A DNA stretch of 64,000 nt. Origin: Allobosea sp. (GTDB lineage: Bacteria > Pseudomonadota > Alphaproteobacteria > Rhizobiales > Beijerinckiaceae). This document shows positions 1 through 64,000 of the stretch, piece by piece (positions within the stretch are counted from its first letter, which is position 1; each line of letters begins with the position of its first letter). The notes under the pieces were generated by a model. It saw only the letters and a program-made list of their open reading frames with translations. It was not told the DNA's origin and made no database searches. The translations under genes and the position numbers were made by a program. The stretch is taken from assembly GCF_017308075.1 (NCBI RefSeq), contig NZ_JAFKFX010000039.1, positions 1 to 64,000 of the forward strand, read 5' to 3'.

Positions 1-266
1 TCGGCCGTCGAGAAGCCGGCATATTGCCGGATCGTCCAGGGCTGGTTGACATACATGGTCGGGTAGGGCCCGCGCAGATAGGGCGCGATCCCCGGCAGGC
101 TGTCGACGAAGGCGAGCCCGGCGCGATCTTCAGCCGAATAGACCGGCTTGACCGCGATCCCCTCAGGCGTCGCCCAAACCTCGCCGGTCACAGCCGAAGC
201 GCTCGCGCCCGCCGCGCCGGCGATCTCCGAAAAGCCAAGCTTCGTAAAATCCGGGATCAAGCTCAT
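1..266 (-). CDS. mutB: methylmalonyl-CoA mutase large (catalytic) subunit, N-terminal 88 residues only
   Basis: Only the first 88 codons are inside the window; the rest lies beyond base 1. The large subunit binds adenosylcobalamin and interconverts methylmalonyl-CoA and succinyl-CoA in propionate metabolism. The visible N-terminus has the family pattern TPEGI-VKPVY followed by [14 protein letters not shown] and [14 protein letters not shown], which forms the entrance of the acyl-CoA barrel. The ATG overlaps the thiD stop codon as ATGA and is preceded by a GGGAGAG ribosome site, so the two genes are translationally coupled. The identification is firm; completeness cannot be judged here. Confidence 0.93.
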
Positions 267-1090
267 CGGTCTCTCCCGTCGGTCCTGTCCCACCAATGGT
301 GGAAATGATGCACCGGCCCGTGGCCATGGCCAACCCTGACCGTATCGGAGGCGACGATCGCGGCCGAGATGTAGCGTTTCGCCAGGGAAACAGCCTCGTC
401 GAGCGCGATGCCATGGGCGAGGCCGGACGCGATCGCTGAGGACAGGGTGCAGCCGGTGCCGTGGGTGTTCAGGGTCTCGATGCGCGGTGCGACGAAGCGC
501 TGGCGCTGCCCGCCCTGCGATACCAGCACGTCGACGCTGTCCGCGCCGGAAGCATGGCCTCCCTTCACCAGCACATTGGCGGCGCCAAGGGCGGCGATCG
601 CGCTCCCCTGTTCGGCCGCGGCTTCCTCGGTCTGCGCCATTGCAGTGCCGAGCAGGGCGGCTGCCTCCGGCAGATTCGGGGTGACGAGGGTGGCAAGCGG
701 CAGCAGGCGGCGCTTCAGCGCCTCGATCGCATCCTCCTGCAGCAGGCGTCCGCCCGAGGCCGCGATCATCACCGGGTCGAGCACGATGTTGCGGGCGCCA
801 TGGCGCTCAAGCCCGTCGGCGACGGTCTCGATCAGCTCCGCGGTCGCGAGCATGCCGATCTTGACTGCCGCGACGTCGAGATCCTCGAACACCGCATCGA
901 TCTGGGCCGCGACGAAATCGGCCGGTACCGGATGGATTGCCCGCACGGCCTGCGTGTTCTGTGCGGTCAGCGCGACGATGACGCTGGCGCCATAGACCTG
1001 ATGCGCCGCAAAGGTCTTGAGGTCGGCCTGGATTCCAGCCCCGCCGCTCGAATCCGAGCCGGCGATGGTGAGTGCGATCGGCATGGTCAT
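263..1090 (-). CDS. thiD: hydroxymethylpyrimidine/phosphomethylpyrimidine kinase
   Basis: This 275-residue protein phosphorylates hydroxymethylpyrimidine and its monophosphate in thiamine synthesis. It begins with the ribokinase-fold pattern [19 protein letters not shown] (residues about 9-27). It has the KIGML and LDPVM segments in the middle, VTPNLPEAA around residue 140, VKGGH, and the C-terminal anion-hole and catalytic motif [13 protein letters not shown] near residue 215. The length is normal for ThiD. It lies between the two methylmalonyl-CoA mutase subunit genes and overlaps both by 4 bp (ATGA at each end). That is an odd place for a thiamine gene, because mutase subunits are usually adjacent. 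No thi-box riboswitch is visible next to it. Confidence 0.93.
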
Positions 1091-3012
1091 TCCTTGTCCA
1101 CCTGTCCGGAGGATGTGGTGATCGCGAGCGCATCCTGCAGGGCCGCGACAGCGTCAGTGCCGGCGAAGACGAAATTCTCGACGCCGGCTTCGCGCAGCCG
1201 GCCCTCCAGCTCGCCGGGGCGTCCCGCCAGCCAGATGGTCGCTCCGGCCTCTGCGAGCGCCTTGGCGGCTTGGGTCGCTTCGGCCGCATAGCCTTCATCC
1301 GAGCCGCACAGGCAGGCGAGCTTCGCGCCCGAGGCCTTGAAGGCGGCGACCAGCGCCGCAAGATCGGTCTTGTCGTCATCGGCGAAGCCATCGCCGGAAG
1401 GGGCGGCGAGGCCGCCTGCCTCGAACAGGTTGCGGGCGAAGCCGGAACGGGCGGTGAAGGCGGCGATGTTGCCCAGCGTCGCCAGGAACACGCTCGGCCT
1501 TGCTCCTGTGGCTGCGACGATGTCGGACTGCGTCCGCAAGGCCTCATAGGGCTCGGCGAGGCGCAGGCTCGGCAGCGCCTCGACCCGGATCGCCGCATCG
1601 CTGTCCGGCGCGGCCTGACGGGGGCCAGGCGGCGGTGCCAGCACCGCGACCACGGCCTCGGCGAGGTTCGGGAACTCGCTTGTCCCGGTGATCGGCTCGC
1701 GCCGCGTCGCGATCGCCTTGGCCCGGCTCGCCCGCTCGCGCGCCAGCCCCTGCTGGACATGGCCGTTGGCGAGAGCTCCGACGATGCCCGAGATTCCCTC
1801 GGCGCTCTCGGCTTCGAGATCCTGCAGCTTGCGCCAGCCCTGCTGGCAGAGCGCCTGTGTCAGCGCCTCGAAGCCGCCGGCGCCGGCGGCTGGATCGGCG
1901 ACGCGCCAGAGATTGGCTTCCTCGAGCAGGATCAGCTGGGTGTTGCGGGCGATGCGCCGGGCGAAGGCATCGGGCAGGCCGAGTGCCGCGGTGAAGGGCT
2001 GCACGCCGATCGAGTCGGCGCCGCCGACCCCGGCCGAGAAGGTCGCGACCGTGCCGCGCAGCAGGTTGACGTGAGGATCGCGCCCGGTCAGCGAGCGCCA
2101 GGCCGTCTCGGCATGGATGAAAACCGGCCGGGCCTCCAGGCCGCAGGCCTGCTGGACGCGATCCCAGAGCAGACGCGCCGCACGCAGCTTGGCGACGGTC
2201 AGGAACTCGTCGGTATCGGCGACGAGCGTGAAGGAGATCGCGTCGCGCGCCTTGGCGAGCGGCATGCCTTGCGCTTCGAGCAGGCGCAGATAGGTCACGG
2301 CCGTGGCCAGCACGGCGCCGAGCTCCTGCGCCTCGGTGGCACCGGCCTCGTGCCAGGGACGCCCGTCTGCGGCGAGGAAGGGGCCGCGGAAGCCGTGTGC
2401 TTTCAGCGCTCCGATCGTCTCGGCGAGGTTCTGCCCGAGCTCCGGCAGCGATACCGAAAGCGTACCGGAGCTGGCGAGTGCGCCGATCGGGTCCATGCCG
2501 AAATCGATCTCGACCGCATCGCCGGCAAGGCCGCGGCTCTCGACGAGGTCGGCCAGGAGCAGGGCATTGCGGCGGGCGCCCGGAGCCGGATCAAGCCGCA
2601 GGCGGACGAGGTCGAACATCACGCCGGAGAGGGCGGCGTCGAGCTCCGCGACGGTCTTCGCCGCAAGCCCGAAGCCGCGCGCTGCGGCGGCACCTACAAA
2701 GGAGAGGCTGAGCCAGTCGGCGCCGCCTTCGAGCTCCGCCAGGGCCAGCCGGTTGGCCTCTGCCGGTTCGGGGTGATCGACCCGCGCCGCGACGTGCCAG
2801 CGCCCCTGCTGCTGGCGGAGCGGCCGGGCTGCGCTACCGGTCGCTGCCGGATAAAGCGGCTCGATACGGATGCCGTCGGCGGTCCGTCCGACCAGCTTCT
2901 TCTCGAAATCGGCGCCCTTCAGCACCTTGTCGACGGCGCTGCGCCATTGCTCGCCGGCAGGTGTCGCGAAGGCCCCCATATAGGGCAGGTCGGCAAGCGA
3001 GGTCGAGGTCAT
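1087..3012 (-). CDS. mutA: methylmalonyl-CoA mutase small subunit
   Basis: The 641-residue small subunit pairs with the catalytic large subunit encoded two genes downstream. It has the mutase-type acyl-CoA barrel (residues about 40-480, including the segments [11 protein letters not shown] and [21 protein letters not shown]). The C-terminal flavodoxin-like domain lacks the DxHxxG cobalamin-binding motif, as is normal for the non-catalytic subunit. The ATG is preceded by AGGAG at good spacing. It is the first gene of the operon, and the 170-bp upstream gap contains a terminator belonging to the neighbouring gene. The small-subunit assignment rests on length, the absent B12 motif and the adjacent large subunit. 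Confidence 0.92.
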
Positions 3013-3130
3013 CGGCGCGAACTCCTGACGGCCGTTGGTGCGGCCGTGAAGCTCTCATCGCCAAGCGGCGCCGCGAAGGCAAGTGCCGGGCACCGGTATA
3101 GGTGACGCCCATGATGGGGCACGCGACAAC

Positions 3131-3159
3131 AAAACGCCGCCCGAACGGGGCGGCGTTTC
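3131..3159 (-). terminator. intrinsic terminator of the DUF2267 gene
   Basis: Perfect 11-bp inverted repeat (3132-3142 with 3148-3158) around a 5-nt loop, giving a GC stem followed on the minus strand by a run of T. It lies 26 bp after the minus-strand gene ending at 3185 and before the mutA promoter region. It should separate the two transcription units. Confidence 0.8.
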
Positions 3160-3184
3160 ATTGAAATTATTGGCTTTCGGCCGC

Positions 3185-3571
3185 TCAGACGAACTGGCCG
3201 AGCCCCGGGATCGCACCGACGATCGCGCCCATCGTGTCCTCGCCCGCCTGCTCGCGGCCGACCGCGAACATCTCCTTCGAGACGCTCTGGATCTGGCCCA
3301 TCGAGAGGCCGGCACCCATCAGCTGGCCGCCGAGCGCCATGACGCCGCCGCCACCGCCCATCAGGCCGCCGATCGCGCCCATCAACCCGCCCTTGGCGCC
3401 GCCTTCGGCCTCGGCGAGGTCCTGGGAGCCCGGCAGGGCCGCAAAAAGCTGGCCGATCTCGGCCGCAGGACCCTCCTTCTGCAGGAAGGCGAGGATGATG
3501 CCGATGGCCTTCTTCGCCAGGGACTCATCCAGGCCGGAAGCGGCCATGATGCGGGAGATCAGTTCTTCCAT
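3185..3571 (-). CDS. DUF2267-like small protein
   Basis: A 128-residue protein starting MEELISRIMAASGLDES, with the regular helical N-terminus (AKKAIGIILAFLQKEGPAAEIGQLF) typical of DUF2267-type proteins. A glycine- and methionine-rich middle (GGLMGAIGGLMGGGGGVMALGG) and a conserved end (GAIVGAIPGLGQFV) follow. It has no signal peptide or catalytic motif, and its function is unknown. The ATG has an AGAGGA site 8 bp upstream. It is monocistronic, with a strong terminator downstream, and diverges from the DUF853 gene across a 150-bp region that holds two palindromes. Confidence 0.78.
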   Translation of the reverse strand: MEELISRIMAASGLDESLAKKAIGIILAFLQKEGPAAEIGQLFAALPGSQDLAEAEGGAKGGLMGAIGGLMGGGGGVMALGGQLMGAGLSMGQIQSVSKEMFAVGREQAGEDTMGAIVGAIPGLGQFV

Positions 3572-3614
3572 CGTGCGATCCTCTCGTGCCGAGCCAGCTG
3601 GTGCTCTCTAGATA

Positions 3615-3660
3615 GTTTATACATAAACCATTTCAAACGGAAGCGATCTTCATGCTTCCG
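3615..3660. promoter_or_regulatory. two palindromes in a divergent intergenic region
   Basis: Between the divergent genes at 3571 and 3722 there is a near-continuous palindrome GTTTAT-AC-ATAAAC (3615-3628) and a hairpin with 7-bp arms CGGAAGC / GCTTCCG (3638-3644 and 3654-3660). The first resembles an operator and the second may be an RNA hairpin. No regulator can be named. Confidence 0.35.
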
Positions 3661-3721
3661 CCCCACTTCTCGTTTCGCTACATCGGTTGCACGACCTTAA
3701 GGCAACGGAGCAGGCGCGACC

Positions 3722-5257
3722 ATGGCGGATGACGGCACGATCCTGATCGGCAAGAGCGTGAAGCCGGAGGTGCTGCTGCTCAAGCTCGCCAACCGGCATG
3801 GGTTGATCACGGGCGCGACCGGCACCGGAAAGACCGTGACATTGCAGGTCCTGGCCGAGGGCTTCGCCGCGCATGGCGTGCCGGTCTTCGCGGCCGACAT
3901 CAAGGGCGACCTTTCCGGCGTCGCGGCCGTGGGCGATTCCAAGCCGCCCTTCGTCAAGCGCGCCGAGGAACTCGGGCTGAAATACCAGCCGGACCAGTTC
4001 ACCACCGTGTTCTGGGACGTCTTCGGCGAGCAGGGCCACCCGGTCCGCGCCACCATCTCCGAGATGGGGCCGCTGCTGCTGTCGCGGCTGCTCGACCTCA
4101 ACGACACGCAGGAAGGCGTGCTCAACATCGCCTTCCGCATCGCCGACGAGCAGAAACTGCTGCTGCTCGACCTCAAGGACCTGCGCGCCGTCCTGACCTT
4201 CATCGCCGAGAACGCCTCGGAGCTGACGACGAAATACGGCAATGTCTCGGCCCAGTCGGTCGGCACGATCCAGCGGGCGCTGCTGGTGCTGGAGAACCAG
4301 AAGGGCGAGAAATTCTTCGGCGAGCCGGGTCTCGACATCAACGACCTGATGAAGACCGACCGCGACGGGCGCGGCGTCATCAACATGCTCGCCGCCGACA
4401 AGCTGATGGCCAATCCCCGACTCTACGCCACCTTCCTGCTCTGGCTGCTCTCCGAGCTGTTCGAGCAACTGCCGGAGGTCGGCGATCTCGACAAGCCCAA
4501 GCTCGTCTTCTTCTTCGACGAGGCGCATCTCTTGTTCAACGGCGCACCCAAGGTGCTGCTAACCGCGGTCGAGCAGGTCGTGCGGCTGATCCGCTCCAAG
4601 GGCGTCGGCGTCTATTTCGTCACCCAGAACCCGCTCGATATCCCCGATACGGTGCTCGCCCAGCTCGGCAACCGCGTCCAGCACGCGCTGCGCGCCTTCA
4701 CACCGCGCGACCAGAAGGCGGTGCGCGCCGCGGCCGAGACCTTCCGCCAGAATCCGAAGTTCAAGACCGAGGAGGCGATCACCCAGCTCGCCGTCGGCGA
4801 GGCCCTGATCTCGACGCTCGAGGGCAGGGGCACGCCGACCATGGTCGAGCGCACGCTGATCGCGCCCCCCATGGCGCAGGTCGGGCCGATCACCCCGCAG
4901 CAGCGCGCCCAGTGCATGCGCGACTCCGGCTTCGCCGGCAAATACGACACGATGGTCGACCGGGAGTCGGCCTATGAGGAGCTGATGAAGCGCAAGGGGA
5001 TGAACGCCGACGGTTCTTCCGTCGAGGCCTCTGCGGATAGCGGCGGCGGCATCCTCGACACGATCGGCGGCTGGCTCGGCGGTTCGACCGAGCGGCCGAA
5101 GACCGGCCCCGGCAGCCGGGGCGGGCGCCTGCCGCCGAGCATGGCGGAAAAGGTGATCACCTCAGCAGCGCGCTCTGCCGCGACCACGATCGGCCGCCAG
5201 GTCGGCCAGGCCATCCTGCGCGGTGTGCTCGGCTCGATGATGGGTGGGAAGCGCTGA
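3722..5257 (+). CDS. HerA/DUF853-family ATPase (YjgR-like)
   Basis: This 511-residue P-loop ATPase is of the helicase-HerA-like, DUF853 type. Walker A (GATGTGKT) is at residues 31-38. A Walker B region ([13 protein letters not shown]) lies near residue 260, followed by [10 protein letters not shown] and an arginine-containing [18 protein letters not shown] segment. A glycine- and serine-rich stretch near residues 435-460 precedes a short basic C-terminus ending in [19 protein letters not shown]. The family is widespread in proteobacteria and its substrate is not well defined; it may act on DNA or a protein assembly. It stands alone, followed by a strong hairpin. Confidence 0.88.
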
Positions 5258-5274
5258 CACGGCTATCGGTTGCA

Positions 5275-5299
5275 CTGCCCCGCCTTCTGGGCGGGGCAG
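5275..5299 (+). terminator. terminator-like hairpin after the DUF853 gene
   Basis: Perfect 10-bp GC-rich inverted repeat (5275-5284 with 5290-5299) around a 5-nt loop, 18 bp after the stop codon. There is no T-run, so it could be a weak or factor-assisted terminator or a 3' stabilising hairpin. Confidence 0.5.
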
Positions 5300-5385
5300 G
5301 GGTTCCCGTCATGCCCTGGCGGCACTGGCATCCGGCGCTGGGCTCGTCATGATGGCGCCAATCGGAATCAGCCTCAGTGAGCGCC

Positions 5386-6768
5386 ATGTCCAAGCTGCCC
5401 GCCATTCTCTCCCGTCTCGACGCCGACCTCGACGCCTCGCTGGCGCGGCTCTCCTCCTGGCTCGAAATTCCCTCGATCGGGACCGATCCGGCCTTCGATA
5501 CGCAGACGCGCCAGGCGGCCGAATGGCTCTGCCGCGATCTGGAAGGCCTCGGCTTCAAGGCAGAGCTGCGCGAGACCGGCGGTCACCCGGTTGTCCTCGC
5601 CCACCGCCCGAAGCCCGGCGCGCCGCACGCGCTGTTCTACGGCCATTACGATGTCCAGCCGGTCGATCCGCTCGAGCTCTGGGACAGCGACCCGTTCAAG
5701 CCCGCCGTCAAGGAGATCGAGCCCGGGCGCAAGGTGATCCTCGCCCGCGGCGCCTGCGACGACAAAGGTCAGGTAATGACCTTCATCGAGGCGATCCGCG
5801 CCACACTCGCCGAGACCGGCGACTTGCCGGTCGGCCTCACCATCCTGGTCGAAGGCGAGGAGGAATCCGGCTCGGTCAACCTGCCGGGCTTCATCAAGGC
5901 CAATGCCGCCGAGCTGAAGGCCGATTTCGCGCTGGTCTGCGACACCGGCATGTGGGACCGCGACACGCCGCTGATCACCTCGACCCTGCGCGGCATGGTC
6001 TATCAGGAGGTGCGCCTGACCGCGGCCGATCGCGACCTGCATTCCGGCCTGTTCGGGGGCGCGGCCGCGAACCCGATCCATGTGCTGACCAAGATCGTCG
6101 CCGAGATCCATGACGAGACCGGCCGGATCACCATTCCCGGCTTCTATGACGGCGTGCACGAGCCGACCAAGGCGCAGAAGGCCGAATGGGCCGATCTCAA
6201 CCTGACCGAGAAGGAGTTCCTCGGCCAGATCGGGCTGAAGCACTCGATCGGCGAGAAGGGCCGCATGCTGATCGAGCAGATCCAGTCGCGCCCGACCTGC
6301 GACGTCAACGGCATCTGGGGCGGCTATACCGGCGAGGGCTCGAAGACCGTCATCCCGGCCAAGGCCTCGGCCAAGGTCTCCTTCCGCCTCGTCGGCGACC
6401 AGGACCCGGCCAAGATCGAGGCGGCCTTCCACCAGTTCGTGCGCGAGCGTCTGCCTGAGGATGTGACGGCCGAGTTCATCAGCCATTCCGGCTCGCCGGC
6501 GCTGGCGGTGCCTGTCGATTCCCCCGTCCTGCAGAAGGCGCGCAAGGCTCTTGCCGAGGAATGGGGCGGCCGCGTCGTCTCGATCGGCAGTGGCGGCTCG
6601 ATCCCGGTCGGCGGCGATTTCAAGCGCACGCTCGGGATCGACACGCTCTTCGTCGGCTTCGGCCTCGACGACGACCGCGTGCATTCGCCCAACGAGAAAT
6701 ACGACCTCTCCTCCTTCCACAAGGGCCAGCGTTCCTGGGCCCGCATCCTGCAGGCGCTCGCCTCATGA
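5386..6768 (+). CDS. M20-family metallodipeptidase
   Basis: A 460-residue cytosolic zinc peptidase of the M20 family, dipeptidase subgroup. Metal and catalytic motifs are in the expected order: FYGHYDVQP (His/Asp), [10 protein letters not shown] (bridging Asp), EGEEESGS (catalytic Glu), CDTGMWD, and the C-terminal HSPNEKYD containing the last ligand His. The dimerisation domain lies between about residues 200 and 330. I chose the ATG at 5386 because the only upstream option is a GTG with no better ribosome site. Its stop codon overlaps the start of the next gene (ATGA), so the two are coupled. The exact peptide substrate is unknown. Confidence 0.9.
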
Positions 6769-7346
6769 AATCAGTCTGTGTCTTCTGCGGATCGAGCCCC
6801 GGCAACGATCCCGTTCATGCCGAGGGCGCGCGCGCCATGGGCGCCGAGATCGCACGGCGCGGCTTGACCCTCGTCTATGGCGGCGGAGCGGTCGGGCTGA
6901 TGGGCATCGTCGCCGATGCGGCGCTAGCCGCCGGCGGCGAGGTTCATGGCGTGATCCCGCGGGCCCTGCGCGAGAAGGAGGTGGGCCATAACGGGCTGAC
7001 CCGGCTCGAGGTCGTCGAGACCATGCATATCCGCAAGGCCCGCATGGCTGAGCTTTCGGACGGTTTCATCGCCATGTCCGGTGGCATCGGCACTTTCGAG
7101 GAGATCTTCGAGATCTGGACCTGGGGCCAGCTCGGCATCCACGGCAAGCCGCTCGGCTTCTTCAACATCGCCGGCTTCTACGATCCGCTCGCCGCCTTCC
7201 TGGACAACACGGCGAGCGCCGGCTTCCTGCGCCAGGCCCATCGCGACATGGCGATGACCGAGAGCGAGCCGGCGGCCCTGCTCGACAAGATGGCGGCCTA
7301 CAAGCCGCTGGCCCAGATCAAATGGGTTGAGAAGGACGAGACCTGA
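6765..7346 (+). CDS. LOG-family (TIGR00730) nucleoside 5'-monophosphate phosphoribohydrolase
   Basis: A 193-residue Rossmann-like protein of the LOG family, which removes the ribosyl phosphate from cytokinin nucleotides or related nucleoside monophosphates. It opens [15 protein letters not shown], has [12 protein letters not shown] near residue 35, and carries [30 protein letters not shown] near residues 90-118. The last segment matches the PGGxGTxxE signature except that the first Pro is replaced by Ser. It is translationally coupled to the M20 peptidase. The 160-bp region after it contains a promoter and leads into the GTA capsid gene. Confidence 0.88.
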
Positions 7347-7385
7347 GCCACAGTCTCGGCTGAGGTCATTATAGGAATTTAGTCC

Positions 7386-7414
7386 TTGACATCGTGACGC
7401 TGATCGGGTAGAGA
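7386..7414 (+). promoter_or_regulatory. sigma-70-like promoter upstream of the GTA capsid gene
   Basis: TTGACA (7386-7391), a 17-bp spacer, then TAGAGA (7409-7414). This is a good match to a housekeeping promoter and lies about 95 bp upstream of the capsid ATG. It could drive the GTA cluster or a short leader RNA, because a terminator hairpin lies between it and the gene. Confidence 0.5.
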
Positions 7415-7450
7415 TCGGGAACGCTCACGAATTGTGCCTGAGACGAACGA

Positions 7451-7479
7451 AGCCGCCGCGCTGAAAGCCGGCGGCTTTT
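7451..7479 (+). terminator. intrinsic terminator hairpin in the capsid gene leader
   Basis: Perfect 8-bp stem AGCCGCCG / CGGCGGCT (7451-7458 with 7469-7476), a 10-nt loop, and a TTTT run. It sits 29 bp before the capsid ATG and downstream of a plausible promoter. It may attenuate transcription of the GTA genes, or it may end a transcript from the upstream LOG gene. Confidence 0.55.
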
Positions 7480-7507
7480 GCGTGTCCGGCCGGAGCCGAG
7501 GTTTCCG

Positions 7508-8440
7508 ATGACCGACGAGAATGACGACTCCGCCCCGGCGCCGCCGGCGGCGAAGCGCAAGCGTGCGCCGCGCGGCCGCAAAGCCGTGATCGGCAAGCTT
7601 TGGAAGGCGGCGCAGACGCAGCTCGAAGCGCATGAGGCACATCTCGCCGAATTGCCGGCCGGAACGGCCGCGAGCGAGGCCGATGCCAAGACGCTGGCGA
7701 CCTTGGCTCGCACCGTGCGCGAGCTGGTCGCGTTGGATAGTGCCGCTGCGGGGGAGGGAGGAAAGTCCGAGGATGTCCGCCATGGCGAGGCGGCTGGGCT
7801 GAAACAGCTCGAGGGCAAGGCGCTCTCCGCCGGTTCGGGGCCCGATGGCGGCTATCTCGCGCCCTCGACCGTCGAGAGCGAGATCCTGCGCCGCCTCTCC
7901 GCGGTCTCGCCGATCCGCGCGCTGGCGACGGTGCGCACGATCTCCTCGGGCACCTACAAGAAGGCGTTCTCGACCAGCGGTCCGGCTTCGGGCTGGGTGG
8001 CGGAGAGCGTCGCCCGGCCCCAGACCGGCACGCCCGCTCTGGCCGAGCTCTCCTTCCCGGCGATGGAGCTCTACGCCATGCCGGCGGCGACCCAGACCCT
8101 GCTCGACGACGCCATCGTCGATATCGACCAGTGGATCGCCGAGGAGGTCGAGAGCGCCTTCGCCGAGCAGGAGGGCGCGGCCTTCGTCAACGGCGACGGC
8201 GTCGACAAGCCCAGGGGCTTCCTTGCCTATCCCGCAGTCGCCGATGCCAGCTGGAGCTGGGGCAATATCGGCACGCTGAAGACCGGCGTCGCCGGCGCCT
8301 TCGCCGCCGCGAACCCGGCCGACATCCTGGTCGACCTCGTCTATGCGCTGAAGGCCGGCTACCGCCAGAACGCCAGCTTCGTGATGAACCGCAAGACGCA
8401 GGCCGCGGTGCGCAAGTTCAAGGACTCCACCGGTAAGTAG
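7508..8440 (+). CDS. HK97-type GTA major capsid protein, 5' part, with an unusual terminase-like N-terminus
   Basis: This 310-residue ORF contains an HK97-fold capsid from about residue 95 onwards (KALSAGSGPDGGYLAPSTVESE, SPIRALATVRTISS, ELSFPAMELYAMPAATQTLL, SWSWGNIGTLKTG, MNRKTQAAVRKFKDSTG). It closely follows the gene transfer agent capsid pattern (orfg5). The ORF stops within two codons of the attL core GG (8432-8433); the other 92 residues are at 31284-31559. Residues 1-85 do not look like a capsid delta domain. A basic start and the pattern KLWKAAQTQLEAHEAHL ... TLATLARTVRELVALD resemble small terminase subunits, suggesting an in-frame deletion fusion. The ATG at 7508 was chosen over the upstream ATG-less extension. 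Confidence 0.82.
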   Translation: MTDENDDSAPAPPAAKRKRAPRGRKAVIGKLWKAAQTQLEAHEAHLAELPAGTAASEADAKTLATLARTVRELVALDSAAAGEGGKSEDVRHGEAAGLKQLEGKALSAGSGPDGGYLAPSTVESEILRRLSAVSPIRALATVRTISSGTYKKAFSTSGPASGWVAESVARPQTGTPALAELSFPAMELYAMPAATQTLLDDAIVDIDQWIAEEVESAFAEQEGAAFVNGDGVDKPRGFLAYPAVADASWSWGNIGTLKTGVAGAFAAANPADILVDLVYALKAGYRQNASFVMNRKTQAAVRKFKDSTGK

Positions 8441-8455
8441 TATTTAAATACGCAC
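8412..8455. other. attL junction of the integrative element
   Basis: Capsid coding sequence runs to the core GG at 8432-8433. Element DNA follows (TAAGTAGTATTTAAAT), immediately closing the reading frame with TAG at 8438-8440. The A/T-rich sequence right of GG contrasts with the capsid gene. See attR: only GG is shared between the two junctions, as is typical of large serine recombinases. Confidence 0.75.
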
Positions 8456-8485
8456 TTTTTCTGTAGGCAAAACCAAAGCCAGAAC

Positions 8486-8510
8486 CGAAAAAGCCGCCTC
8501 GAAGGGCGGC
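8486..8510 (-). terminator. intrinsic terminator of the leftmost element gene
   Basis: Stem GCCGCC / GGCGGC (8493-8498 with 8505-8510), followed on the minus strand by TTTTT. It lies about 85 bp after the stop of the minus-strand ORF ending at 8594. Confidence 0.65.
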
Positions 8511-8593
8511 TCTATGGTGAAAACGGGTGATTGAAAACGCAGTTATCGTCAGTGCAAACGTCGGGCTTCGTGCTGTTGAAATGGGGCTTATGC

Positions 8594-9022
8594 TCAGCAC
8601 CAGTTGATCTTAAATTCGAACATATGGTCCTTATCCTTAAAACCCCAAAGCAATGCCATCTGGGGATTCTGGGAGTCTGCCCCGTGAACTGGGACTAATA
8701 ACCATTGGGCGTACCGTGGACCGTAACGCTCCTTTAGCCACATACGAATTTCACCTATGCGACCTTTTGCGATATCGGCGCTGGTTGCTATGGCGCAGGG
8801 GAAGCCGCCTTGGCGAAAATCCTCGGCGACGCCTGCAAGATCGTCCAACATTTCCGGGGCGACGCCTTTGCACAAGTAGACGCCTTGGTGTTTGTCGTCT
8901 GTGGTCTCGCTCATCACTTCATCTCTCCGCAAACTAACTTCGTAGCTTACTGGCTCCTTCGCCTCGCTCCTGACCTTCGAGGCGCGCTCCCAAACGTCCC
9001 TTTCTGTCTCGGCCAGCGTCAT
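8594..9022 (-). CDS. hypothetical protein behind a recombinase-type leader
   Basis: The 142-residue ORF has no family I recognise. Residues 9-32 (DVWERASKVRSEAKEPVSYEVSL) closely match the C-terminal tail of the element protein at 26353-27246 (VWVRASKVRGGAKEPVSYEVRL). The remainder (MSETTDDKHQGVYLCKG ... KDKDHMFEFKINWC) is a compact soluble domain. Two starts are plausible. The ATG at 9022 has AAGGAGG and sits in a leader shared with the small recombinase at 25420. The ATG at 8914 has GGAGAG 8 bp upstream and removes the borrowed tail. The arrangement suggests a rearrangement joined a leader, a gene tail and a second small gene. Confidence 0.6.
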   Translation of the reverse strand: MTLAETERDVWERASKVRSEAKEPVSYEVSLRRDEVMSETTDDKHQGVYLCKGVAPEMLDDLAGVAEDFRQGGFPCAIATSADIAKGRIGEIRMWLKERYGPRYAQWLLVPVHGADSQNPQMALLWGFKDKDHMFEFKINWC

Positions 9023-9158
9023 CCCGCCTCCTTCGCAAAACCCGTCTCTTCGACGGTCTCATGAGAAAGAGGTTTTGCAATCGAATTTTGCGACACCGTC
9101 GTCAGCAGAATCCCCGACGATCCCGACCCGGACGAGCGTCTCGCGGAAACGACCGTTT
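9022..9158 (-). repeat. inverted leader repeat, copy A
   Basis: Read on the minus strand, 9121 to 9022 aligns without gaps to 25321-25420 on the plus strand, about 78 of 100 positions. That includes 35 of 36 in 9086-9121. Both copies contain TCGCAAAA, 19 nt, the palindrome TCTCATGAGA (9057-9066 here), 16 nt, TTTTGCGA, 10 nt, ATG. Weaker similarity runs out to 9158. The two copies are in opposite orientation. Confidence 0.85.
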
Positions 9159-9271
9159 GTCGCAGGCATATCAGCGTGCTCGGTCGCTGCTTCTTAGAAG
9201 GGCGTTAATCATGCGTCTTCTAGCGCCATCGGTGTTCAGGCCGCCAAGAGTGGCGGCACAAGGAAAGATCA

Positions 9272-10798
9272 ATGACCGCCCCCGACAACCTCACGCAGCG
9301 ACTGGATTTCATGAAACTCGGCACGGATGCGCAGCAGCGGATTCGGGACGTGCAGAAGACGATCGTCGCAGCGTTGCCGGGCGCGCTCGATGCCTTTTAC
9401 GCGCAGATCAGAGCCTACCCCGAAACGATGGCCTTCTTCCGCGACGAGCAGCAGATTGCCAGCGCGCAGAACAGACAGGTCCTCCATTGGACTCGGATCG
9501 CCAAGGGGCAGTTCGATCAGGAGTATGTGGCAGCGGTAACGCGTGTCGGGCAGGTTCATGCCAGAATCGGGCTAGGGCCGCGATGGTATATTGGTGGGTA
9601 TGCGCTCCTGCTGTCGCAGATCATCGGCAAGGTACTGGAAGCGCGTTGGCCGAAGGGCGCGTTCGGGTCGAAGCTGCCGGGCGCGGACGAGCGTGCGGCT
9701 GAGATCAGCGCGATCGTCAAGGCCGCGCTGCTCGACATGGATTATGCCATCTCCGTCTACCTTGAGGTGTCCGAAGCCGCGCGGCTGAAGGCCGAGGCAG
9801 AGGCGCGCGCGATAGAGCAAGCAAAGGCTGCCGAGCGCGAAAAGGCAGTCGCTCTGGTGAGCGAGGGGATGGCCGCGCTGGCGAATGGTGATCTCAGCTT
9901 CCGCATGTCCCAGGACATCCCTGCCGAATACGCCCAGATTCGTGATCACTTCAACGATGCCATGGCGCGGCTCGGTGAGATGGTGGCGACGATCAAGGCC
10001 AGTTCAACTGCCATCGCTGACTCATCTCAGGAGATCAATGACGGCGCGGCCAACCTCTCCGCGCGCACAGAGGAGCAGGCGTCTGCGCTCGAAGAGACTG
10101 CGGCAACAACCGAACAACTTGCGGCTTCGGTAAAGACCTCTGCCCTGTCGTCGAGAGAATCCGTAGCCCTTGCAGACGAGGCGGCGAGCATTGCGCGCAC
10201 CGGAGGCAGCATTGTCAGGGATGCCGTCGAGGCAATGGTCCGCATCGAGGAGGCTTCGAAGAAGATATCGGAGATTACCGACGTTATCGACGGTATCGCC
10301 TTCCAGACGAATCTCCTGGCACTCAACGCGGCGGTGGAGGCGGCCCGCGCGGGCGAGGCAGGGCGAGGCTTTGCCGTGGTCGCTGCCGAAGTCCGTGCAC
10401 TGGCACAACGCTCGGCGGCGGCGGCCAAGGACATCACGAGCCTGATCGGTTCGTCCGACGCCGAGGTCACTGAGGGAGTTAAGCTTGTCCGGCTGGCTGG
10501 CGAAACGCTGGAGAAGATCGTTGACGCTTCGGTGCGCGTTTCCGGTACCGTCAAGGAGATCGCGTCCGCGACTGGTGAGCAGGCCAATGGGATCGAGGAG
10601 ATGAGCCAGACCGTCAGCCATATGGATGAGATAACCCAACGGAATGCTGCACTGGCCGAGCAAAGCGCGTCATCTGCCCGCACGCTGATGACGCAGATCG
10701 ACCGCTTGAGCCAACTGGTTTCTGCCTTCCGCACCGGGGACCAGCAACGTCACACGTCTCCGGTACTCACTCTGGTACGGGACAGCCGAACCGCCTAA
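9272..10798 (+). CDS. globin-coupled methyl-accepting chemotaxis protein (HemAT-like), first copy
   Basis: This 508-residue cytoplasmic receptor has no membrane segment. Residues about 10-170 form a sensor globin with the proximal haem histidine at H96 in RVGQVHARIGL, followed by [13 protein letters not shown]-like linker follows (about 200-250). The MCP signalling domain carries the conserved hairpin tip [19 protein letters not shown] and [18 protein letters not shown] near residues 345-385. Such receptors sense oxygen or other gases and signal to CheA. AGGA lies just before the ATG. A related receptor follows directly. That the ligand is O2 is inferred from the family. Confidence 0.9.
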   Translation: MTAPDNLTQRLDFMKLGTDAQQRIRDVQKTIVAALPGALDAFYAQIRAYPETMAFFRDEQQIASAQNRQVLHWTRIAKGQFDQEYVAAVTRVGQVHARIGLGPRWYIGGYALLLSQIIGKVLEARWPKGAFGSKLPGADERAAEISAIVKAALLDMDYAISVYLEVSEAARLKAEAEARAIEQAKAAEREKAVALVSEGMAALANGDLSFRMSQDIPAEYAQIRDHFNDAMARLGEMVATIKASSTAIADSSQEINDGAANLSARTEEQASALEETAATTEQLAASVKTSALSSRESVALADEAASIARTGGSIVRDAVEAMVRIEEASKKISEITDVIDGIAFQTNLLALNAAVEAARAGEAGRGFAVVAAEVRALAQRSAAAAKDITSLIGSSDAEVTEGVKLVRLAGETLEKIVDASVRVSGTVKEIASATGEQANGIEEMSQTVSHMDEITQRNAALAEQSASSARTLMTQIDRLSQLVSAFRTGDQQRHTSPVLTLVRDSRTA

Positions 10799-10888
10799 CG
10801 CGCGCGCGAACGCAGCAAACGATCCAGTTCCGAGGGGCGTATCGCTTTGAGATACCCTCCGCAGTACGTATTTTCTGAGCCGATCAAT

Positions 10889-12253
10889 ATGACCAATTCG
10901 AATGAGAGCCTGCCGATCAGCCACACAGTGGATCGGGAGACTCGGATGCGCTTCATGCGCATCGATGCCAGCACAAGCGAGACCCTCCGGCGCTTTTGGA
11001 CGATCGTCGAACCACGGCTTCCCGCCATTCTCGATGCCTTCTACGCCCACATCACGACGGAACCCGAGATTGCTACACTTCTTGGACGTGACATACCTCG
11101 CCTGAAACGGGTTCAGGGGGATCATTGGGCACGGCTGTTCGATGGACAGTTCGATGAAGCTTATATGCGGGGCGTGCAGACCATTGGCCGTGTCCATAAC
11201 CGGATCGGCCTGAAGCCCCGCTGGTATATCGGCGGCTACAATTTCGTCCTGGCGCAACTCTCCACTCTGGCTGTGCAATCCTACCGGTTCCGGCCAGCGA
11301 AACTGTCTGAGGCCCTGGTCGCGGTGAACGCCGCCGTCATGCTCGATATGGACCTCGCGATCTCAGTCTATCAGGACGAAATGCTCGCTGAGCGTCAAGC
11401 GCGGCAAGACAAGGTTACGGCGGCAATCAACAGCTTCAACGACGAGATGTCTCAGGCGCTGCGCATCGTGGACGTTTCGGCACATAATCTTGAGGAAACA
11501 GCCAACGGGCTTTCCATCAACGCAGAGGCGACATCGCGGCAATCAACCGCTGCGGCCAGCGCATCGCAAGAAGCATCGGCTGGCGCTCAAAGCGTTGCGG
11601 CAGCAGCCGATGAGCTTTTGGCAAGGGTTCGCGAGGTCGGTCACCAAGTCTCTCAGTCGGCTTCGATCGCGACGCGAGCGATGGCTCAGGCGAGTCAGTC
11701 TCAGACACTGATGAGCGGCCTCGTCGCGACCACTGGCGAAATTGATGGCGTGGTGAAGCTCATCGCGGACATCGCATCGCAAACCAATCTTCTCGCTCTC
11801 AATGCGACGATCGAGGCTGCTCGTGCGGGAGAGGCCGGAAGGGGCTTTGCCGTCGTGGCGACAGAGGTCAAGATTCTCGCAACCCAGACAGCGACGGCAA
11901 CGGATTCGATTGGTCAGAGGATCGCCGCGATCCAGTCCGCAACGCAGCAGTCCGTTGCCGCCATTTCCGGGATCGGCACGACTATCGAGGAGATCGACGC
12001 GATCGCGCAAACCATCGCGGCTTCGGTCGGTCGCCAGGAAGTACGGATCGGGGACATTTCCAAGAGCATTCAGGAATCGGCCCGTGGAGCGCATGACGTG
12101 TCGGCCAATGTGACCGGCGTTAGCATGGTTGCTGCCGAGACGGGACGAGCCGCCACCTCGGTACTGAATTCGGCCAAGGACCTTTCGAGCCAAGCGGATC
12201 GATTGCGCGATTGCGTCAGTACCTTCTTCAGGGCCATTCGGGAGGCCGCGTGA
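10889..12253 (+). CDS. globin-coupled methyl-accepting chemotaxis protein, second copy
   Basis: A 454-residue soluble receptor with the same layout as its upstream neighbour: an N-terminal globin (haem His H103 in [10 protein letters not shown], then [11 protein letters not shown]) and a C-terminal MCP domain with tip [30 protein letters not shown]. It lacks the long HAMP-like linker of the first copy, and the sequences differ widely outside the motifs, so this is an old paralogue rather than a recent duplicate. The gap between the genes is about 90 bp. I placed the start at ATG 10889; a TTG at 10847 preceded by GAGGGG is an alternative adding 14 residues. Confidence 0.88.
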
Positions 12254-12333
12254 AGCCTGATCTCCATCGTGGTCCGCATGTCGTCACCATCGACTTCAAC
12301 GGCCCTTCACGATCAAGCTATGATGGAAGCAAC

Positions 12334-12930
12334 ATGTTCTCGACGCCCGTACCTGCTACCGTGGCTTTTAGGTCTGCGATCCCGGAAGACTGCGCCGACC
12401 TCGCTCTCCTCGCTGATATGGCGACGCGACGCCTCACGTCGTTTCTATGGGGTCAGGTGGCCTCGCCCGGCCAGTCATCGTTCGAGGTCGGCCGGAACAT
12501 CATCCGTAACGATACCAGCCACTACATGCACCAGAAGAACTGGCGCGTTGCCGTAGATCGGGGGGTGCTCATCGGAGCGTTGAACGGCTATGTGATCCCC
12601 GAGCCGACCGGATCGCCGCCCGCCTCAGAGGTGATTAAGCCTTTGAACGCGTTGAAGGATGTCGCGGCCGGGACGTGGTATATTGCAGTGGCGTCGATCT
12701 ACCCGGAACATCAGGGCAAGGGCTTAGGCAAATCGCTTCTCTCGGAAGCAGAGAACATCGCCCGGTCAGCAGGCAAAGATCGCCTTACACTCATGGTCGG
12801 CAGCTTCAACGCCAGGGCCTACGGCCTCTATGCGAAGAGCGGCTTCACGGAATGGGAAAGGCGACCCTTCCACCCGTTTCCGGGATCGGATGAGCCCGGA
12901 GAGTGGATTCTGATGGTCAAGGATTTGTAG
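12334..12930 (+). CDS. GNAT-family N-acetyltransferase
   Basis: A 198-residue acetyltransferase. Motif A with the acetyl-CoA pyrophosphate loop is YIAVASIYPEHQGKGLGKSLL (residues about 110-130, Q-x-x-G-x-G). The C-terminal part carries NARAYGLYAKSGFTEWERRPF, the usual N-x-A-x-x-L/Y-Y-x-x-x-G-F pattern. The N-terminal RSAIPEDCADLALLADMA is typical of the fold. The substrate is unknown. The start at 12334 has GGAAG 4 bp upstream; the reading frame is open further back and overlaps the preceding chemoreceptor, so an earlier start cannot be excluded. Confidence 0.8.
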   Translation: MFSTPVPATVAFRSAIPEDCADLALLADMATRRLTSFLWGQVASPGQSSFEVGRNIIRNDTSHYMHQKNWRVAVDRGVLIGALNGYVIPEPTGSPPASEVIKPLNALKDVAAGTWYIAVASIYPEHQGKGLGKSLLSEAENIARSAGKDRLTLMVGSFNARAYGLYAKSGFTEWERRPFHPFPGSDEPGEWILMVKDL

Positions 12931-13050
12931 CGTAAACTGGCGTTATCGGAGCGGGTATGACGAACGCGAGCAGCGGGCTGGATTGGCTCAATTGATGGTG
13001 CGCTGGCCAGAAGGTCGGGCGGCCGCCATCGCAGTTGCCGTCAATGATCG

Positions 13051-13572
13051 GTGATCAAAAGCGATCATCTGATAAAGCGACTTTACGAAGGATGTCGTCA
13101 AGCGACTTTTACTGATGGAGACTTGCCATGGCGACGTGGTCCGCATCGGAGCCTCGAACTTCGTTTTCTAACCGACGAGACACGCAGTTCTGGCAGCGTG
13201 GTAATGTTCGAGTTCAGCATACCAGCCAAAGCTCGGGTCCCTGTGCCTCATTTCCACAAGGCGGTCGATGAGGTGATCTACGCGCTTGAGGGTACTACCC
13301 CAACGACGTTGGACGGGGTACGGCACGAGCTTCGAGCCGGACAGTGCCTCTTCATTCCGCGTGGCAGCGTTCATACACACGAGAACCTTCACAGCGAGAC
13401 AGCGCGATCTCTTATCGTCATAACCCCAGGGACAATCGGCAGGCGTTACTTCAACGAAATCGCGCACGAAGTGAACGTGACCCGCAATCCTGATCTCGTG
13501 AAGATCAAGGAGATCATGATCCGGCACGGCCTTGTACCAACTTTGTCTAAGCCGCTTGTCATCGGGCGGTGA
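13051..13572 (+). CDS. cupin-domain protein
   Basis: A 173-residue single-domain cupin. Cupin motif 1 is PVPHFHKAVDEVIYALEG (H-x-H and Glu metal ligands, residues about 64-81). Motif 2 is GQCLFIPRGSVHTHEN (last His ligand, residues about 97-112). The usual intermotif spacing is kept. It has no signal peptide. The start is GTG at 13051; no in-frame ATG precedes the fold. Cupins of this size are enzymes or small-ligand sensors, and nothing here fixes the reaction. Confidence 0.75.
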   Translation: MIKSDHLIKRLYEGCRQATFTDGDLPWRRGPHRSLELRFLTDETRSSGSVVMFEFSIPAKARVPVPHFHKAVDEVIYALEGTTPTTLDGVRHELRAGQCLFIPRGSVHTHENLHSETARSLIVITPGTIGRRYFNEIAHEVNVTRNPDLVKIKEIMIRHGLVPTLSKPLVIGR

Positions 13573-13736
13573 CTGGTCCTTCAGCGGCCCCCCGGCGCAG
13601 CGCTCGGCCGCGCGAACTTCACCAATGTCCGCCTGAGCAAAGCTGACAGGAGTCTCCTGCAAGGGCGGCTCCCTTCGCGATTTCGATCTATCCGGCTCTT
13701 CCGTCTGATCGAAGACATGCCAGACATCCGCCCGCT

Positions 13737-13952
13737 TCAGGAAACCGGCCGGATTAGGGCCAAGCCGCCCTGCTTCACAGCGAGGTCCAACAGCAACCGC
13801 GCGGCGGCATCCATGGACACCGCGAGCGCCGTCTCGACCAACACCTCGTGGGGCGTCAGCCGCAGTGCCTGCGGCGGCTCGCCGGGAGGCTCCAGCAGAG
13901 CTTTGATGGAAGCGGGCTCCAGGTGCGCCCAGGCGGGAGGGGGCGAGATCAC
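13737..13952 (-). CDS. possible small hypothetical protein
   Basis: A 71-residue ORF (GTG start) with a plausible helical segment LTPHEVLVETALAVSMDAAARLLLDLAVKQGGLALIRPVS. The opposite strand is open too, the ribosome site is weak, and I recognise no family. The flanking bases 13573-13736 and 13953-14118 hold nothing else I can support. Tentative. Confidence 0.35.
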   Translation of the reverse strand: MISPPPAWAHLEPASIKALLEPPGEPPQALRLTPHEVLVETALAVSMDAAARLLLDLAVKQGGLALIRPVS

Positions 13953-14118
13953 GTCCGGGAGAATAGGCGACGCCCTGAAACAGCCTCAACATCCATGTCG
14001 CATGCAAGGCGCGGGAGGCATCTCGCTGCTCCGTTGGATAGCGTACAAGGCGCTTCTTCGACTTTGGTCGAAGAGTAGCTGTCTTGCCTGACCTATGAAG
14101 GTGACATAGGCCGACTGC

Positions 14119-14370
14119 ATGCCGTTCCGAACACTTGTGGCCGACGAAGAGGATATGACGAATCTGGTTGAGGCGTTTGACGCCGCGTGGATTGAAATCA
14201 ATCGTTCTACGCCGATCGCTCCACCGTATCGCTCGGCTGCTCAAAACCGGCTGGGCGAGATTCTCATCGCCTTGTGGAAGGCTGGTTCTGACACGCCAAT
14301 CGTCGAGCAGGCGGTCGCCGAATTTAATTCTCAAAGCTCGGTACCACCGCCCGGCCCGCAGATGCTCTGA
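14119..14370 (+). CDS. small hypothetical protein
   Basis: An 83-residue acidic protein with one long predicted helix (VEAFDAAWIEINRSTPIAPPYRSAAQNRLGEILIALW split around a Pro-rich turn) and a Pro/Gly tail. Proteins with this AW-x-I ... RLGxII-x-LW pattern occur as short conserved hypotheticals in alphaproteobacterial accessory regions. No function can be given. An ATG at 14155 is an alternative start. Confidence 0.5.
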   Translation: MPFRTLVADEEDMTNLVEAFDAAWIEINRSTPIAPPYRSAAQNRLGEILIALWKAGSDTPIVEQAVAEFNSQSSVPPPGPQML

Positions 14371-14415
14371 ACCCAGGCGTGGTGTTGGATACCCGAGTTC
14401 GGAATGTAGTCAGGG

Positions 14416-14952
14416 TCATACAATCATCGGCATCGCCTCGATCATCCTGCTGCCGACGAGCGTCACCATGGGGACCGCGACGGTCACCGGCTCGATCGCA
14501 ATCTTGAGCGGCTGATATCGCCCGGCCGCGTCCGCTTTCGGAACGGTCGAGACCGATCGTGCCGTCCGGTAGACCTCAGTTCGGACGTTCCCGATTTCGA
14601 GAGGTCGCAAACTAACTTCTCCAAGCCGTCTCAGGGCGGAAATAAACTCGGTCGGCGCGATGGAGCCGAGTTCGACGATGCCGCGCAGGTCCACACCGTT
14701 CCACCAGCCCCAAAGGCCGACGCCGCGCCACCATAGCGATTGGCGTCGCTGATGGGCCACGGAGTTATGGACGGACTTTCGCCAGTGGCTGAATTGGCGC
14801 GGACTCGAAGCCGCGACTACGATCGTCACCGCATGGAGGTGTCTCGGCTCGCAGGCAAGAATGCGGCGCGCGATGGTGAGCGAATATCGCCACGCGCAGG
14901 CGGCGCAGTCTATCGAAGAGCAGCGACGGGCGGATGTGCACCGAGGAGGCAT
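14416..14952 (-). CDS. hypothetical protein
   Basis: A 178-residue ORF. The C-terminal half (LRGIVELGSIAPTEFISALRRLGE ... EPVTVAVPMVTLVGSRMIEAMPM) reads like an ordinary alpha/beta protein. The Cys/Arg-rich N-terminus, with no ribosome site, may not be translated, so the real start could be internal. No motif or family is recognised. The start lies beside a hairpin at 14957-14990 shared with the divergent ORF at 14995. Confidence 0.42.
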   Translation of the reverse strand: MPPRCTSARRCSSIDCAACAWRYSLTIARRILACEPRHLHAVTIVVAASSPRQFSHWRKSVHNSVAHQRRQSLWWRGVGLWGWWNGVDLRGIVELGSIAPTEFISALRRLGEVSLRPLEIGNVRTEVYRTARSVSTVPKADAAGRYQPLKIAIEPVTVAVPMVTLVGSRMIEAMPMIV

Positions 14953-14956
14953 GAAC

Positions 14957-14990
14957 TATTTAGCGGCTTCTCGGCTCATGCAGCTAAATA
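14957..14990. promoter_or_regulatory. inverted repeat between divergent ORFs
   Basis: Perfect 8-bp arms TATTTAGC (14957-14964) and GCTAAATA (14983-14990) separated by 18 nt, filling the gap between the minus-strand ORF starting at 14952 and the plus-strand ORF starting at 14995. A possible operator or hairpin. Confidence 0.35.
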
Positions 14991-14994
14991 ACCG

Positions 14995-15285
14995 ATGACA
15001 CCCGCACTCATCCAATCATTCGGCCAAATCGACGCGACCTTTACGGCCAAAAAGCAGCTTCAGCACCCCTACGAGGTCGAACAGAAGGGCATGACTCGTC
15101 TGAACCTCGGCGAGGACTTGTTCCAAGCGATGAATGTTGAGCGTCGCCTATGGCTCGACGAGAACTGCACAGCGCCGGTAAGTTTCGATCAACTCCCGCG
15201 AGGAGCCGGGCAGAAGTATCTGTTCGCAGACCCTGACGAAGCCTTCCACTTCAAACTGCGTTTCGGGGCACGGGTATTTCCTTGA
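14995..15285 (+). CDS. small hypothetical protein
   Basis: A 96-residue protein with no signal peptide and no recognised family. Balanced charged/hydrophobic composition and aromatic-rich C-terminus (LFADPDEAFHFKLRFGARVF) suggest a folded domain. It overlaps the convergent methyltransferase gene by 35 bp at the stop codons. There is no clear ribosome site. Confidence 0.5.
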   Translation: MTPALIQSFGQIDATFTAKKQLQHPYEVEQKGMTRLNLGEDLFQAMNVERRLWLDENCTAPVSFDQLPRGAGQKYLFADPDEAFHFKLRFGARVFP

Positions 15286-16963
15286 TCCCAAGATCGCTGA
15301 GCACCCCCTCACCACGCGGCATGATCTTCCCGATCCTGCCTCGCGCGATTTCAGCATACTCAGGTACCATCTCGCAGCCGACGAAGCTGAAGTCCTCTTG
15401 GACTGCCGCAACCCCGCTCGAACCCGAGCCCATGAACGGATCGAATACCGTGCCGCCAGGAGGTGTCACAAGTCTGACCAGATACTTCATCAATTCTGTC
15501 GGCTTGACGGTTGGATGGTTGTTTCCGGGTCCTCGGTCGGCCTTCGACGCCTTGGCTGCGTAGAAGTAACGTCCCCACGTCTCCTCGATGTCGGTGAGGA
15601 TCACGTTGGCGGGCCACCGACCATTTTCCGCCCTCGGGGCTTCGACGCATTGCTTCAAGCTCGTCGCTGGCCGAATTCCGGCCGCCACGTTTGCTTTCGT
15701 GTAGCTGGCAATGCCTGTGCTGCCCGGCCGGGAGGTTGGTCGGTCCTTTCGTCCGACATCCACGAGGCCGGTCGGTGGTAGGCCACGGCCAGCCAGTGCT
15801 ACGGAGGCTCCCACTTTCCTGCCCGCCCGACCTTGCTCGATCCACTCGCTGGTGGGGATTCGGCAAGCATCGATGTTCATCGCCCCGGTACCGAACATCA
15901 CGACGTTGGACGCCACGCTCGTTTCCGCGATTGGCTTGCGCGCAATGATGATCGGCTCGAAGGCGGGCTTGAGCGCGGTGCCTCGGCCTTTGTGGCGGCC
16001 TTTCAAATTGTGCGACTTCGGAAAACCTGACCCGAACAACCAGATGATCTGGTCACGTATCTCGAAGCCCGCATTCTCGACCGCGACGGCGAGGCGATGG
16101 AAGGTTCTGGGTCCGCCAAACGCGATGAGGTAGGCACCCGGCTTCAGCACCGCATAGCCCGCACGCCACGTCTCGACATCGAACGCAACCCCGCCACCGT
16201 CCCATTCTTGCCCAAGGAAACCGGTGGCCATTGCCCTATAGGGGTTGTCGTTGCCCGGCTCACCGCCGATCAGCGGGGCCGCTTGTTTCCTGCCGTAGCG
16301 CCGCGAGATCGAGACGAGATGATAGGGCGGATCGGTCACGATCGCGTCGAACATCAGGCCCTGCTGAGCGAAATCCCGCATGTGCTCGCGGCAGTCGCCC
16401 AGGAGAACTCGGGCGGTTGGCTCGGGGAGCGGAGGCGGTGTAGTCTCGATCGCGACATCCACCAGGGACATCGACAAGCCGAGCGCATCCATGGCCGCGA
16501 CCAGGGTTGCGACATGGCCTTCGCTGCGCTCGATCCGAACGATGGCCGGTTTCGAGATGCTAGCCAGAGCGCACAGCTTCTCCTGCGACAAGCCTACGCC
16601 CTTGCGGGACTGAGCAATCCAGCGGCCGAGTTCCACATCCACGGGTTGGTCGGCGAGCCGATGTTCCAACGTTTCCAGCACCTTCATCAGAGCAGCCAGG
16701 GAGCCTCGCCCTGCCTCCAGACCGACGAGGGTCATGCGGCCGATACCAGCCTTCTCTGCGAGGTCGCGTTGCGTGAGATGGCGGTGCCGACGAGCGCGGA
16801 GAAGCTCTGCTCCAAGCGCGGCGGCGGGTTCGGAAAAGTTACGAATCTTGATCTCGCATCGTGGGTTCGACAGGCTGAACAACCATGACGCTGGTATCGG
16901 AATCGTAACCGAGCGAACGATCGAAGCCGTATTGACGTAACCTCTGCCTGACCGGTCTGACAA
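15251..16963 (-). CDS. fusion of two XRE-type HTH domains to a DNA methyltransferase
   Basis: A 570-residue protein. Residues about 48-98 (LGAELLRARRHRHLTQRDLAEKAG) and 112-165 (IAQSRKGVGLSQEKLCALASIS) are two Cro/C1-like helix-turn-helix domains. The rest is an amino-methyltransferase of the beta order. The catalytic DPPY is at 211-214 and the AdoMet motif DPFMGSGSSG is at 508-517 near the end, with HPTVKPTELMKYLVRL just before it. DPPY indicates N6-adenine or N4-cytosine methylation. No restriction enzyme is adjacent, so it is an orphan-type methylase. It is third in an operon with DUF2945 and DUF488 genes. The TTG at 16963 is the furthest start; another TTG at 16882 is possible. Confidence 0.85.
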   Translation of the reverse strand: MSDRSGRGYVNTASIVRSVTIPIPASWLFSLSNPRCEIKIRNFSEPAAALGAELLRARRHRHLTQRDLAEKAGIGRMTLVGLEAGRGSLAALMKVLETLEHRLADQPVDVELGRWIAQSRKGVGLSQEKLCALASISKPAIVRIERSEGHVATLVAAMDALGLSMSLVDVAIETTPPPLPEPTARVLLGDCREHMRDFAQQGLMFDAIVTDPPYHLVSISRRYGRKQAAPLIGGEPGNDNPYRAMATGFLGQEWDGGGVAFDVETWRAGYAVLKPGAYLIAFGGPRTFHRLAVAVENAGFEIRDQIIWLFGSGFPKSHNLKGRHKGRGTALKPAFEPIIIARKPIAETSVASNVVMFGTGAMNIDACRIPTSEWIEQGRAGRKVGASVALAGRGLPPTGLVDVGRKDRPTSRPGSTGIASYTKANVAAGIRPATSLKQCVEAPRAENGRWPANVILTDIEETWGRYFYAAKASKADRGPGNNHPTVKPTELMKYLVRLVTPPGGTVFDPFMGSGSSGVAAVQEDFSFVGCEMVPEYAEIARGRIGKIMPRGEGVLSDLGIKEIPVPRNAV

Positions 16964-16969
16964 CGCGGT

Positions 16970-17542
16970 TCATGGGGGCGGTGGCGGCATGGGCCTTTCG
17001 CCTGGGGAACGCTCCGCCGGATAGATTACCTTCCCCTCCGGTGTCCGCTGCGCGCCCGGCGTCGGCGTGCCATGTTCGATCTGACCCGGACCCATCAGGT
17101 GATCGACCGCGTGGCCGTTCAGGAGCAGATAATCGGTGATGATCCGACGATGGCATCGCCACCAGACCGCCTCCGCACACATCAATGCCAAGCGACGCGC
17201 CTCGCCGAGGCGCAGCAATTCCTCGAAGGCATCGCGAAGCTCATCGCTCAGCGCATAGTCGGCATAGTTGTGAAAACTCTGTTCGCGCCACAACGCGTTG
17301 GTTTGCGCGTCCACGTCTCTTTGCTTTCGCCTCCGTCCGCCAAGCTCCGGGATATGGCGATAACCGATCTGGAAGCGCTCCAGGTCACTCGGCAGCCGAT
17401 GGATGTTGAAGGCCGGATTGCTTCTCGATCGCGGAAACGCGCGGACATCGATCAGCAGATCGACACCGGCCTCCCTCAGTATCGTCACGAACTCGGTAAG
17501 GGAGCGGTTCGAATGGCCGATGGTGGTAAACTGCGCTACCAT
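16970..17542 (-). CDS. DUF488 family protein
   Basis: A 190-residue DUF488 protein. N-terminal TIGHSNRSLTEFVTILREAGVDLLIDVRAFPRSR matches the family's GHS-x-R and DVR-x-x-P signature. Near residue 125 is LMCAEAVWWRCHRRIITDYL, the conserved C-x-E-x-x-x-x-CHR box (first Cys in LMCAE). The Pro-rich C-terminal 40 residues are low complexity. The function is unknown; the conserved Cys/His/Arg set suggests an enzyme, possibly acting on nucleic acid. Its ATG overlaps the DUF2945 stop as TGATG, and the methyltransferase follows at 7 bp. Confidence 0.85.
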   Translation of the reverse strand: MVAQFTTIGHSNRSLTEFVTILREAGVDLLIDVRAFPRSRSNPAFNIHRLPSDLERFQIGYRHIPELGGRRRKQRDVDAQTNALWREQSFHNYADYALSDELRDAFEELLRLGEARRLALMCAEAVWWRCHRRIITDYLLLNGHAVDHLMGPGQIEHGTPTPGAQRTPEGKVIYPAERSPGERPMPPPPP

Positions 17543-17751
17543 CAGCCGATCTTCGTGAGAGCAGCACCTTTATGGGCGGCGACGTGGTCGGTCTTGTCGC
17601 TCTTGATTTCGTACTGCGGCTCATCCTCGGAGGCGCGATGTCGATAGCCTTTGTAGTCGAAATCGGCGTGGTGGACCTTGATGATCTTGCCGCTGACCAT
17701 CCCGGCTTCGGAATTCCAACGGACGTGATCGCCGACCTTGAAATTGGACAT
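17542..17751 (-). CDS. DUF2945 (tudor-like, hypervirulence-associated) protein
   Basis: A 69-residue protein starting MSNFKVGDHVRWNSEAGMVSG, with HADFDYKGYRHRASEDEPQYEIKS and a Lys-rich end. This is the DUF2945 small beta-barrel pattern with KVGDxVxWNSEAG and EPQYEIKSDKTDHVA. The ATG at 17751 with GGGAAG two bases upstream was preferred to the open frame further back. It is the first gene of the DUF2945-DUF488-methyltransferase operon. A nucleic-acid- or chromatin-like binding role is only suggested by the fold. Confidence 0.82.
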   Translation of the reverse strand: MSNFKVGDHVRWNSEAGMVSGKIIKVHHADFDYKGYRHRASEDEPQYEIKSDKTDHVAAHKGAALTKIG

Positions 17752-17959
17752 GTCTTCCCTGCCTTCGCGGAGAAAATCCGCAGCCGATGAAGTTGTTCCA
17801 GGCGCTCGAAGTACCGGACCGGCATCGACCTCCTTCGCAGCAGGCGGCTTGCGCGTCCCTTTAGGACGGCAGAGGCATGATCGTTGGTAGGTCACTCACG
17901 CACTGATCGCCTTGGCGTGCGGCGAGGGGCCACCAGCAACCTCCGAAGCTTGGCCTACG

Positions 17960-18238
17960 TTAAATCCTGACCGAATTTTTGGTGCAGCGGTGCCAATAGG
18001 CTTGATAACCAGCCGTGTCGGTCTTCTTACCGTAACACCATCCGCTACTGCTCAGGCGCTTCTCATACTTCGAGCGAACATCGCAAGCCCGCTGGGTCTT
18101 CGGATTATCCCAGGAACCTCGACACAAACGATGCTGTTCGCTCCAGAGGCGAACGAGTTCCTGAGGTGTTTGGGCCTGCCCAGCGGTGGTGACGATAAGA
18201 CCAGCGAGAATTATGGCAACGCGCACAATGCACTCCAT
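17960..18238 (-). CDS. exported Cys-containing small protein
   Basis: A 92-residue protein with a signal peptide (hydrophobic VAIILAGLIVTTAGQAQ, cleavage probably after AQA). The short mature domain is LWSEQHRLCRGSWDNPKTQRACDVRSKYEKRL followed by GWCYGKK and YWHRC. Four cysteines probably pair. I recognise this as a common conserved hypothetical of Hyphomicrobiales with the order C-R-G ... AC-x-x-R ... GWCYG ... WHRC. Its function is unknown. It is divergent from the SH3-like exported protein across an A/T-rich promoter region. Confidence 0.72.
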   Translation of the reverse strand: MECIVRVAIILAGLIVTTAGQAQTPQELVRLWSEQHRLCRGSWDNPKTQRACDVRSKYEKRLSSSGWCYGKKTDTAGYQAYWHRCTKNSVRI

Positions 18239-18364
18239 TTCAAATCATAGGCGATCAAAGATACTTTATATCTATCGCACTTATTATTTTAAGCTTAAGC
18301 AAATTGCGGCTCTTTTCCATACACTCGTGATTGCGAATCATAAATTCTTCAATTTGGAAATAGA
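18239..18364. promoter_or_regulatory. A/T-rich divergent promoter region with palindromes
   Basis: 126 bp between two divergent genes for exported proteins. It is markedly A/T-rich compared with the host DNA and holds the palindrome TTAAGCTTAA (18289-18298), overlapped by GCTTAAGC. Promoters for both genes are expected here, but no clean -35/-10 pair stands out. Confidence 0.35.
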
Positions 18365-18697
18365 ATGATCCGTCTCTTGATGATTTCTGCGCTAAGTTTC
18401 CTTCCTACAGCGGTCAAGGCAACAGCGGAAGGCTGCGCCAAAGTCCTGGAAACGCCAGACGGCTTCCTATCGCTCCGCGCCGCGCCGGGGCGCGGGCTCA
18501 GGGAAGTCACCCGCCTGCGCTCTGGCGATCGGCTCTGGGTTGATACGGCCACGTGCGAGCAGGTCGGGGCAAGTTCGGTCTGTGATCCGCAATGGGTGCA
18601 CGTCACTTCGGTCAGGCGGATCGACAAAGGCTCCAACCGCTATACGCAAGGTTGGGCACACCGCCGCTACTTACGCTTTCATGACTGCGAAGATTAG
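18365..18697 (+). CDS. exported SH3-like domain protein
   Basis: A 110-residue protein with an N-terminal signal peptide (MIRLLMISALSFLPTAVKATA). One bacterial SH3-like domain follows: LSLRAAPGRGLREVTRLRSGDRLWVDTATCEQVG, the V-x-LR-x-x-P-x-x-x-x-x-V-x-x-L pattern, then WVHVTSV and GWAHRRYL. Cysteines are at the start and end of the mature part. Periplasmic SH3-like domains bind cell-wall or protein ligands. It precedes the NodB-type deacetylase in the same direction with a 74-bp gap. Confidence 0.75.
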   Translation: MIRLLMISALSFLPTAVKATAEGCAKVLETPDGFLSLRAAPGRGLREVTRLRSGDRLWVDTATCEQVGASSVCDPQWVHVTSVRRIDKGSNRYTQGWAHRRYLRFHDCED

Positions 18698-18720
18698 AAG
18701 CGCCGGTCCGCTTACCCCAC

Positions 18721-18740
18721 GGTAACCATAAGCGGTTACC
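18721..18740. promoter_or_regulatory. operator-like inverted repeat before the deacetylase gene
   Basis: GGTAACC (18721-18727) and GGTTACC (18734-18740), perfect 7-bp arms around ATAAGC, 31 bp before the ATG at 18772. A possible operator. Confidence 0.4.
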
Positions 18741-18771
18741 ACTGCCCCGTTTGCGTTGCGTGGGGCTGGAT

Positions 18772-19893
18772 ATGACGAGGGCTACCGCCGCTGTTCTGGC
18801 TTTGCTGGCCTGCGGCATCAGTGGATTTGCGAAAGCTAACAACTGCACGGACGACAATCTCGGCACGTCCCGTGTTCTTGAGGTCTCGGTCTCGACAGGG
18901 CCGGTCGGTGACATCTCCTACCGAGGTCGGCTCCCCTTGGCGCGCGGGGAGGTTGTCTTGACCTTTGACGACGGCCCGATGCCACATCGCACAACCGCCG
19001 TCCTCGATGCCCTGAAAGCCGAATGCGTCCGGGCTACCTTCTTTGTCGTCGGCACAATGGCCCGGCAGTTTCCAAGTATTCTGCGCCGTGTAGCCGCCGA
19101 TGGGCATACTGTCGCCAGCCACTCTTGGTCGCACGGCTATCTAAACCGCATTCGCAGTGAGCAGCGCCGCCGAGATGAAATCAACGGTGGCCTCCTCGCC
19201 GCGAGTGCCGCGCTCGGCACGGCACACCCGGCCCTGTCGCCGTTCTTTCGATTTCCAGGGCTGGGCCGGACGCGCGCCCTGGAGGACTACGTCGCCGAAC
19301 GAAACCTGATTTCGATGAGTGCGGATATCGTCGGTGATGACTGGAAACCGATCGGCTCCGAGCAGGTGCTCCATCGCGTCATGCGGCAACTCAACGCGAA
19401 GGGTCGCGGCATCATTCTGCTTCACGACATCCAGAAGCGGACGGTCGATATGGTTCCGGCCTTGCTGCAAGCGCTGAAGGGCGGTGGCTACAAGGTCGTG
19501 CACATCGTACCGTCAGTTCGAGACACCCGTACTGCCCTTGCGCTGGCAGAGCCGCCCGCCAACACGCGCATCAGAACAGCCTTGGCGAACATGAGAAGCG
19601 AGGCGAGCGCGTTCGCCGAGCTTTCCGCGCCGACAAAACCTGCGCCGTTCCAGCTTGCTGTCAACCGGCCGCCGGAATCTTTTCGTCCCGAAACTGGCGC
19701 GACGGAAAGGGCCGAAGTCGCCTCGCCTCGCGTCGCCCAAACTGTCGCGGCAACGCCTTCCGCGACGCGACCAGTTATGTCGAACCCAGCGCTATCAATG
19801 CCAACGATTCAGGGTACGGCAAGTAACGGATTTGTCGTACTTGCCGCAACGCAGGTCATTCAAAGCTTCGAGGAGCTTGGATTGCGACGATAG
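18772..19893 (+). CDS. exported polysaccharide deacetylase (NodB homology domain)
   Basis: A 373-residue protein with an N-terminal hydrophobic signal (AAVLALLACGISGFAKA). The NodB carbohydrate esterase 4 domain spans residues about 58-240. Motif 1 is TFDDGP (64-69, with both catalytic Asp), motif 2 is H117 and H121 (ASHSWSH, zinc), motif 3 is RFPG near 153, and motif 5 is ILLHDI near 212. A long Ala/Pro/Thr-rich tail follows. It should deacetylate N-acetylated glycans such as peptidoglycan or chitin-like polymers in the periplasm. ATG 18772 was chosen over a TTG seven codons upstream. Confidence 0.87.
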   Translation: MTRATAAVLALLACGISGFAKANNCTDDNLGTSRVLEVSVSTGPVGDISYRGRLPLARGEVVLTFDDGPMPHRTTAVLDALKAECVRATFFVVGTMARQFPSILRRVAADGHTVASHSWSHGYLNRIRSEQRRRDEINGGLLAASAALGTAHPALSPFFRFPGLGRTRALEDYVAERNLISMSADIVGDDWKPIGSEQVLHRVMRQLNAKGRGIILLHDIQKRTVDMVPALLQALKGGGYKVVHIVPSVRDTRTALALAEPPANTRIRTALANMRSEASAFAELSAPTKPAPFQLAVNRPPESFRPETGATERAEVASPRVAQTVAATPSATRPVMSNPALSMPTIQGTASNGFVVLAATQVIQSFEELGLRR

Positions 19894-19947
19894 GGTATCC
19901 AACGAATACATAATTGTGCGTAGCCCTGATTACGCGCTTGAAAGTCG

Positions 19948-20415
19948 TCAAGTGCAAACCTTCAGCATTCCCTTGAATCCACTTGCGGACTTCATATCAA
20001 GCGGAATTGTCGCATTGTCGTATCTGAAAGAAGATTTCGAGTCGGCGGCCATGCGCTGAAGGAGCCGGTCGTCCGGTGTAATCATCGCAATAAAAACATG
20101 GCCGTCGTTGATCTCGTCGGCCTCAAGTTTGCCAATCAGACGGTACGGCTCCCCGCCGACGCGGATCGTGGCCAGATAATTGTCGGTGTCGGGCGAGACT
20201 TTGGTGACGGCCTTCGGTCGAATCGAAAACATGACTCGGACCACGTTCTTGCGGATGCAAGAACCGCTCACCCAGATATTATCGCTCTCCGGCACAGCAT
20301 ACATTATGCTGCTGCGGTCGCGGCCAAGATCGCCATGGCCCCATTGGAAGCCGTCTCGCGCCTGCACTACTGTCGTCAAAAGTGGCAGCGCGAGTGCGAT
20401 GATTGGTGCGCGCAT
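19948..20415 (-). CDS. exported hypothetical protein
   Basis: A 155-residue protein with a clean signal peptide (MRAPIIALALPLLTTVVQA). The mature beta-rich domain includes WVSGSCIRKNVVRVMFSIRP, LATIRVGGEPYRLIGKLE and a C-terminal GMLKVC. Two Cys could form a disulfide. The ATG at 20415 has AGGAGA 8 bp upstream; an upstream ATG at 20451 would touch the previous gene's stop but would spoil the signal peptide. It is last of three minus-strand genes for small exported proteins. No function is known. Confidence 0.7.
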   Translation of the reverse strand: MRAPIIALALPLLTTVVQARDGFQWGHGDLGRDRSSIMYAVPESDNIWVSGSCIRKNVVRVMFSIRPKAVTKVSPDTDNYLATIRVGGEPYRLIGKLEADEINDGHVFIAMITPDDRLLQRMAADSKSSFRYDNATIPLDMKSASGFKGMLKVCT

Positions 20416-20450
20416 AAGCAATTCTCCTAGATCGTTATTTCGTATCGACA

Positions 20451-20897
20451 TCAATGATGTGTCGCGGAATGCGAGAACCGCAGCCGAGCATGCGGGCTTT
20501 CAACGGAGTAGCCGGTCACGGCGCAGCCATGCTTGGCGCGGACGGGAGCGGGACCTTGCAGGACGATCTGACCGTTTCCTGCCGACCTTCCGAGCACCGC
20601 GTATGGCGCAGGCCGACATCCTGCTTTGAAAGCGTAGGCCGTACCTTCGAAGCGCTCACCATCATAGGAGCCCTCAAACAGCACGGTCCCTGATCGAATC
20701 CCGGCCTCGCCAAGCCCAGGGCGTGGCGTCTCGTAGGTGATCCTGACTTTATCGCTCACCATGTAGAGGTTCATGACCGAGCGGTTGTGCTCGAAGACGT
20801 GAAGCTCTCCGGCACTTGAAGAAAATGCACACAGGCACAGCACAGTGCCAAGCGCACCCGCGCAGACTCTGTTTGGGCTTTGCTTCGTCTTGTTCAC
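20451..20897 (-). CDS. exported hypothetical protein
   Basis: A 148-residue protein with a signal peptide (RVCAGALGTVLCLCAFSSSAG). The mature part contains VRITYETPRPGLGEAGIRSGTVLFEG, FEGTAYAFKAGCRPAPYAVLG and RAKHGCAVTGY. I know this R-PRPG-x-x-x-x-G-x-R-x-GT-x-LF-x-G pattern from conserved exported hypotheticals of Hyphomicrobiales. The start is GTG 20897, which has GAGG 5 bp upstream and overlaps the previous stop; a TTG at 20912 is possible. Function unknown. Confidence 0.7.
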   Translation of the reverse strand: MNKTKQSPNRVCAGALGTVLCLCAFSSSAGELHVFEHNRSVMNLYMVSDKVRITYETPRPGLGEAGIRSGTVLFEGSYDGERFEGTAYAFKAGCRPAPYAVLGRSAGNGQIVLQGPAPVRAKHGCAVTGYSVESPHARLRFSHSATHH

Positions 20898-20899
20898 GA

Positions 20900-21241
20900 T
20901 CACCTCGGGCAAAGAACCAGCTTTCTGGGACGGGAGCCGTTCTCGGAAATGATCAACATCCGATCCCGAACTGAGAACTCAAGGCGAACTGGCCAGCGCT
21001 CGCCTTCGCCCTCGCAGACGCCCGAGGCACTCCAGCTATTTTCAGATTTTTTGACTTTCTTTAGGAGCTTGCAGTGGCTTTCATGGGCTACAAACGTATT
21101 TCCACTCAAATTCACCCACGAGTCGCTCTCAGTACGAGTGCAATGATTCCTGCTCTCATCCCATTTACCGACATACGCCTGCGAATAGGCGGAGGTCATA
21201 TAGGAAAAAAATAAGACAACTATTACGATTTGCCCGATCAA
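20900..21241 (-). CDS. exported hypothetical protein
   Basis: A 113-residue protein with a hydrophobic N-terminus (QIVIVVLFFSYMTSAYSQA) that looks like a signal peptide. The mature domain has YVGKWDESRNHC, a central SHCKLLKKVKKSENSWSASGVCEGEGE, and LVLCPR, four Cys in all. The start is TTG 21241, preceded by GGAG at 6 bp. It is first of three overlapping minus-strand exported-protein genes. The general layout (GxW, paired Cys, short beta strands) resembles small periplasmic hypotheticals; no function can be assigned. Confidence 0.68.
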   Translation of the reverse strand: MIGQIVIVVLFFSYMTSAYSQAYVGKWDESRNHCTRTESDSWVNLSGNTFVAHESHCKLLKKVKKSENSWSASGVCEGEGERWPVRLEFSVRDRMLIISENGSRPRKLVLCPR

Positions 21242-21427
21242 TTCCGGCTCCGAACTCTACGAAACGACGCATGATCATCAGGTACTGATCTTAAATTTCG
21301 TAAAGACAAAACATTCAATGAAAACACAATTATCGAATCGCGCGAATGACAAAGAGAATTTGGTTGCGCGCGTTTACGAGTTCCGCTGCGCCGATACCCA
21401 AGTCGTCGGAATCATGCCAGTAAGATA

Positions 21428-21905
21428 TCAAGTGCGATGACGCGCGATCATGTTGAAGACGTTCTCAGCTTCCTTGAAACGCCTCTCCGCCTCCTTTTTC
21501 CGATGCGCTGGATGAAGATCGGGATGGAGCGCTGATCGGTACGATTTGCGGGGCCGCCTGGACCACCCATTCCGGCGCGCCCGGACTGAGCCCGACCCGA
21601 CCAAAGAGCGCAGCCTTCGGATCAGGCTCCGACGCAGCAGCGGTCGAACGAAGCCGCTGGAGTTCGGTCCGCAGCGTTTCGATCTCGGTCTCCGCCGCCA
21701 CCACCATGGCTTCCAGGGCAGCGACGTAGTTTAAGTCGATCACCTTGCGATCTTGTCTCGGCGGCGCGGGATGGCGCTCTATCGAAATCGCGAGGAACCA
21801 TGCCGCCACGAGCGCGCCGACGATCAGCACGAAATAGGCGAATAGGGTCGCCCAAGGCAGCGACATCGCCCAGCCCAGGGCGGTGAGGATCAGGAAGGCC
21901 CGCAT
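21428..21905 (-). pseudogene. J-domain membrane protein with a frameshift
   Basis: Translation from ATG 21905 gives a hydrophobic N-terminus (one or two membrane spans), a coiled segment (AALEAMVVAAETEIETLRTELQRLRS) and VGLSPGAPEWVVQA, then out-of-frame sequence to a stop at 21465. Removing one base from the four-G run at 21550-21553 (plus strand) joins it to ARKSYRSALHPDLHPAHRKKE, then AERRFKEAENVFNMIARHR, ending at 21428. This is a J-domain with its HPD signature. Intact relatives have this membrane-plus-short-C-terminal-J layout. The gene therefore appears to have lost its J-domain by a 1-bp insertion, unless the base is a sequencing error. Confidence 0.72.
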
Positions 21906-21908
21906 GGG

Positions 21909-22013
21909 TCAGGCCGCGTCTCGGCCATGGATTTCCTCTTCCAGGTCATTCAAGAGCGCATCCAGATCGGCATCGTCGTCGCCGTAGTCGGCCGCTTCGC
22001 GTTGCCGGTCCTA
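21909..22013 (-). other. possible severed acidic C-terminus of the 22011-23105 protein
   Basis: After the TAG at 22011-22013 the same frame stays open for 33 codons to a TGA at 21909-21911. It encodes an acidic, helix-prone peptide (DRQREAADYGDDDADLDALL, then NDLEEEIHGRDAA). That TGA lies 4 bp from the ATG of the next gene (21905), the usual spacing for coupling, which suggests this tail was once translated. The TAG may be a nonsense mutation. Confidence 0.4.
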
Positions 22014-23105
22014 GACAAAAGCCGTGGTGTGATCGACCAATCGGTGCAGCGCCTGCTGTTCAGCCGAGGGATGCGCTACGGACTGGTAGAAGATGCCGTA
22101 CTGGTCCAGCTTCCGTTGAACCCAGGCGGCCGTTTCGGGGCTCACGCGCCTGTTACGAGGTGCCCGGAGGTCCTCGCAAACCCAATGCGTCTGATCGCCG
22201 CTCGTCAGGCGCAGCAATTCAAGAACGGCCTGTTCACCCGGTTTCACGACCTCGTAGATCAGTCTTTCCCCGAGGAAAGTGAACGATTTTCGTTGGGCAG
22301 CGCAGTTTCTGAGGCGGCGGCCCAGATCATCCATTTCCCTTCCAAGGCGGAGGCGTAGGTGAGGATCGCTCGCCGGAATGGGAGCCACAAACGGAAGGCG
22401 GACCTGCCGGGCCATCCAGCCTTCCGCCCATTCAGTCATTTTGCAGCCTCGGGTGCCGACCGCCAATTGGTCGAGGCTCTCCCGGATCAGTGCGGGCGTC
22501 GCGTCACACAGGTCCACGATCATCTCGGCGAAGCGGTTCAGTGCGGCAACTTCTCTCTGATGACACCGCTCCAGAACGCTGCGGTGCAGGAGCCGCTCGT
22601 CGAGACTAGCGGCGACGGTGACGTGCTCAGGACGAATTTGACCGGGAAGCTGCCCGAGGACTTTCGCGCGCCTTCGATGCTCGGGGCGGGAGAACAGTTC
22701 GAAGGCCAGTCGATAAGTTTCCGGGCCGTACAGGGGCTGGCTCCCGAATCGTTCGAACAGGCCCAGCAGGCCGTCCGGGCAGGTCCCGAAGACGCATTCG
22801 ATCGTCGTTCGGGGCGTCATCACGGCCAACGCCCGCGCAATCCGCGCATCTGGGTCGAGGCCATGGAAGTCGGCCAGTACATCGGCCGCACGCACCTCGA
22901 TCTGAGCCAGGAACGCCTCAGGGCGGACGAGATCAATCTCGGCGGCGGCGGCGGCGGCGAAGAGCACCTGCCTATTGAGGTCGCGTGCCTTGAGAATGTG
23001 GAGGATTGTATGTTCGAGGCTGGCTTCAAGCTGCGCAGCGAAGTTCAGCGCGTAGCCACGGAATTCCCGAACCCGAAAGGGCCGCTGCTCGATCTGTTGT
23101 CCCAT
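22011..23105 (-). CDS. hypothetical protein, possibly PcfJ-like at the C-terminus
   Basis: A 364-residue soluble protein. Residues about 250-340 (LRLGREMDDLGRRLRNCA, then FLGERLIYEVVKPGEQAVLELL, WVCEDLRAPRNRRVSPETAAWVQ) recall the R-x-x-R/H-NC, Y, A-x-x-E and G-x-x-N sequence of PcfJ-like domains found on mobile elements, but the match is weak. The N-terminal two thirds are mostly helical with no motif. The ATG has GGAG six bases upstream. The frame continues past its TAG stop into an acidic tail, suggesting the protein may be truncated. It lies just upstream of the frameshifted J-domain gene. Confidence 0.6.
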   Translation of the reverse strand: MGQQIEQRPFRVREFRGYALNFAAQLEASLEHTILHILKARDLNRQVLFAAAAAAEIDLVRPEAFLAQIEVRAADVLADFHGLDPDARIARALAVMTPRTTIECVFGTCPDGLLGLFERFGSQPLYGPETYRLAFELFSRPEHRRRAKVLGQLPGQIRPEHVTVAASLDERLLHRSVLERCHQREVAALNRFAEMIVDLCDATPALIRESLDQLAVGTRGCKMTEWAEGWMARQVRLPFVAPIPASDPHLRLRLGREMDDLGRRLRNCAAQRKSFTFLGERLIYEVVKPGEQAVLELLRLTSGDQTHWVCEDLRAPRNRRVSPETAAWVQRKLDQYGIFYQSVAHPSAEQQALHRLVDHTTAFV

Positions 23106-23321
23106 GCATTCTCCACGTTGTTGACGTTGAGCGCGAGCATGAGCCTGAACCGAATTTTGTCGAACGAAATCTGATGATGCTCCTTTGTCCGGTGTTCGAG
23201 TTTGTCTCGATCGGCCCCTTGCGCAACTGAGATGCGTTGCCCGCAGGTGTAACCTGGTCTCTTAAGTCTTTTGAGAAGGTAGGCCCTATAAGCTCTGTAG
23301 CACACAGGAATGGAGCCAACG

Positions 23322-24257
23322 ATGCGAAGAGTATGGCATTATTGTTTCATCGGGACCGCCATCATCTTCCTGCTTCAGGCCATTCCCTACGTTGGCATAT
23401 TTCTAATGATTGTCGGGGCTCCATTTTGGTCGGTTATCTTGATCAATCTTGGCTTTGGCTTGATGGCAATTGAAGAGTGGAAGGACGGGTCGCGCTGGAT
23501 GGTCCTCATCCCCATGGTGTGGTTTGGTGGATATTTCGCGGCAGCCGGTATCAGTCATTGGAAGGTACACAGCCTCAATGCTGCCATTCATGAATCAAAT
23601 GCGAACAAAACAATCGCGTTCGATCGAACAAAAGAAGATATCTTGATTGTTCCGAGCCCCATGGACAGTTTTATTGGAAGCCCGCTTACTGCCCAAGCGC
23701 TGGTGTCCGGCCGTGGGTTGGATCAAGCCTACCAAGTTACGCAGCCTAATGGCCAAATACAGGAAGTCTCGTTGCGCCGATCAAACTGCCCGAGTGGTGT
23801 GAACGTCCAGAACGGCATCATAACGTCCCAGCCGATCGATAGAGACTCGGGTGCAGGTGGTCGGATGATGTTTGCGAAGGGACTGTGCCAGTACACCTCT
23901 TTCACCGCGCCGTCTCGGCCGTCAATTCGCATACGGCCCAAACCGCCTGCCAAGCAACAGAAGGTGCTCGTCGAAATTCACGCACAAGACATCGAGGTTG
24001 AGGCCCCTGGTGGAAAGGCGTTAATCCTCAAATCTGGATCAGCAGCGCCATTATCTTGGTTCCCCACACCGATATTGGGATGCGGATTGAATAGTGGCGC
24101 GCCGTCATGGGATTGCTTCGCGTTTTTCAAGAAGGAGTCGCTGTACGATCCGGTCGTTGACTTGACGCCGAACGGCCCTGATGATGTTGTCGCACAAGCA
24201 CTTGGCTTGCCAAAAATATCGATACGAGAACGCTATCCTGACGCCGCGTGGAGATAA
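23322..24257 (+). CDS. hypothetical membrane protein
   Basis: A protein of 311 residues from ATG 23322 (GGAG six bases upstream); ATG 23310 would add four residues. The N-terminus has two or three membrane helices (FIGTAIIFLLQAIPYVGIFLM, VILINLGFGLMAI, MVLIPMVWFGGYFAAAGI). The rest is a soluble domain with several Cys and Pro-rich turns, ending in GPDDVVAQALGLPKISIRERYP. Base composition is lower in GC than the host genes. No family is recognised; an envelope location is likely. Confidence 0.68.
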   Translation: MRRVWHYCFIGTAIIFLLQAIPYVGIFLMIVGAPFWSVILINLGFGLMAIEEWKDGSRWMVLIPMVWFGGYFAAAGISHWKVHSLNAAIHESNANKTIAFDRTKEDILIVPSPMDSFIGSPLTAQALVSGRGLDQAYQVTQPNGQIQEVSLRRSNCPSGVNVQNGIITSQPIDRDSGAGGRMMFAKGLCQYTSFTAPSRPSIRIRPKPPAKQQKVLVEIHAQDIEVEAPGGKALILKSGSAAPLSWFPTPILGCGLNSGAPSWDCFAFFKKESLYDPVVDLTPNGPDDVVAQALGLPKISIRERYPDAAWR

Positions 24258-24595
24258 AAAACTTCGAGTGTGCGCTTCACGTCTGCTCTCTAATCTCCTG
24301 CTCCTGTCCTGAACGTCTGACGGTCGCACGTCGCCCCTCGACCCTTCAGCCGCTCGTTCCAAAAACCCTCCTTCGAACCGTCCCAAAGCCGTCATCGCCA
24401 AGCCCTGTAGGATCGGGGCTGGCGACGATGATCGTGACGGAGAGTGTGACTGGAACCATCTGGTTTTGATCACCGGCCCTATCGCGGCCAGCACAAGCGC
24501 AAAAGCCATGAGAACCCGGCTACTCGCTGTTTGTGGGCTGGCTGCTCCCGGCCGGGCTCATCCGGGTTGTCGGCTGGAGAATGTCGCGACGATCA
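24258..24595. other. 338-bp gap without a supported gene
   Basis: This gap lies between two converging genes. A minus-strand frame (24105-24509, starting MAFALVLAAIGPVI) begins with a signal-like stretch, but it continues into the antisense of the neighbouring gene with Arg/Ser-rich sequence and has no ribosome site, so I do not call it. No terminator stem was found. Confidence 0.4.
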
Positions 24596-25147
24596 TCAAC
24601 ACCAAGGGCGGCGTCGGCCATGCCAGGGACGGGCCAATCCCTCGGCTACTAGGATTTGGCCCACTGAGCGTCCATTCTGGTAAACCACACGCAGCAGGCG
24701 TCCGTACCGGTCCCGATCTCGCGAGCCATAGCCTTCAAGCGAGAATGGCGCTTCTGAAAGTAGCTCGGCCAAGCGGTGTTTTGCCCGATCGCCCAGCGCT
24801 CTTTCACTGGAGCACTTGGCCTGCTCGGTTTCCGGGGCGTCGATGTCAGCGATTCTGATTTTCTCAGCGCGATACCAGAATGTGTCTCCGTCAACGACGC
24901 AGTCGCCAGCGCCGCGACCGCATATCCTGAACGGTACCTGCTGGACTGTGCCGATTGATCGCGTGGCCGCTTGGTCGGCTGGCTTCTGAGGTTCAGAGGG
25001 GAGTAGCTCCCTGCGAAGTTCATCCAGCCGTTGCGGCGACGGCGTCAACAGTCCGAGCCCTGCTCCCAGAGCGATGATGAACGAGCACCCGCACACCACG
25101 GCCCATTGGACCGTGCTCATCCCGGCAATGTCTCGTCGAAACGACAT
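24596..25147 (-). CDS. membrane-anchored thermonuclease family (SNase-like) protein
   Basis: A 183-residue protein. One N-terminal membrane span (WAVVCGCSFIIALGAGLGLL, residues about 15-34) is followed by an SNase-like OB-fold domain. DGDTF with the first metal Asp near residue 86, IRIADIDAPE near 97-106 (Arg/Asp of the active site), RALGDRAKHRLAELL, and DRYGRLLRVVY with the second catalytic Arg near 145-152 are present. It ends GLARPWHGRRRPWC, a frequent ending in alphaproteobacterial members. The domain should act outside the membrane on nucleic acid. ATG 25147 has GAGGGG six bases upstream. Confidence 0.85.
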   Translation of the reverse strand: MSFRRDIAGMSTVQWAVVCGCSFIIALGAGLGLLTPSPQRLDELRRELLPSEPQKPADQAATRSIGTVQQVPFRICGRGAGDCVVDGDTFWYRAEKIRIADIDAPETEQAKCSSERALGDRAKHRLAELLSEAPFSLEGYGSRDRDRYGRLLRVVYQNGRSVGQILVAEGLARPWHGRRRPWC

Positions 25148-25283
25148 GCGCTGCCCCTCGATGGCGACGCTGCCATTGACGATCTAAGAATTGGCAAACT
25201 TCCGCACCGCAAATGGAGCGATGCCGGATGTTGCTCGCAGGACTATCCCCCGTCTTCATGTTGCCGGACCTGCCCTCTCTCCC

Positions 25284-25420
25284 AAACGGTCGTTTCCGCG
25301 ACGCTGGTGATGGCGGCGTGATCGTCGGGGATTCTGCTGACGACGGTCTCGCAAAAACTGCTTGCAGAACTGGCTTCTCATGAGAGCCTGCCTTCGACGA
25401 GTTTTGCGAAGGAGAGGCGA
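25284..25420 (+). repeat. inverted leader repeat, copy B, upstream of the small serine recombinase
   Basis: This is the partner of copy A at 9022-9158, in opposite orientation. 25321-25356 matches A at 35 of 36 bases. TCGCAAAA (25349-25356), the palindrome TCTCATGAGA (25376-25385) and TTTTGCGA (25402-25409) have exactly the spacing of copy A and end at the recombinase ATG. It is probably the recombination site and/or operator of the recombinase. Confidence 0.85.
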
Positions 25421-25986
25421 TGAAGCTGGGGTATGCGAGGAAGTCCACTTTCGATCAGCAGCACACGTTGCAGATCGATGCCCTGAAGGCGGATGGCTGC
25501 GAGCGCATCTTCATCGAGACGGCGAGTGGCCTGAAGGCTGACCGTCCCGAACTTCGCCAACTCCTCGACCATGCCCGCCCAGGCGATGTGATCGTCGTGT
25601 ACAGCCTGTCGAGGTTGGCCCGCTCGATCCGCCACCTGCTCGATGTCGCCGAAGACCTGCGGACGCGTGACATCGGCCTGAAGAGCATCACCGAGGGGTT
25701 CGATACGACGACTGTTTCCGGCCGCTTCATGTTCAACGTGCTCGGAGCGCTGGGCCAGATGGAGGTCGAGCTTCTTCGGGAGCGTACCCAGGCCGGTCTT
25801 CGGGCCGCCCGTGCACGCGGAAGAGTCGGCGGACGCCCGAAGTCGCTCGACACGGTGAAGCTCACCGTGGTGCGCACGCTGATTGCCGAGGGCACGCTGA
25901 CCATGGCGGAGATCGCCGAGCATGTGCAGGTCGCGCCCTCGACGATCTATCGCGCCGTGAAGGGCGGGCGGAGCGCGTTGGCCTGA
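25420..25986 (+). CDS. small serine recombinase (resolvase/DNA invertase family)
   Basis: A 188-residue recombinase. The catalytic N-terminal domain starts KLGYARKSTFDQQ with the nucleophile Ser at residue 9 (Y-x-R-x-S). It continues with ELRQLLDHARPGDVIVVYSLSRLARSIRHLL, containing the conserved S-R-x-x-R active-site set, and GRFMFNVLGALGQMEVELLRERTQAGL, the E-helix dimer interface. The C-terminus is a Hin-like HTH (TMAEIAEHVQVAPSTIYRAV). Length and order match Hin/Gin/Tn3-resolvase relatives. A strong AAGGAGAGG precedes the ATG. The matching inverted leader 16.2 kb away suggests it acts, or once acted, as an invertase. Confidence 0.9.
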   Translation: MKLGYARKSTFDQQHTLQIDALKADGCERIFIETASGLKADRPELRQLLDHARPGDVIVVYSLSRLARSIRHLLDVAEDLRTRDIGLKSITEGFDTTTVSGRFMFNVLGALGQMEVELLRERTQAGLRAARARGRVGGRPKSLDTVKLTVVRTLIAEGTLTMAEIAEHVQVAPSTIYRAVKGGRSALA

Positions 25987-26016
25987 CTATTCATCGGGGT
26001 CCGTGAGCATGGGGGC

Positions 26017-26238
26017 ATGCACCCGACCAGAAGAAGGCACTCTGTCACTACGACGGCCAGGACAGAATTAACCATCAGGGCGGGCGGTTCCGCCAAAACG
26101 ATTCCCAAAATCAAAATCCATGAGACCGTTTTTGCAACAGTAACGGACCACGGCCTCAAGAGGATACGGGTCAACCAGGAAGGTAGACCCATCATGCATT
26201 TCGACCCCGCCCGCTCAACGAACGACTTCGTCTTATAA
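26017..26238 (+). CDS. possible small hypothetical protein
   Basis: A 73-residue basic ORF after the recombinase. The middle part (RTELTIRAGGSAKTIPKIKI, then HETVFATVTDHGLKRIRVNQ) alternates like beta strands and could fold. The ribosome site is poor and the opposite strand is also open (with a hydrophobic stretch), so the call is tentative. Confidence 0.33.
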   Translation: MHPTRRRHSVTTTARTELTIRAGGSAKTIPKIKIHETVFATVTDHGLKRIRVNQEGRPIMHFDPARSTNDFVL

Positions 26239-26352
26239 CCCTTCATACTGACCGCGATCCGGCCAACGTCGGCGAATCCGTTCGCCGCGATCGAGCAGCC
26301 GCGTCTTCACCCCGAAATCTCACCCAGGAGCACGACCAAGGGAGTTCCCGAG

Positions 26353-27246
26353 ATGACTATTGGATTCCGCCAGTTCGTCGAAAGCCACGACACCGAAGAT
26401 TGTCGGCCGTTCTTAATGCAGAAATTTGAAGGCGTTCGCTTTGCCGCACACCTCGACGATGTTTGGAATGTAGCGGTTAATAGCTACGATTTTGCCGATA
26501 TGCGGGACCGGCTCAGCCTCGAACAGGCCAATTCGCTCCGCAAAGCCGCATTTGCTATCAATGACGGTGGCGGCTTGAGCCTTCCTGGAGATGATTTCGC
26601 GGTTGTCTTCAGCATGCACTCCAGGCGTTTCGTCACTCTCATCAATAGAGGGTTCGGCCCTGCGATCGATACCGCTGGCTTCAAATCGCCCTACGTCGCG
26701 AAGGTTTTCGTCTTCGACCCGCTCGTCAAGACGTTCGAGTGGCTTGGTGAGTGTGGGCTCGGGTCGTTTAGGACTGTTCGTGAAATCAACCCGGTTGAGT
26801 TTAAAGAAGGCGATCACCTCAATAGATACTCCGATACGGAGAGAATACTGAAAGGTGCGGGAAATTGGCTAGATGTGTTCGTAATGCTCCTTCACCTTCG
26901 CGCCGAAGACCAGATTACCACATGGAAAATGCTCCCGCCTTCGAACGCTCACAAGGCGATGAACTACCGCCGCAAACAGGCTGGTGAAGATGAAGTGCCG
27001 ACGACGCGAGTGGTCTATGTCTCTCCTGAGCCCTTGAACGAGTGGATTGGCGTCCAGTCGCGGGTGGGCTCGAAGGGGACGCACGCCTCGCCAATTCCGC
27101 ATGATCGGCGCGGCTATTATCAGCGGCCGAAAGGCGGAACCGAGAAGTCGGTCTGGGTGCGCGCCTCGAAGGTCAGGGGCGGGGCCAAAGAGCCGGTGAG
27201 CTATGAAGTTCGGCTTCGCGGTGCTCCACTGACCGCGCATCGCTGA
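26353..27246 (+). CDS. hypothetical protein with a basic C-terminal tail
   Basis: A 297-residue soluble protein of unknown family. The bulk is mixed alpha/beta with no catalytic motif I can name. The C-terminal 45 residues (PIPHDRRGYYQRPKGG, TEKSVWVRASKVRGGAKEPV) form a basic beta-type tail that recurs at the N-terminus of the ORF at 8594-9022. Similar R-x-x-x-Y/H ... K-x-VWVR-x-x-KVRGG endings are seen on various hypothetical proteins of alphaproteobacterial elements. GGGAG lies 8 bp before the ATG. Confidence 0.65.
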   Translation: MTIGFRQFVESHDTEDCRPFLMQKFEGVRFAAHLDDVWNVAVNSYDFADMRDRLSLEQANSLRKAAFAINDGGGLSLPGDDFAVVFSMHSRRFVTLINRGFGPAIDTAGFKSPYVAKVFVFDPLVKTFEWLGECGLGSFRTVREINPVEFKEGDHLNRYSDTERILKGAGNWLDVFVMLLHLRAEDQITTWKMLPPSNAHKAMNYRRKQAGEDEVPTTRVVYVSPEPLNEWIGVQSRVGSKGTHASPIPHDRRGYYQRPKGGTEKSVWVRASKVRGGAKEPVSYEVRLRGAPLTAHR

Positions 27247-27860
27247 CATCCCGGAAATTCGACAACTCGAATGGCAGCTTCGCCGGGGGGAGGGCCTCTC
27301 TTCGTCGAGGTCGTGCGCGCGACGGCAGTCGGGGGGAGGGGAAGCGGTGGGACGGGCCGACTATTGCCGTCAGAGAGGCCGCGAGGTAGGGCCGGTCCGC
27401 ATCAATTCGAGCGCGTGATTCAGTCGAATTCGACCCCTCGACACTGCCGTTCATGCGCGACGCGCGGCGACCTCAATATCTGTCATTCGCCCTTTTGAGC
27501 CGGGCCGCCTCCGGCGGCAGGGGACTTTCCTTTGGTCGAGGTAACGAAAACCCCTGTTCATCTCGACCCCGCCACGCGGGCTTCGAGGCCCGAGGCGCAT
27601 AGCGCCCGGTTGCGTCGAAGGCCGGACGTGGCACGCGGATCGCGCTCGGCCGCGCCAGCGGCTGAGCGTGAGCGGCGTCATGATCAAGCCCAGGTCTCGG
27701 CTCGATCCATTCCATGCTGACGAGGGGCGCGACGCGCCCCGTCGTTCCGAGAGCGCCGTCTTCGCGCCCGCGCCCTGCGGGCTGTGGGCGCTCGACGCCA
27801 CACTCGGCGGGCTTGCAAAAGTAAATTGAGGAATCGAGTCCCGTCGAGGTAAAAATAATG
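27247..27860. other. GC-rich stretch without a supported gene
   Basis: About 610 bp. Several short frames are open on both strands because of high GC, but all are Arg/Pro/Ala-rich with no ribosome site. I see no RNA gene, repeat or clear terminator. It may be decayed coding sequence or a regulatory/replication region of the element. Confidence 0.4.
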
Positions 27861-27895
27861 TGTCATCTCTTCCTTATATAGAAGGGCAAATGACA
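27861..27895. promoter_or_regulatory. operator-like dyad centred on TATATA before the helicase-like gene
   Basis: TGTCAT (27861-27866) and ATGACA (27890-27895) form a perfect dyad centred on TATATA (27875-27880), with an inner CTTC/GAAG pair. It is 23 bp from the ATG at 27919, in an A/T-rich island within GC-rich DNA. This looks like a repressor site overlapping a -10 element. Confidence 0.45.
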
Positions 27896-27918
27896 GATTT
27901 TAGATACGGATATTTTAG

Positions 27919-29379
27919 ATGGATATTATTGTATACGAAGGCGCTCCTGGGAGTCGCAAAACGCTCACCTTACTCGATCAGTTCGTATCCGTGCCAGGGC
28001 GCTACCTCGTTGCTTTCCCCCGCACGCCACTGATCGACGAACAGGCCGATTATTGTCGTCAGAAGGCGAAGGAAGTTGGTACGCGGCCTTTCATCGTGTC
28101 TTACCACTCCAAGCAGCCCAGCCATCGCAGGCAGGTCGGTCGCCAGATCGAAAAGGCGCTGAAGGCGAATGCAGGTCTGAGCCATGTCGTGATCATGATC
28201 ACTCATTCGGCTTTGCTCGACCTCGATCCAAGACTGCTCGCGGGCTGGCATACCGGGATCGACGAGAATCTCGACGGTAGTGTTGTTTCCGGCACCTTTC
28301 GGGCCAGTGCATCGTGGAGCGTGCTTGAACGCCATTACCGGCTGGACCCGCTCCCCGGCGGTCGCGTCTGGCAGGCGCTTCCGCGTGATGGCGCACCCCG
28401 GCTAACCCGCCATCAAATCGCTGCCGAAGGTTCGAACGATCTGACGAGGTTCCATACGTACGCCTCTAATCCGCATCGTGCCGTCTTCGTTGACGTAGGC
28501 GATTGGCAGGACGCACAAATTGCTCGGCGCGAAGTCCGCTGGTGGTCGATCTGGACGCCCCTGGTGCTCGACCAGTGCGCTTCGGTGACGTTCACGGCTG
28601 CGGGCTATTTCGAGAGTCTTCCATGCCGGGCTGCTAAATGGCTTTCGGGTGGAGCAATCAACTACGCCCCGATCGATTTGGGGGTTGGGAAACCACGCGC
28701 GAGCCCGCGTGTAAGGATTCACTTCTATACGGCTCGCCACGTGGGTTCGACCGCATGGTGGGAAACAGACGATGGCAACCGCTGCCTCGTACAGGTCTCG
28801 CGACATCAAGAGACAATCGGCGGGCCGGGCTACTGGTCCTGCAACGAGGATATCCGGTCGGTTTTTCGCAACCGCTTTCCTGGTACCCTATGCCAGCCGA
28901 AGCAGGCGGGGACCAACAGCCTAATCCACCACACCTCGTGCATGTTCATCTACTCGTCGAAGCCCCAGGCCGATGACGCTTCGATCATCGACCTGCTCGG
29001 CCTCAATCGTGACGACATCCGCCGCGCCCGCGAGTTCGAGGATATCCGCCAGTTCGTGATGAGAGGTGCGATCAGGCGGCCTGATTACGCCGGGAGCTAC
29101 GACATCTACCTGTACGATTTCGCTCAGGCCGAAGACCTCGAAATCTATCTGCGCGGGATCGGCATCACCGATGTGGAAACAATGCCCGTGTATGAGGCCA
29201 ACATCATGGAAATAGTTCGTCCCAGCGCGGCGGCGTCAGCGAAGAAGACACCGCTGAGTCGCGAGGAGAAGCGCAAGCGGAACACGGCCAGCCAGCGTGA
29301 GAGGAGGGCGGAAATCAAAGCGAAGGAAGAAGCGAATGGCATTGTGCGGAGGAGGGGGCGGCCAAAGAACGGCGCGTGA
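27919..29379 (+). CDS. helicase-like P-loop protein with an AT-hook-like tail
   Basis: A 486-residue protein. It begins with a Walker A-type loop EGAPGSRKTLT (G8-T15, an Arg in place of the usual residue before Lys). A region near residues 90-120 follows (VVIMITHSALLDLDPRLLAG ... HTGIDENLDG) that could hold a Walker B/DE box. The layout resembles superfamily 1/2 helicase-like proteins of plasmids and phages, though later motifs are not clear. The last 50 residues are highly charged and end RRRGRPKNGA, containing the RGRP core of an AT-hook. A role in element DNA replication or maintenance is my inference. Confidence 0.62.
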   Translation: MDIIVYEGAPGSRKTLTLLDQFVSVPGRYLVAFPRTPLIDEQADYCRQKAKEVGTRPFIVSYHSKQPSHRRQVGRQIEKALKANAGLSHVVIMITHSALLDLDPRLLAGWHTGIDENLDGSVVSGTFRASASWSVLERHYRLDPLPGGRVWQALPRDGAPRLTRHQIAAEGSNDLTRFHTYASNPHRAVFVDVGDWQDAQIARREVRWWSIWTPLVLDQCASVTFTAAGYFESLPCRAAKWLSGGAINYAPIDLGVGKPRASPRVRIHFYTARHVGSTAWWETDDGNRCLVQVSRHQETIGGPGYWSCNEDIRSVFRNRFPGTLCQPKQAGTNSLIHHTSCMFIYSSKPQADDASIIDLLGLNRDDIRRAREFEDIRQFVMRGAIRRPDYAGSYDIYLYDFAQAEDLEIYLRGIGITDVETMPVYEANIMEIVRPSAAASAKKTPLSREEKRKRNTASQRERRAEIKAKEEANGIVRRRGRPKNGA

Positions 29380-29495
29380 CGGAATGGGCTGCGTACCGAA
29401 CTTGAGTTGCACCGTCACGTCGAGCGGCAGCGGCTAGATCGTCCGACGCGACCGTTCTCGATTCCCAGGCGCTGGCAATGGCCGTAATGTTGCCC

Positions 29496-31229
29496 TCAGG
29501 CTTGAAGCCCTTCGAATGTCGCTTCAACGCTTGGATCACGCTCGCGAGGCGCTGTGAACTTCGTGATCCGCAATCCGTTGACCTTGTCCTCGAACGCGTA
29601 GAAAACGCTTTCATCGCGCATGATAACCAAGTCGGTCCCGTCTTTCGAGAACTCGATCCGGTCAATCACTTCCTTGATCTTGAGGTTAAGCTTGGCCCGC
29701 ACAGCGTAGCGCTGAGCGGCCTTGCTAGTTTTCTCAGCCTCATTGTCACCGTCCACCGGCTCCAGGGCCGCCATCGTTGCCCGAAGCTCTTTGAGGGCCG
29801 TCTTGCGGTCTTCCGGTGACTGGCTGGACGCGATGCTTGCCAGCTTCGACCGCTTGGTCTCCAGGCTCGATACCAACCTGGCCTTCTCCGCTTCAAGTTC
29901 AGAGACCATTTGAACAGCAACAGACGATTGGGTCGAAAGGAAGTTGGTGATCACCGTCCTGATCTGATCGTCGAGAGATTCGACCCTCAGATTTTCGGTG
30001 GCAATGTCCCGTTGGAGAGCGGCGGCTTCGTCCGAGCGACGATCGACCAGTTCAACTTCCGATACGAAGTCCAGGACGGCGTTCTCGATCACGAGGTAAC
30101 GGGGTGAGCGGCTGTTTCCGCACACGCCCTCGCTCTTCCCGGCACAACGAAGCCGGGTGTACCTCGCGAGCGTGCGATGCTCTCGCTGAACCTTGATGTG
30201 CATCGGGTTGCCGCAGTGCGAGCAGATCGTGGTGTCCTTCAAAATGTTCGCGAAGTCCGCACCCTTCCGACCCTGTCCCATGCTGCCGCGACGCTTCCGG
30301 GACTGGATTGCGTCGTTCGCAGCCTGCCAAAGCTCAGGGGTGACGATCTCCTTGTAGTAGTTCGGCAAAACTCCTGCGGGCGTCATGATGCGCTTGCCGT
30401 TCTCATCGTAGCTCGTGATCGTCGGGCGGTACTCTCCGAGCACTGTCTTCCGGGTCAGGATGTTCAATATCGACGTGGCGTTCCAGTGATGAGAGCCCTT
30501 GGACTTCGACCCGATCGGCTTCCTCTGCTCACCGAACGGCGCGATGCCACGACGCTTCAACTCCTGCGCGATCTTGTACGAGGACAGGCCGTCGCGGGCC
30601 ATTTCGAATATGTCATTGACGATCTTGGCCACGTCGTCATTGACCTTGAAGACCTTCTTCCCGTCCTTGTCCTTCTCGATCCTCAGCCAAGTCGGGATAC
30701 GCCCGGCAACGATCTTCCCGGTCTGGCGTCCGTTCTCGTACGCTTCGGCCACGCGCTCGCTCTTGATCCGGCTTTCTTCGTGGCCGCGCATCATCGAGTT
30801 GAGCAACTGGTTCGCGCGCCACTGTTCGCGGTTCACCGTTTCCAGCGTGTAGGGGAGGCCGTCGAAAACCGAGTGGATCGTGACGCCCGCGCTCAAGATG
30901 TCCTTCATCGTCTGGAGAGCGTCGAAGATGGGCTGGCGCGAGAGACGGTCAAGGCTTTCGATGATCAGGTGTTCACCCGACTTGATCACGCCGCGACGAA
31001 TGTTCTCCAGGATCGTCGCTAACTGGCCAGAGCGACGGTTGCGGCCACGGAACGCGGAGACGCCACGGTCTTCGTACTCCCGGACGACCACGAGCCCCTT
31101 CTCCTTCAGGTAGCGAAGCGTGCCCTTGTACTGCCGATCGAGACCATCACCGGCAAGCTGAGAAGCGCTCGAAACGCGACGGTACAAATGCGAGAGGTTC
31201 GAAGTCGGGACGGGAGCGTGGACGTTCAT
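29496..31229 (-). CDS. large serine recombinase (site-specific integrase of the element)
   Basis: A 577-residue integrase. The catalytic domain starts SHLYRRVSSASQ with nucleophile S20 (Y-x-R-V-S), followed by YEDRGVSAFRGRNRRSGQLATIL and SLDRLSRQ, the conserved R/SR set. The recombinase domain covers about residues 180-300. A zinc beta-ribbon follows (TICSHCGNPMH ... RLRCAGKSEGVCGN), and a coiled coil (about 430-520) is typical of the phiC31/TP901-1 class. It lies at the right end, reading away from the junction, with its ATG 52 bp from the attR core. It should catalyse attP x attB insertion; excision normally needs a directionality factor, not identified here. Confidence 0.95.
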   Translation of the reverse strand: MNVHAPVPTSNLSHLYRRVSSASQLAGDGLDRQYKGTLRYLKEKGLVVVREYEDRGVSAFRGRNRRSGQLATILENIRRGVIKSGEHLIIESLDRLSRQPIFDALQTMKDILSAGVTIHSVFDGLPYTLETVNREQWRANQLLNSMMRGHEESRIKSERVAEAYENGRQTGKIVAGRIPTWLRIEKDKDGKKVFKVNDDVAKIVNDIFEMARDGLSSYKIAQELKRRGIAPFGEQRKPIGSKSKGSHHWNATSILNILTRKTVLGEYRPTITSYDENGKRIMTPAGVLPNYYKEIVTPELWQAANDAIQSRKRRGSMGQGRKGADFANILKDTTICSHCGNPMHIKVQREHRTLARYTRLRCAGKSEGVCGNSRSPRYLVIENAVLDFVSEVELVDRRSDEAAALQRDIATENLRVESLDDQIRTVITNFLSTQSSVAVQMVSELEAEKARLVSSLETKRSKLASIASSQSPEDRKTALKELRATMAALEPVDGDNEAEKTSKAAQRYAVRAKLNLKIKEVIDRIEFSKDGTDLVIMRDESVFYAFEDKVNGLRITKFTAPRERDPSVEATFEGLQA

Positions 31230-31261
31230 GGCCTGGGCTATGTCGTGCGAATCGGCACCTG

Positions 31262-31300
31262 TCAAATTGACGACTACAAGGGCCAGTATCTCTGGCAGCC
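31262..31300. other. attR junction of the integrative element
   Basis: Element DNA (ACGACTACAAG) meets capsid DNA at the core GG (31281-31282), after which the capsid frame resumes (GGC CAG TAT CTC TGG). The right element end and the left element end are dyad-related around GG (ACTAC and GTAGT each 3 nt from the core). Confidence 0.75.
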
Positions 31301-31562
31301 GCCGGCCGCAGCCGGGGCGCAGGCGACTTTGCTCGGCTTCCCGATCGTCGAGGCCGAGGACATGCCGAACATCGCGACCGACTCGGTCGCGATCGCCTTC
31401 GGCGATTTCCGGCGCGGCTATCTCGTGGTCGACCGGGCCGGGGTGCGGATCCTGCGCGATCCCTATTCCGCCAAGCCGCATGTGCTGTTCTACACGACCA
31501 AGCGGGTCGGCGGCGGCGTCCAGGACTTCGCCGCGATCAAGGGGCTGAAGTTCTCCGCCTGA
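31283..31562 (+). pseudogene. GTA major capsid protein, severed 3' part (92 residues)
   Basis: From the attR core the frame encodes QYLWQPPAAAGAQATLLGFP, IVEAEDMPNIATDSVAIAFG, DFRRGYLVVDRAGVRI and ends GGGVQDFAAIKGLKFSA. This is the C-terminal axial/peripheral part of HK97-type GTA capsids. It joins in frame to residue 309 of the fragment at 7508-8434 to give 401 residues. The frame runs back into element DNA but has no supported start, so it is probably not translated while the element is integrated. Confidence 0.88.
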
Positions 31563-31586
31563 GGGCTGCGGCCGGCACTCGTCGGC

Positions 31587-32462
31587 TCAGCGGCCGAACC
31601 ACCAGCTGTAGCTGGCGCTCGGGTTCGCATCGTCGCGGACCTGCCTGGTATCGTCGCCATAATTGAGCAGGCGAGCGCTGGCTTCGCTGATCCAGGCGCG
31701 GTGCTCGCTGATCGGGGTGATGGCCGTGAAGCCGCCACAAATCAGCCGGACGCGCGAACTCAATGGACCGCTCGACCAGGAGACGATTCCGACGAGATCG
31801 CGCGAACCCGGCGGCCCGCGCAGCACCGGGCCGCCGGAATCGCCGCGGCAGGCGCCGGCGCCCGGCACTTCGCCGCGGTTCTCGGTGTCGACGGCCACCT
31901 TGACGGTGTTCGCGGTGGTGTAGTTGCCGGCGTTGACCAGCGTCGCCTCGCGCAGCACCCGGGCGGTGCGCTTGTTTTTCTCTGAGGCCAGGCCGAAACC
32001 GGCCATGGTCACCGTCTCGCCCTGCCAGAGCCCGCCGCCCAGCGTCAAAGGCTCGAGATCGGCAGGCAGCGGGCTGGCGACGCGGATCAGCGCGAGGTCG
32101 GCACCCGGCTGGGTGCGCGGCGTCGTGCCGGGCACGAAGGTCGGGTGCGGCAGAACGGCCGCGACGGCATGGGTGCGGCTGCGGAAGCGCCGGTCGAGGC
32201 TGATGACGCGCACCGAGCCGCCCGTCATCAGGCAATGCGCCGCCGTCAGGATCAGCTCGGTCGAGATCACGGCGCCGGAGCAGAGTTCGCCGCGGCTGGT
32301 CTCGATCCGCAAGGTCGAGGCACGCACGCCATCGGCGGAGCGCGACTTGACGCCGCCGACGACCGCGCTTGCCGGCGTGGCCTGCAGCGCGGCTGCAAAC
32401 AGGATGACGGCCGCCTTGAACGGACGGCGGGAGCGAGATGCGATCGGTTTCATTGCGACCAT
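31587..32462 (-). CDS. exported trypsin-like serine protease (S1)
   Basis: A 291-residue protease with a signal peptide (AAVILFAAALQATPASA) and VVGG at the start of the mature enzyme, as in chymotrypsin-fold zymogens. The catalytic triad is in place: His in LTAAHC (near residue 75), Asp in DLALIRV (near 125) and Ser in CRGDSGGP (near 207). Six Cys suggest disulfides. It lies on the opposite strand inside the GTA cluster, next to a paralogue. No substrate is known. ATG 32453 is an equally plausible start. Confidence 0.88.
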   Translation of the reverse strand: MVAMKPIASRSRRPFKAAVILFAAALQATPASAVVGGVKSRSADGVRASTLRIETSRGELCSGAVISTELILTAAHCLMTGGSVRVISLDRRFRSRTHAVAAVLPHPTFVPGTTPRTQPGADLALIRVASPLPADLEPLTLGGGLWQGETVTMAGFGLASEKNKRTARVLREATLVNAGNYTTANTVKVAVDTENRGEVPGAGACRGDSGGPVLRGPPGSRDLVGIVSWSSGPLSSRVRLICGGFTAITPISEHRAWISEASARLLNYGDDTRQVRDDANPSASYSWWFGR

Positions 32463-32571
32463 GGCGTCACTTTATGGTTTGCTGCGGCGCAGTCCAGTGC
32501 CGTTCTCCGCGCCCGCCTCCGACAGAGTCGGAAGGCCGCCGAGATCAGGTTCCGATCTGTCGCATTGCGTC

Positions 32572-33351
32572 TCAGCGTTTCTGTGTCCAATCGATGCTTT
32601 CGCCCCAGCCCGACAGGGTCCGGTCGATCCAGCTGCGTTGCGGGGCGACCAGAACGCCCTGGCTGAGCAGGCCGCATTGCTTGCCGCCGGGGCCGGTCGA
32701 CCAGCTGGTGACCGCGACGATGCCGCCTTCATGATCGAGCATCGGGCCGCCGGAATCGCCCTGGCAGGCGCCTGACGCCGCGCGCTTGCCGCCGCCGGCA
32801 GGATCTGCCGTCCAGATCAGAACCCGGCCGGGGCCATAGGGCTCGACGGTGGCGAGCGCTGCCGAACGATAGGTGCCGGTCGATCTCGCTTCGCCCTCGC
32901 GCGAGACGCCATAGCCGGCGAGCGTGATCGCCGTGCCGGCGCGCGGCAGGGGGCCGTCGACCAGCGACGCCGCCGAGAAGCGGGCCGGGAGCGGTGCTGC
33001 GAGACGGACGAGCGCGAGGTCGATCGAGCGCTTCCTGGCTGCGACCGCCTTTGCGTTGAACTCCGGGTGGAGAGCGACCGCTGCGGGTTCGACCAGGACG
33101 GGTTCCCCGCCTTCGCGCCAATGAATGCGCAGATCGGTGCGTCCGTCGGCGCAATGCGCCGCTGTCAGGATCACGCGACGCGACAGCACGATGCCCGTGC
33201 AGACGCCGCCGCGGGCGTTGAGGACCATTACGGTCGAGTTGGCCTGCGGTCCCCCTTCGTGTCCGCCGACCACCGCCCCGGCCGGCGAGGCCAGCAGCGC
33301 CGTTGCCCCGGCCGCCAGTCCGGCAAACCATTTCGCTGTGCCGTCGCGCAT
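32572..33351 (-). CDS. exported trypsin-like serine protease (S1), paralogue
   Basis: A 259-residue protease. The signal peptide is KWFAGLAAGATALLASPAGA, followed by VVGG at the mature N-terminus. The triad is LTAAHC, DLALVRL and CQGDSGGPM, and the C-terminus has SWSTGPGGKQC. It shares this layout with the downstream gene at 31587-32462 (a tandem pair about 110 bp apart). The start at 33351 was chosen because GGAGG lies six bases upstream and it gives a proper signal peptide. It separates the capsid gene from the head-tail connector gene of the GTA cluster. Confidence 0.88.
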   Translation of the reverse strand: MRDGTAKWFAGLAAGATALLASPAGAVVGGHEGGPQANSTVMVLNARGGVCTGIVLSRRVILTAAHCADGRTDLRIHWREGGEPVLVEPAAVALHPEFNAKAVAARKRSIDLALVRLAAPLPARFSAASLVDGPLPRAGTAITLAGYGVSREGEARSTGTYRSAALATVEPYGPGRVLIWTADPAGGGKRAASGACQGDSGGPMLDHEGGIVAVTSWSTGPGGKQCGLLSQGVLVAPQRSWIDRTLSGWGESIDWTQKR

Positions 33352-33423
33352 GACGCCCTCCAGTTGGGAGGGCGCTGGATAGCGCATCGGCTCCTTCGTT
33401 CAAACCCCGGAAAGGGAGAGGCC

Positions 33424-34008
33424 ATGAACACGGCCAGGATGACGCCGCTCGCGATCTCGCCGCCGGCAATCGAGCCCGTCTCGCTGGCGCAGGCCAGGGA
33501 TTTCCTGCGGCTCGATGCTACCGACGAGGACGAACTCCTCGGCATGCTCGTCACGGCGTCGCGTCTGATGGTCGAGGCCGCATCCGGCCGCATGCTGATC
33601 GACCAGAGCTGGCGCCTCGTGCTCGACCGCTGGCCGGTCGGCGGAGAGCTGCGCCTGCCGCTTTCGCCGGTCCAGCGCATCATCGCTGCACGGGTCTACG
33701 ACGCCGCAGGTAACGCGCAGATCGTGGCCGCCTCCTCGCTTGTCCTGATCAAGGGCATGGACCCGCCTGTCATTGCGGTCTCCGGGTCCGTGCCGATACC
33801 GGGCCGCGAGCGGGAGGCGGTCGAGATCGATGTCGTCGCCGGTTTCGGGGCGACGCCGGATCTGGTGCCGTCGCCGTTGCGCCAGGCTGTCCTGCGGCTG
33901 GCCTGCCGCTGGTTCGAGCAGCGCGGTGACGTCGCCAGCCGGGATGCCGCGCAGCTGCCGGCCGAGATCGCGGCGCTCCTCGCCCCTTTTCGCCGCCTGA
34001 AGCTGTGA
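33424..34008 (+). CDS. GTA head-tail connector, gp6-like (orfg6)
   Basis: A 194-residue protein of the phage gp6-like head-tail connector family. It opens IEPVSLAQARDFLRLDATDEDELLGMLVTAS, the V-x-L-x-x-A-x-x-x-L-R-x-D helix-rich signature of the family, then VEAASGRMLIDQSWRLVLDRWP. It ends PLRQAVLRLACRWFEQRGD. In GTAs it forms part of the stack under the portal that joins head and tail. GGGAGAGG precedes the ATG, and the next gene starts 12 bp after the stop. Confidence 0.85.
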   Translation: MNTARMTPLAISPPAIEPVSLAQARDFLRLDATDEDELLGMLVTASRLMVEAASGRMLIDQSWRLVLDRWPVGGELRLPLSPVQRIIAARVYDAAGNAQIVAASSLVLIKGMDPPVIAVSGSVPIPGREREAVEIDVVAGFGATPDLVPSPLRQAVLRLACRWFEQRGDVASRDAAQLPAEIAALLAPFRRLKL

Positions 34009-34019
34009 CGGAGGCGGTG

Positions 34020-34361
34020 ATGGACGAATCTTTCAGATCCGGCCCGGTCGGCGCGATGCGGCGGCGCCTGCTGCTTGAGCGTCCGGTGGGCGTGTCCGAC
34101 GGAAGCGGTGGTGAGATGCGGAGCCATGAGCTCGTCGCAGCGGTCTGGGCACGGGTCGAATGGCTGTCGGGCGAAGAGCGCTGGCGCGCCGGACGTCCCG
34201 AGCAGGCGCTCAGCCATCGCATCAGCCTGCGCTGGCGCGCCGGGGTCGATGCCGGCCAGCGGCTGCGGGATGCGACACAGATTTTCGAGATCTGCGCCGT
34301 CGCCGACCCCGATGGCGGACGCCGGCGCCTGGTCTGCCTGGCGGAGGAGGTTCGTCCATGA
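34020..34361 (+). CDS. GTA head-tail adaptor (orfg7)
   Basis: A 113-residue head-tail adaptor. LRRRLLLERPVG-like opening (MRRRLLLERPVGVSDGSGGE) followed by AAVWARVEWLSGEERWRAGRPEQ, ALSHRISLRWRAGVDAGQRL, and a C-terminal ICAVADPDGGRRRLVCLAEE. This is the standard order of the SPP1 gp16-like head-completion fold. The ATG at 34020 directly follows GGAGGCGGTG. Its stop overlaps the next start as ATGA. Confidence 0.84.
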   Translation: MDESFRSGPVGAMRRRLLLERPVGVSDGSGGEMRSHELVAAVWARVEWLSGEERWRAGRPEQALSHRISLRWRAGVDAGQRLRDATQIFEICAVADPDGGRRRLVCLAEEVRP

Positions 34362-34768
34362 GCGGAGCGGTCCTTGCCCTGCGCCGCGCCGTCCAGGCGC
34401 ATCTGGCCGCCGACACAGGCCTGTCCGCCCTGATCGGAGCCGGCCGGCTCTATGAGGAGCCGCCGCGCGCCGCGAAGGGAACCTATCTCGTCCATGGCGA
34501 GGTCGAGGCCGCTGACTGGTCGACCGGCAGCGATTCCGGCTGCGAGCAACGCTTCGGCCTCGTGGTCTGGGCCGGCGAAAGCGCGTCCGCGCGCCAGGCG
34601 CTCGAGGCGGCTGCTGCAATCGTCGCCAGCCTGAACGGTGCACCGCTCGGGCTCGACGGGCATCGCCTGATCAATCTGACCTGGCTGTCCTCGCGGCTCG
34701 CTCGCGATGCCAGTAGCCAGCTTCCGACGGTGACACTGCGCTTCCGCGCCGTCACCGAAACCCTTTGA
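34358..34768 (+). CDS. GTA DUF3168 tail-completion protein (orfg8)
   Basis: A 136-residue DUF3168 protein. It starts LALRRAVQAHLAADTGLSALIGAGRLYEEPPR, has FGLVVWAGESASARQALEAA in the middle, and ends RDASSQLPTVTLRFRAVTET. The pattern is typical of tail-terminator or tail-completion proteins that cap the tail tube next to the head. The start overlaps the adaptor stop (ATGA), and the major tail protein gene follows after 22 bp. Confidence 0.84.
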   Translation: MSGAVLALRRAVQAHLAADTGLSALIGAGRLYEEPPRAAKGTYLVHGEVEAADWSTGSDSGCEQRFGLVVWAGESASARQALEAAAAIVASLNGAPLGLDGHRLINLTWLSSRLARDASSQLPTVTLRFRAVTETL

Positions 34769-34790
34769 GAACACTGGAAAGGAACAGCCG

Positions 34791-35201
34791 ATGCCGGCCC
34801 AGAAAGGCAAGGACCTGCTGCTCAAGGCATCCGATGCAGGCGGAAGCTTCGTTACCGTCGCCGGGCTGCGCGCCCGCCAGATCGCCTTCAATGCCGAGGC
34901 GGTCGACGTCACCCATGCCGAATCGGCCGGACGCTGGCGCGAATTGCTGGCGGGAGCCGGCATGCGGCGGGCCAGCATCAGTGGCGCCGGCATCTTCAAG
35001 GACGAGGTTTCGGACGCGCTGGTGCGGCAGATTTTCTTCGACGGCAGCATTCGCGACTGGCAGGTGGTGGTGCCAGATTTCGGCGTGATCACCGGGCCGT
35101 TCCAGATCTCGACGCTCGAATATCGCGGCGACCACGCCGCCGAGGTCACCTTCGAGCTCTCGCTGGAATCGGCCGGACAGCTCGTCTTCACGCTCGCCTG
35201 A
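34791..35201 (+). CDS. GTA major tail protein, TP901-1 family (orfg9)
   Basis: A 136-residue tail-tube protein. GKDLLLKASDAGG, FVTVAGLRARQIAFNAEAVD, VTHAESAGRWRELLAGAG, ISGAGIFKDE and EVTFELSLESAGQLVFT are the expected segments of phage major tail proteins of the TP901-1 type as found in GTAs. The length matches RcGTA orfg9. AGGAA precedes the ATG. It assembles as stacked hexamers in the tail. Confidence 0.88.
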   Translation: MPAQKGKDLLLKASDAGGSFVTVAGLRARQIAFNAEAVDVTHAESAGRWRELLAGAGMRRASISGAGIFKDEVSDALVRQIFFDGSIRDWQVVVPDFGVITGPFQISTLEYRGDHAAEVTFELSLESAGQLVFTLA

Positions 35202-35213
35202 GGAGATCCGTCC

Positions 35214-35567
35214 ATGGTCAATCGCTATCGGGGCGAGGTCGCCCTCATGGTCGAGGGTAGGGCGCGGCCGATGCGGCTCACCCTCGGCGCGCTCGCCGAG
35301 CTGGAGCACGCCTTTGCCGTCGAGGATCTGCCCGCTTTGGGCGAACGTTTCGCCACCGGCAGGCTGTCCGCCCGCGATGTCACCCGCATCCTCGCGGCCG
35401 GCCTTCGTGGCGCAGGTGTCGGGCTGGCCGATGACGAGGTGGCGGCGCTCGCCTTCGATGGCGGGTTGAACGGCGCCATCGCGGCGGCGATCGCTTTGCT
35501 CGACGCGACCTTCGCACCGGTGGGCGAGGGCGAGCCTGCGCGCCCTCCGTCGCCGCCGGTGCCATAG
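35214..35567 (+). CDS. GTA gp10 family protein (orfg10), putative tail assembly chaperone
   Basis: A 117-residue protein of the GTA gp10 family: MVNRYRGEVALMVEGRARPM, LTLGALAELEHAFAVEDLPA, then a helix-rich middle (RDVTRILAAGLRGAGVGL) and an Ala-rich end. It is likely the first of two tail assembly chaperones. Its C-terminal coding region overlaps the open -1 frame that becomes the next chaperone. GGAG precedes the ATG. Confidence 0.85.
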   Translation: MVNRYRGEVALMVEGRARPMRLTLGALAELEHAFAVEDLPALGERFATGRLSARDVTRILAAGLRGAGVGLADDEVAALAFDGGLNGAIAAAIALLDATFAPVGEGEPARPPSPPVP

Positions 35568-35776
35568 CCGCACCGGCGGCGCCCGCCCCGTTCCCCTGGC
35601 GCGAGGTCATGGCCTTCGGGCTCGGCCAACTGCGCTGGCCGCCCGAGATTTTCTGGGCGGCGAGCCCGCGCGAGATCTTCGCGGCGAGCGAAGCTCTTCG
35701 CCGCGCTCCTGCAGGCGAGCCGCCGGCGCGCGGCACGCTCGAGGCCCTGATGCGTGACCATCCCGACGGGCCGTGA
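35564..35776 (+). CDS. GTA tail assembly chaperone (rcc01693/TIGR02216-like, orfg10.1)
   Basis: The frame encodes PFPWREVMAFGLGQLRWPPE then IFWAASPREIFAASEALRRA, clearly the small TIGR02216-type chaperone (FPW-x-x-x-M-x-x-GLG-x-L-x-W/L-P-x-x-FW-x-x-x-P-R-E). The problem is the start. The family's FPW segment lies upstream of the only ATG (35609, giving 55 residues). The frame is open back through the end of orfg10 with no nearby ATG, GTG or TTG. I list it from 35564 (70 residues) provisionally. Expression by a -1 shift from orfg10, as in lambda G/GT, or an unusual start codon would explain this. Confidence 0.72.
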   Translation: MAAPAAPAPFPWREVMAFGLGQLRWPPEIFWAASPREIFAASEALRRAPAGEPPARGTLEALMRDHPDGP

Positions 35777-35811
35777 CCTCGGGCTGAGCCGGAACCGAAG
35801 GACCGATCGCC

Positions 35812-36399
35812 ATGTCAGAAGACGACACACCCTCATTCGATCTCTCCGGGCTGCGCGCCATGACCGGGCTGACGCAAGGCCTGACTCGCGCTTCCGAAGC
35901 TTTCGGACGGTCGATCAGCGGTGCCTTCGCCAGAGGCGTCATCGAGGGCCGGCGCTTCGAGGACGTACTGCGCAGCGTTGGCCGGACCCTGAGCGAGAGC
36001 CTGCTGAAATCGGCGCTGAAGCCCTTGCAGACCGAGCTTTCCGGACTGCTGGGCTCAGGGTTGAAGAGCCTGGCCGGGCTGTTCTCGAACGGGCTTGGCG
36101 GCAATGTCGCCCCCTCCGTGTCGGTCTTCGCCGATGGCGGAGTGGTTGCGGCGCCGTCCTATTTCGCCATGGGACGCGGCCTCGGCCTGATGGGCGAGCG
36201 CGGCGCCGAGGCGATCATGCCGCTTTCGCGAGGCCCCGACGGCAAGCTCGGCGTGCGCGCCGGCGGCGGGGATGGCCGCAGGCCGGTCAGCGTCGTCGTC
36301 CAGGTTTCGACCCCCGACGCCGATAGTTTCCGCCGCTCCGAGGCTCAGGTTTCGGCCGCGATCGCGCGGGCGGTGGCGCGCGGCAACCGTGCGCTCTGA
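35812..36399 (+). CDS. GTA tail tape measure protein (orfg11)
   Basis: A 195-residue short tape measure protein. The N-terminal part has a helical repeat-like region (GLTQGLTRASEAFGRSISGAFARGVIEG, LLKSALKPLQTELSGLLGSGLKSL). The C-terminal part carries FADGGVVAAPSYFAMGRGLG and LMGERGAEAIMPLSRGPDGKLGV, the universal GGV-x-x-P-x-x-F ... GE-x-GPEAI-x-PL motif of tape measure C-termini. RcGTA also has a short version, matching its short tail. Confidence 0.87.
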   Translation: MSEDDTPSFDLSGLRAMTGLTQGLTRASEAFGRSISGAFARGVIEGRRFEDVLRSVGRTLSESLLKSALKPLQTELSGLLGSGLKSLAGLFSNGLGGNVAPSVSVFADGGVVAAPSYFAMGRGLGLMGERGAEAIMPLSRGPDGKLGVRAGGGDGRRPVSVVVQVSTPDADSFRRSEAQVSAAIARAVARGNRAL

Positions 36400-36453
36400 C
36401 CGGCCCGTGCGGCATGAGCCGGCAGCCACGCCCCAACAAGCAAGGAATGCGGC

Positions 36454-37095
36454 ATGAGCGGCTTCCATGAGGAACGCTTCCCGATCGAGATCGCGCGCGG
36501 CGCCCGCGGTGGTCCGGAGCGGCTGACGCAGGTCGTCACGCTGGCCTCCGGCCGGGAGGTCCGCAACAGCCGCTGGGCCCATTCGCGCCGGCGCTATGAT
36601 GCCGGCTTCGGCGTGCGCACGCTCGATCAGCTCGCGGCGATCGTAGCCTTCTTCGAGGAGCGTCGCGGTCGGCTCTACGGTTTCCGCTGGCGCGATCGGC
36701 TCGACTGGAAGAGCTGCGTGCCCTCCGGCGAGCCGGCGGCGAGCGATCAGCAGATCGGCATCGGCGACGGGGTGACGCGCGTCTTCCAGCTCGGCAAGCT
36801 CTATGGCGGCCTGCATGCGCCCTATGTCCGGCGGATCACCAAGCCGGTCCTCGGCTCGGTGCAGGTCGCCGTGGACGGCGTCGTCCAGGCCCAGCCCGGA
36901 AACGTCGTCTGCGACCATGCGACGGGGCAGCTGACCTTCGCCGTCGGTCACGCCCCGGCCGCGGACGCACTCGTCAGCGCCGGCTTCGCCTTCGACGTCC
37001 CGGTGCGCTTCGACCTCGACATGATCGAGGTCGACCTTTCCGCCTTCGAGGCCGGCGACATCCCGAAGATTCCGATCGTCGAAATCGTCGACTGA
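36454..37095 (+). CDS. GTA distal tail protein, DUF2460/TIGR02217 (orfg12)
   Basis: A 213-residue protein. FHEERFPIEIARGARGGPER is the family start, then VTLASGREVRNSRWAHSRRRYDAGFGVR, LYGFRWRDRLDWKSC, and a C-terminal GDIPKIPIVEIVD ending, all typical of TIGR02217. In RcGTA this protein forms part of the baseplate or distal tail. It is followed within 10 bp by orfg13. Confidence 0.9.
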   Translation: MSGFHEERFPIEIARGARGGPERLTQVVTLASGREVRNSRWAHSRRRYDAGFGVRTLDQLAAIVAFFEERRGRLYGFRWRDRLDWKSCVPSGEPAASDQQIGIGDGVTRVFQLGKLYGGLHAPYVRRITKPVLGSVQVAVDGVVQAQPGNVVCDHATGQLTFAVGHAPAADALVSAGFAFDVPVRFDLDMIEVDLSAFEAGDIPKIPIVEIVD

Positions 37096-37105
37096 GGCCA
37101 AGCCC

Positions 37106-37996
37106 ATGCGCACTCTATCCTCCGCGCTCGCCGCCCATCTTTCCGGCGAGGCGACGACGCTTTGCCGCTGCTGGAGCCTGACACGGCGCGACGGTGCCGT
37201 GCTCGGCTTCACCGACCACGATCGCGACCTGGCATTCGACGGCATCCTCTACAGGGCCGGATCGGGGCTCGAGGCGGCCGAGGCGACGGCCGAACTCGGC
37301 TTCGCGACCGGTGGTGGCGAGGTGCTTGGCGCCTTCGTTGCCAGCGGGCTCAGCGAGGCCGAACTGTCGCGCGGGCTCTATGACGATGCCCGGGTCTCGC
37401 TTTGGCTGGTGAACTGGGCCGCTATCGGCCAGCGCGCTTTGCTGGAGACCGGCTTCGTCGGCGAGGTGAAGCGAGGCGACAGCCATTTCAGCGCGGAGGT
37501 GCGCGGGCTCGGCAAGGCCTTCGACGAGGAGCGTGGCGGACTCTATATCGCGTCCTGCTCCGCCGATCTCGGCGACGGCCGCTGCGGCGCCGCGATCGGA
37601 CAGGCCCAGGCCAGCGTCGCCACGACGGATGGCAGGCTGACACTGACGGCGTACGGCCTGGCGGGCTCCGCCGACGGGTTTTACGCCGGCGGCAAGCTGA
37701 GCTTTACCAGCGGCGCCAGTCTCGGCTTCGCGACCGAGGTGAAAAGCCATCGCAACGCCGATGGCGTAGTGAGCTTCCAGCTCTGGCAGGCCGCTCCGGC
37801 GCCGATCGCGGCCGGCGATGCTTTCACGGTTTCGGCCGGCTGCGGCAAGAGCTTCGCGACCTGCCGGTCCAAGTTCGGAAACGGCGTCAATTTCCGCGGC
37901 TTCCCGCATCTGCCCGGCAACGACTTCATCATCGGCGGCGTTCGCGCCTCCGATCCTGGCGCGGGGCCGTTCGACGGCGGGAGCCTGTTCCGATGA
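37106..37996 (+). CDS. GTA baseplate hub protein, DUF2163/TIGR02218 (orfg13)
   Basis: A 296-residue protein beginning LAAHLSGEATTLCRCWSLTRRDG with GFTDHDRDLAFDG, the standard start of DUF2163 proteins. C-terminal cysteine motifs are IASCSADLGDGRCGA and CGKSFATCRSKFGNGVNFRG-F-PHLPGNDF, where conserved Cys residues probably hold an iron-sulfur cluster in the GTA hub. Its stop overlaps the NlpC/P60 start (ATGA). Confidence 0.9.
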   Translation: MRTLSSALAAHLSGEATTLCRCWSLTRRDGAVLGFTDHDRDLAFDGILYRAGSGLEAAEATAELGFATGGGEVLGAFVASGLSEAELSRGLYDDARVSLWLVNWAAIGQRALLETGFVGEVKRGDSHFSAEVRGLGKAFDEERGGLYIASCSADLGDGRCGAAIGQAQASVATTDGRLTLTAYGLAGSADGFYAGGKLSFTSGASLGFATEVKSHRNADGVVSFQLWQAAPAPIAAGDAFTVSAGCGKSFATCRSKFGNGVNFRGFPHLPGNDFIIGGVRASDPGAGPFDGGSLFR

Positions 37997-38451
37997 ATGC
38001 GGCGAGGTACGATGGAACCGCGAGGCGCGCCCGGATCGTCGCGACGGCCCGGTCCTGGCTTGGCACGCCCTATCACCATCAGGCCTCCCTGCGCGGTGTC
38101 GGCTGCGACTGCCTCGGCCTGGTGCGCGGCGTCTGGCGTGAGCTCTATGGTGACGAACCCGAGCCGCTGCCGCCTTATGACCCCTATTGGGCACAGCATG
38201 CCGCCGACGAGACCCTGGCGCTCGCGGCGATGCGCCATCTGGCCGCCATCGAGCCGGCTCAGGCCTTTCCCGGCGACATCCTGCTCTTTCGCTGGCGCGA
38301 CCATTGGCCTGCGGCGCATTGCGCCATCCTGACCGAGCCGGGCCGGATCCTGCACGCTCATGACGGGGCTGCGGTCAGCGAGGTCGCCTTCACGGGCTGG
38401 TGGCGCCGCCATTGCAGTCACGCCTTCTCGTTCCCGGAGCTGGATTGCTGA
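37993..38451 (+). CDS. GTA NlpC/P60-family cell-wall peptidase (orfg14)
   Basis: A 152-residue NlpC/P60 peptidase. The catalytic Cys lies in VGCDCLGLVRGVWRELYG (near residue 40) after SWLGTPYHHQA, and the catalytic His in HCAILTEPGRILHAHD (near residue 109). It would cleave peptidoglycan peptides of the recipient during DNA entry. It overlaps both neighbours (ATGA upstream, TGATG downstream). Confidence 0.9.
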   Translation: MNAARYDGTARRARIVATARSWLGTPYHHQASLRGVGCDCLGLVRGVWRELYGDEPEPLPPYDPYWAQHAADETLALAAMRHLAAIEPAQAFPGDILLFRWRDHWPAAHCAILTEPGRILHAHDGAAVSEVAFTGWWRRHCSHAFSFPELDC

Positions 38452-41400
38452 TGGCTACGCTCGTTCTTCAGGTCGCCGGCTCGGTGCTGGGCGGCATGCT
38501 CGGCGGCCCAGCCGGCGCGATGCTCGGCCGGGCGCTCGGCGCCGTCGCCGGGGCCGGGCTCGACCAGTCGCTGCTCGGTGGCGGCGGTGGAACGCGGGTC
38601 ATCGAAGGGCCGCGCCTGACCGAGATCGACGGTCTCGCCTCGACGGAGGGGGCCGCGATCCCGCGCGTCTATGGCCGTGTCCGGATCGGCGGGCAGCTGA
38701 TCTGGGCGACACGGTTCGAGGAGGAGGTGACGACCACGGTCAGCCGCAGCAAGCGCGGCGGCAAGGGCGGGCAGAAGGCGCAAAAGACCTATGAGACGAC
38801 GTATTCTTACTACGCCAACCTCGCCATCGGACTATGCGAGGGGCCGATCGCCTTCGTGCGCCGGATCTGGGCCGATGGCCGCGAGATCGATTTCAATGCC
38901 GTGACGCTGCGCGTCCATCGCGGCTTTCCCGATCAGCAGCCCGACCCGCTGATCTCTGCCAAGGAAGCGGGCGCTGCTCCGGGCTATCGCGGCATGGCCT
39001 ATGTCGTGTTCGAGCATTTTCCGCTCGCCGACTACGGCAATCGCGTGCCGCAATTCTCCTTCGAGGTGGTGTGCGCGGTGCCGGGGCTCGGCGGCATGAT
39101 CCGTGCCGTGACGCTGATCCCGGGTGCTAGCGAGTTCATCTATCAGCCGACGCTGGTGAACCAGGAGCCCGAGCCGGGCGTCAGCCTCGCCGAGAATCGC
39201 CATCAATGGCACAGCGCGACCGATGTCGATGGCGCGATCGGCCATCTCCTGGCGCTCTGCCCCCAATTGCGGCGGGTCTCCTTGGTGGTGAGCTGGTTCG
39301 GCGACGATCTGCGCGCCGGCTCCTGCACCATCACGCCGCGCGTCGAGATCACGGAGAAGACGACGTCCGGCGCGCAGTGGTCGGTGGCCGGGCTCGGACG
39401 TGCCGAGGCGCGCCTGGTCAGCCGGTCGGGTGGCAAGCCGGCCTATGGCGGCACGCCCTCGGACGACAGCGTCATCGCGCTGATCCGCAGGCTGCGGGAC
39501 GTCTATGGGCTGGAGGTCGTGCTCTATCCCTTCGTGATGATGGACATCCCGGCCGACAATGCCCTGCCGGATCCCCATTCCGGCGCTGGCGCGCAGCCAC
39601 CCTATCCCTGGCGTGGCCGGCTGAGCTGCTCGCCCGCGCCCGATCGGCCGGGCACGGCCGATGGTGGTGCGGTGGCCGCCGCGCAGATCGCGAGCTTCCT
39701 CGGCTCGGCGCGGGCGAGCGATTTCTCGCTCGATGGCGACAGGGTCGTCTGCGCGGTGCCGGAGGATTGGGGATTTCGTCGCGCGGTGCTGCATGCCGCG
39801 ATGCTGGCCAGGGCGGCCGGCGGGGTCGCCGGCTTCATTCTCGGCTCGGAGCTGGTCGGCCTGACACGGGTGCGCCGCGCGCCGGGCATTTATCCGATGG
39901 TCGAGGGGCTGGTCGCTCTGGCGGCCGAGGTGCGGGCCTTGCTGCCGGCCCCGACCCAGCTGGTCTATGCCGCCGACTGGACCGAGTACGGTGCCCATGT
40001 CCGAGACGGCGGGCTCGAAGTGCGTTTTCCGCTCGATCCGCTCTGGGCCTCGTCTGACATCGACGCGATCGGCATCGACTATTACGCGCCGCTGACCGAT
40101 TGGCGCGATACGCCCGATCATGCCGACATCGCCCTGGCGCGCGGGCCGGCCGATGTCGACCATCTTCGCGCGCGGCTGGTCTCGGGCGAGGGCTATGACT
40201 GGTATTATCTGTCCCTCGCTGATCGGCAGGCGCAGACGCGCCTGCCGATCAGCGACGGGGCCTATGGCAAGCCCTGGATCTTCCGGCCCAAGGACCTGCC
40301 GGGCTGGTGGTCCAACCTCCATGTCGAACGCTGGCTCGGCTTCGAGCTCGGCTCCGCCACGCCCTGGCAACCTGGCTCGAAGCCGATCTGGCTGACCGAG
40401 ATCGGGCTGCCTGCGGTCGACAAGGGCGGGAATTCGCCGAATGTGTTCCCCGATCCTAAGTCGGTCGATGGCGGCTATCCGCATTTCTCGACCCGCGCTC
40501 GCGACGATCTCGTGCAGGCGCGCGGCCTCGAGGCGCTCCTCTCCGGTTTCGATCCGGCGCTGCCAGGCTTCGATCCGGCGATCAATCCGATTTTCGGGCC
40601 GGGCGGGCGGCGCATGGTCGATCCAGCCAATGTCTATGTCTGGACCTGGGATGCGCGGCCTTTCCCCGCCTTTCCCGAGCTGGAAACGGTCTGGGCGGAT
40701 GGTCCCAACTACGACACCGGCCACTGGATCAACGGCCGGATCGAAGGGGCGACGCTGGATCGGCTGGTAAGAGCGATCCTCGCCGAATACGGGCTGCCGG
40801 TCCCCGACGAGATCGCGATCGACGGCTTCCTCGACGGCTATGTCCTCGACCGGCCGCTTTCGGCGCGGCAGGCTCTCGAACCGCTCGCCCAAGCTTTCGG
40901 CTTCGACGTCACCATGTCTTCCGGCCGGCTGTGCTTTCGGGGCCGCGGCGCTGCGGTCCCGCGCCGGCTTTCCTCCGACGATCTGGTGCTGGATCGCGAT
41001 GGGCAGCCTTTCGAGCTTCGCCGGGCGGAGGAAAGCGAACTGCCGCGCGAGCTGCGCCTCGCTCATATCGATGGCGACAGCGACTATCGCCGCGTTGCCG
41101 CGCGTTCGCGCCGGCTTGCCGGTGCCGCCCGGCGCGAAAGCGCGATTGAAACCGCCATCGTGACCCGGCGCAGCGAGGGCCAGAGCCTGGCCGAGCAACG
41201 TCTCCAGGAAACATGGGCCGGTCGCGAGACGCTGGAGCTCGAACTCTCTCCCCGCTGCATCGATCTGGAGCCTGGCGATGTCGTCTCGCTGGAGGTCGCC
41301 GGGCATGCCCGCCTGTTCAGGCTCGTGCGGATCAGCGACGGCAGCACGCGCAAGGCGAGCGCCCGGGCGGTCGAACCGGCGATCTACCGGGCCGCCGCGC

Positions 41401-42383
41401 CGGGCGCAGTGGCCGCGCGCCCGGTGAAGCTCGCGCCGCGGGTAGCGGGCCGCCCGGATGTGCTGGTGCTAGATCTGCCGATCGCCCGCGAAAATCCGCC
41501 GGCACTGCAATACCTCGCGGCTTTCGCCGATCCCTGGCCGGGTGCGCTGGCGATCTGGCGTGCGGCGGAAGGCATGCCTTTCGGCTTGCACGGCCTCGTG
41601 GCGGCACCATCGCTCATGGGCGAGACGCTGACCGTGCTGGCGCCCGGGCCGGTCTGGCGGACGGATCGGCAAGCCAGTGTCGATATCCGCCTGCGAGGCG
41701 GTGCGCTGGCCTCGGTCACGCAGGAGGCGGCCCTTGCCGGCGCCAACGCGTTCGCCCTGCTCGACGGGGACGGTGTGGTCGAGCTCCTGACCGCCGCGCG
41801 CGTCGAGCTGATCGGTCCGCGGCGTTTTCGGCTTTCGCATCTGGTCCGCGGCCTCGGCGGCTCCGAGCCGGCCACCGGGCGGGTTCTGGCGGCCGGTTCA
41901 CGCCTGGTCGTTCTCGATGGCGCCCTCGAGCCGCTGAGCTCCTCCCATGACGATATCGGTCGTGCCTGGCGCTACCGGGTCGGCCCTGCCAACGCCGATC
42001 TGGGCGGGACGGCGATGCGCGAGTTCGTCGCGACCGTCGGCAGCCTGGCATTGCGTCCTTTGGCGCCGGTACATCCGCGGGCCCGCCGCCTGACGGAGGG
42101 CGTGATGCTGAGCTGGATCAGGCGCACGCGCATCGACGGCGATTCCTGGGAAGCCTTCGAGGCGCCCCTCGGCGAGGAAAGCGAAGCCTATCGGCTGACC
42201 ATCCATCGGGCGGGCGCGGTCATACGCATCATCGATACCGACCGTCCGAGCCTGCTCTACACTTCCGCCAGTGAGATCGCGGATTTCGGGGCGGTGCAGC
42301 CGCAGCTGGACATCGCGGTCGCGCAGCTCAGCACCGCGGCTGGCGCCGGGCAGGCCTGGCGCGGCCTCGTCACGATTCGCTGA
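38451..42383 (+). CDS. GTA host-specificity / megatron protein with TIM-barrel domain (orfg15)
   Basis: A 1310-residue protein, the largest of the cluster. It starts with a glycine-rich membrane-like segment (VLQVAGSVLGGMLGGPAGAML). A glycosidase-like TIM barrel covers residues about 380-790 (YPFVMMDIPADN, YAADWTEYGAHVRDGG, DIDAIGIDYYAPLTDW, KPIWLTEIGLPAVDKG, YVWTWDARPFPAFPE). A phage tail central-fibre/hub region of the TIGR02216-cluster type follows (about 800-1000). The C-terminus carries beta-rich domains that should reach the recipient surface. The ATG at 38451 overlaps the previous stop. The full length suggests selection held until recently. Confidence 0.9.
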   Translation: MATLVLQVAGSVLGGMLGGPAGAMLGRALGAVAGAGLDQSLLGGGGGTRVIEGPRLTEIDGLASTEGAAIPRVYGRVRIGGQLIWATRFEEEVTTTVSRSKRGGKGGQKAQKTYETTYSYYANLAIGLCEGPIAFVRRIWADGREIDFNAVTLRVHRGFPDQQPDPLISAKEAGAAPGYRGMAYVVFEHFPLADYGNRVPQFSFEVVCAVPGLGGMIRAVTLIPGASEFIYQPTLVNQEPEPGVSLAENRHQWHSATDVDGAIGHLLALCPQLRRVSLVVSWFGDDLRAGSCTITPRVEITEKTTSGAQWSVAGLGRAEARLVSRSGGKPAYGGTPSDDSVIALIRRLRDVYGLEVVLYPFVMMDIPADNALPDPHSGAGAQPPYPWRGRLSCSPAPDRPGTADGGAVAAAQIASFLGSARASDFSLDGDRVVCAVPEDWGFRRAVLHAAMLARAAGGVAGFILGSELVGLTRVRRAPGIYPMVEGLVALAAEVRALLPAPTQLVYAADWTEYGAHVRDGGLEVRFPLDPLWASSDIDAIGIDYYAPLTDWRDTPDHADIALARGPADVDHLRARLVSGEGYDWYYLSLADRQAQTRLPISDGAYGKPWIFRPKDLPGWWSNLHVERWLGFELGSATPWQPGSKPIWLTEIGLPAVDKGGNSPNVFPDPKSVDGGYPHFSTRARDDLVQARGLEALLSGFDPALPGFDPAINPIFGPGGRRMVDPANVYVWTWDARPFPAFPELETVWADGPNYDTGHWINGRIEGATLDRLVRAILAEYGLPVPDEIAIDGFLDGYVLDRPLSARQALEPLAQAFGFDVTMSSGRLCFRGRGAAVPRRLSSDDLVLDRDGQPFELRRAEESELPRELRLAHIDGDSDYRRVAARSRRLAGAARRESAIETAIVTRRSEGQSLAEQRLQETWAGRETLELELSPRCIDLEPGDVVSLEVAGHARLFRLVRISDGSTRKASARAVEPAIYRAAAPGAVAARPVKLAPRVAGRPDVLVLDLPIARENPPALQYLAAFADPWPGALAIWRAAEGMPFGLHGLVAAPSLMGETLTVLAPGPVWRTDRQASVDIRLRGGALASVTQEAALAGANAFALLDGDGVVELLTAARVELIGPRRFRLSHLVRGLGGSEPATGRVLAAGSRLVVLDGALEPLSSSHDDIGRAWRYRVGPANADLGGTAMREFVATVGSLALRPLAPVHPRARRLTEGVMLSWIRRTRIDGDSWEAFEAPLGEESEAYRLTIHRAGAVIRIIDTDRPSLLYTSASEIADFGAVQPQLDIAVAQLSTAAGAGQAWRGLVTIR

Positions 42384-42569
42384 GCTGACGTGTTTTCGAA
42401 CGAAGCGGGTATCGGTTTGCGTGAAGACAATGCGATAAACCGGCCTATCGGGGAATCGCCGCGTTTCAGGAGAGGGCCGGAAATGCTTGGGGCTTGCCCG
42501 GCCTTCAGCGCTTCGGAAACCTGCCGGGCAGGGGTGTTCATGGCGCATTCACGCGGGCAGGATTAGCGC

Positions 42570-42896
42570 ATGCTGATGATGCCGCTCGCTCCGACCACCG
42601 CCATCTTCGCCACGCTGACGCTCGCGGCTTCGCCGGTAATCACGGCCGACACCGCGCCGCCAATCTCCTGCCTGTCGGCCAGCGAGACACGCGATGCGGT
42701 TTCGGAAGGCAAGGTCATGCAGCCGGCTGCGGCCTCCCGGCACGCGCGCGATGCGGCGCCCGGAGAGGTCGTCCGGATCCGCCTCTGCCGGCTCGGCGAC
42801 GACTATGTCTATGTCGTCACGACCTTGAAGCGCGATGGGCGGGTCGCTCGCGTGACCCTCGACGGGCATTCGGGCAAGGTGGCGGATATCCGCTAG
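42570..42896 (+). CDS. exported FeuN-like small protein
   Basis: A 108-residue protein with a signal peptide (TTAIFATLTLAASPVITA). The short mature domain contains CLSASETRDAVSEGKVMQPAAASRHA, then VVRIRLCRLGDDYVYVVTTLKRDGRVARVTLDGHSGKV, a PepSY-like beta pattern with two Cys. It sits 43 bp upstream of a FeuP-like response regulator. In Sinorhizobium a small periplasmic protein, FeuN, encoded before feuPQ restrains the FeuQ kinase, so a kinase-inhibitor role is a reasonable inference. Confidence 0.68.
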   Translation: MLMMPLAPTTAIFATLTLAASPVITADTAPPISCLSASETRDAVSEGKVMQPAAASRHARDAAPGEVVRIRLCRLGDDYVYVVTTLKRDGRVARVTLDGHSGKVADIR

Positions 42897-42939
42897 TTCG
42901 GCTATTTCCCCCTGACATTTGCAATGGAGTGATCCCGCC

Positions 42940-43605
42940 GTGCGACTGCTCGTCGTCGAGGACGACAAGGACCTCAACCGCCAGATCGTCAACGCGCTCG
43001 AGAATGCCGGCTATGCCGTCGACAAGGCTTTCGACGGCGAGGAGGGGCTCTATCTCGGCGAGACCGAGCCCTATGACGCCGTCATCCTCGATCTCGGCCT
43101 GCCGAAGATCGACGGCGTCTCGGTGCTCCAGGGCTGGCGCCGGGCGGAAAAGACGATGCCCGTCCTGATTTTGACCGCGCGCGACCGCTGGAGCGACAAG
43201 GTCGCCGGCTTCGACGCCGGCGCCGACGACTATGTCGTCAAGCCTTTCCATATCGAGGAACTGCTTGCCCGGGTGCGCGCGCTGCTACGCCGGGCTGCCG
43301 GGCACGCTACCTCCGAACTGACCTGCGGTCCCGTCCGCCTCGATACGCGCGCCAGCCGCGTCGTCGTCGACGGCAATCCGGTCAAGCTGACCTCGCATGA
43401 ATACCGGCTTCTGGCCTATCTGATGCACCATCAGGGGCGCGTCGTCTCGCGCACCGAACTGGTCGAGCATCTCTACGACCAGGATTTCGACCGCGACTCC
43501 AACACGATCGAGGTTTTCGTCGGCCGTCTGCGCAAGAAGCTCGGGGTCGAGATCATCGAAACCGTCCGCGGCCTGGGCTACATCGCCGCGGCCGCCAAGG
43601 CCTGA
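42940..43605 (+). CDS. feuP: OmpR-family response regulator, FeuP-like
   Basis: A 221-residue regulator. The receiver domain starts RLLVVEDDKDLNRQIVNALE (acidic pocket EDD). The phospho-acceptor Asp is in AVILDLGLPKIDG (residue about 51), T in LTARD, and K in YVVKPFH. The C-terminal winged helix (about 125-220) has LTSHEYRLLAYLMHHQGRVVSR and NTIEVFVGRLRKKLG. The start is GTG 42940. RDRWSDKVAG and position before the cyc operon match FeuP of rhizobia, which controls ndvA and osmoadaptation. The symbol is assigned by family and context. Confidence 0.8.
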   Translation: MRLLVVEDDKDLNRQIVNALENAGYAVDKAFDGEEGLYLGETEPYDAVILDLGLPKIDGVSVLQGWRRAEKTMPVLILTARDRWSDKVAGFDAGADDYVVKPFHIEELLARVRALLRRAAGHATSELTCGPVRLDTRASRVVVDGNPVKLTSHEYRLLAYLMHHQGRVVSRTELVEHLYDQDFDRDSNTIEVFVGRLRKKLGVEIIETVRGLGYIAAAAKA

Positions 43606-43613
43606 CGCGCATC

Positions 43614-44990
43614 ATGCCCGCCTCGCGACGCCGTTTCTCGCTCGGGGCGCGGCTCTTCGTCTCGGCGGTGATCTGCTGCGCGCTGGTGCTGATCCTCGCG
43701 GGCTTCGGCCTCACCACCTTCTACCGCCGTTCGGCCGAGCGCGGCTTCGACGAGCGCCTCAGCGTCTACATCAAGGAACTCGTCGCCGATCTCGCCGCCC
43801 CGCCCGAAGCCGAGCGGCAGGCGATCGGCGATCTCGGCGAGCCGCGTTTCGATCTGCCGCTGTCCGGCTGGTACTGGCAGATCATCAGGCTCGACGGCGA
43901 GCGCCCGAACGTTCGCACTTCGCGCTCGCTGGTCGGTGGGCAATTGCCCAAGCTGCTCGACCAGCCCTTGCGGCCCAATGCGCGCGGCCTGCGCGAAAGC
44001 TATATCTCCGGGCCTGACGATCGCGAGCTGCGCATTCTCGAGCGCGAGATCGATGTCGGCGAGGATGGCCGCTTTACTGTCGGCGTCGCCGCCCCCGCCG
44101 ACGAGATCGACGGCGATATCCGCGATTTCCGCTTCGCCCTGACCCTGACCTTCCTGCTGCTCGGCCTGGCGCTCGTCGCTTCGACCCTGATCCAGGTCCG
44201 CTTCGGTTTGCGCCCCCTGGTTCGTCTCGGCTCTGCCGTCGGCAAGGTCCGTACCGGCGAGAGCGCCCGCATCGGCGGCGAATATCCTCCTGATCTCGCT
44301 CCGCTCGCCGGCGAGCTCAACCAGTTGATCGACGCCAACCGCGAAATCCTGGAGCGAGCGCGGACGCAGGTCGGCAACCTCGCTCATGCACTGAAGACGC
44401 CGCTCAGCGTGATGCAGAACGAGGCTGAAGCCGCGCAGGGGCCGCTGTCCCAGACCGTTCGCCACCAGACGGCGATCATGCGCGATCAGGTCCAGTACTA
44501 TCTCGACCGTGCCCGGGCGGCGGCACTGTCCGGTGCGCTCGGCGGCGTCACCGAGATCGCACCTTCCCTTGATGCGTTGATCCGGACCTTTCAGAAGATC
44601 GCGCATGGGCGCGCCGTCCGGGGGGGGCATGACGTCGCATCCGACGCCAGGTTCCGCGGCGAGCGGCAGGATCTCGAGGAAATGCTCGGAAACCTGCTCG
44701 ACAACGCCTTCAAATGGGCTCGCTCTCAGGTCCGGGTCAGCCTGGACACCGGCCGCGACCTGCCGGAGGGGCGCCTCGCCCTGCTGATCGACGACGACGG
44801 TCCCGGTTTGCCGGACGAGGCCATGGCCGATGTGATCAAGCGCGGCCGCCGGCTGGACGAGACCACGCCGGGGTCGGGTCTCGGGCTCTCCATCGTCGTC
44901 GATCTCGCCAAGCTCTATGGCGGTGGGCTGACGCTCGAGCACTCGCCGCTGGGCGGTCTCAGGGCCCGGCTGATTCTGCCGGCTGTTTGA
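43614..44990 (+). CDS. feuQ: sensor histidine kinase, FeuQ/PhoQ-like
   Basis: A 458-residue membrane kinase. Two membrane spans (about residues 14-36 and 176-198) enclose a periplasmic sensor of about 140 residues. A HAMP region follows, then an H-box of the PhoQ type (NLAHALKTPLSVMQNEAEAA, His near residue 260). The ATPase domain has DNAFKWA (N box), DDDGPGLPDE (G1) and GSGLGLSIV (G2). It is encoded 8 bp after the regulator. The periplasmic part is the probable target of the FeuN-like protein upstream. Confidence 0.82.
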   Translation: MPASRRRFSLGARLFVSAVICCALVLILAGFGLTTFYRRSAERGFDERLSVYIKELVADLAAPPEAERQAIGDLGEPRFDLPLSGWYWQIIRLDGERPNVRTSRSLVGGQLPKLLDQPLRPNARGLRESYISGPDDRELRILEREIDVGEDGRFTVGVAAPADEIDGDIRDFRFALTLTFLLLGLALVASTLIQVRFGLRPLVRLGSAVGKVRTGESARIGGEYPPDLAPLAGELNQLIDANREILERARTQVGNLAHALKTPLSVMQNEAEAAQGPLSQTVRHQTAIMRDQVQYYLDRARAAALSGALGGVTEIAPSLDALIRTFQKIAHGRAVRGGHDVASDARFRGERQDLEEMLGNLLDNAFKWARSQVRVSLDTGRDLPEGRLALLIDDDGPGLPDEAMADVIKRGRRLDETTPGSGLGLSIVVDLAKLYGGGLTLEHSPLGGLRARLILPAV

Positions 44991-45068
44991 TGCCGCGCAT
45001 TGCCCGCGTGACCCTTTGTCGCCATCTTCGGGCATGAAGCGCGTCGCGCGATTGGTTATGAACGGCCG

Positions 45069-46178
45069 ATGCTGATCTGGATCATCTTTGCGGTCATGAC
45101 GGGGGCTGCGGTCCTCTCCGTGCTCTGGCCGCTCGGCCGCCGCCAGCCGCCGATCTTCGCCGACACGGCGGGGGCGGCTTCGCTTTACCGGGCCCAGGTC
45201 GCCGAGATCGAGCGCGATCTCGGCCGTCGCCTGATCGGTGCCGCCGAGGCGGAGGCCGCCAAGGCCGAGGCGGCGCGCCGGCTGCTGCGGGCGGCCGAGG
45301 TCGAAGCCGCGCCTGCGGGCGACAGCGAACCTTCCCTGCGCCGGCGCCGCGCCGCTTCGGCGATCGCGCTCTCTTGCGTGCCGCTGCTGGCCTTGCTCGT
45401 CTATGGCGCCTATGGCTCGCCGAGCATGCCGGACCAGCCGCTGGCGGCGCGCCTCAAATCCGATGCCGCCGGGCAGGATTTCGCGATCGCGCTGGCACGG
45501 ATAGAGGCCCATCTCGCTGCCAATCCGAATGACGGCAAGGGCTGGTCGGTGCTGGCGCCGGTCTATCTGCGGCAGGGCCGCTTCGAGGACGCCGCGAAGG
45601 CTTTCGCCGCCGCGATCCGCCTGGATGGTCCGACTGCCGAGCGCCATGCGGCGCGCGGCGAGGCTCTGATCCTGGCGGCCGGAGGCGTCGTCACCGCCGG
45701 CGCGCGCGAGGCTCTGGCGGAAGCGGTCAAGCTCGACCCCGCCAATCCCCGCGCCCGCTTCTTCCTGGCGATCGGACAGGAGCAGGACGGCAAGATTCCG
45801 GAGGCGATCGCCTCGCTCCAGGCCCTGCTCGCCGGCGCGCCGGCGGACGCACCCTGGAGGGGGCCGGTCGCGGCGCGTCTCGAAAGCCTGCAGGGCCCTG
45901 CCGATTCTGCCGCGGCCGCGATCGCCAAACTGCCCGCCCAGGACCAGTCGGCCGCGATCCGCGGCATGGTCGACAGCCTGGCCGCCAGGCTCGGCGAGGG
46001 CGGCGGCACGCTGGCCGAGTGGTCGCGCCTGATCCGCTCGCAGAGCGTGCTCGCGGATCGGCCGGCTGCTCTCAAATCCCTGGCGACGGCGCGCGAGCGG
46101 CTCGCGGCCGATCCCGACGCGCTCGCGGCGCTGGCCGCGCTCGCTGGCGAACTCGGCTTGCAGGAGGCATCCCGATGA
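45069..46178 (+). CDS. ccmI: c-type cytochrome biogenesis protein CcmI (CycH)
   Basis: A 369-residue protein. A first membrane helix ([21 protein letters not shown]) is followed by the CcmI-1 segment [35 protein letters not shown] second span ([18 protein letters not shown]) and a periplasmic TPR-like region ([38 protein letters not shown]) follow. It chaperones apocytochrome c to the haem ligation complex. It is the first gene of ccmI-ccmE-ccmF-ccmH (cycHJKL), with its stop overlapping ccmE (ATGA). Confidence 0.92.
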
Positions 46179-46702
46179 CCGCGCAGACCGGCTTTCCACG
46201 CAGCCCGGTGCGCAAGGGCATGACGCGAAAGCAGCGCCGGATGGTGCTGATCGCCTCGGCCGGAGCGGTGCTCGCGATCTCGGCCGGGCTCGTCGCCTAT
46301 GCGCTGCGCGACAGCATCGTCTTCTTCTACGGGCCGACCGAGGTGGTCGAAAAGGGGCTCATGCCGGGCACGCGCCTGCGACTCGGCGGTCTGGTCGGCG
46401 AGGGGTCGGTCGTGCGCACGCCCGGCCAGAAGGTCAGCTTCACGGTGACCGATGCCAAGACAACGATCACCGTCAACTATACCGGCCTCCTGCCCGATCT
46501 CTTCCGCGAGGGCCAGGGCGTCGTCACCGAGGGCGTGCTCGAAGCGCCAGGCCGCTTCCGCGCCGACTCGGTGCTCGCCAAGCATGACGAGAACTACATG
46601 CCTCGCGAAGTCGCGGACGCTTTGAAGAAGCAGGGACATTGGCAGCCGGGTGACGCCAAGGCGGGGGCGGACGCCGCCACCACGCCGGCGCCGGCGAAAT
46701 AG
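46175..46702 (+). CDS. ccmE: cytochrome c maturation haem chaperone CcmE (CycJ)
   Basis: A 175-residue protein with one N-terminal membrane anchor ([22 protein letters not shown]) and a periplasmic OB fold. The haem-binding His is in [11 protein letters not shown] near residue 133, the CcmE signature. [19 protein letters not shown] and [18 protein letters not shown] are also conserved. It carries haem covalently from CcmC/D to CcmF/H. Normal length with a disordered tail. Confidence 0.95.
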
Positions 46703-46712
46703 GGCTAAAGCG

Positions 46713-48695
46713 ATGATCGTCGAAATTGGTCACTTCGCCTTGGCGCTGGCGCTGGGCGTCGCCGTTATCCAGACGGTGGTGCCGCTCTGGGGCGTCGCCC
46801 GTCAGGATCCCGTGCTGGCTTCGGTCGGCCCGGCCGCCGCGATCGCCTGTTTCCTGCTCGTCGCGCTCGCCTTCGGCAGCCTGATGTTCTCCTATGTCGC
46901 CTCGGATTTCTCGGTCGAGAACGTCGCTTCGAATTCGCATTCGGCGCAGCCCCTTATCTTCAAGCTGACGTCGGTCTGGGGGAACCATGAGGGCTCGATG
47001 CTGCTCTGGGTCCTCATCCTCGTCCTTTTCGGCGCGTTGGTCGCGCTGTCCCGGCGCTCGCTTCCGGCGCGGCTGCGGGCCGGCGCGTTGGCCGCCCAGG
47101 GCTCCATCACGGTCGCCTTCCTTGCCTTCACGCTGCTGACCTCCAACCCGTTCCGCCGACTCGTCCCGGCGCCGGCCGAGGGGCAGGACCTCAACCCGTT
47201 GCTCCAGGATCTCGGTCTCGCGATCCATCCGCCGCTGCTCTATGTCGGCTATGTCGGCTTTTCGATCTCCTATGCCTTCGCCGTGGCGGCGCTGATCGAC
47301 GGGCGCATCGATGCCGTCTGGGCGCGCGCGGTCCGGCCCTGGACGCTGCTGGCCTGGACCTTCCTGACGCTCGGCATCTCCATGGGCTCCTACTGGGCCT
47401 ATTACGAGCTCGGCTGGGGCGGCTGGTGGTTCTGGGATCCGGTCGAGAACGCCTCGCTGATGCCCTGGATCGCCGGTACGGCGCTGATCCATTCGACCGT
47501 GGTGATGGAGAAGCGCGACGCGCTCAAGGTCTGGACGATCCTGCTTGCGATCCTGACCTTCTCGCTCTCGCTGCTCGGCGCCTTCATCGTCCGTTCGGGC
47601 GTTCTGACCTCGGTGCATTCCTTCGCCACCGACCCGCAGCGCGGCCTGTTCATCCTGGCCATTCTGGTTTTCTTCGTCGGCGGCTCGCTGGCGCTGTTCG
47701 CCTGGCGGGCGCCGCTCCTGCGGCAGGGGGGGCTGTTTGCGCCGATCTCGCGTGAGAGCGCGCTCGTCGTCAACAATCTCTTCCTCGCCACCGCCTGCGC
47801 CACCGTCTTCGTCGGAACGCTCTATCCGCTGGTGCTGGAGATGCTGACCGGCGACAAGATCTCGGTCGGTCCGCCCTTCTTCAACGCGACCTTCGTGCCG
47901 GTGATCGTGCCCCTGCTGCTGCTGCTTCCGATCGGCCAGTCGCTCGCCTGGAAGCGCGGCGATTTGCTCGGTGCGGCCCAGCGCGCCCAGTTCGCTTTCG
48001 GCTTCGCCGTGCTGGTGACGATCGCGCTGCTCGCCCTGACGCGCGGCGGCCCCGTGCTCGCCCCGCTCGGCGTCGGGCTCGGCGTCTTCCTGGTCGTAAG
48101 CGCGTTCTGGGATCTCGGCGAGCGCGTCGTCGCCCGCGCCAGCGGCGCCGCCGCGATCTGGTCGCGGGCACGGGGCCTGCCGCGCTCGATCTGGGGCACG
48201 GCCTTCGCCCATGCCGGCGTCGGCGTCACCGTGATCGGCATCGCCGCGACCGCCTGGAGCACCGAGGGGATCGGCTTCCTGAAGCCCGGCCAGAGCCTGA
48301 CCAGCGGCCGCTACACTTTCACGCTGGAATCGCTCGCGCCGCGCAGCGGGCCGAACTTCACCGAGGAGGTCGCGCGCTTCAAGATCCGGTCCGGCGAGCG
48401 CGAGATGAAGCCGGTCGAATCGATGAAGCGGATGTATACGGCACGCGCCATGCCGACGACCGAGGCTGGTATCCGCAGCGACGGATTCAGCCAGGCCTAT
48501 GTCAGCCTCGGCGAGCGCGAGGCCGATGGCAGCATCGCCGTCAGGGCCTATGACAAGCCGCTGGTCCTGCTGATCTGGATCGGCTCGCTGATCATGGCCT
48601 TCGGTGGCGCGCTCTCGCTGACCGACCGGCGCTTCCGGGTGGCTGCGCCGCGGCGCGCCGCGTCTGCCGCTACCATGCCGCAGCCGGCGGAGTGA
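46713..48695 (+). CDS. ccmF: haem lyase subunit CcmF (CycK)
   Basis: A 660-residue polytopic membrane protein with about 15 spans. The haem-handling WWD domain is visible as GWGGWWFWDPVENASLMPW near residue 236, preceded by the conserved LGLAIHPPLLYVGYVGFS. C-terminal periplasmic loop RFKIRSGEREMKPVESMKRMYTARAMPTTEAGI is typical. With CcmH and CcmI it ligates haem to apocytochrome CxxCH motifs. ATG 46713 was chosen within a longer open frame. Confidence 0.95.
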   Translation: MIVEIGHFALALALGVAVIQTVVPLWGVARQDPVLASVGPAAAIACFLLVALAFGSLMFSYVASDFSVENVASNSHSAQPLIFKLTSVWGNHEGSMLLWVLILVLFGALVALSRRSLPARLRAGALAAQGSITVAFLAFTLLTSNPFRRLVPAPAEGQDLNPLLQDLGLAIHPPLLYVGYVGFSISYAFAVAALIDGRIDAVWARAVRPWTLLAWTFLTLGISMGSYWAYYELGWGGWWFWDPVENASLMPWIAGTALIHSTVVMEKRDALKVWTILLAILTFSLSLLGAFIVRSGVLTSVHSFATDPQRGLFILAILVFFVGGSLALFAWRAPLLRQGGLFAPISRESALVVNNLFLATACATVFVGTLYPLVLEMLTGDKISVGPPFFNATFVPVIVPLLLLLPIGQSLAWKRGDLLGAAQRAQFAFGFAVLVTIALLALTRGGPVLAPLGVGLGVFLVVSAFWDLGERVVARASGAAAIWSRARGLPRSIWGTAFAHAGVGVTVIGIAATAWSTEGIGFLKPGQSLTSGRYTFTLESLAPRSGPNFTEEVARFKIRSGEREMKPVESMKRMYTARAMPTTEAGIRSDGFSQAYVSLGEREADGSIAVRAYDKPLVLLIWIGSLIMAFGGALSLTDRRFRVAAPRRAASAATMPQPAE

Positions 48696-48700
48696 GGTCG

Positions 48701-49168
48701 ATGCGCGTCGCCTCTCTGCTGATCTGCCTCGGGCTCGCCTTCGTCGGGCCGGCCATGGCCGTTCAGCCCGACGAGATTCTGCCCGACGCTGCGCTCGAGC
48801 AGCGAGCGCGCGAGATCTCCTCGGGGCTGCGTTGCCTGGTCTGCCAGAACCAGTCGATCGACGATTCCGATGCGCCGCTGGCCAAGGATCTGCGCATCCT
48901 CGTGCGCGAGCGGCTGGTCGCCGGCGACAGCGATCGTGCCGTTACCGATTTCGTCGTGGCCCGCTATGGCGACTTCGTGCTGCTGCGGCCGCCGGTCAAT
49001 GCCCGCACGCTCGCGCTCTGGATGGCGCCTTTCACGATCCTGGCCGCCGGCCTGCTCTTCCTCTGGCGGCGCCGGCGGATGAACGACGCGCCTGCCGCGG
49101 CGACCCCGGCGCTGACCGCCGACGAGCAGCGCCGCCTTGACGAACTGACGCGCGCCGAGACCGATTGA
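48701..49168 (+). CDS. ccmH: cytochrome c maturation thiol reductant CcmH (CycL)
   Basis: A 155-residue protein with a signal peptide (VASLLICLGLAFVGPAMA) and the redox motif LRCLVCQNQS (residues about 43-52, LRCxxCQ), then the helical domain RILVRERLVAGDSDRAVTDFVVARYGDFVLLRPP. One membrane anchor (LALWMAPFTILAAGLLFLW) and a short cytoplasmic tail follow. It keeps apocytochrome cysteines reduced. It is the last gene of the ccm operon in this window. Confidence 0.94.
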   Translation: MRVASLLICLGLAFVGPAMAVQPDEILPDAALEQRAREISSGLRCLVCQNQSIDDSDAPLAKDLRILVRERLVAGDSDRAVTDFVVARYGDFVLLRPPVNARTLALWMAPFTILAAGLLFLWRRRRMNDAPAAATPALTADEQRRLDELTRAETD

Positions 49169-49298
49169 GCCCCGTCGAAGCCTCACAGCGAACCTTACGA
49201 AATCGTCATGCTCGGGCGAAATCCGGGTAAGGCGCCAAGCCTCATGGTGCAGGGGACGAAGCAGGAAAGACCCTGCGATCCGCCGCGAGGTTTGCATC

Positions 49299-50522
49299 AT
49301 GAATACCAACGAGAACAAGACCGAGAACACCTTCCGTCAGCCGGCTCCGGCCCGCTCGATCCTGAAGCGCGGCGCGCTGATCGCCGGCGCTGCGACCCTG
49401 AGCATCGGCCTGATGGCCGGTCTTGCCGACAACCTGCTGACCAGCCATGGCGGCGCCAACGCCCAGCCGATCCAGCTTTCGGGCGTGCAGATGCAGCTGC
49501 CCTCCTTCGCCGACGTCGCCGAGAAGGTGAAGCCGGCCGTCGTCTCGGTCCGCGTCAACTCGCGCCTCGCCGCCACCGGTGAGGAAGGCGAGGGCGGCCC
49601 GAACGTCCTGCCGCCCGGCCACCCGCTGGAGCGCTTCTTCCGCCAGTTCGACGAGCAGCAGAGCCCGCGCCTCGGCCGGCCGGCGCCGGAGCGTCGTGCG
49701 ATGTCGCAGGGTTCGGGCTTCTTCGTCAGCCAGGACGGCTATGTCGTCACCAACAACCACGTCGTCGAGAAGGCGTCCCAGGTCGAGCTCGTCACTGATG
49801 ATGGCAAGACCCTGACCGCCAAGGTCGTCGGCACCGATCCGCGCACCGATCTCGCTCTGCTCAAGGTCAACGAGTCCGGCAACTATCCCTTCGTCCAGCT
49901 GGCCGGCGCCAAGCCGCGCATCGGCGAGTGGGTGATGGCGGTCGGCAACCCGTTCGGTCTCGGCGGCACGGTCACGGCCGGTATCGTCTCGGCCCAGGGC
50001 CGCGACATCGGCTCGGGTCCCTATGACGACTTCCTGCAGATTGACGCGGCGGTGAACCGTGGCAATTCCGGCGGCCCGACCTTCAACCTCAAGGGCGAGG
50101 TCGTCGGCGTCAACACCGCGATCTTCTCGCCATCCGGCGGCAATGTCGGCATCGCCTTCGCCATTCCGGCGGCGACCGTCAACAGCGTCGTCGAGTCGCT
50201 GAAGAAGGACGGCACGGTGGCGCGCGGCTTCATCGGCGTGCAGATCCAGCCGGTCACGGCCGAGGTCGCCGATGCGATCGGCCTGAAGGACGCCAAGGGC
50301 GCCCTGATCGCCTCGGCGCAGGTCGACGGTCCGGCCGCCAAGGCCGGCCTGAAGCGCGGCGACACGATCCTGGCCGTCAATGGCGAGAAGATCGCCGACG
50401 CCCGCGATCTCTCCCGCAAGATCGCTACCTTCGCGCCGGGCAGCAAGACCAAGCTGACCGTCTGGCGCGACGGGAAGGAGCGCGAGTTCTCCTTCGAGGT
50501 CGGTCGCCAGCCGGCGGCCTGA
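49299..50522 (+). CDS. DegP/HtrA-like periplasmic serine protease with one PDZ domain
   Basis: A 407-residue protease. An N-terminal hydrophobic segment (ALIAGAATLSIGLMAGLA) serves as signal or anchor. The trypsin-like triad is H154 (TNNHVV), D184 (RTDLALLK) and S257 (NRGNSGGP). A Q-rich LA-loop-like insert (residues 95-135) precedes the core. One PDZ domain spans about 300-400 (VARGFIGVQIQPVTAEVADA, GLKRGDTILAVNG). Classical DegP has two PDZ domains and about 470-500 residues, so this is a one-PDZ version closer to DegS in layout. It lies between ccm and a two-component pair, as in other rhizobial relatives. Confidence 0.88.
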   Translation: MNTNENKTENTFRQPAPARSILKRGALIAGAATLSIGLMAGLADNLLTSHGGANAQPIQLSGVQMQLPSFADVAEKVKPAVVSVRVNSRLAATGEEGEGGPNVLPPGHPLERFFRQFDEQQSPRLGRPAPERRAMSQGSGFFVSQDGYVVTNNHVVEKASQVELVTDDGKTLTAKVVGTDPRTDLALLKVNESGNYPFVQLAGAKPRIGEWVMAVGNPFGLGGTVTAGIVSAQGRDIGSGPYDDFLQIDAAVNRGNSGGPTFNLKGEVVGVNTAIFSPSGGNVGIAFAIPAATVNSVVESLKKDGTVARGFIGVQIQPVTAEVADAIGLKDAKGALIASAQVDGPAAKAGLKRGDTILAVNGEKIADARDLSRKIATFAPGSKTKLTVWRDGKEREFSFEVGRQPAA

Positions 50523-50542
50523 CCCGGGCTAGTCCAAGTCGG

Positions 50543-50584
50543 GCGTGTTCCAGCGCGTCAGTGTAACTTATAGCTGGAACACGC
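50543..50584. repeat. long inverted repeat after the DegP-like gene
   Basis: Perfect 12-bp arms GCGTGTTCCAGC (50543-50554) and GCTGGAACACGC (50573-50584) separated by 18 nt, starting 21 bp after the stop codon. No T-run follows. It could be a factor-dependent terminator, a dispersed palindromic repeat of the chromosome, or an operator for the following regulator gene. Confidence 0.55.
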
Positions 50585-50710
50585 TCCGGGCGGATGGATT
50601 TCCCCGGCTGTCACGTCGCCCCCATGCCGGGGAACCCCACCGCTTCCGCGGCAGGTCGGATCGTCACATCCGGCCTGCCGCTTTTCCTTTTGCTGAGGTA
50701 ACTTGCCGCC

Positions 50711-51394
50711 ATGCGACTCCTGATCGTCGAAGACGACGCCGAAGCGGCGGCCTATCTGGTCAAGGCTTTCCGTGAAGCCGGGCATGTTCCCGACCATGCA
50801 GCCGATGGGCTGGAGGGCTATGCGCTCGCCCAGGGCGGCGGCTACGACGTGCTGGTCGTCGACCGCATGTTGCCGCGCATGGACGGGCTCTCGCTGATCC
50901 GCTCGCTGCGCGAGCAGGACGACGCGACGCCGGCCCTGATCCTTTCGGCGCTCGCCCAGGTCGACGACCGGGTCAAGGGCCTGCGGGCCGGCGGCGACGA
51001 CTACCTGCCCAAGCCCTACGCCTTCTCCGAGCTGCTCGCCCGCGTCGAGGTTCTGGCCCGCCGGCGCGGCGCGCCGGCCTCCGAGCCGACCACCTACCGG
51101 GTCGGCGATCTCGTGCTCGATCGGCTCGCCCATCGCGTCACCCGCGCCGGCGAGGAGATCGTGCTGCAGCCGCGCGAGTTCCGCCTGCTCGAATATCTGA
51201 TGAAGCATGCCGGGCAGGTCGTGACCCGCACCATGCTGCTGGAGAACGTCTGGGACTATCATTTCGACCCCCAGACCAATGTCATCGACGTCCATGTCTC
51301 GCGGCTGCGCGCCAAGATCGACAAGGGCTTCGAGCATGCGATGATCCACACCATCCGCGGCGCGGGATACATGGTCCGTGATACAGCTCGCTGA
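50711..51394 (+). CDS. OmpR-family response regulator
   Basis: A 227-residue regulator. The receiver starts RLLIVEDDAEAAAYLVKAFREAG, with phospho-acceptor Asp in VLVVDRMLPRMDG (near residue 51) and Lys in YLPKPYAFSEL. The C-terminal winged helix has LQPREFRLLEYLMKHAGQVVTRTMLLENVWDYHFDPQTNVIDVHVSRLRAKID, a CusR/TctD-like HTH signature. The gene is followed by its kinase with a 17-bp overlap. Pairing with an adjacent DegP-like gene suggests envelope stress control, but this is inference. Confidence 0.88.
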   Translation: MRLLIVEDDAEAAAYLVKAFREAGHVPDHAADGLEGYALAQGGGYDVLVVDRMLPRMDGLSLIRSLREQDDATPALILSALAQVDDRVKGLRAGGDDYLPKPYAFSELLARVEVLARRRGAPASEPTTYRVGDLVLDRLAHRVTRAGEEIVLQPREFRLLEYLMKHAGQVVTRTMLLENVWDYHFDPQTNVIDVHVSRLRAKIDKGFEHAMIHTIRGAGYMVRDTAR

Positions 51395-52877
51395 TCCGGC
51401 GCCGGCCGGCGGCCAGCGCCTCCTGCCGAACCTCTTCCGCACCACCGCCTTCAAGCTGACGGCGGTGTATCTCGTCGTCTTCGCGCTCTTCGCCGCCTTC
51501 GTGCTCGGCTATGTCGCCTGGAACGCCAAGAGCCTGCTCGACGACCAGATCCGCTCGACCATCGATGCGGAGATCCAGGGCCTGGCCGAGCAGCAGCGCC
51601 TTGGCGGCATCCGGCGCCTGGTCCAGGTCATCGAACGGCGCTCGCGCGGTCCGGGCGCCTCGCTCTATCTCGTCGTCACGCCGACGGGCGAGCGTGTCGC
51701 GGGGAACATCGAGGCGCTCCAGCCCGGCACGCTCGACCGACCGGGTGAAAAGGAAATCCAGTATGCGCGCTCGTCGGAGGCGCTCGACCAGGTCAACCAC
51801 GCCATCGTCCGCGTCTTCATGCTGCCGGCCGGTTTCCGGCTGCTCGTCGGCCGCGATGTCGAGGAGCGCGAGCGGCTGCGCGTCATCATCAAGCGCGCCG
51901 CCGCCTGGTCGCTCGTGCTCGTCGTGGTGCTCGGCTGCTTCGGCGGCTGGTTCGTGGCGCGGCGCGTGCTCAAGCGCATCGACGGCATGACCGACAGCGC
52001 CCGCTCGATCATGGCCGGCGACCTCAAGGGCCGGCTCGCCGTCTCCGGCACCGGTGACGAACTCGACCGTCTCGCCCTCAATCTCAACGCAATGCTCGAC
52101 CGCATCGGCGAGCTGATGAGCGGCATGCAGCAGGTCTCCGACAATATCGCCCATGACCTCAAGACGCCGCTGACGCGCCTGCGCAACCGCGCCGAGGAGG
52201 CACTGCGCACCGCAGAGACGCCGGAGCAGCTGCGCGCCGCATTGGACGGAGCGATCGACGAGGCCGACGGGCTGATTCGCGTCTTCAACGCCCTCCTGAT
52301 GATCGCTCGCCTCGAGACCAGGCAAATCAGCGACAGCATGGCCCCGCTCGACCTCGCCGAGATCGTCGATGGGCTCGGCGAGCTCTACGAGCCGCTGGCC
52401 GAGGAGGCAGGGCTCTCGCTCTCGGTCAAAGTCGAGCCCGGGCTTTCGCTGACCGGCAATCGCGAGCTGATCGGCCAGGCGCTGGCCAACCTCATCGACA
52501 ACGCCCTGAAATACGGCAAGCCGGAGGGGGAGGCGCCGGCGACGGTCGAGGTCACGGCAAGGCGCGTCGGCGATATGGTCGAGCTCGGCGTCGCCGATCA
52601 CGGCGCGGGCATTCCCGAAGCCGACCGAGCCCGGGTGCTCGAGCGTTTCGTCCGGCTCGACAAGAGCCGCAGCAAGCCGGGCTTCGGCCTCGGCCTGGCG
52701 CTGGCTTCCGCGGTGGCGCGCCTGCATGGCGGTGCGGTGCAACTCGCGGACAACGCGCCCGGGCTGCGTGTCGAGATGTCCCTGCCGCTGGCGCCGCCCG
52801 CTGTGGAAAGTCCGGCCGTGGAAGAGCCTGCGGGCTCGACTTCCCCGCCAAAGCCGGCAGGGTTCCAGTCGGCCTGA
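51378..52877 (+). CDS. sensor histidine kinase paired with the upstream regulator
   Basis: A 499-residue membrane kinase starting with GTG inside the regulator gene. Two membrane spans (LTAVYLVVFALFAAFVLGYVAW and AAAWSLVLVVVLGCFGGWFV) enclose a periplasmic domain of about 130 residues. HAMP follows, then H-box NIAHDLKTPLTRLRNRAEEA (His near residue 258). ATPase motifs are DNALKYG, ADHGAGIPE and FGLGLALASA. It is of the EnvZ/CusS general type. The signal is unknown. Confidence 0.88.
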   Translation: MIQLADPAPAGGQRLLPNLFRTTAFKLTAVYLVVFALFAAFVLGYVAWNAKSLLDDQIRSTIDAEIQGLAEQQRLGGIRRLVQVIERRSRGPGASLYLVVTPTGERVAGNIEALQPGTLDRPGEKEIQYARSSEALDQVNHAIVRVFMLPAGFRLLVGRDVEERERLRVIIKRAAAWSLVLVVVLGCFGGWFVARRVLKRIDGMTDSARSIMAGDLKGRLAVSGTGDELDRLALNLNAMLDRIGELMSGMQQVSDNIAHDLKTPLTRLRNRAEEALRTAETPEQLRAALDGAIDEADGLIRVFNALLMIARLETRQISDSMAPLDLAEIVDGLGELYEPLAEEAGLSLSVKVEPGLSLTGNRELIGQALANLIDNALKYGKPEGEAPATVEVTARRVGDMVELGVADHGAGIPEADRARVLERFVRLDKSRSKPGFGLGLALASAVARLHGGAVQLADNAPGLRVEMSLPLAPPAVESPAVEEPAGSTSPPKPAGFQSA

Positions 52878-52905
52878 ATCGGGCCGTTGCCGGGGAGAGG
52901 GCCTC

Positions 52906-55854
52906 ATGGGCGAGCCGCTATGCGAGCGCTTGAAGGCGGCGCCGGTCCTGCCGGCAAGGACGAGGGCCGAGCCGCTGGTCGCGCGTGAGTTGCTTGAGCG
53001 GCTTCATGATGCGGAGACGGGGGCGGCGCTCGCCGCGCATTTTTCCGGGTATCCGGCCGCGCAGGATCTCGTTGCCGGCATCCTCGCCCATTCGCCCTTC
53101 CTCACCCAGATCATGCGGCGCGACCCCGCCGGGCTGCTCGCATCCCTGACCGCCGACCCGGCCGAGCGTCGCGACGGGCTGCTGCGTGGGATCGCGGAGG
53201 CTTCCGGTCCCGAGACGGCCACCGCCGATCTGATGCGCGAGCTGCGCCGTTTCCGGCAGGCGATGGCGCTGCTCGTCGCGCTTGCCGATATCGGCGGCGC
53301 CTGGACGGTCGAGGAGGTGACGCAGGCTCTGAGCGCGACGGCCGACATGGCGGTTAGGCTCGCGACCGAGCATGCGCTGCGCCAGGCAGCCGATCTCAGC
53401 CGGATCACGCTGCCGGATGCAGGCGATCCCGGCGCCGGCTCGGGCCTCGTCGTGCTCGCGCTCGGCAAGCATGGCGCCGGCGAGCTGAACTACTCTTCCG
53501 ATATCGATATCGTCGTCTTCTTCGATCCGGAGGTCGCCGAGGCGGCCGGTGTCGCCGAGCCCTCGAGCTTCTTCGTCAAGCTCACCCAGCAGATCGCCCG
53601 CATCATCCAGGAGCGCACGCCGGACGGCTATGTCTTCCGCGTCGATCTGCGGCTGCGGCCCGACCCCGGCTCGACCCATGTCGCGGTCGCCCTGCCGACG
53701 GCCTATTCCTATTACGAGACGGTCGGCCAGAACTGGGAACGCGCGGCGATGATCAAGGCCCGCCCGGTCGCCGGCGACCTCGAACTCGGCCGCCGCTTCA
53801 TCGCCGATCTCGCCCCCTTCATCTGGCGCAAATATTTCGACTTCGCCGCCATCGCCGACATCCATGCGATGAAGCGGCAGATCCAGTCGGTGAAGGGCTT
53901 CGAGACGCTCAGCCTGCCCGGCCACAACGTCAAGCTCGGCCGTGGCGGCATCCGCGAGATCGAGTTCTTCGTCCAGACCCAGCAGCTCGTTTTCGGCGGC
54001 CGCAGGCCGGCGCTGCGCGGGCCGCGGACCGTCGACATGCTGGGCGAGCTGACCAATGAGGGCTGGATCAACCCGCAGGCCCGCGATGAGCTTACCGAAT
54101 CCTATCGCTTCCTGCGCACCATCGAGCATCGCCTGCAGATGCGCCATGACGAGCAGACTCAGACCCTGCCGGCCGAGGCCAAGGACCTGGAAGCCTTCGC
54201 CCGCTTCTGCGGCTATCCCTCTACCCTTGCCTTCGACAAGGCGCTGACCGCGCATGCCAGGCGGGTCGAGAGCCATTACGCACTGCTCTTCGAGGATGCG
54301 CCGAGTCTCGCCAGCGATGCCGGGGCGCTCTCCTTCACCGGCACCGAGGACGATCCGGAGACGCTCGAAACGCTGCGCAAGCTCGGTTTCCGCCAGCCCT
54401 CGGTGGCGGCTGAGACGGTGCGCGGCTGGCATTTCGGCCGCCGGCCGGCCGTGACCAGCGCCCGCGCCCGCGAGGTCCTGACCGAGCTGACGCCGGCCCT
54501 GCTGGTCGCGCTCGGGCGCACCACCGATCCCGATGGCGCGCTCGCCCATCTCGACAACGCCTTCGTGCGCATGCCGGCGGCGGTCGAGCTTCTGACCCTG
54601 CTGCGCTCCCGCGAGGCTTTGCTCGGCATCTTCGCCGAGATCCTCGGCAGTGCGCCGCGCCTTGCCAAGGTCGCGGCGCTCTACCCGCATGTGCTCGACG
54701 CCGTGATCGATCCCGCCTTTGGCACGCCCGGCCAGGGCGGCGAGGCGGTGGCAAGACGCGTCCGGGCGGTCGTCGGCACGCCCGAGAGCGTCGAGGACGG
54801 GCTCGACCGGATGCGCGATGCGGCGCGCCAGGAGAATTTCCTGGTCGGCGCCCGCCTGCTGTCGGGGGTGATCACCGCCGAGCAGGCCAGCGATGGCTAT
54901 GCGGCGGTCGCCGAGGCCTGCCTGCGGACGGCATTCGAGGATACCCGCACCGCCTTCGTCGCCGAGCATGGTGCCATCCCCGACGCCGAGGCTGTCGTGG
55001 TCGGGCTCGGCCGGCTCGGAGCCGGGGAGCTGACCCCGTCCTCCGACCTCGACCTGATGCTGCTCTACGACCGGCCCGAGCATGCCGAGCCGAGCGCCGG
55101 TGCGCGCCCGCTCGATCCGGTCACCTGGCATGTGCGCTTCAGCCAGCGCCTGGTCGCGGCCCTGACGGTGCCGACGCGGCGGGGCACGCTCTATCAGGTC
55201 GATCTGCGTCTGCGTCCCTCCGGCAACAAGAGCCCGGCGGCGACGCAGTTCGAGGGTTTCATCGCCTATCATCAGGGCGAGGCCGAGATCTGGGAGGAAA
55301 TGGCGCTGACCCGCGCCCGCATCGTGGCGGGCGATCCGGCGCTGGGCCAGCGCGCCGAAGCCGCCATCCGCGATATTCTGCGGCGTCGGCGCGATCCAGC
55401 CAAGGTCGCTGCAGCGGTCGCCGAGATGCGCGCTTTGATCGCGAAGGAGAAGGGCGAGGCCGATCCCTGGGACCTCAAGCTCGCCGCCGGTGGCCTGACC
55501 GATCTCGACTTCCTCGCCCAGTTCCTCGTCCTCGCCCATGCCCATGATCACCCGGAACTGCTGGCCCGGACCACGGCGGGGGTGTTCCAGGCGGCGCGCG
55601 GCACCGGCCTGATCACGGAGGAGGATGCGCTGCGTCTCGCCGAAGCGGCGCGGTTGCTCGGCGACGTCCAGCTCTGGCAGCGCTTCACGGTCGAGGAGCG
55701 CTTCGACCCCAAGGCGGTGCCGGAACGGGTGCTGCGCCGGATCGCGACGGCCGTTGGCCTGCCGGACGCCAAGGTGCTGAAGGCCGAACTCGACGAGACG
55801 CGCGGGCGGGTCCGGGCGCTGTTTCGCCAGATCCTGGCCGCGGCGAAGGGCTGA
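52906..55854 (+). CDS. glnE: bifunctional glutamine synthetase adenylyltransferase/adenylyl-removing enzyme
   Basis: A 983-residue enzyme that adenylylates and de-adenylylates glutamine synthetase in response to PII. Two nucleotidyltransferase domains are visible. The N-terminal one (deadenylylation) has LGKHGAGELNYSSDIDIVVFF near residues 185-205. The C-terminal one (adenylylation) has LGRLGAGELTPSSDLDLMLLY near 700-720. LGRGGIREIEFFVQTQQLVFGGR near 344 is another hallmark. The ATG at 52906 has GGAGAGG just upstream. It follows the two-component genes by 28 bp. Confidence 0.95.
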   Translation: MGEPLCERLKAAPVLPARTRAEPLVARELLERLHDAETGAALAAHFSGYPAAQDLVAGILAHSPFLTQIMRRDPAGLLASLTADPAERRDGLLRGIAEASGPETATADLMRELRRFRQAMALLVALADIGGAWTVEEVTQALSATADMAVRLATEHALRQAADLSRITLPDAGDPGAGSGLVVLALGKHGAGELNYSSDIDIVVFFDPEVAEAAGVAEPSSFFVKLTQQIARIIQERTPDGYVFRVDLRLRPDPGSTHVAVALPTAYSYYETVGQNWERAAMIKARPVAGDLELGRRFIADLAPFIWRKYFDFAAIADIHAMKRQIQSVKGFETLSLPGHNVKLGRGGIREIEFFVQTQQLVFGGRRPALRGPRTVDMLGELTNEGWINPQARDELTESYRFLRTIEHRLQMRHDEQTQTLPAEAKDLEAFARFCGYPSTLAFDKALTAHARRVESHYALLFEDAPSLASDAGALSFTGTEDDPETLETLRKLGFRQPSVAAETVRGWHFGRRPAVTSARAREVLTELTPALLVALGRTTDPDGALAHLDNAFVRMPAAVELLTLLRSREALLGIFAEILGSAPRLAKVAALYPHVLDAVIDPAFGTPGQGGEAVARRVRAVVGTPESVEDGLDRMRDAARQENFLVGARLLSGVITAEQASDGYAAVAEACLRTAFEDTRTAFVAEHGAIPDAEAVVVGLGRLGAGELTPSSDLDLMLLYDRPEHAEPSAGARPLDPVTWHVRFSQRLVAALTVPTRRGTLYQVDLRLRPSGNKSPAATQFEGFIAYHQGEAEIWEEMALTRARIVAGDPALGQRAEAAIRDILRRRRDPAKVAAAVAEMRALIAKEKGEADPWDLKLAAGGLTDLDFLAQFLVLAHAHDHPELLARTTAGVFQAARGTGLITEEDALRLAEAARLLGDVQLWQRFTVEERFDPKAVPERVLRRIATAVGLPDAKVLKAELDETRGRVRALFRQILAAAKG

Positions 55855-55883
55855 AGGCCAAGGCCGCCGGCGGCAGGCCGCGA

Positions 55884-58187
55884 TCAGGCGGCGACGAGAT
55901 CGAAGCTCGGGCTGATTTCGTGCTTCAAAGGCAGGTGCACCATGACAATGGTGCCCGAGCCCATCACCGAACGGATGCGCAGGCCGCCGCCATGCAGCTC
56001 TGCCAGCGAGCGGGCGATCGCCAGTCCCAGCCCCGAGCCCTTGTAGCTGCGCGCCAGCTCGCCCTCGACCTGCTCGAAGGGGCGGCCGATCCGGCCGATC
56101 TTCTCAGGCGGGATGCCGATGCCGGAATCCTCGACATAGATGTTGAGGGCGCCCGGCGCCGGCCGCACGCGGACCGCGATCGTGCCGCCTTCCGGCGTGA
56201 ACTTCACGGCGTTGTCGAGCAGGTTGGAGAGAATCTGGAACAGGGCATGCGAATCCGCCTCGAGGCGCAGATCGCCGGGCACCTCGCAGGAGAAGGAAAG
56301 CTGCTTGCCGGCGATTGCTTCCTGGTGTGTCCGTGCCGCCTCGGCGATGACCGGATCGAGCGCGACCTCGGTCTTTTCCAGCGTGACCTTGCCGGCCTCG
56401 ATCTTGGCCATGTTGAGAATGTCGTTGATCACGGCGAGCAGATAGCCACCGCTGGAGCGGATGTCGCGGACATACTCCTCATAGCGCTCCGAGCCGAGAT
56501 CGCCGAACAGCCGCGCCTCCATGATCTCGGAGAAGCCGATGATGGCGTTGAGCGGCGTGCGCAGCTCATGGCTCATATTGGCGAGGAATTCTGACTTGGC
56601 CCGGTTGGCGCTCTCCGCCGAGGCCTTCTGTTCGAGATAGAGCTCGGCGAGCTCCGCGAGCTGCTGGGCCTGGGCCTCGAGCTTCTGGCGCGAGGCCTTG
56701 AGGTCGGTCACCGAGGTCAGAAGCTGGTGCTCGGAGCGGGTCAGGCGCTCTTCCTGCTGCTTCAACGTGGTGATGTCGGTGCCGACCGAGACCGAGCCGC
56801 CATCCTTGGTGCGGCGGCCGTTGATCTGGAGCCAGCGCCCGTCCGAGAGCTTGGCTTCGTAGGAATGGCTGCCGGGTTCGGCGCGCGAGCTGCGGACCGG
56901 CTCGCGGTCGACGCTGGGTTGGGCGCTGCAGCCCATGATCGCCTCGTAGCTGGTGCCGGCGCGCATCAGTTCCGCCGGGAGCTGGTGGAGCTGCTGGTAT
57001 TTGGCGTTGCAGAGCACGAGCTTGCGGTCGGCGTCCCAGAGCACGAAGGCTTCCGAGATTGCCTCGACGGCGTCGCGCAGGCGCGCATCGGCGGTCGCGG
57101 TGCGGGCGGCCATGCGGTGCTGTTCGGAGATGTCGACGACGATGCCGACGAGATGGCGGGCGCCAGTGCGGCGGTCGATCACCAGCTCGGCGCGGGCCTT
57201 CAGCCAGATCCATTGACCGCTGGCGTCGCGGACGCGGAACTCCTGGTCGAGATGGGTCGCCTCATCGCGGCTGATCGCGTCGGCGAGCGCATAGAGATCG
57301 GCATCGTCGGGGTGGATGAAGGCGTTCACTTCGCCGAAGGACATGAACTCGCCCATGCGGTCGTAGCCGAGCATGGCGTACATGGAATCCGACCAGTAGA
57401 TCCGGCCCTTCGCCAGGTCCCAGTCCCAGAGGCCGCAATGGCCGCGGCTGAGGGCAGTGTCGATGCGCTCGCGCACGCAGTCGCAATCGTCGTCGGCGGC
57501 GCGGGCGCGCTTCGACTGCAGGATGAAGGCGAGGGTGATGCCGGCGAGCACGATCGCGGCCGAGACGAACAGCACGAGGATCGAGCGGCTCCGCTCCTCC
57601 CAGAGCGACAGCGCTCCCTTGACCGGCTGGAGCACGGCAACCTGGCCGAAGGGCGCGGCGAGGTTGCGCACGGTCGCCAGCGTCTCGAGGCCGCCCGGCA
57701 GCATGATCCTCATCACCCCGGCGCGCTCGGCGAACACCGTCAGGGCCTGGGCCGGACCGAGCAGCTCGACGAGGCTGCGGCTGCCGCTGCCCAGCATCGG
57801 TTCGCTGGCGATCACCCGGCCGGACACGTCGCTGACATGCACGATGCGGCCACGACCGGCGATGTGCCTGGTGCTCAGGCCGGCGAGGATGGTGCGCAGA
57901 TTTTTCTCGTCGCGGGAGGCAAGATCGAGCTCGCGAGCCAGCAAGGTGGCGAGAATATCCAGATCCGTTTCTGTATCGGCGAGAGTGTCGTCTCGCAGCG
58001 CGCTGGTCTGGACATAGGCGCCGAGCGCCATGATCACGACAAAACAGGCGACCAGAGCCGGTATTACCTTGCGGAAGGTAGGTTCCAGCTTTTCAAAGCG
58101 CTGGTAGAGCGGGTGCGTCAGGGATCTTGCGACCCCCAGAATTGAGCCAGCGCGCACGTTTGCGCAAGCCGCGTTTGCACGCGCCAT
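55884..58187 (-). CDS. PAS-domain sensor histidine kinase
   Basis: A 767-residue membrane kinase. Two spans (about residues 41-60 and 205-226) enclose a periplasmic domain of about 140 residues. A PAS domain (about 245-370, GLWDWDLAKGRIYWSDSM, EFRVRDASGQWIWLKA) and a second degenerate PAS (about 385-490) follow. After a coiled coil comes the H-box ANMSHELRTPLNAIIGFSEIM (His near 546). The ATPase domain has NLLDNAVKFTPEGG, DSGIGIPPEKIGRIGRPFEQ and GSGLGLAI. The H-box is of the PleC/DivJ/PdhS type, but function in cell-cycle signalling is not shown. It converges with glnE. Confidence 0.86.
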   Translation of the reverse strand: MARANAACANVRAGSILGVARSLTHPLYQRFEKLEPTFRKVIPALVACFVVIMALGAYVQTSALRDDTLADTETDLDILATLLARELDLASRDEKNLRTILAGLSTRHIAGRGRIVHVSDVSGRVIASEPMLGSGSRSLVELLGPAQALTVFAERAGVMRIMLPGGLETLATVRNLAAPFGQVAVLQPVKGALSLWEERSRSILVLFVSAAIVLAGITLAFILQSKRARAADDDCDCVRERIDTALSRGHCGLWDWDLAKGRIYWSDSMYAMLGYDRMGEFMSFGEVNAFIHPDDADLYALADAISRDEATHLDQEFRVRDASGQWIWLKARAELVIDRRTGARHLVGIVVDISEQHRMAARTATADARLRDAVEAISEAFVLWDADRKLVLCNAKYQQLHQLPAELMRAGTSYEAIMGCSAQPSVDREPVRSSRAEPGSHSYEAKLSDGRWLQINGRRTKDGGSVSVGTDITTLKQQEERLTRSEHQLLTSVTDLKASRQKLEAQAQQLAELAELYLEQKASAESANRAKSEFLANMSHELRTPLNAIIGFSEIMEARLFGDLGSERYEEYVRDIRSSGGYLLAVINDILNMAKIEAGKVTLEKTEVALDPVIAEAARTHQEAIAGKQLSFSCEVPGDLRLEADSHALFQILSNLLDNAVKFTPEGGTIAVRVRPAPGALNIYVEDSGIGIPPEKIGRIGRPFEQVEGELARSYKGSGLGLAIARSLAELHGGGLRIRSVMGSGTIVMVHLPLKHEISPSFDLVAA

Positions 58188-58382
58188 GCCCGTCCCCCTT
58201 CGGAAGATGTACCGTCAGTAAGATCGGGAGACGTGCCGCATCCCCGAATCAGTTTCAGTTGAATCCGCGGGCGGTCTTTTGTCTAGCTTTGAGTTGAGTG
58301 ATACACGCACTTTACGCGCTATGGTTGCTTAAAATTGTCGATGAATCCTGTGCGCGTAATGAAGCGTTAACCATTTCGACTG

Positions 58383-58404
58383 GCGGCGCCGGAGCGCCGC
58401 TTTT
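58383..58404 (+). terminator. hairpin with T-run between pepN and the kinase gene
   Basis: GCGGCGC-CGGA-GCGCCGC-TTTT on the plus strand (58383-58404), in a gap bordered by two minus-strand genes. The T-run is oriented for plus-strand transcripts, so it would stop antisense transcription. On the minus strand it is only a stable stem after pepN. Confidence 0.4.
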
Positions 58405-58413
58405 GCCGTAACG

Positions 58414-61056
58414 TCAGGCCAGCGAGCGGGCCGCGATATCGGAAACGTCGCGTGACAGCCCCGGCGTCGCCGCGACCATGCGCAGCGCGCTCCTGGCCAG
58501 GTCCCGCCGGCCCGGTTCGAGCATGCGCCAGGTCTTGAACGCGCCGAGCAGACGCGATGCAACCTGGGGATTGGCGCGGTCGAGCTCGGTGACGATGCCG
58601 GCGATGAAGCCGTAGCCGGCGCCGTCGGCGCGGTTGAACTGCGTCAGATTGGCGGAGAAGCCGCCGATCAGCGCCCGCACGCGATTGGGGTTGCCGAGCG
58701 AGAAGGCCGGGCTCGCCATCAATGCCTTGACGCGGTCGAGCGTGCCGGCTTCCGGGATCAGCGCCTGCGCCATCAGCCATTTGTCGAGGACGAGGGGTTC
58801 GTCGGCATAAAGCTCGGCGAAGCGGCCGATCAGAGCCTCGCGCGCCTCGCCGGGGATCAGCGTCATGGCGGCCAGCGCCGCGAGCCGGTCGGTGAGGTTG
58901 TCCGCCTCGGCGTACCGGGCTTGTGCCAGGGCGCTGGCTTCGACCGGCAGGGCGAGGGCGAGCAGGCCGAGCGCTTCGTTGCGCAGCGCCCTTTGGCCGG
59001 CGGGGCCGGCTGCCGGCGAATAGGGGCCGTGCTGGCGCAGCTGCGCCTGCAATGCGGAGAGCGGCTCCGCCAGAGCTGCTCCGATCGCCCGGGACAAGGC
59101 GCGATGGGCCGCGAACACGGCATCGGGGTCGACATCCTTGCCGATCTCGCGGGCGATGTCGGCAGCGCTCGGCAGGCGCAGGACCTGCGCGGCGAAGGCT
59201 GGGTCGGCCATGGCCGGGCCGGCGAGGAAATCTGCCAGGGCGGCCGCGAGTTCGCGGGCCTTTTCGGCGAGCTCGGAGAGATTGCCGCTCTTGCCCGCGC
59301 GCACCAATGCCCGGGTCGCCACGGTCTGGAAGGCCTGCCAGCGGTTGAAGGAATCGCTGTCGGCGGTGAACAGGCGCAGCAGTTCGGCATCGCCGAGATC
59401 GAGCTCGAGCCGCACCGGGGCCGAGAAGCCGCGCAGCAGCGATGGGGTTGGGGCCTCGGAAAGGCCGGTGAAGGTCAGGTTGAGCGAGGGCTGGTCGAGC
59501 ACGACGACCCCGCCCGCCTTCAGTGCCGGGGAGATACTGTTGAGCGGCAGGTCGCCGGTTTTCCCGACGAGGCCGAGCGCCACCGGGATCACGACGGGCG
59601 CCTTTTCTTCCTGCCCCGGCGTCGGCGGTGTCGATTGCGCGAGTTCGAGCGTGTAGCTGCCTGCTGCCGCATCATAATGGCCGGAGGCGACGACTGTCGG
59701 CGTGCCCGCCTGCTCGTACCATCTGGCGAAATGCGTGAGATCCTGGCCGGAGGTCTCGATGAAGCAGTCGAGGAACTCCTCGATCGTCGCGGCTGTGCCG
59801 TCGCAACGCTCGAAATAGAGGTCCATGCCACGCGCGAAGGCGTCGTCGCCGGTCAGAACCTTGAGCATGCGGATGACTTCCGCGCCCTTCTCATAGACCG
59901 TCGGCGTGTAGAAGTTGTTGATCTCCTTGTAGGCGCGCGGCCTGACCGGATGGGCGAGCGGGCCGGCATCCTCGGAGAACTGGGTCGAGCGCAGCGTGCG
60001 GACATCGGAGATGCGCTTCACCGGGCGCGAGCGCTCGTCGGAGGAGAATTCCTGGTCGCGGAAGACCGTGAGACCCTCCTTCAGGCAGAGCTGGAACCAG
60101 TCGCGGCAGGTGATGCGGTTTCCGGTCCAGTTATGGAAATACTCATGGGCGATGATCGCCTCGATCGAGATGTAGTCGCCGTCGCTCGCCGTCAGGGGAT
60201 CGGCCAGGACATATTTGTCGTTGAAGATGTTGAGGCCCTTGTTCTCCATCGCGCCCATGTTGAAGTCCGACACGGCGACGACGTTGAACACGTCGAGATC
60301 GTAGTTGCGGCCGAAGACGCGCTCGTCCCAGCGCATGCAGCGCACCAGCGAGTCGAGCGCCCAGCCGGCGCGCCCGGCCTTGCCCGGCTCGACATAGACC
60401 GCGAGCTCGACCTTGCGGCCCTCGGCGGTGACATAGGGCTGGCGGATATGGTCGAGCCGGCCGCCGACGATGGCGAAGAGATAGGCCGGCTTGGGGTGTG
60501 GGTCATGCCAGACGGCGAAATGGCGCTCGCCGCCGGGGAGCTCCCCGGAGGCGACGAGGTTGCCGTTCGCCAGCAGAACCGGCGCCTCGGCCTTCACCGC
60601 CTCCAGCCTGACCGTGTAGACGCTCATCACGTCCGGTCGGTCGAGGAAATAGGTGATGCGCCGGAAGCCGTCGGCCTCGCATTGCGTGCAATAGACGCCG
60701 CTTGAGCGGTAGAGGCCCATCAGCTTGGTGTTGGCGGCCGGGTTCAGCTCCGTCTCGATCCGCAGCGAGAAGGCCCGATCGGGCGGGGAGGGCAGCGTCA
60801 GAGACTGCGGCGTCGCCGTATAGAGAGTGGGGGCGAGCGGCACATCGTCGAGCGCGATCGAGCCGAGCGCGAGCTCGTCGCCGTCGAGCACCAGCGGCGC
60901 GCCCTGGCGGCCCTGCGGGTTCGGCCGGAGCTTCAGCAGGGAGCGCACCCGCGTGCGGTTCGCATCGAGGAGGATGTCGAGGTCGACGGTGTCGATCAGC
61001 CAGTCGGAAGGGCGGTAGTCCTCGAGGCGGATCATCGGGGCATCTTCGGCGCGCAT
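58414..61056 (-). CDS. pepN: aminopeptidase N
   Basis: An 880-residue M1 metallopeptidase. The exopeptidase motif GAMENKG is near residue 266 and the zinc motif HEYFHNWTGNRITCRDWFQLCLKEG (HExxH-x18-E) near 302. The E. coli PepN order is kept, with the C-terminal superhelical region to the end. It removes N-terminal residues from peptides in the cytosol. ATG 61056 gives the typical MRAEDAPMIRLEDYRPSD start; ATG 61071 would add five residues. Confidence 0.95.
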   Translation of the reverse strand: MRAEDAPMIRLEDYRPSDWLIDTVDLDILLDANRTRVRSLLKLRPNPQGRQGAPLVLDGDELALGSIALDDVPLAPTLYTATPQSLTLPSPPDRAFSLRIETELNPAANTKLMGLYRSSGVYCTQCEADGFRRITYFLDRPDVMSVYTVRLEAVKAEAPVLLANGNLVASGELPGGERHFAVWHDPHPKPAYLFAIVGGRLDHIRQPYVTAEGRKVELAVYVEPGKAGRAGWALDSLVRCMRWDERVFGRNYDLDVFNVVAVSDFNMGAMENKGLNIFNDKYVLADPLTASDGDYISIEAIIAHEYFHNWTGNRITCRDWFQLCLKEGLTVFRDQEFSSDERSRPVKRISDVRTLRSTQFSEDAGPLAHPVRPRAYKEINNFYTPTVYEKGAEVIRMLKVLTGDDAFARGMDLYFERCDGTAATIEEFLDCFIETSGQDLTHFARWYEQAGTPTVVASGHYDAAAGSYTLELAQSTPPTPGQEEKAPVVIPVALGLVGKTGDLPLNSISPALKAGGVVVLDQPSLNLTFTGLSEAPTPSLLRGFSAPVRLELDLGDAELLRLFTADSDSFNRWQAFQTVATRALVRAGKSGNLSELAEKARELAAALADFLAGPAMADPAFAAQVLRLPSAADIAREIGKDVDPDAVFAAHRALSRAIGAALAEPLSALQAQLRQHGPYSPAAGPAGQRALRNEALGLLALALPVEASALAQARYAEADNLTDRLAALAAMTLIPGEAREALIGRFAELYADEPLVLDKWLMAQALIPEAGTLDRVKALMASPAFSLGNPNRVRALIGGFSANLTQFNRADGAGYGFIAGIVTELDRANPQVASRLLGAFKTWRMLEPGRRDLARSALRMVAATPGLSRDVSDIAARSLA

Positions 61057-61135
61057 GGCTCGTCCGATCATTGGTAAGGCTGGTTGCTTGTCTTACAGGC
61101 TGGGCGGGCGATCCGAAAACCGGCCCGTGACCAAG

Positions 61136-62581
61136 CTAATGGCGTTGCGCGCTGGCGACCGGCTCGGCATGGCTGACCAGTCGGCAGACATCGGGTCGCG
61201 CCTGCCGGACCGCCCGCTCGATCGCATCGACGGCATTGTGCACGGCGGCGACATCGAGTGCGCCCTCGGCCCGGCAGTGATAGTTGACGACGAGGCCGTT
61301 GCGGGTTTCGCGCACGCGCACCGAATGGATGTCGCGGATCGGCCCTCCGGCCTCGGCGGCGCGCGCCGCCTCCTGGGCGATCGCCTTGCCGATCGCCTCG
61401 ACCGTTTCCCAGGCGGCGTTGTGGCCGCTCGGCTGGCTGGTCTCCATCGGCTCGATATGGGTCTCGACCTCGGTTTCGCCGCCGAATTCCGCCCGGATCG
61501 CGCTTTCAAGACGGGTCGCGATGTCGTGCGCCTCGGACAGCGGCAGGCCGGCGTCGACCTCCATGTCGAGCGAGACCGAGAGGCGTTCGCCGATCGAGTG
61601 GACGCTGACATGGTGCACCGGCACCTTCATCTTGAGCGCAATCAGCAGGACGCGTTCGAGGGCGGTCTCGTCATCGACCTGGACGGGATTGGCGGTGACG
61701 GTGATTTCGGCGCCGGGCTCTGCCGCGGCCAGGGCTGCGAGCAGCTCCGTCTTGATCGCCGTGACGCGGTCGAGCGGCAGGGTGCGCGAGACCAGGATGC
61801 CGATCTCGCCCTGCACCTGGCCGCCGGCGGGGCGCAGCTTCAGCCATTCGATGCCGACGACGCCGGGCACTTCGGCCGCTGCCTGCCTCAGCCGCTCCGA
61901 AACCCCTTTCGGGGCGGCGTCGATCAGCGTATCGATGGTGCGCCGGCCGAGCCGATAGGCGGTCAGGATCATGTAGACCGCGAGTCCGAGCGCCGTCGCG
62001 CTGTCGGCCATGGGCACGCCCATCCGCGACAGGACGAGGCCGGCGAGCACCAACGCGGTGCCGACGAAATCGGTGGCGAAATGCGTCGCCTCGGCGGCGA
62101 GCGCCTCGCTGCGGGTGTCTCGCGCCACGGTGGTCAGGGCCCGCCAGCGCGTCGCGTCGACCATCAGTGAGAACAGGAGCACGCCGACGACGAGCGCGGT
62201 CACCTCGACAGGCGGCTCGGTGCCCGCCCGCAGACGGTTGATCGCCTCCCACAGGATCGCGCCCGAGAGGCCGAACAGGATCGCGGTTTCGAGCAGCGCC
62301 GCCAGCGCCTCGACCTTGCCGTGCCCGTAATGATGCTTGTCGTCGGCCGGCTTGTCGGCAGCGCGCACCGCGAACCAGGTGAACAGGGTCGAGCCGATAT
62401 CGATCAGCCCCTGCAGCGCGTCGGTCAGCAGGGCGAGCGAGCCGGAGACCAGCGCCGCCGCGAACTTCGCCAGCGTCAGCAGGAGGCTGGCGGCCACCGA
62501 GAGCGCCGCCGCTCTCTGCTTGATCTGCGACACCTCGGCCGAAGCCGCCGCCGCCGGCATGCGATCCTGCGTGTCGCTCAT
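61136..62581 (-). CDS. cation diffusion facilitator transporter with two C-terminal domains
   Basis: A 481-residue transporter. Six membrane helices hold metal ligands in [15 protein letters not shown] (TM2) and HFATDFVGT (TM5), with [12 protein letters not shown] between TM2 and TM3. CDF proteins usually have about 300 residues and one cytoplasmic domain. Here, after [14 protein letters not shown], there are two or three ferredoxin-like segments up to residue 480 ([66 protein letters not shown]). It exports a divalent cation, perhaps Fe, Zn or Mn. The ATG at 62581 removes a non-family N-terminal extension. Confidence 0.88.
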
Positions 62582-62660
62582 GATATGTCCGCGTGAGCCC
62601 TCTTGGCGAATTGCGGGTTTGGCCCGATCTATCGGCCAGATCAACCCTGGGAGAAGAGCT

Positions 62661-63110
62661 GTGAGATATCTCCACACCATGGTGCGCGTCACCGACCTCG
62701 ATGCCGCACTCGATTTCTACGTGACCAAGTTCGGTCTGGTCGAAACCCGCCGCATGGAGAGCGAAAAGGGCCGTTTCACCCTTGTCTTCCTGGCCGCGCC
62801 GGAAGACGCGCCGCATGTGAAGGAGCAGGGCAGCCGGGGGCGGCCGACCCTGGAGCTGACCTATAACTGGGATCCGGAGGTCTACACCGGCGGCCGCAAT
62901 TTCGGCCACCTCGCCTATGAGGTCGACGATATCTACGCCACCTGCGACAAGCTGATGAAGGCCGGCATCACCATCAACCGGCCGCCGCGCGACGGCAACA
63001 TGGCCTTCATCCGCTCGCCCGACAACATCTCGATCGAATTGCTGCAGAAGGGCGATCCCAAGCCGCCGGCAGAGCCATGGCTGAGCATGCCGAACACCGG
63101 CGTTTGGTGA
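62661..63110 (+). CDS. gloA: lactoylglutathione lyase (glyoxalase I)
   Basis: A 149-residue VOC-fold enzyme that isomerises the methylglyoxal-glutathione hemithioacetal to S-lactoylglutathione. H6 in [19 protein letters not shown] and E-containing [10 protein letters not shown] are the first metal ligands. H in [12 protein letters not shown] and E in SIELLQKG complete the set of four. The start is GTG 62661 with GGGAG seven bases upstream. A strong terminator follows, so it is probably transcribed alone. Confidence 0.93.
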
Positions 63111-63121
63111 GCGAGTCTCCC

Positions 63122-63148
63122 ACCGGGCGGCTTGTCCGCCCGGTCTTT
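63122..63148 (+). terminator. intrinsic terminator after gloA
   Basis: Perfect 9-bp stem ACCGGGCGG / CCGCCCGGT (63122-63130 with 63136-63144), a 5-nt loop and CTTT, 12 bp after the gloA stop codon. Confidence 0.75.
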
Positions 63149-63203
63149 CCGGCGATATGGCCAGTCAGGCCGGCGCCCCGGTCGAGGCGTCGCTAAAGGG
63201 GGG

Positions 63204-64000
63204 GTGGTCTTGAACAAAGCTCTCATCGGACATCTCGACGACGGCACGCCGATTCACGAAGCGAAGCTGCATTCGCCCGGCGGCGCCGAGGCCAGGGTGA
63301 TGGAATGGGGCGCCGTGCTGCGCGACCTCGTCGTGCCGCTGCCGGGTGGCGGCCGCCAGCGCGTCGTGCTCGGCTTCCCGAACTTCGCGGACTATCCCGC
63401 GCATTCGCCGCACATGGGTGCGATCGCCGGCCGTTTCGCCAACCGCATCGGCCATGGCCGCTTCATGCTCGACGGCGTGTCCCATCGCACGCCGCTGAAT
63501 CAAGGCGGCAAGCACTCGCTGCATGGCGGCGGCCAGGGGTTCGGCAAGCGGCCCTGGACGATGATCCAGCACGACGAGGCGAGCGTGACGCTGGCGCTGG
63601 TCTCGGCCGATGGCGATGCCGGCTATCCCGGTACGCTGCGGGTCTGGTGCCGCTACGCCCTCGTCGACGGCGCGACGCTGCGCCTCGAACTCTCGGCCAC
63701 CACCGATGCGCCGACCATCGTCAATCTCGCGCATCACTCCTATTTCCGGCTCGATGACGGACCCGACATCCTCGACCATGAGCTCGAGGTCCGCGCCAAT
63801 CTGACCACGCCGGTCGATGCTGACCTGATCCCCGACGGCTCGCTCGCCGATGTCGCCGGCACGCCCTTCGATTTCCGCAAGGCCCGGCCGATCCGCTTCG
63901 CCAGTCAGGATGGCGGCCGCTTCTGGTACGACCACAACTATGTGCTGCGCCGCGACCGGCGCGAGCCGGCGGCTGGCGGACTCGAACTCGCCCATGCCGC
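63204..64000 (+). CDS. galM: aldose 1-epimerase (mutarotase), 3'-truncated by the window
   Basis: The first 265 codons of a mutarotase; the end lies outside the window. Recognisable parts are WGAVLRDLVVPLPGG, the substrate-binding GRFANRIGHGRF with its Arg, GGKHSLHGGGQGFGKRPW (catalytic-site His near residue 100), the general-acid NLAHHSYFRL with the key His, and YDHNYVLRR near the end. It interconverts alpha and beta anomers of aldoses. Starts GTG 63204 and TTG 63210 are both in frame; the first is closer to the G-rich ribosome site. Confidence 0.9.
   Translation, partial: MVLNKALIGHLDDGTPIHEAKLHSPGGAEARVMEWGAVLRDLVVPLPGGGRQRVVLGFPNFADYPAHSPHMGAIAGRFANRIGHGRFMLDGVSHRTPLNQGGKHSLHGGGQGFGKRPWTMIQHDEASVTLALVSADGDAGYPGTLRVWCRYALVDGATLRLELSATTDAPTIVNLAHHSYFRLDDGPDILDHELEVRANLTTPVDADLIPDGSLADVAGTPFDFRKARPIRFASQDGGRFWYDHNYVLRRDRREPAAGGLELAHA

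Follow-up and report, generated by a model that had tools for sequence, protein, structure and literature searches.

The interrupted GTA locus

The window (the whole 64,000-nucleotide stretch of DNA analysed here) contains an RcGTA-type gene transfer agent (GTA) locus whose major capsid gene is interrupted by a 22.85-kb island of lower GC content, running from a GG at 8432-8433 to a GG at 31281-31282. The remaining GTA cluster lies at 33067..42383 on the + strand, where domain matches identify a head-tail connector, a head completion protein, a tail tube, GTA-gp10, a tape measure, DUF2460, a hub and a GTA_TIM tail protein. GTA_TIM, Phage_TAC_11, Phage_tail_2 and DUF2460 were matched in Pfam, the RcGTA tape measure model matched a window gene below that model's cut-off, and the capsid orthologue of genome G014 matches the RcGTA capsid Rcc01687 with an E-value of 1.7e-100. 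Homologues of RcGTA structural genes are clustered at this locus, which resembles other RcGTA-type GTAs in its Rcc01687-like capsid, GTA_TIM protein and GTA-gp10 but differs from them in lacking the portal, the protease and most of the terminase and in having a split capsid gene. The remaining GTA genes that were compared, a set without the GTA_TIM gene, have no internal stops, and their dN/dS values are well below 1 relative to genome G063, which suggests that the GTA still worked in the recent past.

The 5' part of the split ORF (7478..8433, + strand; Pfam Phage_capsid, E 8.5e-58) is itself composite, with the N-terminus of a second gene fused in frame to the capsid. This second gene, which has no family match, is called g1 here solely for its position preceding terL in relatives. 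The g1 part extends to about 7775, after which the capsid begins at about residue 100 of the 413-aa G014 protein; compared with relatives, residues 1-112 of the fusion match a separate upstream gene and residues 96-320 match the capsid. Direct reading and protein comparison place the 3' part, encoding the last 92 capsid residues and the stop codon, at 31283..31562 (+ strand). A first-pass annotation had proposed that joining the two parts at GG restores a 401-residue HK97-type capsid. The join is indeed in frame, but DNA alignments reveal a deletion of about 4.0 kb (3,978 bp vs G063; 4,071 bp vs G014) with a 3-bp overlap, ATG, at its junction (7773..7775), and the product is therefore a g1-capsid fusion rather than a capsid of the usual kind. 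The first ~89 residues of the fusion derive from a gene located ~4 kb upstream in close relatives, at the start of terL, and ~100 residues of the genuine capsid N-terminus are absent. Based on gene identities in G014, the deletion removed the portal, the prohead protease, the 5' end of the capsid gene and all but a 5' fragment of terL. A protein search found no orthologous terminase copy elsewhere in the window genome, and the whole missing stretch, used as a DNA query against the same genome, recovered just its edges at this locus and short matches elsewhere; the set of head genes needed for making particles (terminase, portal, protease and capsid) is incomplete at this locus.

Insertion junctions and empty sites

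Read directly, the left junction is ...GACTCCACC-GG-TAAGTAGT... and the right junction is ...GACTACAAG-GG-CCAGTATCTC..., with only GG common to both. Direct reading and empty-site alignments define the attL core (GG, 8432..8433, + strand) and the attR core (GG, 31281..31282, + strand), and the 22,847 bp between them (8434..31280) constitute the integrated island, whose extent is supported by the same alignments and by GC content (1-kb steps of 0.53-0.63 within the island vs 0.65-0.73 outside). When the joined window flanks were compared with intact capsid genes, 921-943 bp could be aligned at 45 loci from 33 distinct genomes, a count that excludes loci with shorter alignments (e.g., a copy at the end of a contig in G005) as well as a duplicate locus, L077. 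GG was present at the junction in 45/45 of these empty sites, and none contained an alignment gap within 30 bp of it, so that the uninterrupted orthologues match the joined sequence that had been predicted. These observations confirm that the island splits the capsid gene, and the precise empty sites uphold the earlier placement of attB, with its GG core, within this RcGTA-type gene, at a point where the DNA codes for a conserved KFKDxxGxYLWQP-like segment.

The recombinase and its attachment sites

A large serine recombinase of 577 aa is encoded at the right end of the island (29496..31229, - strand), with 51 bases separating its start codon from the attR core. Its translation contains Resolvase, Recombinase and Zn_ribbon_recom domains (Pfam E-values of 1.3e-17, 2.2e-15 and 9.5e-7, respectively) and matches the YokA recombinase (E 4.9e-7) and the phiC31 integrase (E 1.7e-5) in the PDB. 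Domains and junctions alike agree with the first-pass description of a serine-recombinase element whose junctions share only GG. The phiC31 and SPbeta YokA systems likewise combine Resolvase, Recombinase and zinc-ribbon domains with a 2-bp core and dissimilar attB and attP sites.

A second island, of 59.4 kb and not anticipated in the first-pass annotation, occupies the same capsid GG in Bosea sp. CRIB-10 (G003), with cores at C43:15289-15290 and 74729-74730 and a recombinase gene beside attL. This recombinase has the same three domains and is 41-43% identical to that of the window; the YRRVS motif, including S20, is identical between the two aligned proteins, and this conserved N-terminal serine motif has a catalytic role in such enzymes. 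The GG core is present in the window genome, in CRIB-10 and in every empty site counted, while the arms are otherwise dissimilar. Since a different element is inserted at the same dinucleotide in CRIB-10, the shared GG is not a matter of chance, and the capsid gene appears to be a true attB for this type of recombinase. The two islands are unlike in cargo and opposite in orientation. Their recombinases lie at opposite ends with respect to the direction of the capsid gene, so the attP cores are oppositely oriented relative to the recombinase gene. Considering how unlike the elements are, and the empty sites found in close relatives of each strain, the two insertions probably represent independent events.

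Joining the ends of the window element yields ACTAC-aag-GG-taa-GTAGT, as the earlier reading had it, although the symmetry then attributed to this attP core is modest. Six of 12 arm positions pair around the core in the window attP (p about 0.055 vs random bases, weak when taken alone) and 7/12 in the CRIB-10 attP (p about 0.014), with four positions pairing in both (p about 0.005). However, other centres of symmetry do as well or better: one scores higher than the core in the window attP, and one ties with it in that of CRIB-10. No recombination directionality factor was identified.

Distribution of insertions and recombinases

A protein search of 67 Bosea genomes found an uninterrupted capsid orthologue in 52, a split at this GG site in two, a capsid in two pieces on two contigs, broken elsewhere in the gene, in one (G005), and no orthologue or only a remnant in 12. 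Among 385 genomes sampled across the class, 90 had a capsid match, and none of the other matches broke off close to this site. Several candidates were set aside. G079, where the match starts near the split, carries the remnant of a decayed GTA, and the 19 kb read there contain no recombinase match; in G695 the match is truncated at residue 351, where the contig ends; the two G005 pieces comprise residues 1-216 and 218-413, the second starting from base 3 of its contig; and the partial capsid matches in G806 (break at residues 225-228) and G750 (residues 25-186) break at other places. At the level of the order, a capsid match was present in 267/397 genomes, a search that is no guide to split genes since only its stronger matches were listed, and the only recombinase match at an E-value of 1e-60 in those 397 genomes was the window genome itself.

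When named genomes and viral contigs were scanned with the recombinase alignment, by a method based on short peptide patterns, the recombinase of CRIB-10 and what is apparently the same locus in IMG/VR were recovered (41% identity each), and all other matches were at most 32% identical. In line with the first-pass placement of attB in the capsid gene, the sole close relative of the recombinase found, in CRIB-10, occupies the same site. For recombinase relatives at 27-34% identity (loci L009-L020), no capsid match was found in the 1.5-kb flanks, as far as the contigs extended. A search of viral contigs for a free attP returned no exact match for CRIB-10 and, for the window, a single exact 18-bp match, which was taken as chance; the contig concerned encodes four ORFs of at least 150 aa in 6.5 kb, none recombinase-like by eye.

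Gene content of the island

The cargo of the window island includes two tandem protoglobin-MCP chemotaxis sensors (9272-10798 and 10847-12253, + strand) and a GNAT acetyltransferase (12211..12930, + strand), both identified in Pfam, as well as a polysaccharide deacetylase (18751..19893, + strand; domain matches). A small serine recombinase of the invertase/resolvase type (25420..25986, + strand) was recognized in Pfam and PHROGs. Domain matches also identify an HTH and DNA methyltransferase (15251-16963) followed by a DUF488 protein (16970-17542), both on the - strand.

Four genes are common to the window and CRIB-10 islands: gene A (364 aa, 22011..23105, - strand), gene B (146 aa, 21465..21905, - strand), gene C (178 aa, 14416..14952, - strand) and gene D (486 aa, phrog_2467, 27919..29379, + strand), the last 64-67% identical in CRIB-10 and G089. 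Genes shared by both islands, including gene C, recur in four other Bosea genomes, with matches to A and B likewise in other Bosea, and homologues of the methyltransferase adjoin gene A in G011 and G012. The regions with genes A-C in those four genomes are free of capsid matches over the 20 kb examined, and one has a tyrosine integrase gene nearby. At an E-value of 1e-20, gene A was found in 3/297 genomes in a sample of the order, the window genome included. None of genes A-D has an assigned function. Structure modelling gave unusably poor results for genes A and D (mean pLDDT 57.9 and 42.9), and a profile search of the PDB gave no match for gene D. No phage structural or packaging genes were detected among the larger island ORFs scanned (12 with Pfam, 10 with PHROGs), nor any relaxase or conjugation genes among the 12 scanned with Pfam. 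Matches between island DNA and plasmids covered 1-2%, in four records.

Possible explanations for the interrupted capsid gene

It is very probable that the window contains a site-specific integrative island, inserted by its own serine recombinase into an attB in the host GTA capsid gene. The attP of a circular form would have been joined to attB through a conservative exchange at the 2-bp GG core, presumably catalysed by the recombinase at 29496-31229, and the resulting split would abolish GTA particles. The related island in CRIB-10 probably followed the same course, whereas in the window strain the loss would be permanent due to the additional deletion of ~4 kb of GTA head genes. There is very little to recommend an assembly artefact, or transposition or homologous recombination in place of site-specific recombination: although the window genome is a 62-contig draft, both junctions are within a 125.5-kb contig, the ends share nothing beyond GG, and another strain's assembly places a different element at the same dinucleotide. 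The first-pass annotation had further proposed that excision could reactivate GTA production. It is improbable that the island acts as a regulated switch, excising precisely under some condition so that the capsid is rebuilt and the GTA turned on again. The scarless 2-bp junctions, the open terminase, portal, protease and compared tail ORFs of CRIB-10, and the absence of internal stops and low dN/dS among the compared window genes would fit such a switch; however, the islands are unlike in cargo and orientation, as for separate mobile elements, and in the window strain reactivation is ruled out by the loss of the portal, protease, capsid N-terminus and most of terL, for which no orthologous copy was found. 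Excision there could rebuild only the g1-capsid fusion, in a cluster without a terminase. In CRIB-10, where the ORFs named above are open, excision could rebuild the capsid gene and might restore a GTA.

If the island is indeed a site-specific integrative element, the consequences for the host can be read in two ways. We lean slightly toward a neutral landing site, a conserved but dispensable target in which disabling the GTA is selectively neutral. This is consistent with the conserved segment encoded at the target, with the lack of an intact capsid orthologue in the 12 Bosea genomes noted above (a decayed remnant in G079), with the further breakage of the window GTA by deletion, and with the A-C regions that lie away from any capsid match, one of them near a tyrosine integrase. 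Retention of the target by two recombinases as divergent as these, and the low dN/dS of the remaining window genes, fit less well. It is also possible, though rather unlikely, that the shut-off is adaptive, an intragenomic conflict in which the elements gain because their host escapes the lysis by which GTA particles are set free. Mobile elements that break competence genes offer a precedent (PMC4774983, PMC11472951), a commentary raises the possibility of extending the chromosomal-curing model to GTAs (PMC4795794), and the same codon has been hit by two different elements. However, the insertion occurs in just 2/67 genomes, and a conserved target accounts for its recurrence without selection. 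Furthermore, loss of the capsid would end donation but not reception, so that curing by incoming particles would not be blocked.

Relation to known systems

The skin element and the comK prophages are phage-regulatory switches, in which a coding sequence is split and then rebuilt by precise excision. The comparison drawn with them in the first-pass annotation holds for anatomy but not for demonstrated switching, as the cluster here is also deleted and there is no sign of programmed excision. An integrase about 27% identical to that of the window is encoded in two phage records of S. suis that bear the name _comEC, with insertion in comEC read from the names only; the window island differs from these and from phiC31 and SPbeta in its target and in the absence of phage structural genes from its scanned ORFs. 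The nearest known counterparts are mobile elements that interrupt competence genes, which are reported in many species (comK, comYC, comFA, comM; PMC4774983). According to that source, these elements also insert site-specifically into a conserved gene for DNA exchange, at orthologous positions in different hosts and with related integrases, as is the case here. Their target serves DNA uptake, whereas the gene split here is structural to a GTA, which exports DNA in particles. The phrase "gene transfer agent" is absent from both PMC4774983 and PMC11472951. GTAs are described as widespread in Alphaproteobacteria (PMC9836097). Among the titles and abstracts listed in searches of the open literature, a scope that takes in few subscription papers, none describes integration into a GTA gene.

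There is no settled account of why GTAs persist or of what acts against them. Here a conserved machine for gene exchange serves as the landing site for islands and is broken by their insertion, and two different islands at one GTA capsid codon provide a concrete, testable case of GTA disabling by mobile elements. The locus also supplies a serine recombinase whose target is a defined point within a conserved gene, and CRIB-10, together with relatives that retain the empty site, offers strains for measuring what losing a GTA costs or gains the cell. Tentatively, a family of Bosea islands may target the GTA capsid gene and disarm it on integration, sparing their carriers the lysis that particle release requires. 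If this is true, capsid-targeting Bosea islands would be the GTA counterpart of competence-gene insertions.

An uninterrupted capsid site in relatives

The draft assembly (62 contigs, 5.55 Mb) places the window on its contig 13. The capsid ORF of its RcGTA-type gene transfer agent (GTA) ends at 8440, shortly past a GG at 8432-8433 (attL core), and the final 92 residues restart at a second GG at 31281-31282 (attR core), with 22,847 bases of reduced GC separating the two parts. Uninterrupted capsid genes of relatives match the join that the first-pass annotation had predicted: when joined window flanks were aligned over 921-943 bp (excluding shorter alignments and L077, a second copy of the locus in the relative G063), GG stood at the core in 45/45 loci from 33 relatives, and 0/45 were gapped within 30 bp of it. 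The empty site is present in close relatives of the window strain (G063) and of Bosea sp. CRIB-10 (G014 and G028). The conserved segment at the junction codes for KFKDSTGQYLWQPP in many relatives and is recognisable as KMKDADGRFLW at the aligned place in Rcc01687, the R. capsulatus capsid. Searched by capsid protein, 67 Bosea genomes comprised 52 with an uninterrupted orthologue, two split at the GG site, one with the capsid divided between two contigs at a different place, and 12 with no orthologue or only a remnant. A decayed GTA remnant in G079 (L104:7000-9250) consists of a capsid C-terminus with a stop, two trypsin-like genes and a g6 fragment. A trypsin-like protease gene also lies between the capsid and the following GTA gene in the window (31587-32462, minus strand), with homologues in the regions of G063, G014, G028 and CRIB-10.

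Two unlike islands at one dinucleotide

The window island encodes a 577-aa large serine recombinase (Resolvase, Recombinase and zinc-ribbon domains), whose start lies 51 bases in from the right core and which reads toward the island interior. Most likely, this enzyme integrates the island from a circle, by a conservative exchange in which the GG of attP (ACTAC-aag-GG-taa-GTAGT) recombines with that of an attB within the capsid gene. The arm symmetry of that attP is suggestive rather than strong, and the core is not its unique centre. CRIB-10 has its capsid gene interrupted at the identical GG (C43:15289-15290 and 74729-74730) by an island of ~59.4 kb, whose recombinase shares 41-43% identity with that of the window and sits at the opposite end relative to the capsid gene. 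Chance cannot account for two such different elements sharing a single dinucleotide, and their coincidence marks the capsid codon at the GG as the probable attB of this recombinase type. At the CRIB-10 attL (L071:10290-10310), the attP arm adds GIYLYN to the cut capsid, similar to the native GQYLWQ, and so is a partial mimic of attB at the protein level. The evidence base is two cases from a single genus; among 385 genomes sampled across the class, of which 90 (including the window's own) gave a match, no further match ended near the GG site.

Cargo of the window island includes a DNA methyltransferase, a DUF488 protein, a deacetylase and, at 9272-12253, a tandem pair of protoglobin-MCP chemotaxis sensors with direct repeats between the two. 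Unlike this cargo, that of CRIB-10 includes ClpB-like ATPase, FtsH-like protease, YfdX, Y-family polymerase and helicase-nuclease genes (10 of ~41 called genes scanned). The first three lie, with an S30AE/sigma-like protein, at C43 ~34870-44865 (L075), a set reminiscent of transmissible stress-tolerance loci. Besides the large recombinase, both islands share genes A, B, C and D and a small serine recombinase. Two inverted repeats (9013-9125/25317-25429, 113 nt, 79%; 8936-8995/27151-27210, 60 nt, 85%) link the island's left end in the window to the surroundings of its small serine invertase/resolvase gene (25420), across 16 kb that the invertase might flip; the copy on the left has the appearance of an inverted duplicate that has collapsed. 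Gene A occurs at ≥47% identity in six of the 67 Bosea genomes, including the window's, with two more weak matches. Over the 20 kb read at the A-B-C regions of G011, G089, G071 and G012, no capsid or large-recombinase match was seen, and the G012 region has a tyrosine integrase gene close by; these genes thus seem to travel with various integrases, the capsid-targeting recombinase being one module.

The nearest parallel is the insertion of mobile elements at orthologous positions of competence genes, as described in PMC4774983 and PMC11472951. A commentary (PMC4795794) raised the idea that the chromosomal-curing model might extend to GTAs. Term searches of PMC9836097, PMC8224337 and PMC9662315, on GTAs or prophages of GTA-bearing bacteria, yielded no passage on interrupted GTA genes, and none of the matches listed from the open literature, which takes in few subscription journals, described integration into a GTA gene.

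Damage to the GTA and predicted consequences of excision

Joining at GG does give the 401-residue ORF of the first-pass annotation, but not an ordinary capsid. Residues 1-112 of the window ORF match a separate gene (g1, named by its position ahead of terL) lying ~4 kb upstream in close relatives, and residues 96-320 match capsid. DNA alignment places a deletion at 7773-7775 (3-bp overlap), of 3,978 bp against G063 and 4,071 bp against G014. The segment missing from the window encodes, in G014, the portal and prohead protease together with most of the large terminase and the 5' end of the capsid. With the G014 terminase as query, the window genome gave only a 5' fragment at the GTA locus; the DNA of the whole missing stretch gave its two edges there and only short matches elsewhere, of which the longest (228 bp, 66% identity) lies ~1 kb away from a prophage capsid. 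The predicted 401-residue product is therefore a g1-capsid fusion, and the GTA of this strain is damaged twice, by island insertion and by head-gene deletion. Four more HK97-type capsid genes, presumably of prophages, lie on contigs C2, C37, C47 and C53 of this genome; three also match the G014 GTA capsid (38-45% identity).

The remaining GTA genes compared in the window contain no internal stops, and pairing the window with G063 gave dN/dS values from 0.04 to 0.31 across ten GTA-cluster pieces. For g6, g10, g12 and the capsid 3' part (which rests on 13 changes only), values exceeded those of the CRIB-10-G014 and G014-G028 pairs, yet were well below 1. These patterns suggest that the damage is recent relative to the split from G063, or else that the tail genes are under some other constraint.

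The proposal that excision could reactivate the GTA fails for the window strain, since the deletion of head genes means that removing the island would give no working GTA. A regulated switch gets no support there and could apply only in CRIB-10, which retains ORFs for the terminase (506 aa), portal (390 aa) and protease (244 aa). In integrated form, loss of the capsid C-terminus would mean loss of GTA particles. As capsid loss ends donating rather than receiving, any benefit to the carrier would come from lysis avoided, not from curing blocked.
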